Positions 1-64,000 of a stretch of DNA of 64,000 nt are shown piece after piece. Made by a program: the position numbers and the translations under genes. The notes under the pieces are model-generated. The model saw only the letters and a list, made by a program, of their open reading frames with translations. It searched no databases and had not been told where the DNA came from. Positions within the stretch are counted from its first letter, which is position 1. Each line of letters starts with the position of its first letter. Origin of the DNA: Lachnoclostridium sp. (GTDB lineage: Bacteria; Bacillota; Clostridia; Lachnospirales; Lachnospiraceae); NCBI GenBank assembly GCA_021770065.1, contig JAETRR010000017.1, positions 1 through 64,000 on the forward strand. The letters are read 5' to 3'.

Positions 1-139
1 TCGCCGCAAATTTTGAGCGATTTGTCAAGCGTTTTTTGCAAAAAAAGTGGGTGATTTTTTGAGATAGGGAGCTGAAAGCCTTATAAAATCAGGGTTGAAG
101 ATTCCGAGAAGTTATTGTAATAGAAAGGAGGAATGCTGC

Positions 140-811
140 TTGCAGTTCAGACATGAGATAAAGCATGAGATCAGTAATCTGGATATGCTGATTCTGCGGC
201 AGAGACTGAGAGCGGTGATGATGCCGGACAGTTATGCCAAAGGCGGCAGATATGAAATCCGCAGCCTGTACTTTGACAATCAAGACGACAAGGCCCTGCG
301 TGAAAAGCTGGACGGTGTGAGCATCCGGGAAAAATACCGTATTCGCCTGTATAACAATGATCCTTCTGTCATCCATCTGGAACGCAAATTCAAGCGCGGC
401 GGGCTGGGATATAAAGATTCCGCTTTGCTGACACAGGAGCAGGCCCGGCAGATTGCCGGCGGTGAGATCCGCTGGATGGCTGACAGTACCGATGAGGTGA
501 TTTTAGGATTTTACATCCGCCTTCGCAATGAAGGCCTGGGGGCAAAGGTGATTGTAGATTACACCCGCGAGCCTTTTGTATTCGGCCCCGGCAATGTCCG
601 TGTGACGATGGATTACAATATCCGCACCGCCCTTCGCTGCACGGATTTTTTAAATCCCGATTGTGTTACCATACCCGTACCCGGTTCCCCCTGCATTCTG
701 GAAGTGAAATGGGATAATTATCTGCCCGACGTGATCCGTGATATGGTGCAGCTTGGGGATAGGCACAGTACGGCATTTTCCAAATATGCCGCCTGCCGTA
801 TGTATGATTAA
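140..811 (+). CDS. VTC-domain (polyphosphate polymerase-like) protein
   Basis: A soluble protein of 223 residues with the layout of the VTC/polyphosphate polymerase tunnel domain. Seen in the sequence are the paired basic and acidic strand motifs typical of that fold: RYEIRSLYFDN near residue 35, SIREKYRIRLY near 60, HLERKFKRGG near 75 and CILEVKWDNYLPD near the C-terminus. In the family these line a tunnel that binds nucleotide and polyphosphate. I chose the TTG at 140 because AAAGGAGG lies 8-9 bases before it; an in-frame ATG at 95 has no ribosome site. It is followed by a DUF4956 membrane protein and a CotH kinase, a trio that often travels together in Firmicutes. Polyphosphate synthesis is inferred from the family and is not proven for the bacterial members. 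Confidence 0.85.
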   Translation: MQFRHEIKHEISNLDMLILRQRLRAVMMPDSYAKGGRYEIRSLYFDNQDDKALREKLDGVSIREKYRIRLYNNDPSVIHLERKFKRGGLGYKDSALLTQEQARQIAGGEIRWMADSTDEVILGFYIRLRNEGLGAKVIVDYTREPFVFGPGNVRVTMDYNIRTALRCTDFLNPDCVTIPVPGSPCILEVKWDNYLPDVIRDMVQLGDRHSTAFSKYAACRMYD

Positions 812-895
812 GAATGAAAGAAACTGTCCGGAACAGAATTACCACAGACCTGTCTGTTTTGAATTGTTTCAAATAAAATAAGGAGAACCCAAACT

Positions 896-1567
896 ATGAC
901 TTTTAATGATATTTTTAAATCCAGTTTTTTGGAAAATGCAGCTTCTATCAGTGTCTTTGATATGATTTTGACCATTGTCCTGTCCTTTGGCATCGGCGTG
1001 TTCATTTTCCTCGTTTATAAGAAAACCTATCGCGGGGTGATGTATTCCGCAGGCTTCGGAACTACTCTCATCGCGCTGACTATGATTACGGCGATCGTCA
1101 TACTTGCCGTAACCTCCAATGTTGTCCTGTCCCTGGGCATGGTTGGCGCTCTGTCTATTGTCCGTTTCCGTACTGCCATCAAAGACCCGCTGGATATAGC
1201 GTTCCTGTTCTGGTCTATCGGTGCAGGTATTATTCTGGCAGCAGGCATGATCCCCCTTGCCATCATCGGCAGCGTCTGCATAGGTATCATTTTATTGATA
1301 TTTGTCAATAAGACCTCCAATACCCATCCCTATATGGTGGTGCTTGGCTGTACTGACCATGATGCGGAAATGAGAGCAAAAAAATTTATCTCTGAAAATG
1401 TGACCAAATCTACAATCAAGAGCAAATCTGCTGTCAAAGGTGCGGTTGAACTGAACATCGAAGTGCGGCTTAAGAATGACGATACCGATATTATTAATAT
1501 TCTTTCGGAAATGCCCGGTGTCAGCAGTGCGGTGATCGTTTCTTACAACGGTGATTATATGGGGTAA
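896..1567 (+). CDS. DUF4956 integral membrane protein
   Basis: A 223-residue protein with four hydrophobic segments at about residues 22-41, 55-80, 102-118 and 119-138, then a soluble C-terminal domain of about 80 residues resembling a small ferredoxin-like fold. The stretch GMVGALSIVRFRTAIKDP between the second and third segments is the hallmark of DUF4956 proteins. AAGGAGAACC lies before the ATG. It sits between the VTC-domain gene and the CotH gene, separated from the latter by only three bases, so the three are probably co-transcribed. Its biochemical role is unknown; context suggests a membrane partner of the VTC-domain protein or of a phosphorylated or exported spore or envelope component. 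Confidence 0.85.
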   Translation: MTFNDIFKSSFLENAASISVFDMILTIVLSFGIGVFIFLVYKKTYRGVMYSAGFGTTLIALTMITAIVILAVTSNVVLSLGMVGALSIVRFRTAIKDPLDIAFLFWSIGAGIILAAGMIPLAIIGSVCIGIILLIFVNKTSNTHPYMVVLGCTDHDAEMRAKKFISENVTKSTIKSKSAVKGAVELNIEVRLKNDDTDIINILSEMPGVSSAVIVSYNGDYMG

Positions 1568-1570
1568 ATT

Positions 1571-3235
1571 ATGTCAGGAAGCAGATATTTTGATCGCATA
1601 GCTGTGAGCGTTACGGCTTTCATTCTGGCGCTGACCGTTCTGATTATGAATGGCCCTTCGCTGGGGATCGAAGCAACGGCCCATAGGCCGGGGTATGAAA
1701 ACCGGTTATTTGATAATACAAAAGTACATACCGTTGATATTGTAATGGACGACTGGGAAACATTCATTGCCAGCGCCGTCAGCGAGGAATATGATACTGC
1801 CAATGTGGTGATCGACGGTGAATCTTATAAAAATGTGGGCATTCGTGCTAAGGGAAACACCTCTTTGTCCACAGTGTCTTCTTTCGGCAGTGAGCGTTAC
1901 AGTTTCAAAATTGAATTTGATCACTATGACAGTACTAAGTCCTATCATGGCCTTGACAAGCTGAGCCTGAACAACCTAATTCAGGATTCCACTATGATGA
2001 AGGATTATCTGACCTATACCATGATGAATGAGTTCGGCGTGAATTCCCCTCTGTGCAGCTATGTCTATATCACGGTGAACGGGGAGGACTGGGGTCTGTA
2101 CCTGGCAGTAGAAGGTGTGGAAGAATCCTTCCTTGAGCGCAATTACGGCTCTGATTACGGAGAGCTTTACAAGCCGGACAGCATGAGCTTCGGCGGAGGC
2201 CGGGGCAACGGCAGAGATTTTGATATGAAGGATTTTGAATTTGGAGGGACAGATACGGATTCAGGTGAACCCGGCAGACTGCCCGGCGGCTTTGGAGGCG
2301 GGCCTGGAATGGGTTCCTCTGATGTGAAGCTGCAATACATTGACAATGAAACGGACAGTTATACTAATATCTGGAACAACGCCAAAACGGATATTACAGA
2401 AGCCGATCAAAAGCGTTTGATTGCATCCCTGAAAAAACTGTCCGAGAATGAGGACATTACATCTGTGGTTGATATTGAGCAGGTGATCCGTTATTTTGTT
2501 GTTCACAATTATGTCTGCAATGACGACAGTTATACAGGCATGATGGTTCACAACTATTATCTATATGAGAAGGATGGCCGCCTTTCCATGCTCCCATGGG
2601 ACTATAACCTGGGCTTTGGCACATTTGGCAGCGGAAATGCAGCGAGTACCGTCAATACGCCCATTGACACACCGGTATCCGGAGGCTCTTCCGACAGGCC
2701 GATGCTGAATTGGATCTTTGAGAGCGAAGAATATACAGCATTGTATCATCAGTATTTTGCTGAATTTATAAGCAGTGTTGACATTCAGAGTATCATAAAT
2801 AATGCTTATGATCTGATTAAATCCTATGTGGAAAAAGATCCGACGGCGTTTTTTACCTATGAGGAATTTGAACTGGGAGTTGAGACACTCCGCCGGTTCT
2901 GCAGTCTGCGCAGCGAGAGTATTTCCATGCAGCTTGATAATGATGCGACCATTGATGATATGAACTATGTGGATGCCTCGGCCATCACGCTTTCCGATAT
3001 GGGGTCTATGGGAGGAAGCCATTCTCCTGATTCTCCGAATGGTTTTTCGGACGATTTTCCCGGCCGGCCTTCCGGCAGCCGCCCGGAAACCCCTCCGCAA
3101 GGCAGCCTGGGTACAACAGGAAATAACAACGCAAGTCAGCCTCCCGGAGGCAAAATGCAAATACCCGGCGGCGGTTTCAGATTTGACACGAACGCAGCCG
3201 GAAGGAATGCTGACGAATTTGTGAAACCCTGTTGA
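1571..3235 (+). CDS. CotH-type kinase, exported
   Basis: A protein of 554 residues with one N-terminal membrane or signal segment (about residues 9-30) and a CotH-kinase body. CotH proteins are atypical secreted or spore-coat kinases. Visible family motifs include NVGIRAKGNTSLS near residue 90, GLYLAVEGVEESFLERNYG near 175 and LPWDYNLGFG near 340, which holds the predicted metal-binding Asp. The segments around 210-245 and after residue 480 are rich in Gly, Pro and Ser and look disordered. It ends the VTC-DUF4956-CotH trio. Its TGA stop overlaps the -35 box of the tyrS promoter region. Kinase activity is inferred from the family; the substrate is unknown. Confidence 0.85.
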   Translation: MSGSRYFDRIAVSVTAFILALTVLIMNGPSLGIEATAHRPGYENRLFDNTKVHTVDIVMDDWETFIASAVSEEYDTANVVIDGESYKNVGIRAKGNTSLSTVSSFGSERYSFKIEFDHYDSTKSYHGLDKLSLNNLIQDSTMMKDYLTYTMMNEFGVNSPLCSYVYITVNGEDWGLYLAVEGVEESFLERNYGSDYGELYKPDSMSFGGGRGNGRDFDMKDFEFGGTDTDSGEPGRLPGGFGGGPGMGSSDVKLQYIDNETDSYTNIWNNAKTDITEADQKRLIASLKKLSENEDITSVVDIEQVIRYFVVHNYVCNDDSYTGMMVHNYYLYEKDGRLSMLPWDYNLGFGTFGSGNAASTVNTPIDTPVSGGSSDRPMLNWIFESEEYTALYHQYFAEFISSVDIQSIINNAYDLIKSYVEKDPTAFFTYEEFELGVETLRRFCSLRSESISMQLDNDATIDDMNYVDASAITLSDMGSMGGSHSPDSPNGFSDDFPGRPSGSRPETPPQGSLGTTGNNNASQPPGGKMQIPGGGFRFDTNAAGRNADEFVKPC

Positions 3236-3260
3236 CAAGACCGGATACTATGGATATAAT
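3232..3260 (+). promoter_or_regulatory. Consensus promoter with a palindrome around its -10 box
   Basis: TTGACA at 3232-3237, a 17-base spacer and TATAAT at 3255-3260 give a perfect sigma-A type promoter. The -35 box overlaps the stop codon of the CotH gene. The -10 box lies in the loop of a perfect 10-base inverted repeat (ATACTATGGA at 3245-3254 and its complement at 3262-3271), so a repressor bound here would block the start site. It probably drives the tyrS T-box transcript. Confidence 0.75.
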
Positions 3261-3307
3261 GTCCATAGTATAGCTTTTATTAATAACAATAACAGCTATA
3301 CCGGTAT

Positions 3308-3336
3308 TTGACACAGATACCGTTGAATTATATAGC
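3308..3336 (+). promoter_or_regulatory. Second, weaker tyrS promoter
   Basis: TTGACA at 3308-3313, a 17-base spacer and TATAGC at 3331-3336. Its predicted start near 3343 falls just before the usual beginning of a T-box stem I, so this may be the proximal tyrS promoter. The -10 box is poor, so I am less sure of it than of the one at 3232. Confidence 0.45.
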
Positions 3337-3342
3337 TGTAAA

Positions 3343-3611
3343 GGCATTGACGGGAACAAGTAGAGAGCAGTGACACCGCACAGAAAGCAGCCGGCTGATG
3401 AGAGGCGCGCGGACAGCCTGTTTTTGAATACCTCCCCGAGCTTCGCACCCAAAGGAAGCGTTGTTCCGAGTAGGCTGCGACGGAACCCTGCACACGTTAT
3501 CGTGCTAGAGTGTTTAAAGCACTCGAAGAGGTAAGCGGCGTGAGCCGTTTATAAAAAAAGGTGGTAACACGGGCATAACCCTCGTCCTTTTATAAGGATG
3601 GGGGTTTTTTT
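3343..3611 (+). promoter_or_regulatory. T-box leader, tyrosine-specific
   Basis: A tRNA-sensing leader that lets tyrS be read through when uncharged tRNA-Tyr accumulates. The conserved T-box AAGGTGGTAACACGGG lies at 3558-3573 and is followed by the terminator/antiterminator region. The candidate specifier is the TAC codon at 3429-3431 in the sequence GAATACCTCCC, which matches tyrosine and so agrees with the downstream gene. The stem I sequence GACGGGAACAAGTAGAG begins near 3349. Confidence 0.9.
3578..3611 (+). terminator. T-box intrinsic terminator
   Basis: ACCCTCGTCC at 3578-3587 pairs with GGATGGGGGT at 3596-3605 around an 8-base loop and is followed by a run of T. The left arm overlaps the sequence just after the T-box, as expected for a switch between terminator and antiterminator. 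Confidence 0.85.
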
Positions 3612-3706
3612 ACGCAGTATGGACTCTGCGCAGAGAGCAGGAGAAAAGAAATCCTCCGGCATGGCTTCAGAAAATCAAAATTCAAAAGGGAAAAGGAGAA
3701 AAACCA

Positions 3707-4942
3707 ATGTCACAAAATGTATACGACATTCTGATGGAGCGCGGCTTCATCGAACAGTGCACCCACCCGGAGGAAGTGAGAGAACTTCTTGGGGGAAAGG
3801 AACCGGTCACCTTCTACATCGGCTTTGACGCAACGGCGGACAGTCTGACCGCCGGTCATTTTCTGACCATTATGGCCATGATGCATATGCAGAGAGCAGG
3901 CCACAGGCCGATCGCCCTCTTAGGCGGCGGAACCACCATGGTAGGAGACCCCTCCGGCAAATCCGATATGCGGAAAGTTATGACAAAGGAAACCATTGAG
4001 CACAATGCAGAGTGCTTCCACAGGCAGCTTGCACGGTTTCTGGACTTTGAAAATGATCGGGCAATACTGGCCAACAATGCGGACTGGCTGCTGAATCTGA
4101 ACTATGTGGATTTCCTGCGGGAAGTGGGTGCCCATTTCTCCGTGAACCGGATGCTGACGGCAGAGTGCTACAAGCAGCGGATGGAAAAGGGACTGACTTT
4201 CTTTGAATTTAACTACATGGTAATGCAGTCCTATGATTTCTTAAAGCTGAATCAGCTGTACGGCTGTCAGATGCAGCTGGGCGGCAACGATCAGTGGTCC
4301 AACATCATCGGCGGCGTGGAGCTGATCCGAAGAAAAGAAAATAAGCCGGCCTATGGCCTGACCTTCAAGCTTCTGACCACCAGCGAGGGCATCAAGATGG
4401 GCAAGACCATGAAAGGCGCCGTGTGGCTGGATCCGGAAAAAACGTCTCCTTACGAATTCTATCAGTACTGGAGAAATATCGAGGATGTGAAGGTGGAGGA
4501 GTGTTTAGGACTTCTGACCTTCCTGCCCATGGAGGAGGTGCGCCGTCTTGGGTCCCTGGAGGGAGCAGAGATTAATCATGCCAAGGAAGTACTGGCTTAT
4601 GAGATTACCAAGATTGTTCACGGAGAGGAAGAGGCAGGAAAGGCACAGGATGCGGCAAAAGCCCTTTTTGTAAACGGCGGCAAGACAGACGACATGCCCA
4701 CAACGGCATATCCCAGGGCAGATCTGGAGGCCGGCAGGGATATTCTTTCCCTGCTGGTGGACACAAAGCTTGCCCCCACCCGTTCCGAGGCCCGGCGTCT
4801 GGTGCAGCAGGGCGGAGTGACGGTCAATGACGAGAAGGTGACGGATGTATACAAGAGCTTTACGACTGCGGATCTGGACAGTGACGGGGCTCTGATTATC
4901 CGGAAGGGAAAGAAAGTATATCATAAGATTGTGCAGGAATAA
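3707..4942 (+). CDS. tyrS: Tyrosyl-tRNA synthetase
   Basis: A class I aminoacyl-tRNA synthetase of 411 residues that charges tRNA-Tyr in the cytoplasm. The tyrosine- and ATP-binding region [16 protein letters not shown] lies near residues 40-55 and carries the HIGH-like signature. The [11 protein letters not shown] segment near 190-200 is typical of TyrRS. The KMSKS counterpart reads KMGKT at about residues 230-234. A C-terminal S4 RNA-binding domain covers about residues 345-405. Full family length; AAAAGGAGAAAAACC precedes the ATG. It is a single-gene unit behind a tyrosine T-box, which is independent support for the specificity. Confidence 0.97.
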
Positions 4943-5006
4943 AATCCGGCAGAGTATCCCGTTAATACATGCCCTTCGAGGCAGGCGGACTTTGTCTGTA
5001 AAGGAT

Positions 5007-5050
5007 AACAGCAGGGATGGCAGGTATTTTGGCTGTCCCTGCTGTTTCTG
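5007..5050. terminator. Bidirectional terminator between tyrS and the GNAT gene
   Basis: AACAGCAGGGA at 5007-5017 pairs perfectly with TCCCTGCTGTT at 5036-5046, with further pairing inside. It is flanked by T-rich sequence downstream and lies between two convergent genes, so it can serve both. Confidence 0.8.
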
Positions 5051-5052
5051 TT

Positions 5053-5571
5053 TTACAGTTCCAGTTCTTCCCGGAGAAGAGAGTACATACAATAGGAATG
5101 AATTTTTCCATTCTTATAGACGCCGCTGCGCATTGTACCCTCACAGGTAAATCCGGCTTTTTCCAGAACACCTCTTGAACCTGCATTGTCAGCAAATGGC
5201 TCCGCGAAGATACGGACAATATCAAAGGTTTCGAATGCCTCTTTGCAAAGCATCCGCACCGCCCGGGACATAATGCCCTGCCCCCAGTATTTTTCCGAGA
5301 GCCAGTAGCCCAGTTCAGCAGATTTCTCATATACGTCATTCAGAAGAAAGATTCCGATGCTTCCCACGGCACGTCCGTCTGCCTCGACAGCCCGTGTCAT
5401 CTGTCTGTCGCCCTCCTTAAAAATGCAGTCGCTGATATAATCGACGGCGTCTTTGAGGGTATAAGGACAGGGAAATACATTTCGCAGGTTTGCTGCAATA
5501 TGAGGGTTATCTGCTTCTAGAGCCACAGATTCGGCATCTTCCATTCTCCAGGGCCTTAATTGAAAATCCAT
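5053..5571 (-). CDS. GNAT family N-acetyltransferase (RimJ/RimL-like)
   Basis: A 172-residue acetyltransferase on the minus strand. It begins with FQLRPWRMEDAESVA, a typical start of the RimJ/RimL subgroup. The acetyl-CoA-binding motif is the stretch ELGYWLSEKYWGQGIMSRAV near residues 88-107, where the usual Q/R-x-x-G-x-G/A loop reads WGQGIMSRA. The C-terminal FAEPFADNAGSRGVLEKAGF segment is also characteristic. These enzymes acetylate N-terminal or side-chain amines of proteins or small molecules; the substrate cannot be read from the sequence. It is monocistronic behind a good promoter. Confidence 0.85.
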   Translation of the reverse strand: MDFQLRPWRMEDAESVALEADNPHIAANLRNVFPCPYTLKDAVDYISDCIFKEGDRQMTRAVEADGRAVGSIGIFLLNDVYEKSAELGYWLSEKYWGQGIMSRAVRMLCKEAFETFDIVRIFAEPFADNAGSRGVLEKAGFTCEGTMRSGVYKNGKIHSYCMYSLLREELEL

Positions 5572-5656
5572 AGTATCTGCTCCTTTTCAAACTTCCGTAA
5601 TTACCCTCAGTGGAAAAAGACAGCATTCTTTTGTCTGTTGAAGGTGCATTTTTTGA

Positions 5657-5685
5657 ATCATACTCTATAATCTGCCGTTTGTCAA
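5657..5685 (-). promoter_or_regulatory. Promoter of the GNAT gene
   Basis: On the minus strand TTGACA (complement of 5680-5685), a 17-base spacer and TATGAT (complement of 5657-5662). This lies about 85 bases before the GNAT start codon. Confidence 0.7.
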
Positions 5686-5710
5686 TTTTTCTGATTTAAG
5701 AGAATTTTAA

Positions 5711-5739
5711 ACGACAAACCATAGAAAATGAAGTATAAT
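5711..5739 (+). promoter_or_regulatory. Likely promoter of the MoxR/VWA operon
   Basis: TATAAT at 5734-5739 with ACGACA (four of six consensus bases) 17 bases upstream at 5711-5716. The predicted start near 5746 precedes the first small gene of the operon. A GGGGCTG/CAGCCCC hairpin at 5772-5798 would lie in the untranslated leader. Confidence 0.5.
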
Positions 5740-5831
5740 AAAGCATATGGGAAAATGAAACGGGAAGAAAGGGGCTGCCGCAATAAGACAACAGCCCCGG
5801 AAGAAAGCAGTAATTGACACAGGGAGGAATC

Positions 5832-6080
5832 ATGGAACAGGCAACACATTTAACCCGTGTCCTGGCATTCATACAGGAACGGGGCTGGAACTGCACATAC
5901 AGTGAGGAGGACGGTCTGGGGAGTATCGACTTTGATTACCGGGGCGTTCCCTACCATATCTGGGAGTTCGAGGATGAAGAACGGGGCGTGGAGACCAATC
6001 TTCGAAGCGGAGGAAGGCAGGAGGAGCTGCTGGGAGATTACGAGACAGTGCTTCTGGAACTGATGAAGGACTGGTATTAA
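5832..6080 (+). CDS. Small acidic protein of unknown function
   Basis: An 82-residue acidic protein that I do not recognise. AGGGAGGAATC lies directly before the ATG at 5832, which I prefer over the in-frame TTG at 5814. It contains no membrane segment. A predicted helix at the start (THLTRVLAFIQERGW) is followed by a beta-rich acidic middle (SIDFDYRGVPYHIWEFEDEE) and a C-terminal helix. It ends 28 bases before the ATPase gene and is likely the first gene of the operon. It could be a small adaptor of the AAA proteins, but that is guesswork from position. Confidence 0.7.
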   Translation: MEQATHLTRVLAFIQERGWNCTYSEEDGLGSIDFDYRGVPYHIWEFEDEERGVETNLRSGGRQEELLGDYETVLLELMKDWY

Positions 6081-6108
6081 AAACAGGAACGAAAAATGGA
6101 GCACAGCG

Positions 6109-6864
6109 ATGAAAAGTCTTTTTGTAAACGGATTAACCATTGACTGGAATAAAGTAGAGCCGGATTCTTATTTACACCGGATTCAGGCACTGGCCGGAAT
6201 GGAAGCCTTAAACTTTGAAAATCCGGTAACCTTTTTTGTGGGTGAAAACGGAACGGGAAAATCAACGCTTCTTGAGGCCGTTGCCGCAGCCTATGGTCTG
6301 AATCCGGAGGGAGGAAGCCGGGATTTCCGTTTTGCCACAAGGGAAACGCATTCTGCCCTTTACGAAGGGATGATTTTAAAAAAAGGCTGGCGAAGGCCCA
6401 AAGATAACTTTTTCCTCCGGGCGGAGAGCTTTTACAATGTTGCGACCCAGGTGGAAGAATACCGGGACGGAGACGATCCGGCCGTCTACTACCGGCGGTA
6501 CGGCGGCCGCTCTCTTCACGAACAGTCTCACGGGGAAAGCTTTCTGGCTCTGATGCAGAACCGTTTCCGGGGGCAGGGCTTCTACCTGCTGGACGAGCCG
6601 GAGGCAGCCCTCTCGCCTCAGCGCCAGCTCACCCTGCTGATCTGCATTCACCGTCTGGTCCGGGAGGGGAGCCAGTTTCTCATAGCCTCCCATTCCCCGA
6701 TACTTCTGGGGCTTCCGGGGGCGGAGATTCTGTCCTTTGACGAGGGAGCGGTTCATCCCGTTGCGTACACAGAGACCGACAGCTACCAGGTGACGGAAAT
6801 GTTTCTCAATCACAGGGAATATCTTTTGAAGCGTCTTCTGGAAGAGGAAAGAGAACTGGAATAG
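6109..6864 (+). CDS. ABC-class predicted ATPase (AAA_21/AAA_23-like, COG3910 type)
   Basis: A soluble ATPase of 251 residues. The Walker A is GENGTGKST at residues 45-53, an ABC-like signature SHGES lies near residue 144, and Walker B is FYLLDEPEAALSP near 160. The switch His lies in IASHSPILL near 193. There is no membrane domain, which separates it from transporter ATPases. It resembles the free-standing ATPases related to RecF/SMC heads. It lies 13 bases upstream of the MoxR gene and is probably part of the same operon, although it is not among the E. coli yeh genes. Function unknown. Confidence 0.8.
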   Translation: MKSLFVNGLTIDWNKVEPDSYLHRIQALAGMEALNFENPVTFFVGENGTGKSTLLEAVAAAYGLNPEGGSRDFRFATRETHSALYEGMILKKGWRRPKDNFFLRAESFYNVATQVEEYRDGDDPAVYYRRYGGRSLHEQSHGESFLALMQNRFRGQGFYLLDEPEAALSPQRQLTLLICIHRLVREGSQFLIASHSPILLGLPGAEILSFDEGAVHPVAYTETDSYQVTEMFLNHREYLLKRLLEEERELE

Positions 6865-6877
6865 GAGGGTTTATAGA

Positions 6878-7993
6878 GTGGAACAAAAAACAGCAATCAA
6901 ACCGCCCGTGGAGGAGCGCTATCGGGAAGAACTGGAGCTTCTGTCCATCCTGGACACCGGCAGGCGCCCCTTGAACTGGAAACTGTCCCCGAAGGCCGTG
7001 CGGACCTTTATTCTGGGCAGCCGGGAGCCCTTACGCTTTCAGGATCGGGAACTTACCATCCGCAAAAAATATCTGGGGAATGACGCCTTAGTGGAGCGCT
7101 GCATCATTACACTGGCAGGCAACCGGGGGCTTATGCTGGTGGGAGAGCCCGGCACGGCCAAAACCATGCTCTCGGAATTGCTGTCCGCCGCCATCAGCGG
7201 AAACAGTACCAACACCATCCAGGGGACGGCAGGAACCACCGAGGACATGATCAAGTACAGCTGGAACTATGCGCTCCTCCTTGCAAAAGGCCCCGTCCGG
7301 GAGGCATTGGTTCCCTCGCCCCTCTATGTGGGCATGGAACAGGGAATCCTTACCCGTTTTGAGGAAATCACCCGTACCCCGGCCGAGATCCAGGACAGCC
7401 TCATAAGCGTCTTAAGCGACAAAGTGCTGAATGTCCCGGAGCTTGGAGAGGAGGGGCTGTTATTTGCGCAGGCAGGCTTCAACGTAATCGGTACCGCGAA
7501 CACGAGAGACAAGGGTGTCAACGAAATGAGCAGCGCCTTGAAGCGCCGTTTTAACTTTGAGACAGTAATGCCTATCCGCGACGCGGCCCTGGAAAAACAG
7601 ATCATACTAAATGAGGTGGCGGAGCTGGCAAAAGAGAACCGGATTGAGATGGAGCCGGATGAGGATGTGGCAGAGCTGCTCGCATCCACCTACCATGAGC
7701 TTCGGGAGGGCATTTCTTCCTTAGGCCACCGGATCGACCGTCCGTCGGCAGTGATGAGCACGGCGGAGGCGGTGTCCGTCTACTATCAGACTATGATGAC
7801 GGCTTATTATTACGGCGATTCCCGGATGGATTTAGGCTGCCTGGTGCAGAATCTGGTGGGAGCCGTGCAGAAGGAAAACAGGGACGACCTGGAGAAGCTG
7901 AAAAGCTATTTCCAGACCGTGATTCGAGACAAGGGAGGAAAAGAGGGCGGTTTATGGAGCAGCTATTACGAGGCCAGGAAATACCTGCGGTAA
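6878..7993 (+). CDS. MoxR-family AAA+ ATPase (YehL-like)
   Basis: A protein of 371 residues starting at GTG with AGGAGGG 9 bases before it. Walker A is GEPGTAKT at residues 89-96, the Walker B region reads FEEITRTPAE near 160, and the sensor/arginine region GTANTRDKGVNEMSSALKRR lies near 205-225. MoxR ATPases act as chaperones that remodel or load metal or cofactor onto partners, usually together with a VWA protein, which is present three genes downstream. Its closest known context is YehL of E. coli, in an operon with YehM, YehP, YehQ and YehI homologues as here. Its last 40 bases overlap the next gene. Confidence 0.88.
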   Translation: MEQKTAIKPPVEERYREELELLSILDTGRRPLNWKLSPKAVRTFILGSREPLRFQDRELTIRKKYLGNDALVERCIITLAGNRGLMLVGEPGTAKTMLSELLSAAISGNSTNTIQGTAGTTEDMIKYSWNYALLLAKGPVREALVPSPLYVGMEQGILTRFEEITRTPAEIQDSLISVLSDKVLNVPELGEEGLLFAQAGFNVIGTANTRDKGVNEMSSALKRRFNFETVMPIRDAALEKQIILNEVAELAKENRIEMEPDEDVAELLASTYHELREGISSLGHRIDRPSAVMSTAEAVSVYYQTMMTAYYYGDSRMDLGCLVQNLVGAVQKENRDDLEKLKSYFQTVIRDKGGKEGGLWSSYYEARKYLR

Positions 7994-10452
7994 CGGAAGC
8001 AATGGAGGGCAGTTTTGAGATTCCTTCGGAGCTGTTATACAACAGAGAGCACGCAATCCTCTATTTTCCCATCCGTCATCACAGCCCGGTCTGCTCCTTC
8101 CATTTAAAAAAGGCGGTATCGGATTATCAGCCGGATCTGATTCTTATTGAAGGTCCGGAAAATGCGGACCCTCTGATTCCCGTACTGGTCAGCGAGGAAA
8201 CAAAGCCTCCGCTGGCTCTGTATTACGCCTACCGGGATCGGGAAGGCCTGGTTACGGAAAAAAAAGAGGATTATAAATGCTACTATCCCTTTTTGGACTG
8301 TTCCCCCGAGCTGACGGCGCTTCGGGAAGCCCGGCGCCTCGGGATACTGGCACGGTTCATGGATTTGTCCTACGGAGAGATTCTCATTGGAACGGCAGGC
8401 GGAAAAGGCATACGCAGAGAGGGAGAAAAGCAGACTTATAACGATGATTACCTTTTAAGCCGCAGCCGTTATCTGGCCCTGCTCTGTGAAAAAACAGGCC
8501 TCCGGGATTTTGAGGAGTTTTGGGAGAAATATTTTGAAATCCAGGGCCTTTCGGAGACTACGGAAGAATTTGTGCGCCAGATGCTTACCTACTGCATCCT
8601 TTCCCGAAAAAATACGCCAAAGGAGGAGCTTCTGGAGGACGGCTGTCTTCTGCGGGAGCAGTATATGGCAGAGCAGCTTGCAGAGGCGTCAAAGCAGCAT
8701 CACAGAATTCTGGCGGTTACAGGGGGCTTTCACAGCTGCGGCCTTTTTGAACTGCTGTCACAGCAGGAAGACAAAAGCTATGCCTATACAGGCGGGCCGG
8801 TGAAACTTCACAGTAAAGTGGAGGAACAGCAGGAGGTGTATCCCATGGCTTATTCCATGGAGGCGGCGGATGCGCTGAACGGCTATGCCAGCGGGATGCA
8901 GTCACCGGGATTTTACCACCAGGTGTGGAAAAACCTGCAGAAGAATGCGCAGCAGACAGATCCTTCCGATGCCGAAGAGCAGAAAGACGGGGCATATAAG
9001 CAGACCGTCCTGCATTTTCTGGCAGAAGCAGGACGGCAGGCCAGAAGAAAAGAAGAAAATGTGTCCTCCTACGACGAGATATGTGCCTTTTCCATGGCCC
9101 TGGGCTTAGCCGCCCTTCGGGGAAAACGGGAACCCGGTCTGTATGAGCTTCAAGACAGCGCAGTCTCCTCTTTTGTAAAGGGGGAGCGGAATCTGTCCAC
9201 CCAGGGTCCGCTCCAGATCCTTAAGGAACTTGTGACAGGCTCCCAGGTCGGCCGTCTCTGCAAAGATGCCGCCCGGCCGCCGCTTTTATCGGATTTTGAG
9301 GATCAGTGCAGAAGCTTTGGCATAAAGCTTCATTCCAGTCTGGAACAGGAGGTCATACTGGAAATCTTTAAAAAGGAAAAGCACCTGCGGATGAGCCGTT
9401 TCCTTTACCAGACAGAATTTCTGGGCTGCGGCTTTGCAAAGCGGAAAAAGGGAGCGGATCTGGTAAATCGCCGGGATCAGAACCGGATTCGGGAAATCTG
9501 GCGTTATAAATGGTCCGAGCAGGTGACGGCGGCCCTGATTGACGCCTCCATTTCCGGAGGAACCATGGCAGAAGCGGCACGGTTCTTACTGCACAGCCGG
9601 TTCAGCAGGAGCGCCGGGTGTAAGGAAGCGGCGGAGCTTCTGGTAAAAGGATTTCTCATGGGACTCTATGAGGAACAGGATGAAATGCGGACCCATCTGG
9701 CGGAAGTACTGGCTGCGGACGGAGATTTCTTTTCTCTGACCCGTGGTTTTTCCCAGCTTTTGATGCTTTTGGATCTGCAGGACCTGTATCAGGTCCGGGA
9801 TGCCCTCGATCTGGAGCGGATGACAGATATCTGTTTTCAGAAGATTATCCAGCTCCTGCCGTCTATGGGACAGGTGGGGGAGGACCGGCAGCAGGAATGT
9901 ATGGAAGACTTAAGGCTTCTCTACCAGGCAGCCGGGAGAAGCAATGCCGGTGAACGGCGTCCGGTGCTGATGGAGGCGCTGAAAACCCTTCTTAGCCGGA
10001 AGGCTTTAAATCCCGGCGTGGAGGGGACGGTTCTGGGCCTTCTGTACGGTTACGAGTCAGAATATGCAGAGCAGATAACCAGGACGGCCCGGGGTTATAT
10101 GCAGGGAAGCGGAGAAATGCTGTCAAAAAGCGCTGCTTTTCTTCGGGGACTGTTTTTTACGGCAAGGGATTTTGTATTTGCCAGCAGTGAATTTCTGAAT
10201 TTGATTGACGGACTTCTGGGCCGGCTGTCCGGAGAGGAGTTTTTGAAGCTGCTTCCGGAGCTGCGTCTGGCATTCGGCTATTTTACACCCCTTGAGACAG
10301 ATCGGATCGCAGGCCGGGCAGCGGCGCTTCACGGGAAGAAAAAGAGCGATATGCTGACAGGAAGAAGCGTGAGCCCCAGGGAGTATGCTTATGGTGAAGC
10401 TTTAGATGATTATGCAAGTCAAAACTCTCGCAGCAGGCTGTGGGGTATTTGA
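7954..10452 (+). CDS. DUF5682 family protein (YehM-like)
   Basis: A large soluble protein of 832 residues that begins inside the MoxR gene in another frame. The N-terminal part carries FPIRHHSPVCSFHLKKA near residue 38, LILIEGPENAD near 60 and LAVTGGFHSCGLF near 255. These are the marks of DUF5682 and resemble the IEGP and GFHS motifs of the TIKI/EreA/ChaN-like fold. The C-terminal two thirds are helical and repeat-like, with many leucine-rich pairs, suggesting a scaffold. It is translationally coupled to the MoxR gene. The function is unknown; a hydrolase or haem-binding-like activity in the N-terminal domain is only an inference from the motifs. Confidence 0.82.
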   Translation: MEQLLRGQEIPAVTEAMEGSFEIPSELLYNREHAILYFPIRHHSPVCSFHLKKAVSDYQPDLILIEGPENADPLIPVLVSEETKPPLALYYAYRDREGLVTEKKEDYKCYYPFLDCSPELTALREARRLGILARFMDLSYGEILIGTAGGKGIRREGEKQTYNDDYLLSRSRYLALLCEKTGLRDFEEFWEKYFEIQGLSETTEEFVRQMLTYCILSRKNTPKEELLEDGCLLREQYMAEQLAEASKQHHRILAVTGGFHSCGLFELLSQQEDKSYAYTGGPVKLHSKVEEQQEVYPMAYSMEAADALNGYASGMQSPGFYHQVWKNLQKNAQQTDPSDAEEQKDGAYKQTVLHFLAEAGRQARRKEENVSSYDEICAFSMALGLAALRGKREPGLYELQDSAVSSFVKGERNLSTQGPLQILKELVTGSQVGRLCKDAARPPLLSDFEDQCRSFGIKLHSSLEQEVILEIFKKEKHLRMSRFLYQTEFLGCGFAKRKKGADLVNRRDQNRIREIWRYKWSEQVTAALIDASISGGTMAEAARFLLHSRFSRSAGCKEAAELLVKGFLMGLYEEQDEMRTHLAEVLAADGDFFSLTRGFSQLLMLLDLQDLYQVRDALDLERMTDICFQKIIQLLPSMGQVGEDRQQECMEDLRLLYQAAGRSNAGERRPVLMEALKTLLSRKALNPGVEGTVLGLLYGYESEYAEQITRTARGYMQGSGEMLSKSAAFLRGLFFTARDFVFASSEFLNLIDGLLGRLSGEEFLKLLPELRLAFGYFTPLETDRIAGRAAALHGKKKSDMLTGRSVSPREYAYGEALDDYASQNSRSRLWGI

Positions 10453-10486
10453 CCCTCGCGGCGGAGATTATAAGGAAAGAGAATGT

Positions 10487-11620
10487 ATGAACGACGGAAA
10501 ACAATTAAACCGCTGGCGTCTCATTCTGGGAAGCCAGGCAAAGGATCAGATTTCTTTTGGGGGAGAGGGCTTACGAGCCATGGAGAACGGCATTGGCTGT
10601 GAGGATCTGGAGGAAGCGCTGGACTTTCTCTATTCCCGTGAGTACGGAGAGGATGTGCGCCGGGAGGGAGGTACCGGGGCCAGCAGGCTCACCACAGCAG
10701 GCTGGATTACAAAAATCCGCCGTCTGTTTCCCAAAGAAACGGTGGAGATTCTGGAGCGCCATGCTCTGGAACGCTATGAGATGCAGGAGCTTTTAACAGA
10801 CAAAGAGGTTCTGGAAAAACTGGAGCCAAACCAGGAACTTTTAAAAACGATCCTTCAGCTCAAGCATCTGATGAAGGGGCCGGTCCTGGACACGGCACGG
10901 CGGATTGTAAGAAAGACAGCGGAGGAGATTGCCGAAAAACTGAACCGGGAGATCCGCCGTTCCCTTTTAGGAAGCCTGGACCGGAATACTCCAAGCCATG
11001 TAAAGTCCATGCGGAATCTGGATATCCGCAAAACCATCCGCAGGAATCTGTCCCATTATGACCCATCGGAAGAGCGTCTGGTACTGGAGCAGGTGTATTT
11101 CAGCAGCCGCACCCGGAGATACAATCAGTGGCGCGTGGTGATTGCGGTGGATGAGAGCGGCTCCATGCTGGACTCCGTGATTCACAGCGCCGTGATGGCG
11201 GGAATTTTTGCCCGGCTTCCCATGCTGGACACCCGGCTTGTGATTTTTGATACCCAGGTAGTGGACTTAAGCGCACAGCTGGATGATCCGGTGGAGACAC
11301 TGATGAGCATTCAGCTTGGAGGGGGAACCTATATCACAGGAGCCCTGCAGTACTGTGAGGGGCTGATCGAGAACCCCGATAGAACCATGGTGGTTCTGGT
11401 GTCGGATCTCTGCGAGGGCGGCAGCATCGGCGGCCTTCTCTGTGTCAGCCGTAATATCATTGAGAGCGGCGCAAAGCTTATCTGTCTGACAGCCCTTGAC
11501 CGGGATGCCAATCCGGTTTACGACCGCCATACGGCACAGAAGTTAGCAGATCTGGGAGCCCATGTAGGGGCAATGACGCCGGAGATGCTTGGGGATTTTA
11601 TGGGGAGGATTATGCAGTGA
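10487..11620 (+). CDS. VWA domain protein, CoxE/YehP-like
   Basis: A 377-residue protein, close to the length of E. coli YehP. The first half is helical. The second half is a von Willebrand A domain with the metal-ion-dependent adhesion motif DESGS near residues 222-226 and the further metal threonine in GGGTYITGAL near 279. I chose the ATG at 10487, preceded by AAGGAAAGAG; an upstream in-frame ATG at 10406 lies within the previous gene. VWA proteins of this kind pair with MoxR ATPases, which act on a substrate held by the VWA partner. The gene is complete, but two bases after its stop codon the sequence changes to AT-rich, unrelated DNA. Confidence 0.88.
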   Translation: MNDGKQLNRWRLILGSQAKDQISFGGEGLRAMENGIGCEDLEEALDFLYSREYGEDVRREGGTGASRLTTAGWITKIRRLFPKETVEILERHALERYEMQELLTDKEVLEKLEPNQELLKTILQLKHLMKGPVLDTARRIVRKTAEEIAEKLNREIRRSLLGSLDRNTPSHVKSMRNLDIRKTIRRNLSHYDPSEERLVLEQVYFSSRTRRYNQWRVVIAVDESGSMLDSVIHSAVMAGIFARLPMLDTRLVIFDTQVVDLSAQLDDPVETLMSIQLGGGTYITGALQYCEGLIENPDRTMVVLVSDLCEGGSIGGLLCVSRNIIESGAKLICLTALDRDANPVYDRHTAQKLADLGAHVGAMTPEMLGDFMGRIMQ

Positions 11621-11621
11621 A

Positions 11622-11876
11622 ATTAATATCGCTAAGAGAGCTGAAGTGTATAAGCCGAAAGAGCAGGTTACATACAAAATGATTAAGGAGTACATAGAAG
11701 CGAAGTATGGCTTCAAAGTATATACCGCATATATCGCAGAGGTAAAGAGGGAGTTAGGGTTGCCGATGTATGATGCCCCTAATGCGGTAGAGGAATTGAA
11801 ACAGCCGAGGAAACATCCGACAGCAGAGAAAGTGGATGCCATAAAAGATGCGTTGAAGTATTTTGAAGTAATTTGA
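11622..11876 (+). pseudogene. 5'-truncated copy of the small protein at 14556 (RlmD-tail-like)
   Basis: The reading frame from 11622 to 11876 matches the C-terminal 75 or so residues of the protein at 14556-14921: both contain TYKMI(K/Q)EYxExKYGFK, TAYIAEVKR, YDAPN(A/V)VEELKQPRKHP and DALKYFE. There is no start codon or ribosome site of its own; the frame opens inside the VWA gene. The similarity begins about eight bases after the VWA stop codon, so this marks the left edge of the inserted island. The same module is, as I recall, a C-terminal tail on some clostridial RlmD-type RNA methyltransferases; that identification is uncertain. Confidence 0.7.
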
Positions 11877-11923
11877 ATAGACAATATTCCGATATGTAAG
11901 GAAGTAAAGGTAAATATGGAGGA

Positions 11924-12067
11924 ATGAAAAGATTTCAAATGAGAAACTCAGAGATTGGGGTTCCGGTTAAAGAGGATATTTACGAATATTTGCGTAATTT
12001 GTTAGATTCCGAACAAGTTATTCCTATTTTTATGTTGTCGATAACTATTATGATTGTGGAGGATTAG
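11924..12067 (+). CDS. Small unknown ORF, 47 residues
   Basis: An ATG at 11924 preceded by ATGGAGGA opens a frame of 47 codons ending TAG at 12065-12067, immediately before the RhuM start codon. The product begins MKRFQMRNSEIGVPVKEDIY and ends with a hydrophobic stretch. It has a good ribosome site and tight coupling to RhuM, but I do not recognise it and it may be a fragment of a longer gene, as most of its neighbours are. Confidence 0.4.
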   Translation: MKRFQMRNSEIGVPVKEDIYEYLRNLLDSEQVIPIFMLSITIMIVED

Positions 12068-12742
12068 ATGACAAAAAAGAAAGTTGATGTAACCATTCAT
12101 AGTTCAGCGGCTGAATATTTAACATATATTGCGGCTGCCGGAGATACGGCTGAAAGTATGGAAATGCGTTATGAAGATGAAAATATATGGCTGACACAGA
12201 AAATGATGGCGCAACTTTATGATGTAAGCTTATCAACAATAAATGAACACATTCAAAAAATATATGGGGATAATGAGCTTACCGAGACGGCAACTATTCG
12301 GAAATTCCGAATAGTTCAAATTGAGGGCTCAAGGCAGGTGAACCGTGACGTTATCCATTATAATTTGCAGATGATAATTGCTGTCGGCTTTAAGGTAAAC
12401 AATGACCGTGCAGTCCGTTTTCGTAAATGGTCAGGGCAAATTGTGAAGGATTATACAATTCAAGGTTGGACGATGGATAAGGAACGTTTGAAAAGAGGGC
12501 ATATGTTCACAGATGAATATTTTGAACGGCAGTTACAGAATATTCGTGAGATACGGCTCTCTGAGCGCAAATTTTATCAAAAAGTTACTGACCTTTATGC
12601 CACGGCTTTTGACTATGACAAAGATGCTAAAACTACCAGACAGTTTTTTCAGACAGTGCAGAACAAAATGCACTGGGCTGTTCATAGGCATACAGCGGCA
12701 GAACTTATCGTCGAACGAGCTAATGCGGAAAATTTGATATAG
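12068..12742 (+). pseudogene. RhuM family protein, C-terminally truncated
   Basis: The first 224 residues of a RhuM-like protein. Visible are the N-terminal winged-helix-like region with NIWLTQKMMAQLYDVSLSTI near residues 38-57, the EHIQKIY segment, and QVNRDVIHYNLQMIIAVGFK near 100. The typical central WTMDKERLKRGHMFTDEYF segment is also present. Family members are usually about 330 residues, so about one third is missing: the frame ends at TAG 12740-12742 just after the conserved HRHTAAELIVERA motif. RhuM proteins are found on mobile islands and near phage-defence genes. GTGGAGG precedes the ATG. Probably a non-functional remnant. Confidence 0.75.
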
Positions 12743-12975
12743 ACGAGGTTATTGTTAATCCGATAAAATATATCAGAAAGATTAGACAGGTTCCAGCTCA
12801 TGAATTGACAGATAATAAGTATGATGTTGATGTTTATGAAAAGCAAAAAGAACTAATGATAAATACATACGGGGCAATAAGAGCGATAAGAATATTGTTT
12901 ATGGGGCATCCATTAGCAAAAGCTATAGATATACCAGATTATTTATTACAGGGCAAAGACATCGTTTTCTACTAG
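12730..12975 (+). pseudogene. Unidentified gene fragment fused behind RhuM
   Basis: In the frame next to that of RhuM an open stretch runs from about 12730 to a TAG at 12973-12975. It encodes KFDIDEVIVNPIKYIRKI, then a hydrophilic helix and IRILFMGHPLAKAIDIPDY. It has no start codon or ribosome site. The codon composition looks coding and AT-rich like its neighbours. It is best read as the 3' end of another gene joined to the cut end of RhuM. I do not recognise the family. Confidence 0.4.
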
Positions 12976-13001
12976 AAAATGAATTGAGGAGGAAATAGGA
13001 T

Positions 13002-14480
13002 ATGTTAGCAGATGAGATTAAGGCAGGGGAGTCAACTAATATTGAGTTTAAGGTTGAGGTTCCTAAGAAAAGTGAAAGGTATATAAAGAGTGTTATTGCG
13101 TTTGCTAACACAGCCGGTGGCAAGATTATTATTGGTGTGGATGATGAAACACATGAGATAGTAGGAGTTGATAAAGATGAAATCTTTAAGATTATGGACA
13201 GTATAATAAATACTATTTCTGATATGTGCTATCCGCAGATATTCCCCAATATTGGAGTAGATACTGTTGATGGAAAGTGTGTAGTTGTTATTGAAATATT
13301 TCCGGGAGCGGGCAGACCATATTATATCAAATCACTCGGAAAAGAATCAGGTACTTATGTCAGAGTATCAGGAACATCCAGACCGGCTGATGAAGCGATT
13401 TTAAAAGACTTAGAGTTGCAGGGAACTAATCACTCTTTTGATGAGATGATTTGTGTAGAGCAAAAATATGATCCACTCCTTGCAGAAAGGCTATGTGCTG
13501 CCATTAAGAGTTATATGGTGGAGGCTGCCAAAACGAAAAGTGAAAAAGAAAAAGTAAAAGATGTAACAGTACAGAATTTAATTAATTGGGGTATTGTAAA
13601 AAATTTGGACGGAATACTGGTTCCAACAAATGCCTTTGTTTTATTGACAAATAATACATTTCCATTTGCAAAAATTCAATGTGCATTATTTAAAGGTACT
13701 GAAAGAGTTATATTTATTGATAAAAGAGACTTTGAAGGTCCGCTTTATGAGCAGATTGAAGAAGCTTATGAATTTGTATTGAAGCATATTAATTTGGGGG
13801 CAGAGATAAATGGTCTTGTAAGAACAGACACATATGAATTGCCAACAGAAGCAATTAGAGAGGCAATTGTAAATGCTATGACACACAGAAATTTTTTGGA
13901 CAGATCTTGTGTACAAGTGGCGGTATATGATGACAGAGTTGAGATTACTTCTCCGGGAATGCTGTATGGAGGTCTGACGATAGAGCAGATTAAGGAAGGT
14001 GGTTCAAAAATTCGTAACAGATGTATTGCAGAAGTGTTTAGTAGGATGAAGATTATCGAAAGTTGGGGAACTGGTATTAAGAGAATGTTTAGTTCTTGTA
14101 AAGAATATGGCATTAGAGAGCCAGAATTACTGGAGATCGGTGACAGCTTTAGAGTAAATTTGTATAGACCGTCTTATAACGATATTCACCAAAGTTCACC
14201 AAAAAGTTCACCAAAAAGTTCACTAAAAGATGTGAACCAAACACAGCAGAAAATTATAGAAATGATTCTTTTAAATCCGAAAATGACGCAGACGGTAATG
14301 GCAGAAGAATTAGGCATAACATCAAGAGCTGTCAAAAAGAGTATTAAAGAGTTAAATGAGAAGGGCATATTGCAGCGAGTCGGTTCAGCAAGAAGTGGTT
14401 ATTGGGAAGTAAAAGATAATGAGAAAGATTTGAAAAGAGGTAGAGTTATGGTCGACAAAAGAGAAACGGATTATGAATAA
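13002..14480 (+). CDS. AlbA_2 (Schlafen-like) and GHKL-like protein with winged helix
   Basis: An intact protein of 492 residues with GAGGAGGAAATAGGAT before the ATG. Residues 1-130 form an AlbA_2 putative nucleic-acid-binding domain (ESTNIEFKVEVPKK, FANTAGGKIIIGVDD). Residues about 240-390 match the RecG-C-like/HATPase_c_4 domain, with EAIREAIVNAMTHRNF, DDRVEITSPG and ESWGTGIKRMF as its N-, G1- and G2-like boxes. The C-terminus has a winged helix (TQTVMAEELGITSRAVKKSI). A short SPKSS repeat lies between them. Proteins with this layout are usually annotated as transcriptional regulators or RecG-like helicases, although no helicase motif is present. It is the only long complete gene in the island. 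Confidence 0.82.
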   Translation: MLADEIKAGESTNIEFKVEVPKKSERYIKSVIAFANTAGGKIIIGVDDETHEIVGVDKDEIFKIMDSIINTISDMCYPQIFPNIGVDTVDGKCVVVIEIFPGAGRPYYIKSLGKESGTYVRVSGTSRPADEAILKDLELQGTNHSFDEMICVEQKYDPLLAERLCAAIKSYMVEAAKTKSEKEKVKDVTVQNLINWGIVKNLDGILVPTNAFVLLTNNTFPFAKIQCALFKGTERVIFIDKRDFEGPLYEQIEEAYEFVLKHINLGAEINGLVRTDTYELPTEAIREAIVNAMTHRNFLDRSCVQVAVYDDRVEITSPGMLYGGLTIEQIKEGGSKIRNRCIAEVFSRMKIIESWGTGIKRMFSSCKEYGIREPELLEIGDSFRVNLYRPSYNDIHQSSPKSSPKSSLKDVNQTQQKIIEMILLNPKMTQTVMAEELGITSRAVKKSIKELNEKGILQRVGSARSGYWEVKDNEKDLKRGRVMVDKRETDYE

Positions 14481-14555
14481 GCAATTGCATTTAATAGTAA
14501 TAATACATTTTAGAGGCAAATAGTATAATCACTGTTATAGAAGGAAAGTATTAGT

Positions 14556-14921
14556 TTGGACAACGATAATCACGTTGAAACCATTGTACTTTTGTCCCAC
14601 AAATCACCAGATAGTGTCATTAATGTTACGGTGGAATTTGGAGAAGGTGAAGGGAAAGTACCTTTAGATGCAATAGCAGAACGGGCAAAGAAATATCAGC
14701 CGAAACCGAAAGTTACATATAAAATGATACAGGAATATGTTGAAAAGAAATATGGATTTAAAGCACATACTGCATATATTGCGGAGGTAAAGAGATTATT
14801 AGGTCTGACAATGTATGATGCGCCAAATGTAGTAGAGGAATTGAAACAGCCGAGGAAGCATCCACCGAAAGAGAAGGCAGAAGCGATAACGGATGCACTT
14901 AAATATTTTGAGGCAATTTAA
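14556..14921 (+). CDS. Small protein with RlmD-tail-like module (complete copy)
   Basis: A 121-residue protein starting at TTG with AGAAGGA about 13 bases upstream. The first 30 residues (HVETIVLLSHKSPDSVINVT) are a short beta-like region. The last 80 carry the module also found in broken form at 11622: KPKVTYKMIQEYVEKKYGF, TAYIAEVKR, YDAPNVVEELKQPRKHP. I recall this module as a tail of clostridial RlmD-type methyltransferases, but no methyltransferase domain is present here, so it may act alone, for example as a small nucleic-acid-binding protein. Its stop overlaps the next ATG (TAATG). Confidence 0.65.
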   Translation: MDNDNHVETIVLLSHKSPDSVINVTVEFGEGEGKVPLDAIAERAKKYQPKPKVTYKMIQEYVEKKYGFKAHTAYIAEVKRLLGLTMYDAPNVVEELKQPRKHPPKEKAEAITDALKYFEAI

Positions 14922-15214
14922 TGGATGAAAGGATTTATCAAATTGCAGAGCAGATAGTTGAAATACATCAAAAAGCTTATGAGTTTTATTTGCCGTTGGT
15001 TGAAGGTGTGTGTAGCAGAATTGTGTCAGAAGATGAATTGTCACATTTGCTTGATTATTTGCTAGATTTTGCATGTGATGAAAAAATATTGGGGTTGTAT
15101 AAAAAGGTGTGTAGAAAATATTTATATGTATATCCGAGGTGCATCAAATCTTATATTGAAGCATATCGGGAGATGTGGGAAGATGAGGGGGGATGCTTAG
15201 AAAACGATTTGTAG
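14921..15214 (+). CDS. Small helical protein of unknown function
   Basis: A 97-residue acidic protein, all predicted helix, starting at an ATG that overlaps the stop codon of the preceding gene by one base (TAATG), so the two are translationally coupled. Its N-terminus reads MDERIYQIAEQIVEIHQKA and is followed by SEDELSHLLDYLLDFACDEK. Part of its coding sequence recurs as a damaged copy at 15602-15684. I do not recognise the family. The coupling and duplication suggest it is the partner of the preceding small protein in a mobile two-gene module. Confidence 0.6.
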   Translation: MDERIYQIAEQIVEIHQKAYEFYLPLVEGVCSRIVSEDELSHLLDYLLDFACDEKILGLYKKVCRKYLYVYPRCIKSYIEAYREMWEDEGGCLENDL

Positions 15215-15284
15215 ATTAAGCAGAGGATAAGTATTTTAAGAGATATTTTGCATGAGCTTACGATGTAAGACTAGGAGAATGTGT

Positions 15285-15626
15285 ATGGCGAAAATTGTGA
15301 AAGAGACTATTCATGCTAAAGGTATTGATATTGGCATCTATACAACAAATTTTGAAAATGAGTTTATCTCATTAACGGATATTGCAAAATATAGAAATGA
15401 AGATGACCCAAGATTTGTGATTCAAAACTGGATGCGCAATCGTAATACAATAGAATTTTTAGGCGTTTGGGAAGAATTGCATAATCCAGATTTTAACCGT
15501 GTGCAATTCGAGGCGGTTAAAAATGAGGCGGGATTAAATCGTTTTGTTATGACACCGACAAAGTGGATTACACAGATGAACGCCATCGGTATTGTCTCAA
15601 GGTCAAATACATCAAAAAGCTTATGA
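15285..15626 (+). pseudogene. KilA-N domain protein, truncated
   Basis: The N-terminal about 100 residues of a KilA-N protein: VKETIHAKGIDIGIYTTN, FISLTDIAKYRNEDDP, VIQNWMRNRNTIEFLGVWE and NPDFNRVQFEAVK are typical. Complete members are about 270 residues. The frame is cut in the middle of the conserved MTPTKWI...NAIGI segment, where the sequence jumps into a damaged copy of the 14921 gene. I chose the ATG at 15285, preceded by AGGAG. KilA-N domains are DNA-binding modules common in phages and mobile islands. Probably non-functional. Confidence 0.75.
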
Positions 15627-15684
15627 GGTTTAAATGCCATTAGTTGAAGATGTATGCAGCAGAACTGTGTCAGAAGATGAAGCC
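15602..15684 (+). repeat. Damaged partial copy of the gene at 14921
   Basis: About 83 bases here match 14959-15041 closely: AATACATCAAAAAGCTTATG and GTGTCAGAAGATGAA are shared exactly, with scattered changes between. One change makes an in-frame TAA. This copy is joined directly to the cut end of the KilA-N gene. Confidence 0.8.
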
Positions 15685-15820
15685 GGTTATTCAGCAGAGT
15701 TTTCTTAAAGGGAAAGAAGATAAGGTATTTCAAAAGAGTATGATGCAGCTGCAGGAGGAGCAATGGGAAAGTCTTCGTAACCCAGATTCTAACCCCCTCA
15801 AATTCGAGGGGGTTAGAAAA
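15685..15820 (+). pseudogene. Gene remnant with a KilA-N-like peptide
   Basis: An open frame without a credible start encodes a lysine-rich helix and then RNPDSNPLKFEGVRK at 15776-15820. That peptide resembles the NPDFNRVQFEAVK segment of the KilA-N gene 320 bases upstream, so it is probably a scrap of a second KilA-N gene. It ends about 20 bases before the start of the SWIM gene and marks the right edge of the AT-rich island. Confidence 0.45.
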
Positions 15821-15848
15821 CATATCCACCTGACCCATGGAGGCAAAT

Positions 15849-18014
15849 ATGGAAACTTTAAAACAAATACTCATACAGACAGACGACGAATATCTCACAG
15901 GACTGTGCAACAAAGGAACAGTAAAACGTGCATATAAGGATTTAGAGCAGGAATCCCCCACAGTCGTCTGGAGCGAAACCGGGGCGGAAGTAACCTTAAA
16001 GGAAGCAGTGTGCAGAATCTGTCTGCCCCTTGGGGAGAGCACCTGCACCTGCCCGTCTAGAAGCATCTGCCGTCACCTTATCGCGGCAATCTTATATCTG
16101 AAGCGCAGCCAGACAGCCGCGGCAGTTCCGGATCCCCAAGAGGAAAAAAACACACCCAAGACACCGACTGCATCAGACCCCCCGGAAGAAACAGCTGAAA
16201 CCCAGCCGGAAAAAGAAGCATTAACCCAGGCTCTGGAGCAGGAACTCATCGCGTATCCGCTGCAGAAGCTGAAACGCGCCTGCGGCAGTAAGCGGTACGG
16301 TGAGCTGCTTTACTATCTAAAGGCAGGGGAACAGCCTCAGTTTCAGGAGGGAACCGTGATCACCGTCAAAGTTCCCTGGGAAGCGGACACGGTAAAACTC
16401 TTGAGTCCTCTGGAATATTCCACCTGTTCCTGCAAAAGCAAAGAGCTCTGTCCGCACAAGGCCCAGGCAGTACTGCTCTATCAGCTTCACAAAAAAGCCG
16501 TCTCCTTAGATCAGCTTGAGCGGCTCTTAGAGAACAGAGACGAATGGGACTTTAAAGAGCTTGACCGGGCAGCATGCTCTATCCGGGAAGGAATCCGCCT
16601 GCAGTTAATGACCGGCCTCTCCCGTTTGTCACCAGAAGCGGCGGAAAGCATGGAGCGTCTGGCAGTGATAAGCCACGGAGCAGGACTGCCGGCCTTTGAA
16701 ACCAGACTTAGAAAAACAGCCTCCGAGTACCGGCTGTATTTTGAGCGTGCGGCAGCCTTTCGGACGGAAGAACTTCTGGAGCAGCTGTTAACCCTGTACC
16801 AAAAAGCCGGAGAACTGAGAGAAACCAGAGAACCGGAGCGCCCGCGTGAACTGGCTGGAAGCTTTCGGGAGGCCTACCGTCCGGTTCCCCGGCTTCATCT
16901 GATAGCCGTGGGAAGCCGGAGTTTCCACAGCAAAACAGGCTACGAAGGGGAGATCTATTATTTTCTGGAGCCGGAAAAAGGCATATTCTATAATTGGACC
17001 GATGCCCGTCCGGTTTTTTACGAAGGCGTGCGCAGACGGCCGTCAGGCCAGGCAGAACAGGCCCAGGCTCCGTGGGGCCTTAATTGCAGCAGAGAACAGA
17101 TGATGGAACTGGAATTTTACCTGGATCGCGCAAAAGCAGCCAGGGACGGCCGTCTGTCCGTGAGCCGGGAGACAAAAAGCGAGGCAGCAGGCGTCAGGAA
17201 CTTTCAAAGAGAGGAGATTCGGCGGACCGTTTTCTGGGACTACAAACAGCTTCTTTTTGCCCATTTTGGAGAAGGGGAACAAAAAGACGGAGGAGAACGC
17301 CTTGCCCTGGTGGGAGCCCTGAAGTGCCGGGAGGCCGGCTTTGACACAGTGCATCAGCGTTTTTCCATGGAGATACTGGACAAAAAAGGCCGGAAAATTT
17401 CCGTAGCAGTGACCTACTCCAAGGAAGAGAAACTGACTATCCAGGTATTGGAGCGCTTAAGCGGGCGGCTGAAAAAAGAAAAAGATCAGACCCTGATTTT
17501 CTTCGGCATCCCCTATCTGGAGCAGGGAAAACTATGCCTGTATCCCATAGAAGTCTTTGGAAGAGAACGTTTTTTCCAAAACCAGGAGGAACTGGAAGAG
17601 CATCTTAAAGAACAGAAGCCGGAAGACAAATCCTTCAACGGCAGTCCGTTGTCCGCGGCCTTAGCCCTTAACAGAGAAACCATACAGGGAATGGAAAGCT
17701 TCTTGGGAGAAATCAGAGAGGCTCTTACAGATCTTTTTCAGAGCGGCTTAAATTCTTTCCAGGAAGAAACCCTCGGTAACCTCGTCCGCCTGGCAAAAGA
17801 AAGCGGCATCCTCGGCCTTCACAGTGCAGAAGAAACCCTTACATACCTTGCAGAAACCCTGGCAAAAAAGCGCCACCAGACAGACCAGACAGAATCCGCC
17901 CCAGAGCCGGTACTAAAAACCTGGATACGCCTCATGTCCTATACAAAACTCTGCCAGGAAAAAACATCCCTGGATCGTGCACTGTTAGAGATGGAAGAAA
18001 TCCACAGAACCTAA
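15849..18014 (+). CDS. SWIM zinc-finger protein with two SWIM motifs (YehQ-like)
   Basis: A 721-residue cytoplasmic protein. Two SWIM zinc motifs of the form C-x-C-x5-C-x-H are visible: Cys66, Cys68, Cys74, His76 and Cys193, Cys195, Cys201, His203. The rest is helical with no recognised catalytic motif. SWIM domains bind DNA or protein. I prefer the ATG at 15849, with GGAGG five bases before it, over the in-frame ATG at 15837. In E. coli the equivalent YehQ gene follows the VWA gene directly; here a 4.2 kb AT-rich island lies between. It is followed after 25 bases by the DUF4132 gene. Confidence 0.85.
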   Translation: METLKQILIQTDDEYLTGLCNKGTVKRAYKDLEQESPTVVWSETGAEVTLKEAVCRICLPLGESTCTCPSRSICRHLIAAILYLKRSQTAAAVPDPQEEKNTPKTPTASDPPEETAETQPEKEALTQALEQELIAYPLQKLKRACGSKRYGELLYYLKAGEQPQFQEGTVITVKVPWEADTVKLLSPLEYSTCSCKSKELCPHKAQAVLLYQLHKKAVSLDQLERLLENRDEWDFKELDRAACSIREGIRLQLMTGLSRLSPEAAESMERLAVISHGAGLPAFETRLRKTASEYRLYFERAAAFRTEELLEQLLTLYQKAGELRETREPERPRELAGSFREAYRPVPRLHLIAVGSRSFHSKTGYEGEIYYFLEPEKGIFYNWTDARPVFYEGVRRRPSGQAEQAQAPWGLNCSREQMMELEFYLDRAKAARDGRLSVSRETKSEAAGVRNFQREEIRRTVFWDYKQLLFAHFGEGEQKDGGERLALVGALKCREAGFDTVHQRFSMEILDKKGRKISVAVTYSKEEKLTIQVLERLSGRLKKEKDQTLIFFGIPYLEQGKLCLYPIEVFGRERFFQNQEELEEHLKEQKPEDKSFNGSPLSAALALNRETIQGMESFLGEIREALTDLFQSGLNSFQEETLGNLVRLAKESGILGLHSAEETLTYLAETLAKKRHQTDQTESAPEPVLKTWIRLMSYTKLCQEKTSLDRALLEMEEIHRT

Positions 18015-18039
18015 AAATTTTAACTGGAAGGAGAAGACC

Positions 18040-21000
18040 ATGAACCTAAGTGAAGAAAGAAACCGCCAAAAACAAACGGACACCCTGGACGCCCTGAAAC
18101 TGTCCGAAAAAAACCGGCAGCTTGCAGAAGAATATCTGGACATAAGCGGACCGGAAAAACCAGAACTGCTAAGCAAGACAGAACACCAGGATTTTTCCGC
18201 CCTCACCTCCGACAAGCACCAGAAAAGCATCGATTACGTAGAGCATCTAAAAAAGCGCGGCAAAAAAGAAGAGCTCAGGCGCTATGTCCGTTTCCAGACA
18301 TCCGTGGGAGGTTCCACGGCCTACTATCTCTTCAACCGCTACGGCTGGAACCTGGACTCCGTAAAAGAATACCTGACCCCGGAGCAGGAAACGGCCATGT
18401 ATGCGGAGGGCATTGTCTGGAACATATACTCCCTCAACTACATACGGATGAAACCTCTGCTGGAACAGGGCAGAAAAGATCCGGAGCTCTTAAGAAGAGC
18501 CATAGATCTCTGCTATCACCGCTATGACAATGCCAAAGTCCTGCTGGCCGGCATCTATCTGAACTGCAGAAAACCAGAAGCAAAAAAATCCGGAGGAATC
18601 CTGGGTCTTTTTGCCAGAAATGCATCCGCAGGCGATGAAGCCCTCTCCCGTATAGTGAAATTTCTGGAAAACAGCATCATAGACAGTCTGCCCGAAATGT
18701 TTATCAAGCATGACCTTGGAAAAAGCCAGATTGAAGAAATACAGGCCTATGTGCGGAACCACCCCGTGGATCAGCCGTTCCCCGTATCTCTGCAAAAGCT
18801 GTTAAACGGCCGCAGCTACACGGAATATATGGTTTACCTCCTTTCGGGAGCAGCATTTCTTGCCATAGAGCATTCCCCATGCTTTACCGCCTTCCTGCAG
18901 ACAGCAGGCATCCCGACCCTTAATACGGTTCTCAAAGCGGGCAGAGAAATGACAGGAATTGCGAACGACAAAGACTCCTGGTTCCACAAGCATCTGGAAC
19001 AGCTCGAGGGCCTGCTTCCCGTGAAGCCTGATGCACTCATCCGCTGGTACGCGGCAAACGGCGAGGAACAGGGCATGGCCCGTATGGCAGTCCGCTTCCC
19101 GGAGGCAGTCCGCTATGCTGCGGACCACGCAGCCACAACCGATGAATATCACCGTATTCTGGATTATATCAAAAAGGCAAATCCGGGTCTGTACCAGGAA
19201 CTTCAGACGAAAAATGCAGACAAATATCAGTTCCAGCTTGCAGTAGAACTGACGGCAAATATCACTGCCGGACAGGCGGAGGCCAAAGCATATCTTCTGG
19301 GGGAAGCCTCCATTGACACCCTCTACCCCTTTGTAAACAGCTGGCGGGGCAGTCAGAGCTACTACTATCAGCGCTTCCAGAAATTACAGAGTCTGCGAAA
19401 AAATAAGGGCCGTCTCTTCCGCAGAGGTGTAATTCTGGAGGCCCTCCGCATGCAGGGAAGCTATTTTACAGGCTATTATCTCCATTCAATCCGCGGCAGC
19501 AAAACCAATGCAAAGCAGTTCCGGGAGGAGATGGAAGAGCTCATAGAGCTTTTTGAAAAGGAAGCCCTTCCCATCCGATACCAGGCCGATGCCATAGAGG
19601 GCATTTACAACTCCTGCTACCAGGAAAAGGACAAAAATCTGGTTCTTGATACGGCCGCTCAGATATTATCTGCCCGGTGGAAGGAGCGTGCCCAGGAACT
19701 TCGGGACGCCGCAAAGGACAGTACCTCCGTCGGACGCTGTATCTGCATCTGCGCTCTGGATACTTACTGGCAGGAGGAAAAAGAAGCGATACTGTCCTCC
19801 GCCCTCGACAGCTCCAAGCAGGTCCGGGAGCAGCTCGTGACCATCTGTACCGCCCACAGGGAGTGGGAGCCGGAAATGCTGACAATGATAACTTCCAAAA
19901 AATCACAGGAGCGGGAACTTGCCATCCGGGTTTTGAAATTCTGGGATACAGAAGCTTACCGGGAAACTTTTGCAAAAGCACTGGAGACAGAAAAAAGCAA
20001 AAAGCTGAAAGAACTTCTTTCCGACTGCCTGGGGATCAGACCGGAAACACAGGCGGAAGGCAAAGGTCCCGGAACCACTGCAGATCTGGTAAAAGAGATC
20101 TTGAAGGGCGGCAAAAAACGTAAAACGGCCTGGGCCTATGAGACCCCGTTTCCGGTTGTACATAAAAAAGACGGAAGCCCAGCAGAGGAGGAATACCTCC
20201 AGGCCATACTCACAGCCTACGCAGACCGCTCCATACCCGGTTTAAGCCCCGAAGCCGTAACTCTGGCAGCCGAGCTGGAACCGTCCGAGCTTGGAGCTTA
20301 TGCAGCAGAGCTCTTTAGCAAATGGCTGGAATCCGGTGCCGAAGCCAAGAAAAAATGGGTGCTCTACGCTGCCTCAGTCCACGGCGGAACAGGAATCGTA
20401 GATATATTCCGTCATCAGATCCAGGAATGGCCCCAGCATTCCAGAGGGGCGCTGGCCGCAGAAGCCGTAAAAGCACTGGCCCTGAACGGAAGCTCTGAAG
20501 CCCTTTTGTATGTAGATCAGATATCCCGGAAATTCAAATTCCGCCAGGTAAAGACAGCCGCCGGAGAGGCCCTGGAATACGCAGCCTCCGAAATGGGAAT
20601 CACAAGGGCAGAGCTGGAAGACCGGATAGTCCCCAACCTGGGCTTTGACGAAAGTCTGAAACGGACCTTCGACTACGGAACACGCACCTTTAATGTCTAT
20701 CTGACCCCGGCCCTGGAGCTTGAGATATACGACGAGTCCGACAAAAAAGTAAAAACCCTTCCGTCCCCCGGAAAACGTGACGACGAAGAAAAAGCCGCAG
20801 CCGCCTATGCGGAATTCAAGCAGATGAAAAAACAGATGAAAACCGTAATTACCAATCAGAAAATGCGTCTGGAGCAGGCGCTGACCGCAGAACGTCTCTG
20901 GACCGCAGCCGCCTGGGAAGAGCTGTTCGTCAAAAATCCGGTTATGCATCAGTTTGCCATCGGCCTTATCTGGGGCACCTACGAAAACGGCGCCTTAAAA

Positions 21001-21606
21001 GAGACCTTCCGCTATATGGAGGACGGCAGTTTCAACACAAAAGACGAAGAAGAATTTGAGCTTCCCGAAGAGGCGCAGATTGGTCTTGTACATCCCATCG
21101 AACTGTCGGAGGAAGACCTGGCAGCCTGGAAAGAACAGCTGTCCGACTACGAGATCATTCAGCCCATAGAACAGCTGGAGCGTGCCGTTTACCGAATCAC
21201 AGAGGAAGAAACCGGAACAGCCGAACTGACCCGTTTCGGCGGAAAGCTCCTGAACGGCCTGTCCCTGTCCGGAAAGCTCCAGGGAATGGGCTGGTACCGC
21301 GGTTCTGTCCAGGACGCCGGTGTCTACAGTACCTTCTACCGCGAGGACGGTGATATAGGCGTGGAACTCGAGTTTTCCGGCAGCTACGTGGGCGACGAAA
21401 ACGACGAAGTGACCGTATACGGCGCCGCCTTCTATCGTGCAGGCACAGTCAGACGGGGAAGCTATGTATACGACACCATCAAAAAAGAAAACCAATACAG
21501 GCTTGAAGAGGTAAGCCCACGCTATTTCAGCGAGATAATACTGCAGTTGACCAAAGCCGTCGCTTCCAGCCAGGAGCAGCTGCCCTACCCGGCCTGCAGA
21601 CATTGA
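18040..21606 (+). CDS. DUF4132 giant protein (MolR/YehI-like)
   Basis: A cytoplasmic protein of 1188 residues, close to the length of E. coli YehI. The first 850 residues are mainly helical and repeat-like. The DUF4132 region lies in about the last 350, with RIVPNLGFDESLKRTFDYG and LARGL-like helices replaced here by LTAERLWTAAAWEELFVKNP and MHQFAIGLIWGTYENG. GAAGGAGAAGACC precedes the ATG. It closes the MoxR/DUF5682/VWA/SWIM operon. The old name MolR (molybdate regulator) rests on weak evidence; the function of the family is not established. Confidence 0.85.
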   Translation: MNLSEERNRQKQTDTLDALKLSEKNRQLAEEYLDISGPEKPELLSKTEHQDFSALTSDKHQKSIDYVEHLKKRGKKEELRRYVRFQTSVGGSTAYYLFNRYGWNLDSVKEYLTPEQETAMYAEGIVWNIYSLNYIRMKPLLEQGRKDPELLRRAIDLCYHRYDNAKVLLAGIYLNCRKPEAKKSGGILGLFARNASAGDEALSRIVKFLENSIIDSLPEMFIKHDLGKSQIEEIQAYVRNHPVDQPFPVSLQKLLNGRSYTEYMVYLLSGAAFLAIEHSPCFTAFLQTAGIPTLNTVLKAGREMTGIANDKDSWFHKHLEQLEGLLPVKPDALIRWYAANGEEQGMARMAVRFPEAVRYAADHAATTDEYHRILDYIKKANPGLYQELQTKNADKYQFQLAVELTANITAGQAEAKAYLLGEASIDTLYPFVNSWRGSQSYYYQRFQKLQSLRKNKGRLFRRGVILEALRMQGSYFTGYYLHSIRGSKTNAKQFREEMEELIELFEKEALPIRYQADAIEGIYNSCYQEKDKNLVLDTAAQILSARWKERAQELRDAAKDSTSVGRCICICALDTYWQEEKEAILSSALDSSKQVREQLVTICTAHREWEPEMLTMITSKKSQERELAIRVLKFWDTEAYRETFAKALETEKSKKLKELLSDCLGIRPETQAEGKGPGTTADLVKEILKGGKKRKTAWAYETPFPVVHKKDGSPAEEEYLQAILTAYADRSIPGLSPEAVTLAAELEPSELGAYAAELFSKWLESGAEAKKKWVLYAASVHGGTGIVDIFRHQIQEWPQHSRGALAAEAVKALALNGSSEALLYVDQISRKFKFRQVKTAAGEALEYAASEMGITRAELEDRIVPNLGFDESLKRTFDYGTRTFNVYLTPALELEIYDESDKKVKTLPSPGKRDDEEKAAAAYAEFKQMKKQMKTVITNQKMRLEQALTAERLWTAAAWEELFVKNPVMHQFAIGLIWGTYENGALKETFRYMEDGSFNTKDEEEFELPEEAQIGLVHPIELSEEDLAAWKEQLSDYEIIQPIEQLERAVYRITEEETGTAELTRFGGKLLNGLSLSGKLQGMGWYRGSVQDAGVYSTFYREDGDIGVELEFSGSYVGDENDEVTVYGAAFYRAGTVRRGSYVYDTIKKENQYRLEEVSPRYFSEIILQLTKAVASSQEQLPYPACRH

Positions 21607-21611
21607 ATTAT

Positions 21612-21633
21612 TGTTCACTCTGTGACCGGCAGC
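21612..21633 (-). repeat. Copy of a short dispersed hairpin sequence, degenerate
   Basis: On the minus strand this reads GGTCACAGAGTGAACAA, one base different from GGTCACGGAGTGAACA found at 26993 and 62576. Unlike those copies it lacks the outer GTTACTG/CAGTAAC arms. Confidence 0.45.
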
Positions 21634-21719
21634 GGCATTAAAACAAACCACAAAAGACACTTGAACATTTTGCCAATCTATGTTAAACTAAACCTTGTTT
21701 GGCCATAGGAGGTGTAATA

Positions 21720-21956
21720 ATGGGCATTTTAAGAATTATTCTGACAATTATATTTGTTCTGGTAAGTCTGGCTTTGACGGGAATTGTATTGGCCCAGGAA
21801 GGAAAATCAGCAGGACTGGGAGCCATAGCAGGCAGTAATTCCTTCTGGGAGCAGAATAAGAGCCGTTCCAAGGAAGGAAAGCTTGTGCTGATTACAAAGA
21901 TACTGGCTGCGGCCTTCATTGTACTGGCGCTGCTGCTGAATATGAGTTTTATCTAA
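21720..21956 (+). CDS. secG: Preprotein translocase subunit SecG
   Basis: A 78-residue membrane protein with two transmembrane helices (about residues 4-24 and 57-75) and a loop containing GLGAIAGSNSFWEQNKSRS, the conserved SecG loop. SecG assists SecYE in protein export. The ATG at 21720 has TAGGAGG eight bases upstream; the in-frame upstream ATG at 21699 lacks a ribosome site. Its position before rnr and smpB is the standard Firmicutes order. Confidence 0.95.
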   Translation: MGILRIILTIIFVLVSLALTGIVLAQEGKSAGLGAIAGSNSFWEQNKSRSKEGKLVLITKILAAAFIVLALLLNMSFI

Positions 21957-21966
21957 AGAAGACAGA

Positions 21967-22005
21967 TAAAAAAGCACTTCCGGACATAGCCGAGAGTGCT
22001 TTTTC
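21967..22005 (+). terminator. Terminator after secG
   Basis: AAAAAAGCACT pairs with AGTGCTTTTT around a 16-base interior and is followed by TTTTC. It lies 12 bases after the secG stop and suggests that rnr has its own promoter. Confidence 0.75.
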
Positions 22006-22162
22006 TCTTACAGGAAAGTTTTAGAGAATTTTAGACAATAAGCATTCCGCACAGGATTCTTTGACCCTCGCGGGAAAGTTTTGAATTTCCTTAATAAGAC
22101 AGAAACTCTTGAGGCAGTATAATGATAGCGAAGATAGAAAGAATCATTTTGATGGAGTGTAT

Positions 22163-24292
22163 ATGGAGAATAAAAGCTTAGAAGAAAAAAAGAAAATAAT
22201 ATATGAGTTTATCTGTGATGACCGCTATGTCCCCATGAAGCAGAAAGAACTGGCTGTTCTTCTGCAGGTGGAAAGAGAACGGAGAGGGGAGCTTGCACAG
22301 GCTTTGGAGGAGCTGACGGCGGAAGGAAAGCTGCAGCTCTCCAAGAGAGGGCGCTATTCCAGGGCAGAGGAAAAAACGGTCACAGGAGTTTTTACCAGCC
22401 ATGCCAAAGGATATGGTTTTGTGTCAGTGGAGGGCCGGGAAGAAGATATATTCATTGGGGAGAACGACACAAAGGGCGCCTTTCTGGGAGATACGGTGCA
22501 GGTAGCCTTAAAAGGGCAGCCGGGAGGAAAGCGGCAGGAGGGCGTGGTAATTCAGGTGCTCTCCCACAGCATTACCGAGGTGGTAGGGACCTTTGAAAAA
22601 AGCAAAAGCTTTGGATTTGTGGTTCCGGACAACCAGCGGATAACGCGTGATATTTTTATTCCCCTGGAACATACAAGAGGGGCAGTGAACGGCCATAAGG
22701 TTGTAGCAGAGCTGACGGACTACGGAGCCGGACGAAAAAGTCCGGAAGGCCGGGTAATAGAGATTCTGGGACACAGCAATGATCCGGGAACAGATATCCT
22801 GTCCATTGTGAGGGCCTACCAGATTCCCATGGAATTTCCGGAGAGAGTGTTAAACCAGGCAGAGCGGAATGCGAAACCGGTGTCAGAGGCGGACATGCGA
22901 GGCCGCATGGATCTGAGGGAGGAGGTCTGCGTCACCATAGACGGCGAAGACGCCAAGGATCTGGATGATGCGGTTTCCGTCCGGAAGGAAGGAGAAAATT
23001 ATATCTTAAGCGTGCATATTGCGGATGTAGCCAATTATGTGCAGGAAAACAGCGCTCTGGACAGGGAGGCATTTGAGAGAGGAACCAGTGTGTATCTGGC
23101 GGACCGGGTGATTCCCATGCTGCCCCGCAGCCTTTCCAATGGTATCTGCTCTCTGAACGAAGGGGAGGACAGGCTGGCATTAAGCTGTATTATGACTGTA
23201 AATCCAAAGGGAAAAATCATCGATCACATCATAGCGGAGACTGTGATCCGGGTAAATAAACGCATGACTTATACCAGTGTGAAGAGGATTCTGGAGGATC
23301 GGGACGAGGAAGAATGCCGGAAATATGAAGAACTTGTTCCTATGTTTGAGGAAATGAGGGATCTGGCCGGACTTCTTCGCAGACGGAGGAGAAAACGGGG
23401 TTCCATTGACTTTGATTTTCCGGAGACAAAGATTCTTCTGGATGAGACAGGAACACCTGTTGAGATACTCCCTTATGACAGGAATACGGCTGCACGGATC
23501 ATTGAGGATTTTATGCTTGCGGCCAATGAGACGGTGGCTGCTGACTATTACTGGCAGGCGCAGCCCTTTGTATACCGGGTTCACGATAAGCCGGATATCA
23601 AACGCCTTCACAAGCTGGCGCTTTTTGTCCGGAACTTTGGATATTCCCTTCATACAGGAGGGGATGAGGTGCATCCGGGAGAAATTCAGAAGCTTCTTGA
23701 CCGTCTGGAGGGAACGCCGGAGGAGGCGATGCTGAGCCGGCTGACACTCCGGGCCATGCAGAAGGCCAGGTATTCCACGGACTGTACGGGACATTTCGGG
23801 CTGGCGGCAGAACAGTACTGTCATTTTACTTCGCCTATCCGCAGATATCCGGATCTGCAGATTCACCGGATCATCAAGGAGAATCTTAAGGGGCGTCTGA
23901 CTGCCGGCAGAGTGGAGCATTATGAGGCTGTTCTGCCTGAGACAGCGAAGCATGCCAGCGAGACGGAGCGGCGTGCCGATGAGGCGGAACGGGAGACGGA
24001 GAAGCTTAAGAAAGTGGAATTTATGGAGCAGCATATCGGGGAGAGCTTTGAAGGAGTGATCTCAGGGATTACACAGTATGGGCTGTATGTGGAGCTGGCC
24101 AATACGGTGGAGGGACTGGTTCATGTGAATTCTCTGGAGGATGACTATTATGAGTATGATGATAATGCATACGAATTAAGGGGGCAGCATACAGGCATTA
24201 CTTACCGGCTGGGGCAGAGGGTGAAGATCCGGGTAAAGGGAACGGACAGGCTTTTAAGAACGATCGATTTTACTTTGACGGACGAAGTTTAA
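22163..24292 (+). CDS. rnr: Ribonuclease R
   Basis: A 3'-5' exoribonuclease of 709 residues that degrades structured RNA and helps clear tmRNA-tagged messages. In order: an N-terminal winged-helix domain (residues 1-65), two cold-shock-like domains (TGVFTSHAKGYGFVSV near 72 and VVGTFEKSKSFGFVVPDN near 145), the RNB domain with the catalytic acidic cluster DGEDAKDLDDAVSV near 258, and a C-terminal S1 domain (GVISGITQYGLYVELANT near 630). I use the ATG at 22163; the longer frame begins at a TTG without a ribosome site. It lies upstream of smpB, its usual partner. Confidence 0.95.
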   Translation: MENKSLEEKKKIIYEFICDDRYVPMKQKELAVLLQVERERRGELAQALEELTAEGKLQLSKRGRYSRAEEKTVTGVFTSHAKGYGFVSVEGREEDIFIGENDTKGAFLGDTVQVALKGQPGGKRQEGVVIQVLSHSITEVVGTFEKSKSFGFVVPDNQRITRDIFIPLEHTRGAVNGHKVVAELTDYGAGRKSPEGRVIEILGHSNDPGTDILSIVRAYQIPMEFPERVLNQAERNAKPVSEADMRGRMDLREEVCVTIDGEDAKDLDDAVSVRKEGENYILSVHIADVANYVQENSALDREAFERGTSVYLADRVIPMLPRSLSNGICSLNEGEDRLALSCIMTVNPKGKIIDHIIAETVIRVNKRMTYTSVKRILEDRDEEECRKYEELVPMFEEMRDLAGLLRRRRRKRGSIDFDFPETKILLDETGTPVEILPYDRNTAARIIEDFMLAANETVAADYYWQAQPFVYRVHDKPDIKRLHKLALFVRNFGYSLHTGGDEVHPGEIQKLLDRLEGTPEEAMLSRLTLRAMQKARYSTDCTGHFGLAAEQYCHFTSPIRRYPDLQIHRIIKENLKGRLTAGRVEHYEAVLPETAKHASETERRADEAERETEKLKKVEFMEQHIGESFEGVISGITQYGLYVELANTVEGLVHVNSLEDDYYEYDDNAYELRGQHTGITYRLGQRVKIRVKGTDRLLRTIDFTLTDEV

Positions 24293-24400
24293 CGGACGTA
24301 GTCCGCCGGCCCTGAAAGGGCATACATTAATGGGGATACCCGTACTTTGCCGGATGAGGTTCTGGAGCTGTGGTGAGGATGATAAGGAGAATAAAGGATT

Positions 24401-24868
24401 ATGAGTAAAGATGCGGTAAAACTGATTGCGAATAATAAGAAGGCTTATCACGATTATTTTATTGACGAGACTTATGAGGCCGGAATTTCTCTGGCCGGGA
24501 CAGAGGTTAAGTCTATCCGGATGGGGAAGTGCAGTGTGAAGGAGTCCTTTATTAAGATGGAGAAGGGGGAGCTCTTTATCTATGGGATGCATATCAGCCC
24601 CTACGAGAAAGGAAATATTTTTAATAAGGATCCTTTAAGGGTGAGGAAGCTCTTGATGCATCGGTATGAGATTAATAAGATTGGGGGGAAGGTGACTGAG
24701 AAGGGGTATACGCTGGTGCCTCTTAAGGTTTACCTGAAGGGGAGTCTTGTTAAGGTGGAGATTGGACTGGCACGAGGGAAGAAGCTTTATGATAAGAGGC
24801 AGGATATTGCTAAGAAGGATCAGAGACGGGAGGCGGAGAAGGAGTTTAAGGTGAAGAATCTTTATTGA
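24401..24868 (+). CDS. smpB: SsrA-binding protein SmpB
   Basis: A 155-residue protein that delivers tmRNA to stalled ribosomes. The conserved N-terminal [19 protein letters not shown] and [11 protein letters not shown] segments, the middle HISPYEKGN and the basic C-terminal tail ([18 protein letters not shown]) are all present. AAGGAGAATAAAGG precedes the ATG. In many Firmicutes ssrA follows directly; here the next 500 bases hold a large palindrome instead, and I found no tmRNA. Confidence 0.96.
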
Positions 24869-24876
24869 GGGTGGAC

Positions 24877-25090
24877 GGGACAGCCGAAAAATATGGCCGC
24901 CGGCTTTTCCATATCCGTGTTCGGACGATTCACGTACAGACTGTCTGCTCTGTACGGACACTGCCTTGGGACTTACTTCAATATAATTGTAAATTCCTGT
25001 GGCATTGTCCGTCCATATCAGACAGTCTGTGCGTGAATAGCCGGACACTGGATATCGGAAAAGCCGGCGGCCATATTTTTCGGCTGTCCC
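24877..25090. repeat. 214 bp near-perfect palindrome (MITE-like or structured RNA)
   Basis: The outer 34 bases (24877-24910, starting GGGACAGCCGAAAAATATGG) are exactly complementary to 25057-25090. Pairing continues inward with few mismatches through CAGACTGTCTG/CAGACAGTCTG and ACGGACA/TGTCCGT, leaving a loop of about 35 AT-rich bases around 24966-25000. Each arm is about 88 bases. There is no long ORF of credible composition inside and no clear target-site duplication at the ends. The rest of the 24869-25406 gap holds only the metV promoter. Confidence 0.85.
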
Positions 25091-25254
25091 TGGCTATGGG
25101 AGAGTGGCGGTGTTTTGTTATCGTTGGCTGCTGGGATGGGTGGATTTTTGAAGTTTCGGACGGCGGCCGGCTATAATGGATGTTATAAAATGTTATAAAG
25201 GTGTTAAATGTGATATATTTTGTTAAAAAATTGTTATTTTCGTTGATTTTCTAC

Positions 25255-25282
25255 TTGATTTCTTATCAGAAAGTATTACAAT
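25255..25282 (+). promoter_or_regulatory. Likely promoter of metV-metF
   Basis: TTGATT at 25255-25260 and TACAAT at 25277-25282 with a 16-base spacer, in an AT-rich stretch. It leaves a leader of about 115 bases before metV with no riboswitch that I recognise. Confidence 0.5.
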
Positions 25283-25406
25283 AGAAAGGGAAAGGACAGC
25301 TCTTTGCCGGCTTGCCGTTTTTGGGGCGGTTCGGTTAATCGGACTGCTGCCTGTGTCTGTCAGCGAGGGATGCCTGTATCAGAAAGGGATATAAGGAGAG
25401 AATACC

Positions 25407-26054
25407 ATGATTATCACACAGAAAAAGCCCATTGAAGAATTGATGGCGATGCTCGGGGATGCGAAGAAAATTGCGATCCTTGGCTGCGGCAGTTGTGCTA
25501 CGGCCTGTGCCACGGGCGGCGAGAAGGAGATTGGGGAACTGAAGGCTTATTTGGAGTCTAAGGGGAAGACAGTGGTGGCTACCGGAATGGCGGATTACTG
25601 CTGTATGAACATGGGTGTGAAGACGGCCATGAAGAAGCTGAATGCGGCAGGTCCGGACGCGGTTGTCTGTATGTCCTGCGGTGACGGTGTGCAGGTGGCG
25701 GCCAATCATGCCGCAGCGCCGGTTTATCCGTCTAACAATACGATGTTTTTAGGAGAGGCCGTGAAGTTCGGTCTGTTTGAAGAGGCCTGTCATCTCTGCG
25801 GAGACTGTGTGCTGGGAACGACCGGAGGCATCTGCCCCATTTCCAGATGCGCCAAGTCTCTGGTGAATGGTCCCTGCGGAGGACAGAAGAACGGCAAGTG
25901 CGAGGTGAATCCGGAGAATGACTGTGCGTGGATTCTGATTTATAAGCGTCTGGAGTCTTTAGGCATGCTGGATAAGCTGGCTAAGAGACGGAATGATAAA
26001 GGATATGAGAAGGTTTCATATCCCAGAACGATTAATATTAGGGGGAACAAGTAA
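25407..26054 (+). CDS. metV: MetV: zinc/iron-sulfur partner of methylenetetrahydrofolate reductase
   Basis: A 215-residue cysteine-rich protein of the MTHFR C-terminal domain family. The motifs CGSCATACATGG near residue 27, MSCGDG near 88, CHLCGDCVLGTTGGICPISRC near 128 and NGPCGGQKNGKC near 153 are those of acetogen MetV, which binds zinc and, as I recall, an iron-sulfur cluster. It forms a complex with MetF that reduces methylene-THF in the methyl branch of the Wood-Ljungdahl pathway. AAGGAGAGAATACC precedes the ATG. Its stop overlaps the metF start (TAATG), so the two are coupled. Confidence 0.9.
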   Translation: MIITQKKPIEELMAMLGDAKKIAILGCGSCATACATGGEKEIGELKAYLESKGKTVVATGMADYCCMNMGVKTAMKKLNAAGPDAVVCMSCGDGVQVAANHAAAPVYPSNNTMFLGEAVKFGLFEEACHLCGDCVLGTTGGICPISRCAKSLVNGPCGGQKNGKCEVNPENDCAWILIYKRLESLGMLDKLAKRRNDKGYEKVSYPRTINIRGNK

Positions 26055-26980
26055 TGGGAATGTTAGAGAAAGCGCTGGAAAGCGGAAAATTTGGTGTAAC
26101 CGTTGAGATGGCTCCTCCCAAGGGATATGATTTTAGCGAGCAGATGGAAGCGGCAGAGCTTCTTAAGGGTAAGGTACATGGAGTGAATGTGACTGATATG
26201 CAGTCTGCCTGTCTGAAGGCTTCCTCTCTCGGCCTTTGTATTAAGCTGAAGGAAGCAGGCTTAGAGCCGATTATCCAGGTGACGGGCCGTGACCGCAGCC
26301 GTATGGGAATCATGGGCGATATGCTTTCGGCAGCGGCTTTTGGAATTGATACCATGCTGGCGCTGACCGGTGATCATCCTATTGTGGGTGACTGCAATGA
26401 GTCCAAGCCGGTTTATGATCTGGATTCCGTCGGGATTCTTCATATGTTATCCGTAATGGAAGCGACCGGAACAGACTGTGGCGGCAACGAACTGGCGGGC
26501 GGTGCGCCGGAGTTCTATAAGGGTGCGGCGGTAACTCCTGTCTATGAACCTCTGTTTCTGCAGATTAATAAGCTTCGCCAGAAAGTGGAAGCAGGAGCGC
26601 GCTATATTCAGACACAGGGTATCTTTGACCTGGAGAGCTTCAAGCGTTTTATGGATGAGGTAGATAAGGCAAATATCAAGACTCACATTATGGCAGGCAT
26701 CATTCCGCTGAAGGCGGCGGGAATGGCCAAGTACATGAATGAGAATGTACCGGGAATCGCAGTTCCCCAGGATATGATTGACCGTCTGGCTGCTGCGGCT
26801 GCAGAGGGCAAGGAGAAGGGCGTGAAGGGGCTCCCGACTCAGCTTGGTATTGAGATGGCTGCCGAGATGATTGCCAAGATCAAGGATGAGGGCCTCTGTG
26901 ACGGCGTACATATTATGGCAATCGGCGCAGAGAAGAATGTTCCGAAGATTCTGGAGAAGGCCGGAATTACCATTGACTAA
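26054..26980 (+). CDS. metF: Methylenetetrahydrofolate reductase
   Basis: A flavoprotein TIM-barrel enzyme of 308 residues that reduces 5,10-methylene-THF to 5-methyl-THF. The early glutamate in VTVEMAPPKGYD (residues 15-26), the LALTGDHPIVGD segment near 110 and the RYIQTQGIFDLESF and IMAGIIPL segments near 190 and 218 identify it. The short length and the coupled metV gene place it in the two-subunit acetogen type rather than the single-chain NADH type. The metVF pair stands alone here, without other Wood-Ljungdahl genes nearby. Confidence 0.93.
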   Translation: MGMLEKALESGKFGVTVEMAPPKGYDFSEQMEAAELLKGKVHGVNVTDMQSACLKASSLGLCIKLKEAGLEPIIQVTGRDRSRMGIMGDMLSAAAFGIDTMLALTGDHPIVGDCNESKPVYDLDSVGILHMLSVMEATGTDCGGNELAGGAPEFYKGAAVTPVYEPLFLQINKLRQKVEAGARYIQTQGIFDLESFKRFMDEVDKANIKTHIMAGIIPLKAAGMAKYMNENVPGIAVPQDMIDRLAAAAAEGKEKGVKGLPTQLGIEMAAEMIAKIKDEGLCDGVHIMAIGAEKNVPKILEKAGITID

Positions 26981-26985
26981 TCCCT

Positions 26986-27015
26986 GTTACTGGTCACGGA
27001 GTGAACAACAGTAAC
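26986..27015 (+). repeat. Dispersed hairpin repeat, possible metF terminator
   Basis: GTTACTG at 26986-26992 pairs with CAGTAAC at 27009-27015, and TCAC pairs with GTGA inside. The core GGTCACGGAGTGAACA recurs exactly at 62576 and in variant form at 21612. There is no T run after it, so it is a poor intrinsic terminator. Confidence 0.65.
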
Positions 27016-27022
27016 TAATCTC

Positions 27023-27051
27023 TTGTATTTTTTTGAAAAATCTGTTATGAT
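27023..27051 (+). promoter_or_regulatory. Promoter of the YjfB-like gene
   Basis: TTGTAT at 27023-27028, a 17-base spacer and TATGAT at 27046-27051, about 85 bases before the start codon. It looks like a vegetative promoter, not a SigD motility promoter. Confidence 0.55.
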
Positions 27052-27134
27052 AGTTGAAAGAATAAGGGAAATGCTTTTATCGGTTTTGAAGTAAGGGAAT
27101 TGTAAAAAGCATTTCACAGACAGAGGTGATTGTT

Positions 27135-27311
27135 ATGGATATTGCAGCATTATCATCTGCCATGTCATACAGCCAGCTTCATATGAACGTAGGCTATGCC
27201 CTGACAGCCAAGGTTATGGATCAGGTGGAAGAGACCAGTGCAGAGCTTCTTGAGATGCTGGAGGGAGCTATCCCCTCAGATTTGGGACAGTTTGTTGACA
27301 TACGTGCATAA
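27135..27311 (+). CDS. YjfB-like putative motility protein
   Basis: A 58-residue protein with the YjfB layout: MDIAALSSAMSYSQLHMNVG at the N-terminus and a helical AKVMDQVEETSAELLEML middle. In Bacillus the homologue belongs to the SigD motility regulon; its role is unknown. AGAGGTGATTGTT precedes the ATG at 27135; an in-frame ATG at 27126 is less well placed. No flagellar genes are in the window. Confidence 0.8.
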   Translation: MDIAALSSAMSYSQLHMNVGYALTAKVMDQVEETSAELLEMLEGAIPSDLGQFVDIRA

Positions 27312-27435
27312 GAATTAAGAAAAAGGAGAAGCTGAGGGTTGTACCTTGGCTTCTTTTATGCTATTTTAATAAAAGTATCTATAGGGCTGCCGGGTATTTG
27401 ACTGGCAGCTCATACTGGAAAACAGGAGTGAATAG

Positions 27436-28584
27436 TTGGAAAATCTATACGAAGAGGATGAAGACGAACTGCGCCGGAGACGGCGGCGCATACGAAGAAG
27501 GCAGGAGATGCGGCGCAGAAGAAGACGGCAGATGCTGATCCGCCGGATGATAAAGGCAGGAGCGGCCGCGGCCGTTATCGGCATAGTGTTGTTGATGATA
27601 AAGATGATATGGGGAAAAGTAAACCCGGATCGTGGAACGGTTTCCAATCCGGGACAGAAATTTATGGCGGAGGCACAGCGCAGCCTTCTTGTAGACAGTC
27701 TCTCGGACGGGGGAGCGGTAAACCCGGAAGGAGGCGGCCAGGGAGAGGACGGTTTTGGAGAACAGCAGATCTATCGGTATGAAGCCACAGAGGATACGCG
27801 CGCTCTGGGAGAGGAAGATATCACCAGCACCTATGCGGTTTTTGTGGATACGGAGCATGACACTATTCTGGCGTCCCGGGATGCCTTCAGCCGGATGGTT
27901 CCGGCATCCATGACCAAGGTGCTGACCGCTCTGGTTGCGGCCGAGCACGTTGAGAATTGGGACGATACCTTCACCATTACCATTGACATCACGGATTACA
28001 GCTTCAAAAACCACTGCAGCAATGCCGGCTTTGACAGGGATGAGACGGTCACCATACGGGATCTGATGTACGGAGCAATCCTGCCCTCCGGTGCCGATGC
28101 ATCCCTGGGACTGGCTGTCTATGTAGCGGGCTCCCAGGAGGCGTTTGTGGAACTGATGAATGAGAAGCTTGAGGAGCTGGGCTTGTCGGAGACGTCGCAT
28201 TTTACCAATTGTGTGGGAATCTATGATGCCGATCACTATACTACGGCCTATGATATGGCAGTGATTATGGAGGCTGCCATTCAAAATGAGATGTGCAGAG
28301 AGGTGTTTTCGACCCGGATCTTCACGACTTCCGCCACCGAACAGCATCCGGAAGGGATCGAGCTGTCCAACTGGTTCGTGCGGCGCATTGAGGATAAGGA
28401 GACCAATGGGATCCTGGTCTATGGAAAGACCGGCTATGTGGATGAGTCGGGGAGCTGCGCAGTGAGCTTCGGAACCAATGAAAACGGCAGAACCTATATC
28501 TGTGTGACGGCTGCTTCGGGCAGCAAATGGTGGTGCATTAACGATCATGCAAAGCTGTATCAGGAGCTTACAAATGCACCATAA
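27436..28584 (+). CDS. D-alanyl-D-alanine carboxypeptidase (DacA/DacF type)
   Basis: A membrane-anchored penicillin-binding protein of 382 residues starting at TTG with CAGGAG upstream. A strongly arginine-rich cytoplasmic tail (residues 12-38) precedes one transmembrane helix (41-60). The nucleophile motif is SMTK at 158-161 and the KTG motif lies in VYGKTGY near 330. The second motif, normally S-x-N, reads SGA at 218-220, so the usual Asn is replaced by Ala; I believe this occurs in related clostridial proteins. The enzyme trims D-Ala from peptidoglycan stem peptides. The very basic cytoplasmic tail is unusual. Confidence 0.88.
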   Translation: MENLYEEDEDELRRRRRRIRRRQEMRRRRRRQMLIRRMIKAGAAAAVIGIVLLMIKMIWGKVNPDRGTVSNPGQKFMAEAQRSLLVDSLSDGGAVNPEGGGQGEDGFGEQQIYRYEATEDTRALGEEDITSTYAVFVDTEHDTILASRDAFSRMVPASMTKVLTALVAAEHVENWDDTFTITIDITDYSFKNHCSNAGFDRDETVTIRDLMYGAILPSGADASLGLAVYVAGSQEAFVELMNEKLEELGLSETSHFTNCVGIYDADHYTTAYDMAVIMEAAIQNEMCREVFSTRIFTTSATEQHPEGIELSNWFVRRIEDKETNGILVYGKTGYVDESGSCAVSFGTNENGRTYICVTAASGSKWWCINDHAKLYQELTNAP

Positions 28585-28593
28585 AAGTTTTAC

Positions 28594-28643
28594 AAATTCC
28601 CTTGTCTTATGCTTTTACCGGCATTCCGCAAGGGAATTTTTTT
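28594..28643 (+). terminator. Terminator after the carboxypeptidase gene
   Basis: AAATTCCCTTG at 28594-28604 pairs with CAAGGGAATTT at 28629-28639, followed by further T residues. Confidence 0.8.
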
Positions 28644-28754
28644 GAGTATCTGTCTGTCACAGAACCGTAATTATTTTCGGATATAATAAAAGAAAAACGG
28701 CAGGGCAGAAAACAGAAGGGAGTAAATTATGGAAAGAAAAAAACAGAGCGGAGA

Positions 28755-29477
28755 ATGGAAATGACGGAACTGTATTATGTAGAGGACGACCCGAATATTG
28801 CACAGACAGTTAAAGCATATCTGGAGGGAAAGGGATTTCGGGTAACGCTGTGTGCTTCCCTTTCGGAAGCAAAGCAGACTTTAGAGACTCATATACCTGC
28901 CTGTGTTTTGCTGGACTGGAATATGCCGGACGGGCAGGGGGACAGCCTGTGCCGATGGATTCGTAAAACCCGGAAGGAACTGCCTGTTATTTTTCTTACG
29001 GTCCGGGGAGATTCTGCGGACATTGTTTCCGGATTTGAGAACGGCGCCGATGATTATGTGGTAAAGCCCTTTGAGCTGGAGGTCCTGCATTCCCGGATTC
29101 AGGCACTGCTCCGCAGGAGCGGTAATGCGGCAAAGCAGTATCTGTCCTGCGATGGGATTGTGATAGATCGAAACCGCAGAACGGTTTCCTGCTATTGGGA
29201 GAAAATGTCCGGCAGCCGTTCCTCTGTGCCGTCCGGCCTGCCGGAGGAGGTAAGCTTAAGTGCGGCGGAGTACGAACTGCTTCTGTACCTGATGGAAAAT
29301 AAAGGAAAGACCGTTACCAGGGAAAAGATTCTGGAACAGATATGGGATGTACACGGCAGCTTTGTAAATGACAATACTCTGACTGTTACCATGAAACGTC
29401 TGCGAGATAAACTTTGCCGGCCCGATTGTCTGAAAACCGTCAGAAGTGTGGGATACCGTATGGAGGATACGCTATGA
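28755..29477 (+). CDS. OmpR-family response regulator
   Basis: A 240-residue DNA-binding response regulator. The receiver domain has the acidic pair at residues 11-12, the phosphorylated Asp54 in VLLDWNMPDG, and Lys in DDYVVKPFELE near 104. The C-terminal winged helix (SAAEYELLLYLMENKGKTVT onward) is OmpR-like. AGCGGAGA precedes the ATG. It is coupled to the histidine kinase gene (ATGA overlap), and together they probably control the ABC transporter that follows. Confidence 0.93.
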   Translation: MEMTELYYVEDDPNIAQTVKAYLEGKGFRVTLCASLSEAKQTLETHIPACVLLDWNMPDGQGDSLCRWIRKTRKELPVIFLTVRGDSADIVSGFENGADDYVVKPFELEVLHSRIQALLRRSGNAAKQYLSCDGIVIDRNRRTVSCYWEKMSGSRSSVPSGLPEEVSLSAAEYELLLYLMENKGKTVTREKILEQIWDVHGSFVNDNTLTVTMKRLRDKLCRPDCLKTVRSVGYRMEDTL

Positions 29478-30685
29478 ACAGCCGGAAAAACAGCATTGTG
29501 ATAATAGGATTTGTGATATCTGTCAGTCTCCTTGCTTCGAGCCTTGCGGTTATGTTTGTTTCCAGACGCGATGGCCGGCGGCAGTTTGAATTGTTAAATG
29601 CCGTTTGCGGGGAAGCGGCAGAGCGGGATCCCGGGACAAGGAAGATCATTGCCGCTGCCCTTAAGGAATATACCCGGGTACAGAGGAGCGCCCCGTCCTA
29701 CGGGGCAGCAGAAAATCATTCATTTGACGAAGACATTTTAACTGCACTGGGTTACCGCGCATCTGATTTTACGAACCCGTCTTACAGGCAGAATGTGTTC
29801 TTTGCAATCATGGGATTTCTGGCAGGAGTAACCTTGTTTCTTCTTACTTTTCTGTACAGAAACCGAAAGGAAGCCGTGCGTATCCGGGCATTGGCCGATT
29901 ATCTGGAGCAGGTTAATATGGGAAAAGCAGTCGTGCTCTCCACATCCGGGGAGGACGATTTTTCGAAACTGGAGGATGCGATCTATAAGAACGTGACATA
30001 CCTCTACCAGACAAAGGATGCGGCAGTACAGGCAAAAAATGAGTTTGCAAAAAATCTGTCCAATATCGCCCATCAGATAAAAACGCCAATTGCGGCCATG
30101 TCTCTGTCTCTTCAGATGATAGAGCAGGAGCAAAAGATTGATTGTGTAAAGCAGTTAGAAAAACAGCTTTTACGGCTGACACATCTACAGGAAGCTCTGC
30201 TTGTGCTGTCACGGCTGGATGCCGGTGTATTAAAACTTCAAAGAAGAGAGACGGATGTCTTTACCCTTTTGGTTCTGGCGGCGGATAATCTTGAGGAGCT
30301 GTCTGCCTGTTCCGGAGTTTCTGTTGATATCCCGGAGCTTAAGGAGGCGGCGGTTCTGGTGGATCTGGACTGGACGATGGAGGCCGTGATGAATCTGATG
30401 AAAAACTGTATGGAACATACCCGGGGAGGAAGCATCCACTGTTCCTATGAGCAGAATACGCTGTACACAAAGATTCTTATCTGGGATGACGGGGAAGGAT
30501 TTGCGAAGGAGGACATTCCCCGTCTTTTTGAGCGCTTTTACCGGGGACGGAATGCAGGCGGGGACGGCATCGGGATTGGACTTGCCCTGTCAAAGGAGCT
30601 GATTGAGCGCCAGAACGGAACCATTCGGGCAAAAAACATGCCGGGCGGAGGGGCCTGTTTTGAAATTCGGTTTTACAGTCACTGA
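29474..30685 (+). CDS. Sensor histidine kinase
   Basis: A 403-residue membrane kinase. Two transmembrane helices (about residues 7-29 and 110-130) flank an extracytoplasmic loop of about 80 residues. The H-box is NIAHQIKTPIAAMS near residue 200, followed by an HATPase domain with NLMKNCMEHTRGG, WDDGEGF and GIGIGLALSKELI. The true start is the ATG at 29474, overlapping the regulator stop; GGAGGATACGCT precedes it. The loop is too long for the very small BceS-type sensors, so direct ligand sensing is possible. Confidence 0.92.
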   Translation: MNSRKNSIVIIGFVISVSLLASSLAVMFVSRRDGRRQFELLNAVCGEAAERDPGTRKIIAAALKEYTRVQRSAPSYGAAENHSFDEDILTALGYRASDFTNPSYRQNVFFAIMGFLAGVTLFLLTFLYRNRKEAVRIRALADYLEQVNMGKAVVLSTSGEDDFSKLEDAIYKNVTYLYQTKDAAVQAKNEFAKNLSNIAHQIKTPIAAMSLSLQMIEQEQKIDCVKQLEKQLLRLTHLQEALLVLSRLDAGVLKLQRRETDVFTLLVLAADNLEELSACSGVSVDIPELKEAAVLVDLDWTMEAVMNLMKNCMEHTRGGSIHCSYEQNTLYTKILIWDDGEGFAKEDIPRLFERFYRGRNAGGDGIGIGLALSKELIERQNGTIRAKNMPGGGACFEIRFYSH

Positions 30686-30716
30686 GTTGTAACTTTCGTC
30701 TGCTATTATATATTTG

Positions 30717-30812
30717 AAGGGTATCCCTGTATGCCTTGAAAAAACAGGCGGATAGAGGAAATACCGCAAGGGTATCCCTGCATGCCTTGAAAAAACAGGC
30801 GGATAGAGGAAA
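30717..30812 (+). repeat. Tandem 51 bp repeat in the ABC transporter leader
   Basis: Two copies of a 45-base sequence at 30717-30761 and 30768-30812 differ at one position and are separated by six bases. Each contains the short palindrome GGGTATCCC and a GCCTTGAAAAAACAGGC hairpin, and ends in GAGGAAA. The second copy runs into the real ribosome site AAAGGAG of the ABC ATPase gene. Confidence 0.9.
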
Positions 30813-30824
30813 GGAGACAACAGG

Positions 30825-31505
30825 ATGGAGATTTTAAAATGTGAGGGCGTCCGGAAGATTTACGGCTCCGGCAGTAACCAAGTCACGGCACTGGACGGAA
30901 TAGACCTGACAGTCAGTAAAGGCGAATTTACGGCAATCGTCGGAGCCTCCGGTTCTGGGAAATCCACGTTGCTGCATATTCTCGGCAGTGTGGACAAGCC
31001 GACAGAAGGAAAGGTTGTCATTGACGGAACGGATCTTCTGAAACTGAATCAGACCCAGGCGGCAATCTTCCGGCGCAGAAAGGTGGGGCTGGTCTATCAG
31101 TTTTATAATCTGATTCCCACCCTCACAGTGCGGAAGAATATTCTCATGCCTCTTATTCTGGATAAAAAGAAGCCGAATCAGGAATATTTTGAGAAGATTG
31201 TCAGCACCCTTGGCATTTCCGACAAGCTTGAGGCGCTGCCGAACCAGCTGTCAGGAGGACAGCAGCAGAGGACTGCCATTGCGCGCGCTCTGATCTACCG
31301 TCCGGCGCTTCTTCTGGCAGACGAGCCTGCCGGCAATCTGGATCAGAAGAATTCCAGGGAGATTATGGACATGTTGAAACTCTCCAACCGGAATCTTAAC
31401 CAGACGATCATCCTAATCACCCATGATGAAAAGGCAGCCCTGGAAGCGGAGCGTGTGATCACCATAGAAGACGGCCGCATCCTCAGCGATGTACGGCGGA
31501 GGTGA
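30825..31505 (+). CDS. ABC transporter ATP-binding protein (LolD/FtsE/MacB class)
   Basis: A 226-residue ATPase. Walker A is GASGSGKST near residues 39-47, the signature is LSGGQQQR near 141, and Walker B with the catalytic Glu reads LLLADEPAGNLD near 160. The Q-loop is VYQFYNLIPTL. This class partners FtsX-like permeases in peptide-antibiotic sensing and resistance or lipoprotein handling. AAAGGAGACAACAGG precedes the ATG. The permease gene follows with overlap, and a two-component system lies just upstream. Confidence 0.94.
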   Translation: MEILKCEGVRKIYGSGSNQVTALDGIDLTVSKGEFTAIVGASGSGKSTLLHILGSVDKPTEGKVVIDGTDLLKLNQTQAAIFRRRKVGLVYQFYNLIPTLTVRKNILMPLILDKKKPNQEYFEKIVSTLGISDKLEALPNQLSGGQQQRTAIARALIYRPALLLADEPAGNLDQKNSREIMDMLKLSNRNLNQTIILITHDEKAALEAERVITIEDGRILSDVRRR

Positions 31506-31510
31506 CAGCT

Positions 31511-33724
31511 ATGTGGAAGGATTATTCGGCAGGCTATATCAAAAACAACCGTTCTTCGGGCATGTCCGTTATAATAGCGGCATTTATTTCCGCCCTGCTT
31601 TTATCGCTGCTGTGCGGATTATTTTATAATCTGTGGAAATATGAAGTTGAAAGAATTGAACTGGAGGAAGGCGCCTGGCAGAGCCGTATGATCGGTGGGT
31701 TTGACGGGGAGGATATAGAAACGGTCCGGAATTTTGCCCATGTAAAAGATGCAGTAGTAAATGACCGGGAAGCAGAGGGACAGGAGACGGCGCTGGATCT
31801 TTATTTTGACCGCATGGACTATGTTTTAGAGGATACGGCCCGGATTGCAGAGCACATGGGGATTCTGCCGGAGATGGTGACTTACAACTATCCGCTTCTG
31901 GCCATGTATCTCGTCCGCAGTTCCCGGGATACGGCGCCGAGGCTGCTGTTTCCGATGTTCCTGTTTATTCTGGTGCTGGCAAGCCTTTCCCTTATCGTAG
32001 TCATACACAATTCTTTTGCAGTATCCATGAACGCCCGTCTGCATCAGTTTGGCATTTTATCCAGCATCGGAGCGACACCAAAGCAGATCCGCACATGTCT
32101 TCTGCAGGAGGCTGCAGCGCTGTGCGCCGTACCGGTCCTTTTGGGAAATCTCCTGGGTATTGCAGGCAGTATGGTGCTGATACATCTGTCAAATGTTCTG
32201 CTTGGAAGCGATATTCCCGGTCGGCATCCGGCGGTTTTCGGATACCATCCCCTGGTTCTGGGAGTGACTTTGTCAGCAACAGTGTTCACCATATGGGTTT
32301 CTGCCTGGCTTCCGGCCCGGAAGCTCGGCAGATGCACGCCTCTGGAAGCCATTAAAAATACAGGAGAACTGCAGCTGAAGCGCAGACGCAGCTCCCGTAT
32401 CCTTTTCCTGCTGTTTGGTATGGAAGGCGAGCTGGCCGGCAATGCACTGAAGGCGCAGAGCAGAGCGCTGAGAACAGCATCCCTGTCGTTAGTCTTGTCT
32501 TTTACGGCATTTACCGTTATGCAGTGCTTTTTCGCAACCTCGGATATCAGTACAAGAGAGACGTATTTTGAGCGGTATCAGGATGTCTGGGATATTATGG
32601 TTACGGTTCGGGACGTGCAGGCAGATGCATTTGCAAAGACAGGGAGGATAAAGGAGCTGCCCGGTGTGGAAAGCGCCATTGTCTACCAGAAGGCAGCGGC
32701 CAAAAGGATTGTCACGGAGGAGGAAATGAGTGAGGATATGAAATCCTTCGGAGGCTTTTCCCACGCCTCGGGCAATGAAGCGGTGCATACAGATGGGGGC
32801 TGGCTTATTAATGCGCCGGTTGTGATCCTGGATGATTTAAGTTTTCTGGACTATTGCGGGCAGCTTGGCATTGAGCCGCAGCTTGACGGAGCAGTGATTC
32901 TTAACCAGATTCGGGATGTGACAAACCTTGATTTCCGGCACCCGGAATATATGCCTTATATCAGGGAAGAAAATAGTACAAGTATCCTGCGTCAGCGCGG
33001 CAGGGAAGAAATGGCAGCGGAAATTCCGGTTCTGGCCTACACGGAGACGGTTCCCGCTTTAAGAGAGGAATATGCGACACTGGATTATTATGAACTGGTG
33101 CATTTTGTTCCGGCTTCTCTGTGGAAGGAGATCAGGGGACAGACAGGGGGTGCCGGGGAGGATATTTCTATCTGTGTCCTTGGCAGAGAGGATGCGACGC
33201 TGGAGGAACTGAATTTACTGCAGGAGGAGATAGAGGGAATCATTGCTGAGAGCTATACGGTTGAAAGCGAGAACCGCATTCAGGAGCGTCAGACGAATGA
33301 GAAGCAGATACAGGGGATGAAGGCAGTATTCGGCAGTCTCTGTGTGCTCCTTGCAGTCATTGGAATCGGCAATGTGTTTTCTAACACGCTGGGCTTTGTG
33401 CGCCAGAGAAAACGGGAGTTTGCCAGATATTTGTCTGTGGGGGTGACGCCGGAGGGGATCCGCAGGATGTTCTGTATTGAGGCTCTGGTGATTGCAGGAC
33501 GTCCGGTTCTGACTGCGCTGCCTGTGGCAGTCTTTACGGTGGGAGCCATGTTGAAAATGAGTTATCTGGGGGCAGGAGAATTTCTGGCGGAAGCGCCTGT
33601 GGTTCCCATAGGAGTTTTTATGCTGGCTATCCTCGGGTCTGTGGCCCTGGCCTATTATCTTGGGTGGAGGAACATGCAGAGAATCAACCTGGCAGAGGTT
33701 TTGAGGGATGATACCATGATGTGA
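31511..33724 (+). CDS. FtsX-type ABC transporter permease
   Basis: A 737-residue permease with a first transmembrane helix near residue 20, three helices at about 135-290 in the first FtsX core, another helix near 320 and three more at the C-terminus. A large extracytoplasmic domain lies between the two cores. The motif FGILSSIGATPKQIRTCLLQEA in the first FtsX core and FARYLSVGVTPEGIRRMF in the second are typical. GGAGG lies eight bases before the ATG at 31511; a GTG at 31502 is possible but sits on that ribosome site. The arrangement with its own two-component system suggests an inducible exporter or sensor. Confidence 0.9.
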   Translation: MWKDYSAGYIKNNRSSGMSVIIAAFISALLLSLLCGLFYNLWKYEVERIELEEGAWQSRMIGGFDGEDIETVRNFAHVKDAVVNDREAEGQETALDLYFDRMDYVLEDTARIAEHMGILPEMVTYNYPLLAMYLVRSSRDTAPRLLFPMFLFILVLASLSLIVVIHNSFAVSMNARLHQFGILSSIGATPKQIRTCLLQEAAALCAVPVLLGNLLGIAGSMVLIHLSNVLLGSDIPGRHPAVFGYHPLVLGVTLSATVFTIWVSAWLPARKLGRCTPLEAIKNTGELQLKRRRSSRILFLLFGMEGELAGNALKAQSRALRTASLSLVLSFTAFTVMQCFFATSDISTRETYFERYQDVWDIMVTVRDVQADAFAKTGRIKELPGVESAIVYQKAAAKRIVTEEEMSEDMKSFGGFSHASGNEAVHTDGGWLINAPVVILDDLSFLDYCGQLGIEPQLDGAVILNQIRDVTNLDFRHPEYMPYIREENSTSILRQRGREEMAAEIPVLAYTETVPALREEYATLDYYELVHFVPASLWKEIRGQTGGAGEDISICVLGREDATLEELNLLQEEIEGIIAESYTVESENRIQERQTNEKQIQGMKAVFGSLCVLLAVIGIGNVFSNTLGFVRQRKREFARYLSVGVTPEGIRRMFCIEALVIAGRPVLTALPVAVFTVGAMLKMSYLGAGEFLAEAPVVPIGVFMLAILGSVALAYYLGWRNMQRINLAEVLRDDTMM

Positions 33725-33923
33725 GGAATAAGTGATTTTTAAGCATATTTTTAGTTATTTCCTTCCCATATTCCGTATGTTTTGTGTTATACTCTATATA
33801 GATGCGGTTCCGGCATAGTCTGCGGCCGGATTCGCAATATATCTGATGGAATAAAAGAAAAAATTTATATTTTATTGAAAGGAATCATATTCCTCAGGCG
33901 TATTATATATGAAATGTAAAACA

Positions 33924-33987
33924 GTATAGCCGCAAAGGTGCACGATAAGTGTGTACCGGAGTAACTTTGCTTTTCAAGACGCTATAC
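33924..33987 (+). ncRNA. Structured leader motif, unassigned
   Basis: An imperfect nested structure: GTATAGC at 33924-33930 pairs with GCTATAC at 33981-33987, GCAAAG at 33932-33937 with CTTTGC at 33965-33970, and GGTGCAC at 33937-33943 could pair with GTGTACC at 33951-33957. The core AGCCGCAAAGGTGCACGA and TACCGGAGT is nearly shared with the hairpin at 56364. It ends 33 bases before the Cys/His-rich secreted protein gene. I could not match it to a known riboswitch class. The rest of the 33725-34019 gap shows only AT-rich sequence with possible promoter elements near 33780. Confidence 0.45.
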
Positions 33988-34019
33988 CAGGAAGCAGTTT
34001 AAATAGGAGGTTATCTGCG

Positions 34020-34565
34020 ATGAAAAGATGTTTAAAAACCATATTATCCCTGACACTGGTTCTTGCGCTGGCCGGTTCTGTGTCAAGTACGGCCCAGGCA
34101 CATTCCGGCCGTCATTCCAGACGGGCAAAGGGTACCCGTGCTGCAGCCTTCATGCTGGACAGGGGTCAGACTCTGGATACGGCAGACAGCACGGCAGCAA
34201 ATAATACGGCAGCGGCAGGCGATACCGCAGCAGCCGTACCTGCGGCACCGGAAGCGGCACCGGCTCAAGCTCAGGCAGCGGATACAGCTCCGGCCTATGC
34301 CGCCTGCTATGAAAACGGTTACTGTACCGGCAACAATCTCTGCGATGTGAACGGTGTCTGCCAGAACGGAGGCATCTGTAACGGTGCACCCTGCACCAAT
34401 GCGCCCTGTTATCAGGACGGGATCTGTCTTCGGGACGGAAGCTGTGACGCAGACGGCATCTGTCAGAACGGCGGCAGCTGCTACGGAACCGTGAACCAGA
34501 ATACCGGAAGCGGCAATTACGGTCATCACGGAGAAGGACACCACGGCGGCCGTCACCATCGCTGA
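34020..34565 (+). CDS. Secreted Cys/His-rich repeat protein
   Basis: A 181-residue exported protein with a clear signal peptide ending near AQA-HSG (residue 26). A Ser/Arg/His patch, an Ala/Pro-rich linker (about residues 55-97) and a 12-cysteine region follow. The cysteine region is two tandem units of about 27 residues with the pattern C-Y-x2-(G)-x-C...C-D-x2-G-x-C-Q-N-G-G-x-C. The C-terminus is a His/Gly tail (HHGEGHHGGRHHR). TAGGAGG precedes the ATG at 34020. It sits before a sigma factor and an anti-sigma factor whose tail has similar His/Gly composition. A metal-binding or redox role is inferred; I do not recognise a named family. Confidence 0.8.
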   Translation: MKRCLKTILSLTLVLALAGSVSSTAQAHSGRHSRRAKGTRAAAFMLDRGQTLDTADSTAANNTAAAGDTAAAVPAAPEAAPAQAQAADTAPAYAACYENGYCTGNNLCDVNGVCQNGGICNGAPCTNAPCYQDGICLRDGSCDADGICQNGGSCYGTVNQNTGSGNYGHHGEGHHGGRHHR

Positions 34566-34595
34566 GCCTTACGAAGCTGAAAGGGAGTGGAGCCT

Positions 34596-35075
34596 TTGAA
34601 AAGCACAGAGGATGTGAACCGTGTTATGGAAAAGTATGCGGATATGGTGCGCAGAATCTGTTTTGTGCATCTGAAAAATCTCCAGGACACGGAGGATGTA
34701 TTTCAAGACGTGTATTTGAAATATCTGCTTTATGAAGGCTCCTTTGAGAGCGGCGAGCACGAAAAAGCATGGTTTATCCGTGTTACTATCAATGCCTGTA
34801 CGGACTGGCTGAGAAAGCTTTCCCACAGGAAATGGCTTCCCTTAGAGATACTTGCAGAAGAAAGCGAGATACAGGACAGCTCTTCCGAAGAAATTCTGGA
34901 GGCTGTCCTTCAGCTTCCGGAGAAATATAAAAATGTCATTTATCTGTTCTACTATGAAGAGTACACGGCAGTAGAGATTGCCAAAATACTTGGAAAAAAG
35001 GAAAATACAATTTACACCTGGCTTTCCAGGGCAAAGGGCATTCTGCGTGAGCGGCTTGGAGGTGAATGGGCATGA
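34596..35075 (+). CDS. ECF-type sigma-70 family factor
   Basis: A 159-residue sigma factor with region 2 (YADMVRRICFVHLKN, DTEDVFQDVYLKYL) and region 4 (LQLPEKYKNVIYLFYYEEYT, AVEIAKILGKKENTIYTWLSRAK) and little else, as in ECF factors. I favour the TTG at 34596, eight bases after GGGAG; a GTG at 34587 would sit on the ribosome site. The stop overlaps the anti-sigma start (ATGA). It probably directs transcription of the neighbouring secreted protein and other envelope genes; its promoter motif cannot be read from one locus. Confidence 0.9.
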   Translation: MKSTEDVNRVMEKYADMVRRICFVHLKNLQDTEDVFQDVYLKYLLYEGSFESGEHEKAWFIRVTINACTDWLRKLSHRKWLPLEILAEESEIQDSSSEEILEAVLQLPEKYKNVIYLFYYEEYTAVEIAKILGKKENTIYTWLSRAKGILRERLGGEWA

Positions 35076-35869
35076 ATGAGCTTCAGAGAAGCATGAACAG
35101 CATAAAAGCATCCGAAGAGCTGAAGGCAGACACCCTGCGCTGTCTGGAGGAGCGCAGGAGCGCAGGAAATCCGGGAAGAAGGCATGGCGCACCGCGTTTT
35201 GCATTTGCATTTGTATGTCTGCTGCTGTTATTGGGAACCGGCGGCTATTCCTTCTACGGCAGGCCTGTTTCCTATGTAAGCATTGACATTAATCCCTCCA
35301 TTGAGCTGGGCATCAACCGCCTGGGCAGAGTTGTTTCGGTAAATGCATACAATGAGGACGGACAGCAGATTCTGGCACAGATAAAACTGAAAAATCTTCC
35401 CTATCCCAGGGCTGTGCGCAAGCTGCTGGACTATGAGACGGCGGAAAACTACATCACGGAAAATTCACTGCTGGTCTTTACCGTGATCTCCGAAAATGCG
35501 GAGGCTATCACGCAAGGGCTTGCAGGAATCTCCTCCCCGCAGGGCACTTCCGTGCTGACTTATGTAAGCGACAGATCATGTATGGAGGAGGCCCACCGGC
35601 ATGAGATGTCCTTCGGCAAATACCGGGCTTATCTGGAGCTGTCCGGATATGACGAAAGCGTTACCCTGGAGGAGTGCCATAAAATGACTATGGGAGAGAT
35701 CCAGAGCCGCATTGAATGCTGCCACGGCCACGGAGGAGTTCAAAGCCAGGCACCGTCAGAAGACGATTCCCTGGATGCCGGTTTTCAGGAGGAGAATTTT
35801 CAGAATACGGACGACGATAACTACGGCCGTCACGGAGGACATGGAGAACATCACGGGTGCGGCCGCTGA
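35072..35869 (+). CDS. RsgI-like membrane anti-sigma factor with His-rich tail
   Basis: A 265-residue single-pass membrane protein. The first 45 residues are cytoplasmic and probably hold the sigma factor. One helix (about 46-66) precedes an external domain starting with VSYVSIDINPSIELGINRLG, the signature of the RsgI periplasmic domain. The C-terminus is acidic and then His/Gly-rich (YGRHGGHGEHHGCGR). I chose the ATG at 35072, nine bases after TGGAGG, overlapping the sigma stop. The His-rich tail resembles that of the secreted protein two genes upstream, suggesting a shared ligand such as a transition metal. That ligand is an inference. Confidence 0.87.
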   Translation: MNELQRSMNSIKASEELKADTLRCLEERRSAGNPGRRHGAPRFAFAFVCLLLLLGTGGYSFYGRPVSYVSIDINPSIELGINRLGRVVSVNAYNEDGQQILAQIKLKNLPYPRAVRKLLDYETAENYITENSLLVFTVISENAEAITQGLAGISSPQGTSVLTYVSDRSCMEEAHRHEMSFGKYRAYLELSGYDESVTLEECHKMTMGEIQSRIECCHGHGGVQSQAPSEDDSLDAGFQEENFQNTDDDNYGRHGGHGEHHGCGR

Positions 35870-36196
35870 CAGCGTTTAAAGCGGCAGCCGGATCACCACA
35901 TCTCTTTCCCGGCAGTAGATCATGTGGAGAAGCTGATACGCGATGCAAGAGATCAGCCGATCTTAAATGCGGCAATTGTGTCTGATGTAGATAGGAATCT
36001 GAAAAATCGGGTTTCCGCCCTGTGCATTATTTTCAGGAGTGTTAAGGAAAACAATTGGAAAGAGCCAATCAGAAATTACGGAATTTTCCTGGTACTTCGA
36101 CGGAAGACGGTTATAGGTGCGAAAGCAGAGATATTACACACGAAGAGCTGCTGCATTCCATGGTTGTTTAAAAAATATCATTTTAAATTCCTGTTT

Positions 36197-36231
36197 CAAG
36201 GGGCGAATCTATGGATTTGCCTCTTGTTTTT
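36197..36231 (+). terminator. Terminator
   Basis: CAAGGGGCGAATC at 36197-36209 pairs along its full length (with three G-T pairs) with GATTTGCCTCTTG at 36213-36225 around a TATG loop, followed by TTTTT. It probably ends the sigma/anti-sigma transcript. Confidence 0.75.
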
Positions 36232-36280
36232 ATCCCTTGAAAATTCATATAAAGAGGGTTGAAATAATATCCTGGACAAG

Positions 36281-36295
36281 AATATTGTTATAAAA
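36281..36295 (+). promoter_or_regulatory. Regulon motif copy 1
   Basis: AATATTGTTATAAAA. The same core occurs at 43751, 45924, 48395, 48422 (inverted) and 48506, always between genes of the catabolic locus. Confidence 0.55.
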
Positions 36296-36548
36296 TTAAA
36301 AAATAAACTTATAGCAGAAGAGCAGATGACCCTTTATAATATAAGCTATATTAGACAAAATGATATAAGCAGAAAAAGTGAAATTGGTCAATTTGATGTG
36401 ATATTTATAAATTTACTAATTTTGTAAAAAGTTAGAAGATAAAATTGTTATAGGATATGATAGAATATGATAGTGTGTGTTTTCGATTAGAGTTAATCTG
36501 ACCAGGCATTTTTATTGAGTTTTTACAACAGCGGTGGAGGATGGGGTT

Positions 36549-37007
36549 ATGCATATTGTAGAGATTGGTAAAGGAGTCGAGGCTCTTGCAGTGAAGCTGC
36601 GGGATTTGATTCTGCCGGAAAACGTCAGCATTTATCTGCTTGGGCTTGCTGCAGAGGAACAGAGTGCATTTGAGCGCTGGGTTGGGGAATATACCAGACG
36701 GCTGACAATGGAATTGAAACGAGAGTATGAGATGCCTGGTGATGAACAGCGTAAGTGCTTGATCATTGTGCTGACAGAGAATATGGAGGATCCTTTTACT
36801 AAAGCGGCTGCTGATGGATGCTGGGAATCGTTACGTGGTATAGTGCATGTGCTTACATTAGAAAAACGTGCGAATCACTTGATATTGAATCTGATCAGGG
36901 GCGGAAAAGAAGATATGAAAAGTATTATAGATGCCGTGGTATTTTTATCAGAGGAACATACTGATTTCTGTGCAGGCTGTACATTTGATGTGAGGGATTG
37001 GAAATGA
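36549..37007 (+). CDS. Degenerate SDR-like protein
   Basis: A 152-residue protein that I cannot name. GTGGAGG lies nine bases before the ATG at 36549. The last third reads SIIDAVVFLSEEHTDFCAGCTFDVRDW, which looks like the C-terminal end of short-chain dehydrogenases (a-x-x-VxFLxS...TGxxxxVDGG). The Gly-rich cofactor motif and the Y-x3-K catalytic pair are absent. It overlaps the next gene, a complete SDR, by four bases (ATGA). It may be a non-catalytic partner or a decayed paralogue of that enzyme. Confidence 0.65.
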   Translation: MHIVEIGKGVEALAVKLRDLILPENVSIYLLGLAAEEQSAFERWVGEYTRRLTMELKREYEMPGDEQRKCLIIVLTENMEDPFTKAAADGCWESLRGIVHVLTLEKRANHLILNLIRGGKEDMKSIIDAVVFLSEEHTDFCAGCTFDVRDWK

Positions 37008-37729
37008 GAGCTGCAATTGTTGGTGCCGGGGGTGCAATTGGAAGTGCCGTAGTAAAACGGTTTGTTGACGCAGGATGCTGGGTGATGGGAATTGACATTT
37101 CAGAAGAGGCCTTGGATCGGGCTGCAGAACTTTCAGAGCGAATGGTTTGTGATCTGATGAATGATAAACAACTTATTAAGCTGCGGGAAAAAATGGAGCA
37201 GCAAAATGTGGATTGCATCATCACGACGCATGGTATTGACGGATCCGCACCGCTAAGTGAGCTGAGTGAAGAATTCTATGAAAAAGTGCTGAATATTAAC
37301 ACCCTTGGCATATACAGGCTGTTTCGCATGGCACTGCCGCTGCTGAAGACTGCAGGAGGAAGCTTTACAATCGTGATTTCTCAGGCAGGGCTAAAGCCAG
37401 AGGCAAACAATGCAGCATACTGTGCATCGAAATATGCATTATCCGGATGGGTACGGTCTATTTCTGACTATGCGGCAAAGGAAGGTGTTACAGTCCGGGG
37501 CATTTGTCCCGGGTGTATCGGTACTCCGCTTTATTATTCGGCACAGAAACAGTTTGCAGCTTCAATTGCAATGCCATTGAATGAGTGGCTTATGAAGAGG
37601 GAGCAAAATATCCCTCTTGGAAGAATAGCAAGTACGGCGGAGATTGCAGAATGCATCTGGTTTTTAGCTCAGAAAAATGTGAGGCGTCCCATATTGCTCG
37701 TACCGACTGGCGGAGAAACCTTGGTATAA
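37004..37729 (+). CDS. Short-chain dehydrogenase/reductase
   Basis: A 241-residue NAD(P)-dependent oxidoreductase. The cofactor loop GAGGAIGSAVV lies at residues 8-18, the catalytic Ser in VISQAG near 125, and Tyr/Lys in YCASKYALSGW near 140-150. These enzymes interconvert alcohols and ketones on sugars or hydroxy acids. The acidic DIS at the end of the second strand (about residue 31) favours NAD over NADP. It is coupled to the SDR-like gene upstream and followed by the sugar ABC transporter, so it probably acts early in the catabolic route. Confidence 0.88.
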   Translation: MRAAIVGAGGAIGSAVVKRFVDAGCWVMGIDISEEALDRAAELSERMVCDLMNDKQLIKLREKMEQQNVDCIITTHGIDGSAPLSELSEEFYEKVLNINTLGIYRLFRMALPLLKTAGGSFTIVISQAGLKPEANNAAYCASKYALSGWVRSISDYAAKEGVTVRGICPGCIGTPLYYSAQKQFAASIAMPLNEWLMKREQNIPLGRIASTAEIAECIWFLAQKNVRRPILLVPTGGETLV

Positions 37730-37806
37730 GTTTTGGAAAAGAATCGGAAATGTGCACACCGAATCTGATATATAGAAACAAAAAACAAAAACAGGAGGAA
37801 GTATTG

Positions 37807-38838
37807 ATGAAAAATGTATTTAGAAATGTAGTTCTATTTTTACTGTCAATTGTGATGGTATTTACAATGGCAGCATGTGGAAAATCAGAGCAAAACGCAA
37901 ACAGTGAGACTGGCGGGGAGGCTGCTGAGGAGCCTGAGGAAACTGGTGCTTCGGAAGAAGCCGCAGGAGAAAGCGATGGCATGAAGATTGCTTATCTTAT
38001 CAACAGCACTTCAGATGACTTCCAGGTTAAGGTTATGGATGGCGCAAAAGCTTACTGTGAAGAGAATGGTATCGAGTTTTTAGTTGCGGATGCTCAGGAT
38101 GATTCTTCAAAACAGCTTTCACAGCTGGAGTCAGTGTGTGAAGACGGCGTGGATGCAGTTATTTGTGTAATCGTAGATACCAGCGGCGGCAGCGGTCCGC
38201 TCTACCGTGAGATGTGTGATGAGTATGGAATCCCTCTTATTGGTGTCTGCCGGTATCTTGATGAGGCGCATGTAAATGTTTCTACGGATCCACAGCAGGC
38301 GGGTATTATTCAGGGCCAGTACCTGGCTGAAGCTATGGAGGGAAAAGGAAATCTTGCAATTCTGCTTGGTATTTTAGGCAGTAATGATGCGGTAATCCGT
38401 ACAGATGCGATCAAGAGTGTTCTGGCTGATTATCCGGATATTAAGATTGTATTCGAAGAGACTGGCGAGTGGCAGCGGGATCAGGCCATGACTGTTACAG
38501 AAAACTGGCTTCAGAGCGGCACACAGATCGATGCGATTGCGGCAAATAATGATGAAATGGCTGTGGGCGCAGCAATGGCTGTTTCTGCTGCTAATATGAA
38601 AGACAGCATCATAGTTGCCGGCATTGACGGCAATATCACAGCCCTGCAGGAGATGCAGAATGGGCTGATTGATGCAACCGTTTATCAATCTGCATCTGGA
38701 CAGGGTGAGCAGGCGGTCATCTCCGCTGTGAAGGCAATTGAGGGCGGATATGATCTTAGCGCAGAAAACTGGGAGCAGATTCCTTTTGAGCTTGTAACAC
38801 CGGATAACTGTCAGGAATACCTGGATTCTTGGAAATAA
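37807..38838 (+). CDS. Sugar ABC transporter substrate-binding lipoprotein (RbsB-like)
   Basis: A 343-residue lipoprotein with a signal peptide and lipobox MAACGKSEQ (acylated Cys near residue 22), an acidic Glu/Ala linker and a periplasmic-binding type 1 domain starting KIAYLINSTSDDF. The segments VDAVICVIVDTSG and AIAANNDEMAVGAAMAV are typical for CUT2 sugar-binding proteins. AGGAGGAAGTATTG precedes the ATG at 37807. It works with the ATPase and permease that follow. Related systems import ribose, xylose, galactose or inositol; the locus content favours a polyol such as inositol. Confidence 0.92.
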   Translation: MKNVFRNVVLFLLSIVMVFTMAACGKSEQNANSETGGEAAEEPEETGASEEAAGESDGMKIAYLINSTSDDFQVKVMDGAKAYCEENGIEFLVADAQDDSSKQLSQLESVCEDGVDAVICVIVDTSGGSGPLYREMCDEYGIPLIGVCRYLDEAHVNVSTDPQQAGIIQGQYLAEAMEGKGNLAILLGILGSNDAVIRTDAIKSVLADYPDIKIVFEETGEWQRDQAMTVTENWLQSGTQIDAIAANNDEMAVGAAMAVSAANMKDSIIVAGIDGNITALQEMQNGLIDATVYQSASGQGEQAVISAVKAIEGGYDLSAENWEQIPFELVTPDNCQEYLDSWK

Positions 38839-38918
38839 GACACTTGATTGAGTGTGGGTAAAGATTGCCGGGTCGCCCATGTAATTACAATGGGCGGCCC
38901 GGTGTAATGAGAGGATAG

Positions 38919-40424
38919 ATGAAGAATATGGGTGCGCAGAAGAATGAATATATGTTGGAAATGAGCGGCATTTCCAAAGCGTTTCCAGGCGTAAAGGCGT
39001 TGGACAACGTAGAACTAAAAGTGAAACCAGGCACTGTTCATGCGCTGCTCGGGGAGAATGGAGCAGGAAAATCGACGCTGATGAAGATTCTGATGGGAAT
39101 TTATGAGGCCGATGAGGGTACGGTAACATTCAAGGGGAAACTTTTACGTGGACGCCGGAATGTGCGTGAAACTATGGATGTAGGGATTTCTATGATTCAC
39201 CAGGAGCTGGCTTCCTTTTCTCAGATGACGATTGCGGAGAATATTTATCTGAATCGTGAGCCCGGGAAAGGACTTTTCGTTGATGATGCGCAGATGAATC
39301 AGGATACGATAGAGCTGTTTGAGCGCATTGGTATGGATATTAATCCCAACACGAAAATGAGAGATATCACAACAGCGTATGCACAGATGGTAGAGATTGC
39401 AAGAGCAATTTCTTTAAATGCTGATTTGATTATTATGGATGAGCCGACTTCTGCTATTACGGATAAGGAAGTTGAGATGCTGTTCAATGTAATTCGGCGT
39501 CTTAGGGATGAAGGACGTTCTATTATCTATATTACACATAAGATGGATGAAATATTTAAGATTGCGGACGAAATTACGGTTTTGCGGGATGGTCAGTTTG
39601 TTGGAGCGAAGCCTATCAGTGAATTGGATAGTGATCAGATTGTCAGTATGATGGTTGGCCGTCAGTTGGTGCAGCTGTTCCCGCCTAACGAAGCAGTCCC
39701 GGGTGAGACAGTGATGAAAGTGGAACATTTAAGCCGTAAAGGCGAATTTGATGATATTTCCTTTGAAGTTCATAAAGGTGAGATCCTTGGCATCGCAGGA
39801 ATGATGGGGGCCGGCCGTTCTGAAATTATGAGTGCGATATTTGGTATTACCAAACCAGATTCTGGTACGGTAACAGTTAATGGGAAAGAACTTTCGCTTG
39901 GACAACCCAAAGAGGCTATTGAGGCGGGCATGGCAATGCTTACTGAAGATAGAAAGGGTACAGGTCTGTTTTTAGGCTTGTCTGTTAATGATAATATCGG
40001 AATGCCGAGCTTAAGGGATTTTGTGAGTAAAGGCCTGCTTTCACAAACAAGATTAAATAAAGCCTGTGAGGTTCAGATTGAGGCGCTGAGGATCAAGACG
40101 CCGTCTGGAAAAACAGTGATCCGCGGCCTGTCTGGTGGAAATCAGCAGAAGGCACTTTTGGGACGATGGCTGTACTGTAAACCGGAGATCCTGATTATCG
40201 ATGAACCGACCAGAGGGATTGATGTCGGTGCAAAGTATGAAATTCACAAGATCTTATGCGATTTGGCAAAAAATGGGACCTCTGTCATTATGGTTTCGTC
40301 AGAGATGCCTGAAGTTATAGGAATTAGTAATCGCGTTCTTGTAGTTTCCCAGGGACATATTACAGGTGAGCTTCAACGAGAAGAGCTGACACAGGAAACC
40401 ATTATGAAATATGCGGCAGTTTAA
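38919..40424 (+). CDS. Sugar ABC transporter ATPase, two-domain (RbsA-like)
   Basis: A 501-residue CUT2 ATPase with two nucleotide-binding domains. The first has GENGAGKST near residue 48 and IIMDEPTSAI near 170; the second has the degenerate GMMGAGRSE near 292, SGGNQQKALLGRW near 405 and LIIDEPTRGIDVGA near 428. It powers the importer. GAGAGGATAG precedes the ATG. Confidence 0.94.
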   Translation: MKNMGAQKNEYMLEMSGISKAFPGVKALDNVELKVKPGTVHALLGENGAGKSTLMKILMGIYEADEGTVTFKGKLLRGRRNVRETMDVGISMIHQELASFSQMTIAENIYLNREPGKGLFVDDAQMNQDTIELFERIGMDINPNTKMRDITTAYAQMVEIARAISLNADLIIMDEPTSAITDKEVEMLFNVIRRLRDEGRSIIYITHKMDEIFKIADEITVLRDGQFVGAKPISELDSDQIVSMMVGRQLVQLFPPNEAVPGETVMKVEHLSRKGEFDDISFEVHKGEILGIAGMMGAGRSEIMSAIFGITKPDSGTVTVNGKELSLGQPKEAIEAGMAMLTEDRKGTGLFLGLSVNDNIGMPSLRDFVSKGLLSQTRLNKACEVQIEALRIKTPSGKTVIRGLSGGNQQKALLGRWLYCKPEILIIDEPTRGIDVGAKYEIHKILCDLAKNGTSVIMVSSEMPEVIGISNRVLVVSQGHITGELQREELTQETIMKYAAV

Positions 40425-40441
40425 ATGAGAGAGGTATAAAC

Positions 40442-41407
40442 ATGAAGAAGGACAAAGTGAGACAAAATATTTTCAAAAAAGTACCAAACTGGTGCGGTAC
40501 TTTGGTGATCCTTGTGCTGATTATGATTGCGTTTGGCATTGCAAATGGCAGCTTTCTTACAGTAAAAAATGTAATGAATATTTTGCGTCAGGTTTCTGTG
40601 ACCGGCATTATTGGTCTTGGTATGACAATGGTTATTGTTACGGGCGGTATTGATCTGTCTGCCGGATCTGTTCTGGCATTTGCCGGGATGCTTGTGGCTA
40701 TACTTGCCCAGGGAGGACATCCGGCAGCAGCAGTTTTGGTAGGAATCGCAGTTGGTACGGGCTGCGGTATTATTAACGGAACTGTTATTTCCTTAACGGG
40801 TATTCCTCCGTTTATTATGACACTTGGTATGCAGCTATGTGCCAGAGGTGCGGCAAACCTGGTTACAGGCGGCTATCCTGTAGCGGGATTGGATGATTCT
40901 TTCAGAGTTATTGGCGGAGGCAGTTTGTTTAAGTTTCTTCCAATTCCAGTTATTATTTATGCGATACTTGCAATTATCAGTTTTTTTGTTTTGCAGAAAA
41001 CGGCATTTGGAAAAAAGATTTATGCCCTTGGCTGCAACGAGAGCGCAGCGCATTTGTGTGGTGTGAATGTGAAGAAAGTCAGGACACTGGTTTATACTTA
41101 TGTAGGTTTCATGACGGGTGCTGCGGCAGTTATTATCACGTCACGTGTGAATGCGGGTAATGCTTCTGTTGGATTAAACTTTGAGTTTGACGCAATTATA
41201 GGCGCAGTTATAGGGGGCAGCAGTCTTGCTGGCGGTTCCGGAACAATTATCGGTACGATTATTGGCGCACTCATTGTTGGATGTTTGGATAACGGCTTGA
41301 CGCTGCTCGGCATATCCGCATATTACCAGCAGATACTGAAAGGTATGCTCATTGTCATATCTGTTATTGTGGATACATATCGGAATAAGGCATCACAGCG
41401 TGCCTAA
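40442..41407 (+). CDS. Sugar ABC transporter permease (RbsC-like)
   Basis: A 321-residue membrane protein with eight to ten hydrophobic helices. The motif VTGGIDLSAGSVLAFAGM near residue 62 and GSSLAGGSGTIIGTIIGALI near 258 are the hallmarks of CUT2 permeases. GAGAGGTATAAAC precedes the ATG. It completes the SBP-ATPase-permease set. Confidence 0.94.
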   Translation: MKKDKVRQNIFKKVPNWCGTLVILVLIMIAFGIANGSFLTVKNVMNILRQVSVTGIIGLGMTMVIVTGGIDLSAGSVLAFAGMLVAILAQGGHPAAAVLVGIAVGTGCGIINGTVISLTGIPPFIMTLGMQLCARGAANLVTGGYPVAGLDDSFRVIGGGSLFKFLPIPVIIYAILAIISFFVLQKTAFGKKIYALGCNESAAHLCGVNVKKVRTLVYTYVGFMTGAAAVIITSRVNAGNASVGLNFEFDAIIGAVIGGSSLAGGSGTIIGTIIGALIVGCLDNGLTLLGISAYYQQILKGMLIVISVIVDTYRNKASQRA

Positions 41408-41521
41408 TGTTACTATTTCGCTTCTTGTCTGTTTTCAACATTTGAGACGGACAAAAACGAATAAAATTTCTGATTGCAGAAATATTTAATTAAAAAACAA
41501 CATTTTAGGGAGGTATTAAAG

Positions 41522-42547
41522 ATGGAAAAAATTAGAGTTGGTGCAATTGGTGTAGGCCGTATGGGTATTTGTCATGCAGAGTCCATAGCATACCGTACAC
41601 CGGACGCAGAGCTTACTGCTGTGTGTGATTTAAATGCGGAATTGGCTGAATCTACCGCAAGGAGATTGGGAGCAAAGAAGTTTACCACAGATTATCATGA
41701 GATTATGAATGATCCGGATATTGATGCAGTTTTGATTACAAACACATCTGCTGCCCACTGTGAATGCATTAAAGCAGCATGTGCAGCTAAAAAGCATATT
41801 TTCTGTGAGAAACCAACAGGTATTAACTTTGAAGAGTTAAATGAAATCGATGAGGCTGTTGCCGCCAATCCGGGTAAGGTAATTCAGGTTGGCTTTTTAA
41901 GACGCTTCGACAAGTCGATGCGGGATGCGAAGGAACGTGTGCTCAGAGGCGAGATCGGAAAGGTTGTTAAGGTAAAGAGCGTTACAAGAGACCCTGGCAA
42001 ATACAGAGAATATTTTGACAAGTTTCTTCCGGGATCCGGCGGTATCTTTTATGATATGAATGTTCACGATTTTGACCTTTGCAGGTGGTTTGCAGAGTCA
42101 GAGGTTAAGAAAGTCTTTTCATCAGGCGGCGTGTATGCATTTGACGAGTTTGCTGATTTTGGTGACCTGGATGCCAACTCCGTTACACTGCAGTTTGAGA
42201 ACGGGGTAATGGGTGAAGCAGAGGGCAACCGTCTTGCAGGCTGCGGCTATGACGTTTGGGTAGAAATCGTCGGCACAAAGGGTTCTATCGATGTGAAATG
42301 CGGCCGCAATACATTTGTAGTAGTTAAGGACGAAAATGGCATTAAAGAAGAGGGATGTCCCTGGTATTGGGAGCGTTTCGGCGACGCTTACACTGCTGAG
42401 ATTGTTGCATTTATTGATGCTGTCAAGAATGGCAAACCGTCTCCGTGCAACACTACGGACGCAAGAAGAGCTGTTGAGGTTGCTGATATTGCGAAGAAAT
42501 CTTTCGATCAGGGTATTGCGATTGAGAACTATCATCTTGCTAAATAA
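41522..42547 (+). CDS. Gfo/Idh/MocA oxidoreductase, inositol 2-dehydrogenase-like
   Basis: A 341-residue NAD(P)-dependent dehydrogenase. The Rossmann motif GAIGVGRMGICHAESI is at the N-terminus, the catalytic Lys in CEKPTGINF near residue 95, and the conserved GGIFYDMNVHDFDLCRWF segment near 170 carries the Asp and His used by IolG-type enzymes. Family members oxidise myo-inositol to scyllo-inosose, or related polyols and sugars. GGGAGGTATTAAAG precedes the ATG at 41522. It follows the importer and precedes a TIM-barrel epimerase, as in inositol loci, but the exact polyol cannot be proven from motifs. Confidence 0.87.
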   Translation: MEKIRVGAIGVGRMGICHAESIAYRTPDAELTAVCDLNAELAESTARRLGAKKFTTDYHEIMNDPDIDAVLITNTSAAHCECIKAACAAKKHIFCEKPTGINFEELNEIDEAVAANPGKVIQVGFLRRFDKSMRDAKERVLRGEIGKVVKVKSVTRDPGKYREYFDKFLPGSGGIFYDMNVHDFDLCRWFAESEVKKVFSSGGVYAFDEFADFGDLDANSVTLQFENGVMGEAEGNRLAGCGYDVWVEIVGTKGSIDVKCGRNTFVVVKDENGIKEEGCPWYWERFGDAYTAEIVAFIDAVKNGKPSPCNTTDARRAVEVADIAKKSFDQGIAIENYHLAK

Positions 42548-42600
42548 GTATTTTAGAAAATATTTGTTTTTTTATATTAGATTAATAAAGGAGTGTAAGT

Positions 42601-43611
42601 ATGCATATTTCATTGATGACAGACAGCCTGGGACAGCTTCCTTTTGAGCAGATGCTGGATGTAGCAGCTCAGTGCGGAATAGAAACATTGGAGATTCCAA
42701 CCGGCGGATATTCCAATGCGCCGCATCTGGACATTGATAAACTGCTTGCAAGTGCCGATGCACGCAAAGCTTATATAGGAGCAATTGAAAGCCGCGGTTT
42801 GAAGCTTGAAACATTAAACTGCAACGGAAATCAGTTGTCACCTGATGCAACAGGCAAGAGGGATGCGAAAACCGTTGAAAAGACATTCCGCCTGGCGGCT
42901 GAGTTTGGAGTTGAAAAAATTACAATGATGTCAGGTCTTCCTGGAGGCGGCCCTGATGCCAAATATCCAAACTGGGTTATCTGCTGCTGGCCGCCTGTAA
43001 TGTTGGATATGATGGATTATCAGTGGAATGAAGTTGGGATTCCTTATTGGGAGAAAACGGTTAAATTGGCCGAAAGCTACGGGATCAGGCAGATTGCCCT
43101 GGAAGTGCATCCTACAGGGATTGTTTATAACGTACCGACACTGCTGCGCCTGCGGAATGCTGTAGGTCCCATGATTGGTGCAAACCTGGATCCTGGTCAT
43201 CTCTGGTTTATGGGCATGGATCCTTTGAAGGCCGCTGCTGCGCTTGGAAAAGAACATGCAGTTTATCATGTACATGCCAAAGATACCCATCTGGAAGATG
43301 AGGTCGTTGCTCTTGCAGGGGGACATGAAACCGCTGCCTACTTAAGCACACCTCGCTACGAACGGTCCTGGACATATTGTACACTTGGATACGGGCATGA
43401 TGTATTCTGGTGGAAACAGTATATTATGGCGCTGCAGGAATTTGGTTATGATGGAGCTATGAGTATTGAAATGGAAGACATAATCATGCCGAATGTTGTG
43501 GCCGTTGCTAAATCCGCAGATTTGCTGAAAGAGGCTATTCCCAGGGATTATTCCCGGGATTTCCCCGAAGAATTGCTGCAGGTTAAAGGGCTGGGGTTTG
43601 ATATTAACTAA
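42601..43611 (+). CDS. Sugar phosphate isomerase/epimerase (AP endonuclease 2-like TIM barrel)
   Basis: A 336-residue TIM-barrel enzyme. Metal ligands are visible in the usual order: Glu in ALEVHPTG near residue 163, Asp in ANLDPGHLW near 197, His in YHVHAKDTH near 223 and Glu in MSIEMED near 288. This superfamily includes IolE, IolI and the Thermotoga IolO, which epimerises 5-keto-L-gluconate. Length and position after the IolG-like gene fit an IolO- or IolE-like role. AAGGAGTGTAAGT precedes the ATG. A strong terminator follows, ending the importer operon. Confidence 0.88.
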   Translation: MHISLMTDSLGQLPFEQMLDVAAQCGIETLEIPTGGYSNAPHLDIDKLLASADARKAYIGAIESRGLKLETLNCNGNQLSPDATGKRDAKTVEKTFRLAAEFGVEKITMMSGLPGGGPDAKYPNWVICCWPPVMLDMMDYQWNEVGIPYWEKTVKLAESYGIRQIALEVHPTGIVYNVPTLLRLRNAVGPMIGANLDPGHLWFMGMDPLKAAAALGKEHAVYHVHAKDTHLEDEVVALAGGHETAAYLSTPRYERSWTYCTLGYGHDVFWWKQYIMALQEFGYDGAMSIEMEDIIMPNVVAVAKSADLLKEAIPRDYSRDFPEELLQVKGLGFDIN

Positions 43612-43647
43612 AAGCAGCAGATGAAAAAAGAAGAATACTTCAGAGAA

Positions 43648-43686
43648 AACAGCCGGGGACAGGTATGTTCTCCGGCTGCTTTTTTG
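43648..43686 (+). terminator. Terminator after the epimerase gene
   Basis: CAGCCGG at 43650-43656 pairs with CCGGCTG at 43672-43678, followed by a run of six T. Confidence 0.85.
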
Positions 43687-43749
43687 AAATCTAACGAGCA
43701 ATATAACAATGATTGTGAAAACTATTTTAAAAAGAGGAAGAAAAAAATA

Positions 43750-43765
43750 GCAATATTGTTATAAT
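43750..43765 (+). promoter_or_regulatory. Regulon motif copy 2
   Basis: GCAATATTGTTATAAT, overlapping a possible TATAAT -10 box at 43760-43765, about 80 bases before the flavoprotein gene. Confidence 0.6.
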
Positions 43766-43845
43766 ATTTTAGACTAAATTTGTTGCAGAGTGAATGTTAC
43801 AGATTTATGATAATAGCATAAAAAGAAATTTAAGAGGTGAAGGAT

Positions 43846-45846
43846 ATGTACAATAAAAACAGATATAAAATGGGCACTCCTCTTCAAATTGGGAAAATGA
43901 CAGTTAAAAATCGGATTGTATTTCCGCCTATGAATACGAATCTGACTTCTGAAAACGGCTGTGTAACGCCGGAAATGGAAGAGTATTATGTACGGAGAGC
44001 AAAAGGCGGAGCCGGTCTGATTGTCCTTGAGGCGGCAGTGATAAACGGGGATACGAAAAATCACCCGGGCCAGCCGGTTCTGTATGACAGAGCACAGGTT
44101 GCGGGATGGGCGCACCTGGTAGAACGTCTGCATCGTTATGACGCAAGGGTTGGTGTTGAATTGGTTCATTACGGAAGCGAGGCCTCCATGCTTCCCCGGG
44201 AATCTCCATCAGGTCTTTCGAAATATAAAGATGAGCCGGGAACAGTTCTTACAAAGGAACGGATAAAAGAGATTCAGCTGGAATTTGTAAACAGCGCAAA
44301 GCTGGCCAGACAGGCAGGAATGGACTGCATAACCCTTCATGCATGCCATGGATATCTGCTTGCAGAATTTTTATCTCCGGTTTTTAATCAGAGAACAGAT
44401 GAATATGGCGGATCTTTCGAAAACCGCTGTCGTTTTCTTCTCGAAACTCTTGATCTCTGCCGTAAGGAACTGGGACCGAACTTCCCGATTTTCGTCCGCT
44501 ACAGTGCCAATGAGTTTATTTTAGGCGGCCGGGAAATGGAAGAGTGTGTTGAACTGGCAAAGGTTCTGGAGGAGCATGGAGTGGACGCTGTTGATATATC
44601 GGCTGGCCAGCCGTCCGCATATTTGATGACTACGCCCCCCAATTGTCTGGAACAGGGGAAAAAGCTTTTGGTTCCTTATTCCGCTGCGATTAAACGGGTG
44701 GTGAAAGTACCGGTATTTACAGCGATTGGAATTCGCGAGCCGGAGGATATTGAAGAGATTCTGGTGAAGGAAGAGGCGGATTTGGTTTGTCTTGGCAGAC
44801 CACAGCTTGCGGATCCGGATTATGTGAATAAAGCACTGAATGGAGAAACCGATCAGATTCGCCATTGCTTAAGCTGTGAATTTTGCCTTGATACCTTGGA
44901 TGACGACCGCAGAATCTGCTGCGCTGTGAATCCGGAGACCGGAAGAGAGCGGGAATACAATGGCATTACAAAAGCGGAAGTAAAGAAAAGAGTGATTGTG
45001 ATAGGGGGCGGCCCGGCTGGTATGGAAGCAGCCCGTGTTTCGAAAATTCGCGGCCATGAGGTGATTCTTTTTGATAAGAACCCGGAGCTTGGCGGAACAT
45101 TGAATGCGGCAAAGGTTCCGCCTCATAAGGAAATGATTGGCCGTCTGGTTGAATGGTATAAGCTTCAGTTAAAAGAGCTTGATGTGGATATACGGCTTAA
45201 TGAGGAAATTACGGAAGAAGCCCTGGATGCTATGAAACCAGATGCGGTATTTCTGGCGGCAGGAGCTCATTACATAAAAAGAATCAAAGGAAGTGATGGG
45301 CCGAATGTCATCGATGCAGTCCAGGCATTACAGAATCCGTCACAGGTCGGAAAACGCATTGTGATTGTAGGAGGCGGTGCTTCCGGTGCGGAGACAGCCG
45401 ATTATTTTTCCGGAGCATCCATGGAGCTGAGCGTAAAAGGCGCAAAGGAACTTGGCGGAGAAGTGCTGTATGACTTTGAGCAGGTAGGAGAAAAAAGCAA
45501 TAAGGAAATTGCAATTGTTGAAATGCTTCCAGAGATTTGCAGCGATATGGATGTTTTCTGCAAGGAGGTTGTTCTCTCTACGCTGCAGGAAAATGGTGTC
45601 AGCATGAATCCGAGCTGCAGAGTCGATGAAATCACGGAAGAAGGTGTGCGTGCTTTTGATATGAAAGGGGAGAAGGAATTATTCTTCCCGGCAGATACGG
45701 TCATTCTGGCAGGGGGACTTCGGAGTAATTATGAAAATGGTTTTGCAGAAAAATCATATCCTGTCCTTCGGATTGGAGATGCGATCAGAGTGGGGAAAAT
45801 TAAGGATGCAATTTATACTGCATATTACAAAGCCTGTGAAATTTAA
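43846..45846 (+). CDS. Old-yellow-enzyme family FMN/FAD/Fe-S oxidoreductase
   Basis: A 666-residue enzyme of the 2,4-dienoyl-CoA reductase/BaiCD/2-enoate reductase type. The N-terminal FMN TIM barrel begins GTPLQIGKMTVKNRIVFPPM and has CHGYLLAEFLSP near residue 165. A 4Fe-4S site follows in HCLSCEFC and RRICC near 340-365. The C-terminal half has FAD and NAD dinucleotide folds (VIVIGGGPAGMEAAR near 385, RIVIVGGGASGAETAD near 505). Such enzymes reduce activated C=C bonds with NADH. AGAGGTGAAGGAT precedes the ATG at 43846. An enoate reduction step is thus likely in this pathway; its substrate is unknown. Confidence 0.9.
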   Translation: MYNKNRYKMGTPLQIGKMTVKNRIVFPPMNTNLTSENGCVTPEMEEYYVRRAKGGAGLIVLEAAVINGDTKNHPGQPVLYDRAQVAGWAHLVERLHRYDARVGVELVHYGSEASMLPRESPSGLSKYKDEPGTVLTKERIKEIQLEFVNSAKLARQAGMDCITLHACHGYLLAEFLSPVFNQRTDEYGGSFENRCRFLLETLDLCRKELGPNFPIFVRYSANEFILGGREMEECVELAKVLEEHGVDAVDISAGQPSAYLMTTPPNCLEQGKKLLVPYSAAIKRVVKVPVFTAIGIREPEDIEEILVKEEADLVCLGRPQLADPDYVNKALNGETDQIRHCLSCEFCLDTLDDDRRICCAVNPETGREREYNGITKAEVKKRVIVIGGGPAGMEAARVSKIRGHEVILFDKNPELGGTLNAAKVPPHKEMIGRLVEWYKLQLKELDVDIRLNEEITEEALDAMKPDAVFLAAGAHYIKRIKGSDGPNVIDAVQALQNPSQVGKRIVIVGGGASGAETADYFSGASMELSVKGAKELGGEVLYDFEQVGEKSNKEIAIVEMLPEICSDMDVFCKEVVLSTLQENGVSMNPSCRVDEITEEGVRAFDMKGEKELFFPADTVILAGGLRSNYENGFAEKSYPVLRIGDAIRVGKIKDAIYTAYYKACEI

Positions 45847-45922
45847 TGTTTGACAGTCTGCGTTTTCAGAGATGAGAAAGAGGATTACATGAGAAAGTAT
45901 AGGTATAGAAACAAAAAGATAA

Positions 45923-45940
45923 AGATATTGTTATCAAAAA
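45923..45940 (+). promoter_or_regulatory. Regulon motif copy 3
   Basis: AGATATTGTTATCAAAAA, 115 bases before the zinc dehydrogenase gene. A weaker relative, ACATTGTTGTAATG, lies at 46024. Confidence 0.5.
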
Positions 45941-46054
45941 AGACATTATTTTTATTGAAAGAGTTATTGGTGCTGCTTAGAATAAAAGCAAATCCAAGCT
46001 TCAAATTATAATTATATAAAAATACATTGTTGTAATGTAGGTAAGGAGGGTATT

Positions 46055-47242
46055 ATGCAGAAAATGATGAAAGCGTTAATGGCTGGCGGCGAGTACAAGC
46101 CGCGTCCGGGCTACAAGCCGACAGCGAGAGAGGAGAGGGATAAGCGGGCTTTATTGGGGTCGAATATCTTTTATAATCCCACCCTTGAGCTTGTTGAAAT
46201 TCCGGTTCCGGAGCCAAAGGATGATGAGATATTGCTTAAGGTCGGCGGAGCGGCGGTATGCGGTTCTGATACAAACTTTTTGGGAGCGGATGAAGATAAT
46301 TACAGCCACTATGCAGGACATTGCAAGCTTCCATGTGTAATTGGGCATGAGTTTTCCGGTGAGGTCGCTGCAGTCGGTAAGAATGTAAAGGAACTTAAGG
46401 TTGGAGATTTAGTCGTTGCGGAAACGATGGCCTGGTGCGGAGAATGTCTTGCATGTAGGAGAGGACAGTTTAACCAGTGCGAAAATTTGGAAGAGATCGG
46501 TTTTTCGGTTAATGGTGCATATGCGGAATATCTTGTTGCAAAAGAAAAGCTCTGCTTCAAGGTCGATGGACTTGTGAAGGTTTATGGAGATAAGCGGCGG
46601 GCTTTGGAAGCTGCTTCTATGATTGAGCCCATGGCCGTTGCCTATAATGGCGTGTTTACAAGAGGCGGCGGAATCGAGCCGGGCGGACATGTAGTTGTAT
46701 TTGGCTGCGGTCCCATAGGTCTTTCGGCGATTTCTCTGTTGAAGACATCCGGTGCGGCAAAGATTATTGCTTTTGACCCTAACAAGACCCGTCAGGCTCT
46801 TGCAAGAGATGTAGGGGCTACGGATACCTTTGATCCCTTTGAGTACTGGAATAAGGGTGAAAAAGTTTCTGACCTTGTTATGGAACTTACAAAGGGCGTT
46901 GGTGCGGCGATGGTTGTTGAGGCTACCCATGAACCCGGAGAAAACATTCCGGAAGCTGTTGATATGCTGGCATCCTTTGGAACCATTGCACAGATTGGTA
47001 TTACGGCAAACACGGTTGACTTCCATCCGGTATATATGCAGAAGAAGGGCGCTAATTATCATTTTGCAATCGGAAGCTCCGGTCATGGAACCTGGCCGAA
47101 TGTTATCCGCCTGATTGAAGCCGGAAGAGTTGATCCGAGCAAATATTTGTCTAAATGCTATCATCTTGAGGATGCCATTGAAGCTATTCAGGCAGCAGCA
47201 AAGGCTGAAGGCGGGAAATTTGTTGTTACACCTAATTGGTAA
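46055..47242 (+). CDS. Zinc-dependent dehydrogenase, scyllo-inosose 3-dehydrogenase-like
   Basis: A 395-residue MDR-family enzyme. Catalytic zinc ligands are in AAVCGSDTNF near residue 70 and IGHEFSGEVAAVG near 97. The structural zinc is held by four cysteines in CGECLACRRGQFNQC near 128-142. The NAD fold is VVVFGCGPIGLSA near 213. The length and the unusual long N-terminus (KALMAGGEYKPRPGYKP) remind me of Thermotoga IolM, which oxidises scyllo-inosose to a diketo-inositol; this match is from memory. AAGGAGGG precedes the ATG. A terminator follows. Confidence 0.85.
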   Translation: MQKMMKALMAGGEYKPRPGYKPTAREERDKRALLGSNIFYNPTLELVEIPVPEPKDDEILLKVGGAAVCGSDTNFLGADEDNYSHYAGHCKLPCVIGHEFSGEVAAVGKNVKELKVGDLVVAETMAWCGECLACRRGQFNQCENLEEIGFSVNGAYAEYLVAKEKLCFKVDGLVKVYGDKRRALEAASMIEPMAVAYNGVFTRGGGIEPGGHVVVFGCGPIGLSAISLLKTSGAAKIIAFDPNKTRQALARDVGATDTFDPFEYWNKGEKVSDLVMELTKGVGAAMVVEATHEPGENIPEAVDMLASFGTIAQIGITANTVDFHPVYMQKKGANYHFAIGSSGHGTWPNVIRLIEAGRVDPSKYLSKCYHLEDAIEAIQAAAKAEGGKFVVTPNW

Positions 47243-47269
47243 GCACTGCCATATTTGATAAATAAACCC

Positions 47270-47308
47270 AATAAAGGGGCTGTCGGGAAATAAGACAGCC
47301 CCTTTATT
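47270..47308. terminator. Bidirectional terminator
   Basis: AATAAAGGGGCTGTC at 47270-47284 pairs perfectly with GACAGCCCCTTTATT at 47294-47308. It lies between the zinc dehydrogenase and the convergent AraC gene and can serve both. Confidence 0.9.
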
Positions 47309-47368
47309 CTTGAGGGCAACGAGCCAGGCGGACATGCTGGCATGTCCATTTGGCGACTGCTGTAAAGA

Positions 47369-48283
47369 TTAGGCGTTACTGCTGTGCTGTTTCTTGTATT
47401 TCGTGGGCGAGCAGTGCATATATTTGCGAAATACTTCTGCATAATAGCTTGGCCCTGAAAAGCCTACAGCGCAGGCGATTTCGGTTATAGAAAGATTACC
47501 CTCACAGAGCATGGGGAGGCTCTGTTCAATTCGGTAGCGGAGTAAGAAATCAAAAGGTGTCTGATGAAGCGTCTGCTTAAACAAGCGGCAGAATTCACTT
47601 TTACTGATATGGCAGGAGCCGGCTATCTCATCCAGCGTGATGGGCTCGGCATAGTTGGTATAGATAAAAGAAAGAGAGTTTTTCAGCCGTTCCAAATGCC
47701 GTGTTTTAATAGGATTAAGAACAGCTTCGTTTTTAGAGATAAATTGTAAATAATCCTCATAATAATAGAACCAGAGTTCAGTTAGAATTGCAGCAATATG
47801 AAGCTCATATCCGGGATTATGCAGACCTGAATATTGAATTAGCTTTTCAATGAGCTCCGCAATATGGAGATGCTCCTTGGATTCACTGTGAAAGAGAGCA
47901 TAGGCATAATGAGAAGCCTCTAAGATAGGGGAGACATACTGCGATTTTATAAGGCTGTTTTCAAAACCATAAATCAAAGCAGGGTTAAACATAAAACAGA
48001 CATAAACACAGTCCGAGTCCTGATATTGTTCTCCGGCGTGAAGGGTGTTTGTGTTTACAAAAATGCAATCGCCCTTTTTTAAGTGTAAAGCAGATTGATT
48101 GACCATATAGGTCATTTCGCCGTCCAATATGTAAGTTGCCTCAATTTCAGAGTGCCAATGTCCTGGAAAGCTGAAAAATGGATATTGGGACAGAATAATA
48201 TACATAAGATTTATAGGAAAACGGAAATCTCCCTGCGGGTTCAGCTCTCTCATATTTTTATCAATGATAATTTCTCTATTCAT
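47369..48283 (-). CDS. AraC-family transcriptional regulator
   Basis: A 304-residue regulator. The N-terminal cupin-like sensor domain has HWHSEIEATYILDGEMTYMV near residues 41-60 and KKGDCIFVNTNTLHAG near 70-84. The C-terminal domain has two helix-turn-helix motifs (ITLDEIAGSCHISKSEFCRL and LSITEIACAVGFSGPSYYAE, about residues 218 and 267). It lies between the two halves of the catabolic locus and is divergent from the transketolase operon, so it is the obvious candidate to bind the AATATTGTTAT motifs and activate the locus in response to a pathway compound. Confidence 0.92.
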   Translation of the reverse strand: MNREIIIDKNMRELNPQGDFRFPINLMYIILSQYPFFSFPGHWHSEIEATYILDGEMTYMVNQSALHLKKGDCIFVNTNTLHAGEQYQDSDCVYVCFMFNPALIYGFENSLIKSQYVSPILEASHYAYALFHSESKEHLHIAELIEKLIQYSGLHNPGYELHIAAILTELWFYYYEDYLQFISKNEAVLNPIKTRHLERLKNSLSFIYTNYAEPITLDEIAGSCHISKSEFCRLFKQTLHQTPFDFLLRYRIEQSLPMLCEGNLSITEIACAVGFSGPSYYAEVFRKYMHCSPTKYKKQHSSNA

Positions 48284-48392
48284 TAGATTCTCCCATTAAA
48301 TACTTAAAATTATATTTATGATACCTTATTTTTTCAGCGAATGCAAGAAATTCGGCTGAGACGGTTGAACTCGAAATAACGTGGAATAAATT

Positions 48393-48436
48393 AAGAATAT
48401 TGTTATGGTTTTCGACGATGGATAACAATATTGCTA
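48393..48436. promoter_or_regulatory. Inverted pair of regulon motifs
   Basis: AAGAATATTGTTATGG at 48393-48408 is followed after 11 bases by GGATAACAATATTGCT at 48420-48435, a nearly exact reverse complement. They lie in the 338 bp region between the divergent AraC and transketolase genes, about 200 bases from the transketolase start. The rest of that region is AT-rich without genes. Confidence 0.65.
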
Positions 48437-48503
48437 AAACCTTGAGTAAAAATAATATATTATGGATATTTTCAAAGCAAAATTGAAATATCGGAACAAA
48501 ATA

Positions 48504-48520
48504 ATAATATTGTTATAAAA
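48504..48520 (+). promoter_or_regulatory. Regulon motif copy near the transketolase promoter
   Basis: ATAATATTGTTATAAAA, about 100 bases before the transketolase start codon. Confidence 0.6.
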
Positions 48521-48621
48521 AGGAATGATAAAATTATAGAAAATATAGAGGAAAAGCATTATGCTAATATCATCAAATTAAAAGAAATGTTATAGACCAT
48601 TGACAGAGAGGAGCCTTTGAT

Positions 48622-49542
48622 ATGAACGAGAAATTGGAATTTGGAATGCTGCGAAAAAAAGCAGAAGAGCTTCGCTATAATCTGATTGCGATGATGGATT
48701 ATGCAGGTTCCGGTCATCCGGGCGGTTCACTTTCCTCTGTTGAAATTCTGACGGCCATTTATTACGGTGGCTTTTTAAATGCAGACGCTAATGATCCGCA
48801 GAATCCGGCCAGGGACAGGCTGATAATGTCCAAGGGCCATGCCAGCCCGACTCAGTACGTAATTCTTGCTGATAAGGGATATTACCCAAAAGAGACGTTG
48901 AAGGTTTTTGATGTGGACAACAGTATGCTGCCCAAGCATTGTAACCGAAAACTGACTCCGGGTATTGATGCATCCACCGGAGCACTGGGACAGGGAATGT
49001 CCATGGCTGTGGGAATGGCAATGGCTGGAAAGATGGATGATGCTTCTTATAAGACATACTGTCTGCTTGGCGACGGAGAGTGCCAGTCAGGAGAAATCTG
49101 GGAAGCTGCCATGTCGGCGGCCAAGTATAAACTGGACAATCTACAGGTAATTGTAGATAACAACGGACTTCAGATTGACGGAAGAAGTGATGATATTATG
49201 CCGCTTGGCGATCAGAGGGCGAAATGGGAAGCTTTCGGGTGGAACGTAGAAACCTGCAATGGCCATAGCCTTGAAGAAATCAGTGCGGCCCTGGAAAGAA
49301 TGGGCAAGGCTGCGGATAAGCCTTCTGTTCTGATTGCGGATACCATAAAAGGAAAAGGTGTTTCTTTTATGGAAAATGATGCCGACTGGCACAGCCGCAA
49401 GATGACAAAAGACGAGGGCGTGCAGGCATTGGCCGAGATTACGGAAAGCTATAAAGCGTATGGATTTGAGAATATAGAAGCCTCCATCATGTTTCTTGAT
49501 GAAAAAGAGCTTGCACAGTTAACAGGGAAGGAGAGTGTGTAA
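48622..49542 (+). CDS. Transketolase, N-terminal subunit
   Basis: A 306-residue thiamine-diphosphate-binding half of a split transketolase. GSGHPGGSLSSVEIL near residue 32 and GDGECQSGEIWEAAM near 148 with the closing VDNNGLQIDG near 178 form the thiamine-diphosphate and Mg site. Split transketolases transfer two-carbon ketol units between sugars. GAGAGGAGCCTTTGAT precedes the ATG. The dedicated copy in a catabolic operon suggests a substrate other than the usual pentose phosphates. Confidence 0.92.
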   Translation: MNEKLEFGMLRKKAEELRYNLIAMMDYAGSGHPGGSLSSVEILTAIYYGGFLNADANDPQNPARDRLIMSKGHASPTQYVILADKGYYPKETLKVFDVDNSMLPKHCNRKLTPGIDASTGALGQGMSMAVGMAMAGKMDDASYKTYCLLGDGECQSGEIWEAAMSAAKYKLDNLQVIVDNNGLQIDGRSDDIMPLGDQRAKWEAFGWNVETCNGHSLEEISAALERMGKAADKPSVLIADTIKGKGVSFMENDADWHSRKMTKDEGVQALAEITESYKAYGFENIEASIMFLDEKELAQLTGKESV

Positions 49543-49544
49543 TC

Positions 49545-50492
49545 GTGGCAGATACAAAAGGACGTTCTCTTGTGAGTAAGGATATTTTTGGGCCGTTGAT
49601 GGTAGAACTGGGACATCAGTATCCCAATATCGTAGTGTGCGACACGGATTTGATGCGCTGCTTTGGAACAAAGGGATTTATGAAAGAATTCCCGAAACGC
49701 CATATTAATTTTGGTATTGCCGAGCAGAACTGCATGGCGGCTTCTGCAGGAATGGCTCTTTGCGGAAAAAATGTGTTTTCCAGTTCGTTCGCAAATTTTG
49801 CCACAAAGCGTGCCTGTGACCAGGTGAGCATTTCTGTTTGTTACAATCATGCAAACGTAAAGGTTTGCGGATTATATGCCGGCCTTACGGCAGAAAAAAA
49901 CGGGGGAACGCATATCGGGGTGGAAGATGTAGCCATAATGCGGAGCTTCCCGGATATGGCGGTTGTGGAGGCGGCGGACACCTATGAGCTGGAGGCCATT
50001 ACAAGATATATGGCAGAGTATGACGGCCCGGTATATTTTAGGCAGCCTAAAATGTATTTGAGAAACGTATACGATTCCGTCCCGTCTTTTGAACTTGGAC
50101 GTTCCGTAGAGCTTAAGAATGGCAGAGACGTGACATTGATTGCCTGCGGCATAGCAACAGGGATAGCTCTGGATGCGGCCGATGTTCTGAAAGAGAATGG
50201 GATCGAGGCAAGGGTTATTAACATGCCGTCCATAAAGCCCATTGATGCGGAAGCGATTATTAAGGCAGCCGCACAGACAGGGCTGATAGTGACGATTGAG
50301 AATCACAGCACAGTAGGCGGACTTGGAAGCGCAGCAGCAGAGGTTCTTGCAGAAAATGGCTCAGATGCAAAACTTATACGTATGGGAATCAAGGATCATT
50401 TTGGTGTGACTGCTTCCCTGGCATATCAGCTCAAGCAGAACGGGTTAACGAAAGAAATCATTGCAGGAGAAATCAGCTCCTGCTTGAGATAA
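49545..50492 (+). CDS. Transketolase, C-terminal subunit
   Basis: A 315-residue protein with the pyrimidine-binding and C-terminal domains of transketolase. The Glu that activates the cofactor is in INFGIAEQNCMAASAGMAL near residue 63; GLTAEKNGGTHIGVEDVAIM near 112 and VTIENHSTVGGLGSAAAEVL near 248 are typical. It starts at GTG three bases after the N-subunit stop, with AAGGAGAG upstream. It forms a heterotetramer with the preceding subunit. Confidence 0.92.
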   Translation: MADTKGRSLVSKDIFGPLMVELGHQYPNIVVCDTDLMRCFGTKGFMKEFPKRHINFGIAEQNCMAASAGMALCGKNVFSSSFANFATKRACDQVSISVCYNHANVKVCGLYAGLTAEKNGGTHIGVEDVAIMRSFPDMAVVEAADTYELEAITRYMAEYDGPVYFRQPKMYLRNVYDSVPSFELGRSVELKNGRDVTLIACGIATGIALDAADVLKENGIEARVINMPSIKPIDAEAIIKAAAQTGLIVTIENHSTVGGLGSAAAEVLAENGSDAKLIRMGIKDHFGVTASLAYQLKQNGLTKEIIAGEISSCLR

Positions 50493-50520
50493 CAACATTA
50501 AATAAAATGGAGGTAAAAAA

Positions 50521-51597
50521 ATGAAATCATTAGATGCATTTATGTACGGGCCGAAGGATTTAAGGCTTGAAGAGGTAGAGGTTCCCGAGCTTAAACCTAC
50601 ACAGATTCTGGTAAAGGTTCGTGCTTCCGGTATCTGCGGCAGTGACGTGCACTGCTATCTTGGCGAATCCAAGGAAGGGCGTTATGACCTGGGACCCTAT
50701 ACACCGGGACATGAGTGGTGCGGTGATGTTGTTGCCATTGGTTCAGATGTTATTTCTTTGAAGGTTGGAGACCGTGTAACAGGTGAGTGCGCCAATTCCT
50801 GTAACCGCTGCGACATTTGTAAAGAAGGAATTAATAATTCTTACTGCACCAACTGGAATGAAGTAGGTTTTATGCCTACAGCTCCGGGAGGAATGGGACA
50901 GTATCTGGTAGGCGAGGAGCAGTTCTGCTATAAGGTACCGGACAGCATGACTTATGTAGAGGGCGCACTCGTTGAGCCCTGTTCCGTTGCATATTACAGC
51001 ATTTACGGCCGTGAAGGCTATGTGGCAAGAACAGATGACTGCGTTATTTTTGGAGCAGGACCGATTGGCCTGTTTGCAGCAGCCATCTGTAAGGCGGCAG
51101 GGGCTAAGGTTATGATTGTGGATCCTGTTAAGTTCCGTCGTGACCTGGCCATCGAAACAATCGGTGTTGATCGTGCTATTGATCCTTTTAATGAAGATGT
51201 TGAGAAGGTTGTTTTAGAAGAGACGGACGGCCAGGGTGCAAGCTTCATTGTTGAGTGTACAGGTACGGATTTCGGTGTGAGTACAACTGTAGATATAGCA
51301 AAGCCCCACGCACGCATCCGCTTCATTGGACATTCAATAGGACGCAAGATCCCCATTGAAATTGGAAAGGCAATCTGGAAGGGCTTGAATCTTCAGGGAA
51401 GTGCCGGCCAGCCTTGGTTCTTTACAAAGACAATTAAGTTCATGAACCGCGTAAAGAAAGAGATCGATTACAGCAAGTTTGTAACAGGTTATTATCCGTT
51501 GGAGAAGATCCAGGATGCGTTCGATGAGGCAATTAACCATAAAGATCGTGCGATTAAGATCATGATCACCATGGATGAAGAAGCAAAACATATTTAA
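50521..51597 (+). CDS. Zinc-dependent alcohol/polyol dehydrogenase
   Basis: A 358-residue MDR enzyme. Catalytic zinc ligands lie in ASGICGSDVHCYLG near residue 40 and PGHEWCGDVVAIG near 63. The structural zinc site has CANSCNRCDICKEG and a further Cys near 107, and the NAD fold is VIFGAGPIGLFAAA near 178. It resembles L-iditol, xylitol or L-idonate dehydrogenases. AATGGAGG precedes the ATG. It is the second zinc dehydrogenase of the locus and lies between transketolase and the creatininase-family hydrolase. Confidence 0.88.
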   Translation: MKSLDAFMYGPKDLRLEEVEVPELKPTQILVKVRASGICGSDVHCYLGESKEGRYDLGPYTPGHEWCGDVVAIGSDVISLKVGDRVTGECANSCNRCDICKEGINNSYCTNWNEVGFMPTAPGGMGQYLVGEEQFCYKVPDSMTYVEGALVEPCSVAYYSIYGREGYVARTDDCVIFGAGPIGLFAAAICKAAGAKVMIVDPVKFRRDLAIETIGVDRAIDPFNEDVEKVVLEETDGQGASFIVECTGTDFGVSTTVDIAKPHARIRFIGHSIGRKIPIEIGKAIWKGLNLQGSAGQPWFFTKTIKFMNRVKKEIDYSKFVTGYYPLEKIQDAFDEAINHKDRAIKIMITMDEEAKHI

Positions 51598-51620
51598 AAA
51601 GCAGCAGGAGGAAAAATCAA

Positions 51621-52724
51621 ATGGCAGATAAGTGGATTTTTACAAATGACCCGGTAGTTTTCTTTGAGGATACCGTAGTAGGAAAAATGAAAAAGGAGCT
51701 GTGGGATGCTTCCACAGAAGAAATCGATAAGATTCTGGAAGAGTATGAGCTTCCTCATGAGTCTGAACTTGGAAAAGCAGGCTGCTATATTCAGAATACT
51801 TCCCGCAATAAAGTAATTGAGAAGAGAAGAAAAAATGACATCGTTCTTGTACCCATCGGATGTACCGAGAACCATGGCATTCACAATCCCAGCGGTCTGG
51901 ATTCCTTTATGGTATCCCAGATTTGTGAAGGCGTGCGCCGTTATACGGCTAAGAAAGGCTTCGAAGTTTCTCTGGCATTCAATCCCTTAAATTATGGCGG
52001 CCATCCCTATCATCATGGCGGAATGCCCGGAACCTGCATTATTCCGGAAGAAACCGTTCGTGAAATGCTGGTTTACGTAATTGCAGGCCTCTGGGATGAC
52101 GGATTCCGCAAGATTATTCTTGTAAACAACCACGGACAGAGATGGATTATGGAGTCCGCAGTACAGGAATTTTACCGCAGATTCCAGGTTCCGGCATTTG
52201 TTACCATTGTAGAGTGGCACAGGGCAGTTCGTGAGTTCTTCTATCCCGTAGAGGATCATGAGAATGCTATGACAACTCACTTTGTTCATGCGGACGAGGC
52301 CGAAACGGCAGTTGCGAATCTTCTGTTCCCGGATATGGTAGATATGAGCGTTTGCGTAGATGCACAGTCCAAGCCGTTGTTTATGCAGGGCTTCTATGAC
52401 AATTCCGTAGACGGCCTGCATCGTCCCCATGCGTGGTCTGAGGGCGTCGGGCATACAACAATCGAAAGACTTGGAACCCCGGAGGGTGTAGTAGGATATC
52501 CTACCCGCGGAACAGCAGAAAAGGCAAAGCGTCCGGTTGCGGCAATCTGCCGTTATCTGACACTTATGATCGAAGAGATTCTGAAGGCTTATCCAGCAGG
52601 ACAGGTACCACCTGCAAGTGCAATTACCTTCCGCACGGACGAAGAGGTAGCGCCGTTCTTAAAGGAGCCCTTAAGCGAGGGATGGAAGTCGCTGCATGAG
52701 CTTACACGTCAGGGTATCTTCTAA
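51621..52724 (+). CDS. Creatininase-family hydrolase, IolN-like
   Basis: A 367-residue member of the creatininase/arylmalonamidase fold. Metal ligands are visible in VPIGCTENHGIHNPSGLDSF near residues 80-99, the HPYHHGGMPGT segment near 132, and VNNHGQRW near 170. As I recall, the Thermotoga-type hydrolase IolN, which opens the ring of 3-dehydro-scyllo-inosose (diketo-inositol), belongs to this family and has similar length; with an IolG-like and an IolM-like enzyme nearby this is the best guess. CAGCAGGAGG precedes the ATG. Confidence 0.8.
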   Translation: MADKWIFTNDPVVFFEDTVVGKMKKELWDASTEEIDKILEEYELPHESELGKAGCYIQNTSRNKVIEKRRKNDIVLVPIGCTENHGIHNPSGLDSFMVSQICEGVRRYTAKKGFEVSLAFNPLNYGGHPYHHGGMPGTCIIPEETVREMLVYVIAGLWDDGFRKIILVNNHGQRWIMESAVQEFYRRFQVPAFVTIVEWHRAVREFFYPVEDHENAMTTHFVHADEAETAVANLLFPDMVDMSVCVDAQSKPLFMQGFYDNSVDGLHRPHAWSEGVGHTTIERLGTPEGVVGYPTRGTAEKAKRPVAAICRYLTLMIEEILKAYPAGQVPPASAITFRTDEEVAPFLKEPLSEGWKSLHELTRQGIF

Positions 52725-52749
52725 AAAGAATTTAAAGAGGTGTTCGTAT

Positions 52750-53949
52750 ATGGACAATACATATAAGGGCGCACTGAGTGGGGTCAAAATCCTTGACCTC
52801 ACTCGTGTATTGGCAGGTCCGGCCTGCACAATGATGCTTGCAGATATGGGCGCTGAAGTGATCAAGATCGAAGTGCCGGGAAAAGGGGATGACAGCCGGG
52901 CGTTCAGTCCTTTCCAAAATGGCGTAAGCGCCTATTTTATTAATATGAACCGTAACAAAAAAGGTATTACCTTAAATATGAAAAGCCCGGAGGGGAAAAG
53001 GATTTTTACGGAAATGCTGAAAAAGGCGGATATTGTCGTGGAAAATTACCGCCCCGGTGTTATGGAACGCCTTGGCTTTGGATATGAGGATATTAAAAAG
53101 ATCAATCCCGGCATCATCTACGGCGCAGTTTCGGGATATGGACATACAGGCCCCTATTCCCAGCGGCCCGGCTATGATGCAATCGGTCAGGCAACAAGCG
53201 GTCTTATGAGTACTACGGGCTTTCCGGAGACAGGTCCTACAAGAGTCGGAACCCCTATGGCAGATTATCTTGCCGGCTTATCTGCTGCAGTTGCTATTTT
53301 GGGAGCCCTTCACTATAAAGAAAAGACCGGTATAGGGCAGAAGGTAGATATAGCATTGATGGATTCGGCCATAGCCAGTATGCAGGTTATTCAGACATAT
53401 TATCTCGTAGAGGGGAGACTGCCCTCACGGATCGGAAACCGCTATGAGTCCAATTATCCCACGGATGGCTATCCTACCAGTGATGGAAACATCATGGTAA
53501 GTGCAGCAAACGATAAGCTGTGGCAGGCAATGGCACGTGCTATCGGAAGGGAAGATCTGGCTGACAATGAGAAAACACATTCCAATAAAGAGAGGCTTTT
53601 GAACTGGCCCTACATTCGTGAGGAAATTTTAAAGTGGACAACGACCCATACAACGGCGGAAGCGGTAGATGTTTTAGTAAGTGCAGGCGTTCCCGCAGCG
53701 TCCATTAATGATATTTCGCAGGTGGTTGCGGATCCTCAGACAAAGGACAGGGAAATGTTTGTAGACATTGAGCATCCTGTTGCGGGGAAAATGAAGATGA
53801 CGGGATCGCAGTTGAAATTGTCTGAGACTCCGGTTCAATATGTAAAGACGGCACCTTCTCTTGGAGAAGATAATGAGGCTGTATACGGGGAGTGGCTGGG
53901 CTTTACATCTGGGGACATTGCAAGATACAGGGAAGAGGGAGTGTTGTAA
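52750..53949 (+). CDS. CaiB/BaiF (family III) CoA-transferase
   Basis: A 399-residue family III CoA-transferase. GVKILDLTRVLAGPACTMML at the N-terminus, NRNKKGITLNMKSPEGK near residue 63 and the catalytic Asp in RVGTPMADYLAGLSA near 172 are typical. These enzymes move CoA between carboxylic acids without ATP. AAAGAGGTG precedes the ATG at 52750. Its stop overlaps the HMG-CoA lyase start (TAATG), implying that the CoA ester it makes is the lyase substrate. Confidence 0.92.
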   Translation: MDNTYKGALSGVKILDLTRVLAGPACTMMLADMGAEVIKIEVPGKGDDSRAFSPFQNGVSAYFINMNRNKKGITLNMKSPEGKRIFTEMLKKADIVVENYRPGVMERLGFGYEDIKKINPGIIYGAVSGYGHTGPYSQRPGYDAIGQATSGLMSTTGFPETGPTRVGTPMADYLAGLSAAVAILGALHYKEKTGIGQKVDIALMDSAIASMQVIQTYYLVEGRLPSRIGNRYESNYPTDGYPTSDGNIMVSAANDKLWQAMARAIGREDLADNEKTHSNKERLLNWPYIREEILKWTTTHTTAEAVDVLVSAGVPAASINDISQVVADPQTKDREMFVDIEHPVAGKMKMTGSQLKLSETPVQYVKTAPSLGEDNEAVYGEWLGFTSGDIARYREEGVL

Positions 53950-54878
53950 TGAAAAAAACAGGATTTCCGGATAACGTAAGAATTATTGACGTGGGACCAA
54001 GGGATGGCTTTCAAAACGTAAAAACCTTTATTGAAACGGAAGATAAGCTGTCTATCATTGAAGGATTGGTGAAGGCAGGAATTGCGGGGATAGAGGTTAC
54101 TTCTTTTGTGAATCCCAAAGCAATCCCGCAAATGAAGGATGCTGCGGTTGTGGCTGCGGCTGTGCGTGAAAAATATCCTGATTTGGAAGCAATAGCCCTG
54201 GTTCCAAATTTGAGGGGAGCAGATAATGCCTCAAAGGCAGGGATAAAAAATGTTGCTTACGTTGTTTCCGCAAGCGAAGCCCACAATAAGGCAAATGTGA
54301 ACAGGACAGTTGATGAATCTCTTGCCAACTTGAGGGAGCTGGTTATTGCACATCCGGAATTAAGTGTGCGTGTGGATGTGGCAACTGCCTTTGGATGCCC
54401 TTACAGCGGTATTACGCCGCCGGAAAACGTATTAAGGATTTTAAAAGAAGCCGAAGAATTGGAAATTACGGAAATCACCCTCTGTGACACAATAGGTATT
54501 GCAAATCCGGCACAAACTGCAGATCTGATTGAGTTGGTGAAAGAGAAATTCCCCAAAATGAATATTACGCTTCATCTTCATAATACAAGGGGAATGGCCC
54601 TTGCCAATATGACGGCGGCCGTTGAGCGGGGGATTACCCGTTTTGAGACATCAATCGGCGGGCTTGGGGGCTGTCCGTTTGCACCCGGATCAGAGGGAAA
54701 TGCTGCTACGGAAGACGCAGTATATATGTTTGAGCAGATGGGAATTCGCACGGGAATTGATTTGGATAAATTAGTTGATGTTGTCGGCTATATCATGGAG
54801 CATGTAGATGCGCCTGTTACAGGAAAGATGTATAAGGTAAAAAACAGCTCTTGCATGAATATGGCCGGGAATATTTAA
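53949..54878 (+). CDS. Hydroxymethylglutaryl-CoA lyase-like enzyme
   Basis: A 309-residue DRE-TIM enzyme. RIIDVGPRDGFQNV near residue 10 is the catalytic metal motif and GLGGCPFAPGSEGNAATED near 238 is the HMG-CoA lyase signature with its active-site Cys. LHLHNTRGMALANM near 210 gives the metal-binding His pair. The enzyme cleaves a 3-hydroxy-3-substituted acyl-CoA into acetyl-CoA (or a relative) and a keto acid. It is coupled by one-base overlap to the CoA-transferase. The true acyl-CoA may differ from HMG-CoA. Confidence 0.9.
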   Translation: MKKTGFPDNVRIIDVGPRDGFQNVKTFIETEDKLSIIEGLVKAGIAGIEVTSFVNPKAIPQMKDAAVVAAAVREKYPDLEAIALVPNLRGADNASKAGIKNVAYVVSASEAHNKANVNRTVDESLANLRELVIAHPELSVRVDVATAFGCPYSGITPPENVLRILKEAEELEITEITLCDTIGIANPAQTADLIELVKEKFPKMNITLHLHNTRGMALANMTAAVERGITRFETSIGGLGGCPFAPGSEGNAATEDAVYMFEQMGIRTGIDLDKLVDVVGYIMEHVDAPVTGKMYKVKNSSCMNMAGNI

Positions 54879-54907
54879 AAATTTGCGGAGAAAGGAAATT
54901 TGGAACA

Positions 54908-56323
54908 ATGAGTACGACAACAAATGTAGAAGAAGATATTGCATATGTAACCGGCCTGGTAAAGCGTGCACATGCGGCGCAGAAGATCGCTGATGGTTTT
55001 ACGCAGGAATATGTAGACAAACTGACACGTGAAATCGGCTGGGCCCTGGTACAGCCGGAGACTGTGAATAAGATTGCAAAGTTCTGCCTTGAGGAGACAA
55101 GAATGGGAACCTATGAGGCAAAGCAGAATAAGCTTTTTAACAAGGTCCGCGGTGTTTTAAATGATATTAATCCCCTGAAATCCGTGGGAGTGATTGAAGA
55201 AAATAAAGAGCTTGGCATCCGCAGACTGGGAAAACCGGTAGGCGTGATCGGTTCTCTGATTCCGACAACACAGCCGGAGCTCTGTCCGGCAACTCAGGCC
55301 ATGCTTACGGTGAAGGCAAGAGACGCAATTGTCTTTTCTCCCCATCCCCGTTCCCAGAAGACAACGCTTATGGTTACAGAAGTAATCCGCCAGGTGTTAA
55401 AGAAGAACGGCGCACCGGAGGATCTGGTTATCTGCATCGAAAAGCCGACCATGACAAAGAGCCAGGAGCTTATGCGCCAGGCAGACATGGTAATTGCTAC
55501 CGGCGGAGCGGGCATGGTAAAGGCCGCATACTCTTCTGGAACGCCGGCTTACGGCGTGGGCGTTGGAAATGCGGTTGTTGTGATTGACGAGACGGCCGAT
55601 TTGAAACAGGCTGCACGGAATGTACATATCAGTAAGGTATTTGACTATGCTTCCGGCTGTTCCTGTGATAACTCCATTGTTGTACAGGAAAGCATTTATG
55701 ACGAGTTTATGGAATGTCTGAAGGCAGAGGGCGCTTTTATGACGAAGAAGTCCGGTTATGAGAAAATGCGTAAGGCGTTATGGCCGGAGTGGCCTGAGAA
55801 CCATCAGCTGAACCGTGACATCGTAACCCAGCCGGCGAAGCGCATTGCCGAAATCGCAGGAATCGAGGGAGTTACGGATGAGACGACGATGATTCTCGTT
55901 GAGGAAGACGGCTATGGGTTTGAGCATCCTTTCTCAGGGGAGAAGCTGTGCGTAGTTCTTACCGTATTTAAGTACAAAGAGTTCCAGGAGGCAATTGATA
56001 TCGTAAACGGAATTCATGATTACATGGGCGCCGGCCATTCCTGCGGAATCCAGACAAAGAATGATGATCATGCAATGCAGCTTGCGTTAAATACTCATAC
56101 GACACGTGTTATGATTAACCAGGCACAGAGCGGAGCGAACGGCGGTTCCTGGACCAACGGAATGCCATTCACAGGCTCCCTGGGATGCGGCACCTGGGGC
56201 GGCAATATCGTATCGGAAAACATTACATTGAAGCATTTCTTGAATAATACCTGGGTGGCTGCGGCGATTCCGTCCCGTCAGCCCAGCGATGAGGAAATTT
56301 TCGGGGATGCTATGAAGGCGTAA
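54908..56323 (+). CDS. Aldehyde dehydrogenase, probably acylating
   Basis: A 471-residue aldehyde dehydrogenase. GVIGSLIPTTQPELCPATQA near residue 115 and the catalytic Cys in FDYASGCSCDNSIVVQE near 250 resemble the CoA-acylating acetaldehyde and succinate-semialdehyde dehydrogenases (EutE, SucD, AdhE type) rather than hydrolytic ALDHs. ATGATDxxxA-like switching loops are absent. GGAGAAAGGAAATTTGG precedes the ATG at 54908. It would convert an aldehyde to an acyl-CoA or the reverse, supplying CoA for the transferase, or disposing of electrons. Confidence 0.87.
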   Translation: MSTTTNVEEDIAYVTGLVKRAHAAQKIADGFTQEYVDKLTREIGWALVQPETVNKIAKFCLEETRMGTYEAKQNKLFNKVRGVLNDINPLKSVGVIEENKELGIRRLGKPVGVIGSLIPTTQPELCPATQAMLTVKARDAIVFSPHPRSQKTTLMVTEVIRQVLKKNGAPEDLVICIEKPTMTKSQELMRQADMVIATGGAGMVKAAYSSGTPAYGVGVGNAVVVIDETADLKQAARNVHISKVFDYASGCSCDNSIVVQESIYDEFMECLKAEGAFMTKKSGYEKMRKALWPEWPENHQLNRDIVTQPAKRIAEIAGIEGVTDETTMILVEEDGYGFEHPFSGEKLCVVLTVFKYKEFQEAIDIVNGIHDYMGAGHSCGIQTKNDDHAMQLALNTHTTRVMINQAQSGANGGSWTNGMPFTGSLGCGTWGGNIVSENITLKHFLNNTWVAAAIPSRQPSDEEIFGDAMKA

Positions 56324-56363
56324 TCATACAGAAAACAGTTTTTAGAAATATTTTCTGCTGGAC

Positions 56364-56455
56364 GGTAAAGCCGCAAAGGCGCACGAGAGGAACTTTCATG
56401 AGTGCCTTTCGAATGAAAGTTTCTCTCAATACCGGTGTGCCGAAGCGGCTTTACC
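56364..56455. ncRNA. Large hairpin 1 between aldehyde dehydrogenase and PrpF genes
   Basis: GGTAAAGCCGC at 56364-56374 is exactly complementary to GCGGCTTTACC at 56445-56455. Inside, GGCGCAC pairs with GTGTGCC and GAGAGGAACTTTCAT with ATGAAAGTTTCTCTC (one G-T pair), leaving a 13-base loop. It shares AGCCGCAAAGGYGCACGA and TACCGGWGT with the leader motif at 33924. No T run follows, so it is not a simple terminator; a processed RNA hairpin or a mobile palindrome are the alternatives. Confidence 0.6.
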
Positions 56456-56487
56456 CTTTAGTGCTGTCGCGCAGCGACTTTAAAACA

Positions 56488-56581
56488 GTAATATCCCTCA
56501 CAGAGCACAAATCGATTTACAGACGCATGTTTTCTGCGTCTGGAAATTGATTTCATACCTGTGTACTGTGAGGGATATTAC
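56488..56581. repeat. Large hairpin 2 directly before the PrpF gene
   Basis: GTAATATCCCTCACAG at 56488-56503 is exactly complementary to 56566-56581. CAGACGCA pairs with TGCGTCTG at the tip and AAATCGATTT with AAATTGATTT near it. It ends 25 bases before the PrpF start codon. Between the two hairpins lies a small GTCGC/GCGAC stem. Together they fill the only long gap in the 48.6-62.4 kb operon. Confidence 0.75.
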
Positions 56582-56605
56582 GGAACTGGAATAGGAGGAA
56601 TTGAT

Positions 56606-57763
56606 ATGCATCCGGATAGCTTGAGTTTAAGATGCTCCATTGTACGTGGAGGAACCAGTAAAGGAATTTATATTATGGAGAATGAACTGCCAAAGGATGC
56701 AGATTCCCGTAAAAAGGTGATCCAGGCGGTTTTCGGAAGCCCGGATCAGCGTCAGATAGACGGACTTGGGGGAGCGGACACATTGACCAGCAAGCTGGCA
56801 ATTGTGGGGCCCCCGACCAGGCCGGACGCAGATGTAAATTATACCTTTGCGCAGGTAGGAATTGATCGGGATGTTGTTGACTTTGGCGGAAATTGCGGAA
56901 ACATTTCTTCGGGGGTAGGCCCCTTTGCCATTGATGCCGGCCTTGTCCCGGCAGTGGAGCCAGTCACGACGGTAAGAATCTATCAGACGAATACAGATAA
57001 GCTTCTGATAGCGGAGGTTCCTGTCAAGGATGGAAAAGCCTGTACGGAGGGTGATTTTTTCATTGACGGAGTGCCGGGAACCGGGGCAAAGATTACTATG
57101 GATTTTTCTGACACAGTCGGAGCTGCTACGGGGAAATTGCTGCCCACGGGAAATGCAGCGGATCAGATTGAAGTTGATGGAAAAGACTATGCCGTGTCCA
57201 TAGTAGACGCCGGAATTCCCGTAGTATTTATTGAGGCAGAAAGTCTGAATCTGAAAGGAAATGAAAGTGCGGCGGAGATTGATGCGGATAAAGAACTGCT
57301 GAAGCTTATTGAGGCCATAAGGGGACGCTGCGCCGTCTTAATCGGAATGGCCGGGTCTCCCGGGGATGCGCTGGAAAGCAGTCCTTATGCACCATTCTTT
57401 GCAATTGTCAGCAGTCCCCAGGGGTATGTGACGCCTTCCGGACAGGAAGTAAAAGAGGAAGATATTGATATCACATCAAGGCTTCTTTTTATGCAGAAGA
57501 TGCATAAGACTTATCCGGGAACCGGTTCTATGGCCACGGCTGCCGCGGTCCGTGTGCCGGGAAGTATTCCGAACAAAAAGCTCAAAAGGGCGGCGGATGG
57601 GCGCACTCAGATTCATATCGGACATCCTGCAGGAATCATGGATGTAGAAAGTGCTGCACACCAGGAGAATGGTGAGCTTGTAATAGAGAGACTGGCGTTT
57701 TACAGAACAGCCCGGAAGATTATGGACGGACTGGTCTACATAAAGAAGTCTATACTTTCTTAA
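56606..57763 (+). CDS. PrpF-family isomerase
   Basis: A 385-residue protein of the PrpF/4-oxalomesaconate tautomerase/methylitaconate isomerase family. LRCSIVRGGTSKGIYI near residue 7 is the signature N-terminus; VDFGGNCGNISSGVGPFAI near 92 holds the catalytic Cys of the diaminopimelate-epimerase-like fold, and GSMATAAAVRVPGS near 308 the second lobe. These enzymes shift the C=C bond in unsaturated di- and tricarboxylates. AATAGGAGG precedes the ATG at 56606. It stands directly upstream of a LeuCD-type hydro-lyase, as in nicotinate fermentation of Eubacterium barkeri. Confidence 0.9.
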   Translation: MHPDSLSLRCSIVRGGTSKGIYIMENELPKDADSRKKVIQAVFGSPDQRQIDGLGGADTLTSKLAIVGPPTRPDADVNYTFAQVGIDRDVVDFGGNCGNISSGVGPFAIDAGLVPAVEPVTTVRIYQTNTDKLLIAEVPVKDGKACTEGDFFIDGVPGTGAKITMDFSDTVGAATGKLLPTGNAADQIEVDGKDYAVSIVDAGIPVVFIEAESLNLKGNESAAEIDADKELLKLIEAIRGRCAVLIGMAGSPGDALESSPYAPFFAIVSSPQGYVTPSGQEVKEEDIDITSRLLFMQKMHKTYPGTGSMATAAAVRVPGSIPNKKLKRAADGRTQIHIGHPAGIMDVESAAHQENGELVIERLAFYRTARKIMDGLVYIKKSILS

Positions 57764-57781
57764 CAAGGCGGGGAAAAGAAT

Positions 57782-59065
57782 ATGGGAAAAACAATATCTG
57801 AGAAAATACTGGCGGAAGCTTCCGGTCAGAAAGAGGTATCTGCAGGGCAGATCGTGTGGGTGCAGGTTGGCCGTGCGATGATGGATGACATTCTGGGCCC
57901 CCGTGTCGAGATAGCGGAGAAGCTCAGGGAATTGGGAAATAAAGTCTGGGATCCAGAGAAGGTTGTTATTATTTCGGATCATTATACGCCGCCGGCAAGT
58001 ATTAAGCAGGCCGAGATTGTAAAGTTCACAAGAGACTGGGCCAGGGAATACGGCGTAGAGAAATATTATGAGTTTGCCGGGCCCTGCCATCAGGTTATGG
58101 CTGAGACGGGAAATGTTATTCCGGGAACGGTCGTCCTTGGAACCGATTCGCATACCTGTATGGGAGGCGCACTGGGAGCATTCGCAAGCGGCGTCGGTTC
58201 TACGGAAATGCTGGGCATTCTGGCTGTGGGGCAGACCTGGCTTAAGGTTCCGGAAACCATAAAAGTTGTCTGGGAAGGTGCTTTACGGGACGGCGTTATG
58301 GCAAAGGATATATCCTTAAAAACAATTGGCACCATCGGCCATGCAGGGGCAACCTATAAGGCTGTGGAGTATATGGGAAGCGTGATTTCGGCGCTTCCTA
58401 TGGATGAGCGTATGGCGATTACCAATATGGCCGTGGAAATGGGGGCTAAGGTCGGGCTTATGCCCACCGATGAGGTTACCAAGGCTTATCTTGAGCGCAT
58501 TGGAGTGAAGGATTACAAGGTATATTCCAGCGATGAAGATGCGGCCTTTTGTGAAACCTATGCCTTTGATGCGTCTGCACTTACTCCGCAGGTGGCCTGT
58601 CCCCACAGTGTTGACAATGTGACTGATGCAGGGAACGTGAGGGAGGTACCGATCCATCAGGCATATCTTGGTTCCTGTACCGGCGGAAGATTAAATGATA
58701 TTAAAATGGCGGCACAATTGTTAAAGGGGAAGAAGATACATTCCGGACTGCGTATGCTGGTTTCTCCTGCGTCAAAACCAATCTGGAAAGCGGCGGATGA
58801 GGCGGGGTATCTTAAGATTCTGGCAGAAGCGGGAGCAGTGATTCTGGCACCGACCTGCGGCGTATGTGTAGGACTTCACAGCGGACTGATTGCGGGGGGA
58901 GAGAACTGCATTTCGTCCAGTAACCGCAATTTTATCGGCCGTATGGGAAGCAAACAGGGAAATATTTATCTCGGTTCACCCCTTACGGTGGCAGCAAGCG
59001 CCGTTACGGGACATATCACTGATCCGAGAGAATTATTACAGGGGGATCCGACATGGGTGAATTAA
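57782..59065 (+). CDS. Aconitase-family hydro-lyase, large subunit (LeuC/DmdA-like)
   Basis: A 427-residue large subunit. GTDSHTCMGGALGAF near residue 120, YLGSCTGGRLNDI near 296 and APTCGVCVGLHSG near 356 supply the three cysteines of the catalytic 4Fe-4S cluster. The length is that of the 3-isopropylmalate/2,3-dimethylmalate dehydratase group, not of full aconitase. The next gene, which overlaps by 13 bases, encodes the small subunit. With PrpF upstream, the substrate is probably a substituted malate/maleate or citrate-like acid rather than isopropylmalate; no other leucine genes are present. Confidence 0.92.
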   Translation: MGKTISEKILAEASGQKEVSAGQIVWVQVGRAMMDDILGPRVEIAEKLRELGNKVWDPEKVVIISDHYTPPASIKQAEIVKFTRDWAREYGVEKYYEFAGPCHQVMAETGNVIPGTVVLGTDSHTCMGGALGAFASGVGSTEMLGILAVGQTWLKVPETIKVVWEGALRDGVMAKDISLKTIGTIGHAGATYKAVEYMGSVISALPMDERMAITNMAVEMGAKVGLMPTDEVTKAYLERIGVKDYKVYSSDEDAAFCETYAFDASALTPQVACPHSVDNVTDAGNVREVPIHQAYLGSCTGGRLNDIKMAAQLLKGKKIHSGLRMLVSPASKPIWKAADEAGYLKILAEAGAVILAPTCGVCVGLHSGLIAGGENCISSSNRNFIGRMGSKQGNIYLGSPLTVAASAVTGHITDPRELLQGDPTWVN

Positions 59066-59541
59066 CAGGAAAAGCATTAAAATATGGTGATAATATTAAC
59101 ACGGATATTATTTCTCCTCCCCAGTACATGGAGTTAAGCATTGAGGAGGCTTCCGCATACAGTATGTCGGCGGTTGACCCTGAGTTTTCTGCCAGGGTGC
59201 GTCCGGGTGATTTCTTTGTGGCGGAGAATAACTTGGGTTCGGGTTCCAGCAGAGAGACCTCTCCTCTTACCTTGAAATATCTCGGCATTCACGTAGTTGT
59301 GGCACGCTCTTATGCGAGAATCTTTTACAGGAATTGTATCAATGTAGGCATTATTCCTCTGATCTGCGAGAAAAGTAATCAGATTGAGGATGGGGATGAA
59401 TTGAAGGCGGATATTGAAGGCGGCCGGATCTTAAACCTCACAAAAAACGAATCCTATGAGTGCGAGAGCCTTCCGGAGCATATTATGGCAATTATCCACG
59501 TAGGAGGACTTTTCCAATATTTGAAGGGGAAGGGGAGGTAA
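59053..59541 (+). CDS. Aconitase-family hydro-lyase, small subunit (LeuD/DmdB-like)
   Basis: A 162-residue small (swivel) subunit. GDNINTDIISPPQYM near residue 11 and GSGSSRETSPLTLKYLGI near 62 are the family marks; the catalytic Ser sits in the GSSRE loop. VVARSYARIFYRNCINVG near 82 is also conserved. It overlaps the large-subunit gene and together they form the dehydratase. Confidence 0.92.
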   Translation: MGELTGKALKYGDNINTDIISPPQYMELSIEEASAYSMSAVDPEFSARVRPGDFFVAENNLGSGSSRETSPLTLKYLGIHVVVARSYARIFYRNCINVGIIPLICEKSNQIEDGDELKADIEGGRILNLTKNESYECESLPEHIMAIIHVGGLFQYLKGKGR

Positions 59542-59546
59542 GCAGG

Positions 59547-60239
59547 ATGCGCTATACAAAGAAATATGAAGCTATGCGCTGTATTAACAGAACCAAAGGA
59601 TCCGGACCGGCGCCGATTCCGCAGGAAGGATCTTACGATCAGGTTAAGCAGATTGAAGAAATCAGCGGTTTGAGCCACAGTGTGGGAACCTGTGCGATGA
59701 AACAGGGAGCATGTAAGCTGACGCTGAATGTAAAGAACGGGATCATCCAGGAGGCGCTCGTTGAAGTCCTTGGATGCTCCGGCATGACGCAGTCCGCACT
59801 TATGGCTGCGGAAATTCTTCCCGGAAAGACATTGCTGGAGGCATTGAATACGGATTTGGTCTGCGATGCAATTAATGTTGCCATGAGAGAATATTTTCTT
59901 AATATGGCATATGGAAGAACTCAGACAGCGTTTTCAGAGGGCGGGCTTGATGTCGGTGCAGCGATAGAGGATTTGGGATATGGAGCTAAGACCCAGGTTG
60001 GCACTGGATATGGAACACTTGGAAAGGGCCCGCGTTATCTGGAGGTTACAGAGGGCTATGTCACACGAGTGGGGCTTGATGAACAGGATCGGATTATCGG
60101 TTACGAATATGTAAACATTGGCAGGCTGATGGAACAGATTAAGGCTGGTGTTGACGCTAATGAGGCTCTTGAACATGCGAAGGGGGCTTATGGAAGATTC
60201 CATGAGGCGGCTTCCGTGATTGATCCAAGGGAGGAATAA
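59547..60239 (+). CDS. NifU-like iron-sulfur scaffold protein
   Basis: A 230-residue protein with a NifU/IscU-like core: VGTCAMKQGACKLTLNVKNG near residue 48, LVEVLGCSGMTQSALMAAEI near 75 and DLVCDAINVAMREYF near 107 give conserved cysteines. The C-terminal half is an extension specific to this group. GGGAGGTAAGCAGG precedes the ATG at 59547. It is always seen, in my recollection, with a GGGtGRT protein, which follows after two bases. Directly behind a Fe-S hydro-lyase, a role in building or repairing that cluster is likely. Confidence 0.82.
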   Translation: MRYTKKYEAMRCINRTKGSGPAPIPQEGSYDQVKQIEEISGLSHSVGTCAMKQGACKLTLNVKNGIIQEALVEVLGCSGMTQSALMAAEILPGKTLLEALNTDLVCDAINVAMREYFLNMAYGRTQTAFSEGGLDVGAAIEDLGYGAKTQVGTGYGTLGKGPRYLEVTEGYVTRVGLDEQDRIIGYEYVNIGRLMEQIKAGVDANEALEHAKGAYGRFHEAASVIDPREE

Positions 60240-60241
60240 GG

Positions 60242-61243
60242 ATGGCGGCATTTACAAATTATGAACAGCGTAAGGTGACGATTCAGAATTTTCTGAATAA
60301 ATATCAGATAGCAGGCCTGGATGCGGCGCAGGAAATCTGCACTCAGCATGGGCTGGATGTATTTGCGATCGTTAGGGGGATTCAGCCCATCTGCTTTGAT
60401 GATGCATGCTGGGCCTATACGGCAGGCGCGGCGGCAGCGCTTAACAGCGGTTTGAATTCTGTCAGTGAAATAGCGCTTCTTCTGGGGGAGGCTCTTCAGT
60501 CGTTTTGTATCCCCGGATCCGTTGCTTATGAGAGACAGATCGGCATTGGCCATGGAAAACTTGCATCTATGGTTCTTTCGGACGAAGTACACTGCTTCGC
60601 ATTTCTGGCGGGCCATGAAAGCTTTGCGGCTGCCGAAGGAGCGCTGGGAATTGCCCGTTCAGCGAATAAGGTCCGGAAAACTCCTTTGCAGGTTATACTT
60701 CTCGGGATGGGGAAAGAGCCGGCCGATATTATTGCCAGAGTCAATGGATTCACTTATGTAGAAACGGCATTTGACTTTAAGACGGATGAGCTTTCTATTT
60801 TGAGTGAGACACCTTATTCCGGCGATGAGCGCGCGAAGGTTCGCTGCTTTGGAGCGTTTGAACCCAGAGAAGGCATAGCAGTCATGATCCATGAGCATGT
60901 GGATGTGTCCATTTCCGGCAATGCCACACATATGATACGCTTTCAGCATCCGGTTGCCGGTGCATATAAGAAATACTGTAATGATCATGGCCGCAATTAT
61001 TTTGCCTGTGCCTCCGGCGGCGGAATCGGGCGGACCCTGAATCCCGATGATACGTCGGCAGGGCCTTCCTCTTATGGACAGACGGATTTGATGAGCCGCA
61101 TGTATGCGGATGCGACATTTGCAGGCTCTTCCTCCGTACCGGCCCACGTAGAGATGATGGGATATGTAGGCATGGGCAATAACCCTATGGTTGGAGCGAC
61201 TGTGGCTTTGGCTGTTGAGCTGGAAAACAGGAAGCAGGGGTAG
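60242..61243 (+). CDS. GGGtGRT family protein
   Basis: A 333-residue protein named for its motif, which here reads GGGIGRT near residue 260 (in ACASGGGIGRTLNPDD). FCIPGSVAYERQIGIGHGKL near 88 and FLAGHESFAAAEGALGIA near 120 are further conserved blocks. The biochemical function is unknown. It follows the NifU-like gene after two bases, the usual pairing in anaerobes, which ties it to iron-sulfur handling. AGGGAGGAATAAGG precedes the ATG. Confidence 0.88.
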   Translation: MAAFTNYEQRKVTIQNFLNKYQIAGLDAAQEICTQHGLDVFAIVRGIQPICFDDACWAYTAGAAAALNSGLNSVSEIALLLGEALQSFCIPGSVAYERQIGIGHGKLASMVLSDEVHCFAFLAGHESFAAAEGALGIARSANKVRKTPLQVILLGMGKEPADIIARVNGFTYVETAFDFKTDELSILSETPYSGDERAKVRCFGAFEPREGIAVMIHEHVDVSISGNATHMIRFQHPVAGAYKKYCNDHGRNYFACASGGGIGRTLNPDDTSAGPSSYGQTDLMSRMYADATFAGSSSVPAHVEMMGYVGMGNNPMVGATVALAVELENRKQG

Positions 61244-61261
61244 CGTTGGAGGGTTATAGGG

Positions 61262-61738
61262 ATGAATTACGGTGTTTTTGAAGCATGCGGAAGGGCAAAA
61301 GGTGAACAGGAGACAGATCAGGCATTTATGGAACGCATAATAAAGAGCAGCTTTGCTTTGGCCGGGGATACGCAGAAGAGGATTAACGATAAGATGGATG
61401 CGTCCGTGGAGAAATGCAGTTATGAGAATAAAATGCTGACGCTTAAGTTTCGTGTGAAGGACTGGATGCTGAATCCGGCCGGCACCCTCCACGGAGGGCT
61501 TCTTACTACCGCCTGTGATATGACTATGGGGATGCTGGGAAGATTCTATAAAGAATCAGCTTCCTGTGTCACGGTTCAGTTAAATATGGCTTTTCTTCGA
61601 AGTATTGACAGGGGCAGCGAATTTACGGTGGAGGCTCATGTGGAAAAGCTGGGCAGAACCCTTTTGTTTTTAAGCGCCAGGGTTATGGATCCCGTTACCG
61701 GAAAGCCTGCCGGGGAGGCAGCAGCGGTTTTTATGTGA
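61262..61738 (+). CDS. PaaI-like hotdog thioesterase
   Basis: A 158-residue hotdog-fold protein. The helix motif NPAGTLHGGLLTTACDMTMG near residue 75 is the PaaI signature, with HGG and the acidic Asp as catalytic candidates. VQLNMAFLRSIDRGSEFTVE follows. Such enzymes hydrolyse acyl-CoA thioesters. At the end of a CoA-dependent operon it probably releases stalled CoA esters. TTGGAGGGTTATAGGG precedes the ATG. Confidence 0.87.
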   Translation: MNYGVFEACGRAKGEQETDQAFMERIIKSSFALAGDTQKRINDKMDASVEKCSYENKMLTLKFRVKDWMLNPAGTLHGGLLTTACDMTMGMLGRFYKESASCVTVQLNMAFLRSIDRGSEFTVEAHVEKLGRTLLFLSARVMDPVTGKPAGEAAAVFM

Positions 61739-61758
61739 TATTACGGAGGATGTTTTAA

Positions 61759-62418
61759 ATGATTCATTCGGTAATTTTTGATTTGGACGGGGTACTTATT
61801 GACAGCGAAGAAATCTATTTTCGCCTATACAGCAGCCTTCTTATGAAATTTGGATATTCATTAGAAAAACAAGAGTATGCCCAATGCTACAGCGGAAAAA
61901 CGGCTTATGAGAATATGGTAAAGATAATTGAGCGCTTTGGGCTGCCCATAGATGTTTCTTATGGATTGGAACACATGAAAATGGAGGAAAAGAAATATCT
62001 TGAGGAGGGAATTCCCTTAAAAACCGGAGCGAAATATTTGCTGGAATATCTAAAAGCCAATGGATATAAATGTGCGATGGCTACATCCAGTACACGCCAG
62101 AGAGCGGAACAAATTCTTAAGTTTCACGGAATAAAGGATTATTTTCAACGTATGATTACGGGTGAAGAAGTTAAAAAAGGGAAGCCTGAACCGGATATTT
62201 TTATTGCATCCTGCAAAGGACTTAAGGAAAAGAGGGAAAATTGTATTGTGATTGAAGACAGTGAAGCCGGCATACAGTCTGCCTATGCTGCACAGATAAA
62301 AGTACTCTGTGTTCCTGATTTAAAAGTACCTGGAAGAAAATATCAAATTATGACGGAGGCAGTGCTTTCATCACTTACTGAGGTTCCGGATTATCTGGAG
62401 AAAAACAGAAATGGTTAA
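61759..62418 (+). CDS. HAD-superfamily phosphatase or phosphomutase (beta-PGM-like)
   Basis: A 219-residue HAD hydrolase. Motif I is FDLDGVLIDSEEIY at residues 7-20, motif II is ATSSTRQRAE near 114, motif III Lys lies in KKGKPEPDIF near 148 and motif IV is IVIEDSEAGIQSA near 168. The cap is of the small helical type found in beta-phosphoglucomutase and sugar phosphatases. TACGGAGGATG precedes the ATG. It ends the catabolic operon and may dephosphorylate a sugar or acid intermediate. Confidence 0.9.
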   Translation: MIHSVIFDLDGVLIDSEEIYFRLYSSLLMKFGYSLEKQEYAQCYSGKTAYENMVKIIERFGLPIDVSYGLEHMKMEEKKYLEEGIPLKTGAKYLLEYLKANGYKCAMATSSTRQRAEQILKFHGIKDYFQRMITGEEVKKGKPEPDIFIASCKGLKEKRENCIVIEDSEAGIQSAYAAQIKVLCVPDLKVPGRKYQIMTEAVLSSLTEVPDYLEKNRNG

Positions 62419-62561
62419 AAGGTAATGAAGATGATGATGGGGATGAATGCCAACAAGAGCACGGACACACTTTCCAGCCCGGCAGGATTTGCGGCGGCAT
62501 TGTGTGTATTTCTTGTGTTGTTTGTCTCTATTGGAATCCGGTACTTGAAGCATAAAGATGT

Positions 62562-62602
62562 GCATGCGGTTACTGGTCACGGAGTGAACAGTAACTGCAT
62601 GC
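62562..62602 (+). repeat. Dispersed hairpin repeat, long-armed copy
   Basis: GCATGCGGTTACTG at 62562-62575 pairs with CAGTAACTGCATGC at 62589-62602 with one mismatch, around GTCACGGAGTGAA. The core is the same as at 26986. It lies in the 62419-62723 gap, which otherwise holds only a doubtful 93-codon frame with one hydrophobic segment. Confidence 0.7.
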
Positions 62603-62723
62603 GTAAAGGCAGAAAGTCCTGCGGTTGTTTTTCGTTGCGAAACCCCTCTTTTTCTGTTATCATAAATTTAACAGAAGACAGGCCGGTTATCATAACGGAA
62701 CCTTGAATAGGAGGGATCGCACC

Positions 62724-62948
62724 ATGAAATGTTTATTTTCTTACGCAGACAAATATCTGGAAAAAAGCAGCTGGAAGGATCTGGCGCTCATTAAGCTCTG
62801 CCTTTTTGCCATGGGAATCATGGCAGGCATAAGGATACCGGAAAAGAATAAAAGGGCCATAAGCTGGGCCGCATATTTTGTATTTTTGGTGACTTATCTT
62901 CCGCTGATGTCAAAATTTCTTCGGATAGTAACGGAAAAGGATGACTGA
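62724..62948 (+). CDS. Small membrane protein of unknown function
   Basis: A 74-residue protein with two hydrophobic segments (about residues 20-35 and 48-65) and a basic loop, starting with MKCLFSYADKYLEKSSWKDL. TAGGAGGGATCGCACC precedes the ATG at 62724. I recall similar short proteins in Lachnospiraceae annotated as permease of a phosphate transporter, but nothing in the sequence supports transport. It is followed by a strong terminator. Confidence 0.8.
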   Translation: MKCLFSYADKYLEKSSWKDLALIKLCLFAMGIMAGIRIPEKNKRAISWAAYFVFLVTYLPLMSKFLRIVTEKDD

Positions 62949-62980
62949 GTTTCACCTATTTGGCTGGGATGCCATTAATC

Positions 62981-63011
62981 GGGGGGTGTCGGGAAGACAG
63001 CCCCCTTTTTT
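62981..63011. terminator. Terminator
   Basis: GGGGGGTGTC at 62981-62990 pairs with GACAGCCCCC at 62996-63005 around GGGAA, followed by six T. It separates the small membrane gene from the convergent kinase gene. Confidence 0.85.
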
Positions 63012-63024
63012 GATCCTGGGTTGA

Positions 63025-64000
63025 CTATGACACATACCTGTTCAAAATTGCCGCAACACTCCCCAGATATGTCCGGCCGAATAAATTCAGATGATTCAGC
63101 AGATGGTATAAATGATACAGATCCCTGCGTTCTTCAAACCCTTTATCAATGGGATTGATTTCCCGATATGCAGAGTAAAATGCAGAAGGAAAGCTGCCGA
63201 AAAGCTGTGTCATAGCCAGATCCGTTTCAAAATCCCCCACATAGGCAGCAGGATCCAGAATCCAGGCTTTTCCGTTATTTCCGCACAACACATTTCCACT
63301 CCACAGATCTCCGTGAAGCAGGGAGGAAAATTCCGGTTCCCTCAAATAGGAATCCAGATGATCGAGCAGATACGTCATCTTTTTTCGCAGCCTGGAATCC
63401 AGATAGTGTTCCGCCATTTTTATCTGGGGTACCAGGCGGCATTCCCGGTAAAAGTCGATCCAGGATGCCATAGGAAGATTTTTCTGCGGATTGGATCCGA
63501 TAAAATTATCCTCCCAAAAGCCATACCTTGACGAAGGCTGCCCCCTGGTTCCAAAGAAGGAGGATGGTCGCTGCTCCCTTTGGTTATATGCCGCTGTCTG
63601 TGGTTCCTTTATCCGGGGGAGGGGTGTTCTGTGCATATCTGCAAGTTCGTGACCGAATGTTTCCCAATAATTTTTGCTTCGGGGGGCGCTTTCGATCCAT
63701 TCCAGCAGCAGGAACGAGAATCCCCTTTGTTCATCGATTCCTGTTCCCAGCACTTTCGGCACACCAATTGTCCCTGTCCCTTTTAGCGCCAGAAGTCCCT
63801 GTGATTCCGTTATAAAAAATTTAGAATTATTTATGGTGTTCGTCTTTACAAAAACTTTTTCCCCGGTGGAAAGGCTGAGTCTGCAGGCATTGTTGATATC
63901 GCCTCCGTGGACAGGATCGGTTTTGCATATTTCGGCATCGTTCCCAAAAGCAGTATGGACAGCTTCATTCAGAGAGTGGTATTGAAGCTGGAAAATTTCA
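63025..64000 (-). CDS. Fructosamine kinase family protein, 5' end outside the window
   Basis: A minus-strand gene whose frame stays open to the window edge, so at least 324 residues minus the missing start. The visible N-terminal part reads HGGDINNACRLSLSTGEKVF, then the conserved VKT and the FFITESQGLLAL segment. The catalytic loop is SLLHGDLWSGNVL and the metal motif ILDPAAYVGDFETDLAMTQL. These are the features of fructosamine-3-kinases and bacterial YniA-like proteins, which phosphorylate glycated amines. A GTG at 63762 could start an internal frame, but the homology continues well upstream of it. Confidence 0.9.
   Translation of the reverse strand, partial: EIFQLQYHSLNEAVHTAFGNDAEICKTDPVHGGDINNACRLSLSTGEKVFVKTNTINNSKFFITESQGLLALKGTGTIGVPKVLGTGIDEQRGFSFLLLEWIESAPRSKNYWETFGHELADMHRTPLPRIKEPQTAAYNQREQRPSSFFGTRGQPSSRYGFWEDNFIGSNPQKNLPMASWIDFYRECRLVPQIKMAEHYLDSRLRKKMTYLLDHLDSYLREPEFSSLLHGDLWSGNVLCGNNGKAWILDPAAYVGDFETDLAMTQLFGSFPSAFYSAYREINPIDKGFEERRDLYHLYHLLNHLNLFGRTYLGSVAAILNRYVS

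Follow-up and report, generated by a model that had tools for sequence, protein, structure and literature searches.

The window, by which we mean the whole 64,000-nucleotide stretch of Lachnoclostridium DNA analysed, contains a large catabolic locus. Profile searches of its open reading frames recovered all the enzyme classes of the initial annotation on the plus strand, at the places named there and mostly with the same identities. The locus has a ribose-type ABC importer, composed of a substrate-binding protein (37585-38838; PF13407, 178 bits), an RbsA-type ATPase (38919-40424; two stretches of PF00005; 611 bits for the MglA model, below its cut-off of 828) and an RbsC-type permease (40442-41407; PF02653). 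The domain of the binding protein starts near residue 135 of its open reading frame, leaving its true start unsure. A short-chain dehydrogenase is encoded at 36998-37729. For the open reading frame 36534-37007, Pfam and NCBIfam gave no match at E ≤ 0.001. The importer is followed by an IolG-like inositol 2-dehydrogenase (41522-42547, open reading frame from 41474), for which TIGR04380 is the best-matching model; at 328.6 bits it stays outside the curated family (cut-off 355). Next are a xylose-isomerase-like TIM barrel of the IolO/IolE type (42601-43611; PF01261), a candidate for the 5-keto-L-gluconate epimerase IolO whose sole NCBIfam match is a weak one to the IolE model (20 bits), and a flavoprotein of the old-yellow-enzyme/2-enoate-reductase type with a cysteine cluster motif (43846-45846; PF00724 and PF07992), 49% identical to a copy in locus L149 that is itself about 5 kb from IolN. 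This run ends with IolM, scyllo-inosose 3-dehydrogenase (46055-47242; NF041097, 501.1 bits, cut-off 450).

An AraC-type regulator on the minus strand (47369-48283; PF12833 and PF02311) splits the locus into two plus-strand runs. The second opens with a transketolase split over two open reading frames: the ThDP-binding N-terminal half TKa (48622-49542; PF00456, GDG...N motif) and the C-terminal half TKb (49545-50492), carrying the Pyr and C domains (PF02779 and PF02780). A second zinc-dependent dehydrogenase, ADH2 (50521-51597; PF08240), has relatives at 46-52% near IolN in other loci (e.g. L144, L149, L154 and L179). The ring-opening hydrolase of the IolN type (creatininase family; 51621-52724) scores 299.7 bits with NF041098 (cut-off 245), and its Glu, His and Asp residues are conserved over 17 relatives. 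It belongs to a distinct, long subfamily scoring about 299-323 bits on this model, against 490-572 for the main subfamily, and occurring in Clostridia, Spirochaetes, Planctomycetes and other groups; among 14 control genomes the model matched in T. maritima only. That IolM and IolN pass their NCBI cut-offs supports inositol-type ring opening as a predicted function; IolG stays just short of its own.

The remaining genes of this run include what we call the acid module. The family III CoA-transferase (CoAT3; 52750-53949, open reading frame from 52696; PF02515, 442 bits) has the succinate-hydroxymethylglutarate CoA-transferase 9br6 among its top solved relatives. The HMG-CoA-lyase-type carbon-carbon lyase (HMGL; 53949-54878, open reading frame from 53892) passes NF004283 (325.4 bits, cut-off 246) and keeps the PRDG, HxH and GGCP motifs of the HMG-CoA lyase family. 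An acylating, CoA-dependent aldehyde dehydrogenase (54908-56323, open reading frame from 54851) reaches 492.5 bits with NF047625, and was not accepted as the acylating sulfoacetaldehyde dehydrogenase SauS, for which the cut-off is 600. Then come a PrpF-type double-bond isomerase (56606-57763, open reading frame from 56561; PF04303, 408 bits), the LeuC-type large subunit of a [4Fe-4S] hydro-lyase (57782-59065; NF001614, 550.6 bits, cut-off 385) and a small subunit of the LeuD/DmdB type (59053-59541; TIGR02087, 161.4 bits, cut-off 108.95), in which the loop alignment reveals a distinct loop (NTDIISPPQYMEL). A hot-dog thioesterase (61262-61738; PF03061) and a HAD phosphatase resembling beta-phosphoglucomutase (61759-62418; PF13419) complete the run. 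Between the small subunit and the thioesterase, two genes (59547-61243) are additions to the initial list: a NifU-like scaffold (59547-60239; TIGR03419, 21.8 bits, far below the cut-off) and a second, divergent copy of a GGGtGRT-family protein (60242-61243; PF14057), the other copy being at C55.

Taking the likely starts, the gaps from TKa to the aldehyde dehydrogenase are 2, 28, 23, 25, -1 and 29 bases; 282 bases then separate the aldehyde dehydrogenase from PrpF, after which every gap up to the HAD gene is 20 bases or less. This spacing fits two co-directional operons, of which the first unites the ring hydrolase with the CoA-transferase. Two modules, each conserved elsewhere, are packed into one tight operon with a shared transketolase.

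IolN neighbourhoods were counted over 79 named loci and over a wider set of 98 distinct IolN loci (16 with transketolase, 82 without). The tie between transketolase and ring hydrolase holds beyond the window: 13 of the 79 named loci have a split transketolase at most 7.3 kb from IolN, and in five of the six closest the distance is at most 1.4 kb. HMG-CoA lyase, aldehyde dehydrogenase, PrpF and LeuCD were found near IolN in none of the 79, and a distant CoA-transferase III in two. The claimed link between the halves is supported in part: the shared transketolase and the operon packing speak in its favour, but both modules share a locus in none of these 79. The window TKb and the IolN-linked TKb copies of one Spirochaete MAG form a clade (support 100/99), and none of the seven further copies from its own genome in the tree is as near to it as these. 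Transketolases linked to IolN lie in several places of the tree (six changes; 67 of 500 shuffles were as low), so they are not one family.

The acid module recurs in a second bacterial family, in genome G499, where CoA-transferase III, HMG-CoA lyase, LeuCD and PrpF accompany a transketolase. One contig has the order CoAT3-HMGL-GarR-TKa-TKb and the other TKb-ADH-LeuC-LeuD-PrpF-NifU-GGGtGRT; their join rests on contig overlap, an exact 119-base shared end inside TKb. The proposed search for this gene order elsewhere gave a partial match, in that G499 has seven of the ten genes of the CoA-transferase-to-HAD stretch alongside a transketolase; IolN and the other ring-opening genes are missing beside them. 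As this transketolase falls in a clade other than that of the window's, the acid module was paired there with a non-orthologous enzyme. In locus L215 part of the module lies next to a tricarboxylate importer (PrpD-TctCBA-OYE-LeuC-LeuD-SucC/D-like ligase-HMGL-PrpF), with IolN missing beside the cluster. The window PrpF is sister to the G499 copy (100/98) and groups with the copies of G499, L215 and L090 (98/98), and the window LeuC and seven others form a clade of eight rows (100/99). Members of this LeuC clade occur together with a close HMGL in four of seven other genomes, against 0.28 expected (p 6e-5). The recurrence in L215 and G499 upholds CoA-dependent hydroxy-acid cleavage as a coherent module; for the suggestion that a branched acid is rebuilt, we found no direct support.

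Several known systems resemble parts of the locus. The inositol pathway of Thermotoga maritima, reportedly described by Rodionova et al. in 2013, runs through IolG, IolM, IolN and IolO. The window shares with it IolM and IolN equivalogs above cut-off and IolG-like and TIM-barrel epimerase-like genes, but its IolN is of the longer subfamily, it adds the split transketolase and the CoA-dependent acid module, and KDG-route genes are missing among the scanned locus genes. For the IolE inosose dehydratase of the classical Bacillus-type iol pathway (TIGR04379), the locus genes gave 20.3 bits, against a cut-off of 290, so no IolE equivalog was recognised among them. Split transketolases act on apulose 4-phosphate (AptAB) and on sulfofructose (sulfo-TK), likewise as two-gene enzymes of catabolic operons that shorten an unusual ketose; the one in the window is linked with ring opening and with the acid module, and no sugar kinase was found among the scanned locus genes.

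Nicotinate fermentation uses Mii/PrpF together with DmdAB/LeuCD in its lower part. The window PrpF is 48-58% identical to those of eight LeuCD-bearing loci that resemble such clusters and that we take to be nicotinate clusters; in the one checked, L091, PrpF and LeuCD are separated by a B12-binding gene. By contrast, neither B12-dependent 2-methyleneglutarate mutase nor a B12-binding domain was found among the scanned window genes. With PrpF and LeuC in other clades and a different LeuD loop, the nicotinate lower pathway was rejected. PMC12290011 describes itaconate degradation by a CoA-transferase, itaconyl-CoA hydratase and (S)-citramalyl-CoA lyase, the logic of CoA activation followed by cleavage to acetyl-CoA and a 2-oxo acid being shared with the window. 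In the window, however, the lyase is of the HMG-CoA lyase type and hydration would take place on the free acid, via LeuCD with PrpF; the Ict-Ich-Ccl route was rejected, as the itaconyl-CoA hydratase and CitE-type citramalyl-CoA lyase domains are both missing from the scanned window genes. The Anaerostipes inositol-to-propionate pathway (PMC8355322) is likewise an anaerobic Firmicutes inositol conversion involving a CoA-transferase, but of the 3-oxoacid type instead of family III, and the scanned locus genes include no IolE equivalog. In line with the initial annotation, no characterised pathway with this gene set was found in a literature search without most subscription papers.

Our tentative reading, to which we give a little less than an even chance, is that the locus is a cyclitol-degradation island, its two conserved modules sharing the transketolase and a putative intermediate between them. 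Each reaction is read from the family of its enzyme. The first module would import a neutral cyclitol, the predicted substrate, and two oxidations, by IolG and then IolM or ADH2, would yield a 1,3-diketone ring, which IolN would open to a straight 5-keto acid ending in CO-CH2OH. The split transketolase may transfer this two-carbon end to a sugar phosphate, leaving a shortened acid that the second module would handle by the logic of citramalate/citraconate breakdown, with a citramalyl-CoA-type cleavage. PrpF would shift a double bond, LeuCD add or remove water and the CoA-transferase form a thioester, which the HMG-CoA-lyase-type enzyme would cut into acetyl-CoA and a 2-oxo acid. Through the acylating aldehyde dehydrogenase, an aldehyde could be linked to the CoA pool. 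IolM and IolN above their curated cut-offs argue for this scheme, as do the split transketolase near IolN, the clade of the window TKb, the gene orders in G499 and L215 and the co-occurrence of the LeuC clade with HMGL. GAPDH-like and PGK-like genes also speak for it, accompanying the transketolase in four of 13 named IolN loci and found in none of the 66 without one (p 0.0005), which would be expected of a transketolase that yields an aldehyde acid. So does a printed precedent, a transketolase that makes tartaric semialdehyde with 5-keto-D-gluconate as donor (PMC12016104). The sub-threshold IolG and the lack of any of the 79 IolN loci with both modules argue against it. So do the flavoprotein, which has no clear role in it, and tartaric semialdehyde, the shortened acid expected from inositol, which is no obvious substrate of PrpF, LeuCD or HMGL. 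Further points against it are that the printed precedent is a mutant enzyme, that the G499 order depends on a contig overlap and that the IolN-linked transketolases are not one family. With two KDPG aldolases elsewhere in the genome, degradation may instead follow the known tagaturonate route. HMGL, moreover, is absent from all 15 congeners at E ≤ 1e-40, and the locus may have been patched together recently.

That the halves are unrelated neighbours, an inositol route (import, IolGMN, transketolase) beside an itaconate-, citraconate- or citramalate-type acid route (CoAT3-HMGL-ALDH-PrpF-LeuCD), is rather unlikely in our judgement. The halves do occur independently, IolN loci being found without the acid genes (HMGL, PrpF and LeuCD in none of the 79) and the G499 and L215 acid modules without IolN beside them; this is one half of what the initial annotation named as refuting its link. 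The neighbours of CoAT3-HMGL pairs in L117, L118 and L120 are citrate-lyase-like genes, a carrier of the MatC/CitMHS type or a TRAP permease gene, as for dicarboxylate use. However, the boundary would then lie inside one probable operon, in which IolN is 25 bases from CoAT3 and CoAT3 overlaps HMGL by one base, G499 pairs a transketolase with the acid module without Iol genes, and the scan of the locus genes recognised no importer of carboxylates. We consider it improbable that the acid module oxidises tartaric semialdehyde, formed by the transketolase from a ring-opened keto-hexonate, to tartrate with a gain of acetyl-CoA by the aldehyde dehydrogenase and CoA-transferase, LeuCD and PrpF then giving oxaloacetate. 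These two enzymes would be the CoA counterpart of a GAPDH-like and PGK-like pair in sister loci, present in six of the 16 distinct IolN loci with transketolase and in none of the 82 without, one of the six (L087) having been taken in after its transketolase was known. LarA, of an epimerase family of hydroxy acids, is likewise found with transketolase (5/16, against 1/82), and in L044 AFOR and a CoA-transferase I accompany transketolase and IolN, but AFOR is not enriched beside transketolase (1/16 against 2/82). Moreover, this route would leave the HMG-CoA lyase without explanation, the two G499 contigs have no aldehyde dehydrogenase match, the window's genome has a fumarase-type hydro-lyase elsewhere, and we know of no LeuCD-type tartrate dehydratase.

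A substrate of the quinate kind would, speculatively, unite all steps, making the whole locus one pathway in which quinate, shikimate or a similar cyclohexane carboxylate undergoes anaerobic ring opening, which we regard as distinctly improbable. Two dehydrogenases would form a 3,5-diketone (a 1,3-diketone) and IolN a ketol-bearing citramalate/citraconate homologue; PrpF and LeuCD would set the hydroxyl, and CoAT3 and the HMGL-type enzyme release acetyl-CoA. From the remaining 2,4-dioxo acid the split transketolase would then remove the two-carbon ketol end, pyruvate leaving. By reasoned chemistry, the predicted substituted citramalate/citraconate is the type of acid that suits the second module. 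Locus L122, from the same family, has DHQ dehydratase, OYE, a TIM barrel, two zinc dehydrogenases, IolN and HMGL in a single run, and IolN loci L086, L152 and L184 contain carboxylate-type carriers and acyl-CoA genes. Against this, L122 is alone among the 98 distinct IolN loci in having DHQ dehydratase and was reached through HMGL, not at random; no DHQ dehydratase was found among the scanned locus genes, the importer is of the sugar type, IolM is above its inosose cut-off, and we know of no precedent for a transketolase step on a 2,4-dioxo acid. If true, it would represent a non-aromatic fermentation of hydroaromatic plant acids.

Plant matter is rich in cyclitols such as inositols and quinate, whose anaerobic splitting after ring opening is, to our knowledge, known for few organisms. 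The gene neighbourhoods suggest that IolN ring opening may feed at least three alternative cleavage modules, with KDG aldolase, transaldolase or transketolase, a diversity like that of sulfoglycolysis variants, and that an acid module cutting via CoA may be tied to one of the transketolase variants. If the two-module cyclitol reading is correct, there would be further routes from cyclitols to acetyl-CoA, none of which we found described, and a use for PrpF/LeuCD/HMG-CoA-lyase cassettes of so far unassigned role. The NifU-like protein is 69% identical to the G499 copy and 64% to the other copy in its own genome.

All the enzyme classes listed in the initial annotation were found, on the forward strand between 36.5 and 62.4 kb of the window. 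At the level of sequence models, the identity of the core is settled by two curated equivalog cut-offs, exceeded by the scyllo-inosose 3-dehydrogenase IolM (501.1 bits versus 450) and by IolN, the creatininase-family ring-opening hydrolase (299.7 bits versus 245); the IolG model is the best match for its gene, yet stays under its cut-off (328.6 versus 355). Absent from that list were an AraC regulator on the reverse strand, between the two gene runs, and a NifU-like and GGGtGRT pair towards the end of the locus. From the N-terminal transketolase half (TKa) to the aldehyde dehydrogenase, the gaps are 2, 28, 23, 25, −1 and 29 bases, taking likely start codons with ribosome-binding-like sites; because these gaps are so short, IolN and the CoA-transferase are probably part of one operon. 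The aldehyde dehydrogenase is followed by a gap of 282 bases, after which the genes PrpF to HAD are again closely spaced. Promoter and terminator scans of the locus gave chance level only. The HMG-CoA-lyase-type enzyme (HMGL) keeps the lyase motifs PRDG, HxH and GGCP, and a succinate-hydroxymethylglutarate CoA-transferase is among the closest solved relatives of the family III CoA-transferase (CoAT3) of the locus.

The IolN model matched in 53 of 398 genomes of the phylum (E ≤ 1e-30, the window's own genome included), 40 of them over the cut-off, while among 14 control genomes only Thermotoga maritima matched. Matches over the cut-off form two groups, a main one at 490–572 bits and a second at about 299–323 bits, which contains the window's protein. 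A scan of GTDB contigs gave 578 confirmed loci; the best 79 of these, closest to the window's IolN (59–71% identity), are from Clostridia, Spirochaetes, Planctomycetes, Synergistetes and others. Near IolN in these best 79 of 578, tblastn with the window's proteins identified IolG in 44 loci, IolM in 40, RbsA in 39, the second zinc-dehydrogenase in 30, a split transketolase in 13, CoA-transferase III in two (28% identity) and the flavoprotein in one; HMGL, aldehyde dehydrogenase, PrpF, LeuC, LeuD, NifU and GGGtGRT were found in none of the 79. IolN loci total 106, or 98 distinct ones once identical loci are merged, and this larger set is the more biased: L087 and L086 were fetched because previews (L026 and L021) showed a transketolase and CoAT3, respectively, L089 for two IolN copies on its contig, L122 was reached via HMGL, and L124 and L125 are the second IolN of genome G382 and the IolN of genome G499. 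Contig ends truncate many loci, so that gene absences have to be taken as lower bounds. Neither the near-identical loci L127 and L131 nor L181 and L204, two contigs of one MAG, are independent of each other, and the statistical tests ignore phylogeny. A gene label in the counts is the best tblastn match among the query proteins under the stated E-value limit, short of a full annotation.

In the 13 loci with a transketolase (of the best 79 of 578), the nearest transketolase half lies 55 bases to 7.3 kb from IolN. It is at most 1.4 kb away in five of the six top-listed loci (L127, L128, L129, L131 and L132); the sixth, L130, is a contig of 3.5 kb. Ten transketolase copies are listed for the window's own genome, of which eight, the window's included, were placed in a tree of the C-terminal half (TKb). 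The window copy shares a clade (100/99) with copies that lie near IolN in a Spirochaete MAG, apart from the seven other own-genome copies included. IolN-linked copies are scattered over the tree (6 changes, at least 5 of them forced, a number equalled or undercut in 67 of 500 shuffles), and the transketolase therefore joined IolN loci several times.

Partner genes hint at the fate of the transketolase product. GAPDH-like and PGK-like genes are present in 6 of 16 distinct IolN loci with a transketolase (L087, L089, L143, L155, L178 and L179) versus 0 of 82 without, or, restricted to the 79 loci (best of 578), in 4 of 13 versus 0 of 66 (p 0.0005). LarA, of the lactate-racemase family, is found in 5 of 16 versus 1 of 82. 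Within the GAPDH/PGK set, a LarA-like gene was seen in L087, L089, L155, L178 and L179 and none in L143; an example of the combination is L178:12564-16144. The solved GAPDHs nearest to the GAPDH-like protein are archaeal. The set resembles a short stretch of glycolysis that would take up what the transketolase forms and, together with IolN and the transketolase, possibly constitutes a new pathway. In locus L044, TKb, an alcohol dehydrogenase, a TIM barrel protein and IolN are followed by a family I CoA-transferase and an aldehyde:ferredoxin oxidoreductase, the latter not being enriched beside transketolase (1 of 16 versus 2 of 82 IolN loci). GAPDH and aldehyde:ferredoxin oxidoreductase both oxidise aldehydes, and fit a transketolase leaving a four-carbon aldehyde acid. 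A divergent GAPDH matching the L178 protein was not found in the own genome (E ≤ 1e-5), a search of little weight as it had no positive control. In one report, an engineered transketolase formed tartaric semialdehyde with 5-keto-D-gluconate as donor (PMC12016104).

Of the 82 IolN loci without a transketolase, 6 carry a transaldolase-family gene and 10 a KDPG aldolase, and no locus has the two together; neither was found beside a transketolase, an absence that is not significant by itself (p 0.36 and 0.59). The transaldolase-family gene is near IolN in L203, L205 (Dorea sp. D27), L144, L159, L165 and L174, pointing to a variant of ring-opening catabolism that uses a transaldolase; L203 and L205 also carry a tartronate-semialdehyde-reductase-like gene, ECH, CoA-transferase III, acyl-CoA dehydrogenase and ETF. 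A transketolase variant of inositol breakdown is not described among the literature matches listed, in which coverage of subscription journals is poor; for IolM and IolN, the literature yielded a single, unrelated paper on poultry.

For the acid part of the locus, the earlier annotation as a module for CoA-dependent acid cleavage holds, and the module recurs elsewhere. In locus L215, a single run encodes PrpD, TctC, a gene of TctB size, TctA, an old-yellow-enzyme-type flavoprotein, LeuC, LeuD, an acid:CoA ligase (two genes), HMGL, PrpF and PrpR, that is, the window's flavoprotein, LeuCD, acid activation, HMGL and PrpF plus a tricarboxylate importer, with no ring-opening genes. Close LeuC relatives are rare (8 of 398 genomes at E ≤ 1e-125, own included) and close HMGL relatives were found in 17 of 398 (E ≤ 1e-75, own included). 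Taking the IolN, LeuC and HMGL searches, of 398 genomes each with the same handles, as the same draw, four of the seven remaining genomes with the LeuC clade have a close HMGL, versus 0.28 expected (hypergeometric p 6e-5), and three of the seven have IolN (p 0.051). Other close HMGL copies lie beside all or part of a set of ECH and acyl-CoA-dehydrogenase genes (L231–L234 and L236), a setting different from that of the window's module. In L121:9553-14149, from genome G749 of the window's family, an HMGL-type lyase, a ThDP-dependent decarboxylase/ligase-type enzyme and an acylating aldehyde dehydrogenase stand in a row.

PrpF relatives are present in 21 of 299 genomes (E ≤ 1e-60, own included). 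Eight of the 20 loci fetched for PrpF resemble nicotinate-fermentation clusters (L091, L093, L095, L098, L099 and L101–L103), with a B12-binding gene confirmed in L091, the sole one of these checked for it. The window's PrpF is sister to the copy of G499 (100/98), followed by those of L215 and L090 (98/98), its LeuC is inside an eight-row clade (100/99), and the LeuD loop, NTDxISPxQ[YF]ME, differs from the loops of the eight nicotinate-like loci. Nicotinate fermentation was rejected, with PrpF and LeuC in other clades, a different LeuD loop and the B12 mutase absent from the locus genes scanned. The known itaconate pathway was rejected as well, neither its hydratase nor CitE being among the locus genes scanned, and the classical iol pathway is ruled out, as there is no IolE in the locus.

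Genome G499, from another family, connects transketolase and acid module. Its contig C107 contains CoAT3, HMGL, GarR, TKa and TKb, ending inside TKb; contig C94 starts in TKb and continues with an alcohol dehydrogenase, LeuC, LeuD, PrpF, NifU and GGGtGRT. The contig ends share an exact 119-base overlap within TKb, in frame, and if they join, G499 would have transketolase, CoAT3, HMGL, LeuCD, PrpF, NifU and GGGtGRT in one run. IolN of G499 is located on C235, away from this run. The G499 TKb belongs to a different clade from the window's, so the pairing of transketolase and acid module arose with non-orthologous enzymes. The window's NifU-GGGtGRT pair (59547-61243) is a second, diverged copy in its genome, 69/67% identical to the G499 proteins versus 64/60% to the own genome's other copy. 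Because of this closer relationship, the pair seems to belong to the acid module; it accompanies LeuCD and PrpF in G499 as in the window, perhaps for Fe-S maturation of LeuCD. The G499 run, although one further locus, is the strongest reason to suppose that transketolase and acid module act together.

The initial annotation had proposed that a keto-acid from ring opening could be split by the transketolase, and that a branched hydroxy-acid could be rebuilt and cleaved to acetyl-CoA. This interpretation is partly supported: gene identities, the operon packing, the recurrence of transketolase with IolN and its one recurrence with the acid module are observed, any intermediate linking the halves being hypothetical. 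The chemistry of IolG, IolM, IolN and IolO, nicotinate fermentation, AptAB, sulfo-transketolase and quinate is background knowledge. Inositol or a related cyclitol would be oxidised twice before the ring is opened, the transketolase would move the CO-CH2OH ketol end off the keto-hexonate, leaving a four-carbon aldehyde acid, and an acid would be cleaved in the form of a citramalyl-CoA-type thioester. With plain inositol as the substrate, tartaric semialdehyde would remain, a poor fit to PrpF, LeuCD and HMGL. A quinate-like substrate would instead be opened to a substituted citramalate or citraconate, suiting PrpF, LeuCD and HMGL alike. In the same direction point a run in L122 (genome G732, window's family), with a DHQ dehydratase, old yellow enzyme, TIM barrel, two zinc-dehydrogenases, IolN and HMGL, and the carboxylate-type importers or CoA-transferase/acyl-CoA genes recurring at IolN loci (L086, L125, L152, L184, L203 and L205). 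However, a quinate-like substrate would demand a new reaction of transketolase, and both the importer, which is of sugar type, and the score of IolM argue against it. The parts of the locus are known enzyme families in a new combination, the links between which are testable.

The L122 run (571-10865) also includes TRAP/MFS transport, its DHQ dehydratase being a type I 3-dehydroquinate dehydratase, and is a candidate locus for opening the quinate/shikimate ring anaerobically. IolN is accompanied by a carboxylate permease of the TRAP type and by acyl-CoA dehydrogenase/ETF genes in L184 (Oscillibacter valericigenes Sjm18-20) and L152. Genes of quinate fermentation are not described among the literature matches listed, with subscription journals poorly covered.

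HMGL was found in none of 15 congeners and in 7 of 145 relatives, own genome included (both at E ≤ 1e-40), and of 295 genomes from the order 3 have IolN (E ≤ 1e-30, own included); because of this rarity, the patchy locus was probably assembled by transfer. The GC content of 36–52 kb, 43–46%, is under that of eight of the nine four-kb stretches to its left. Elsewhere in the window, GC drops to 36.5% at 12001-16000, all remaining 4-kb stretches having 43–52%. Immediately before the locus, at 34587-35869, a sigma-70 family factor lies beside an RsgI-type anti-sigma protein, and on the reverse strand, at 63025-63762, a fructosamine-kinase-like open reading frame matches mainly the C-terminal part of its family model and may be shortened.
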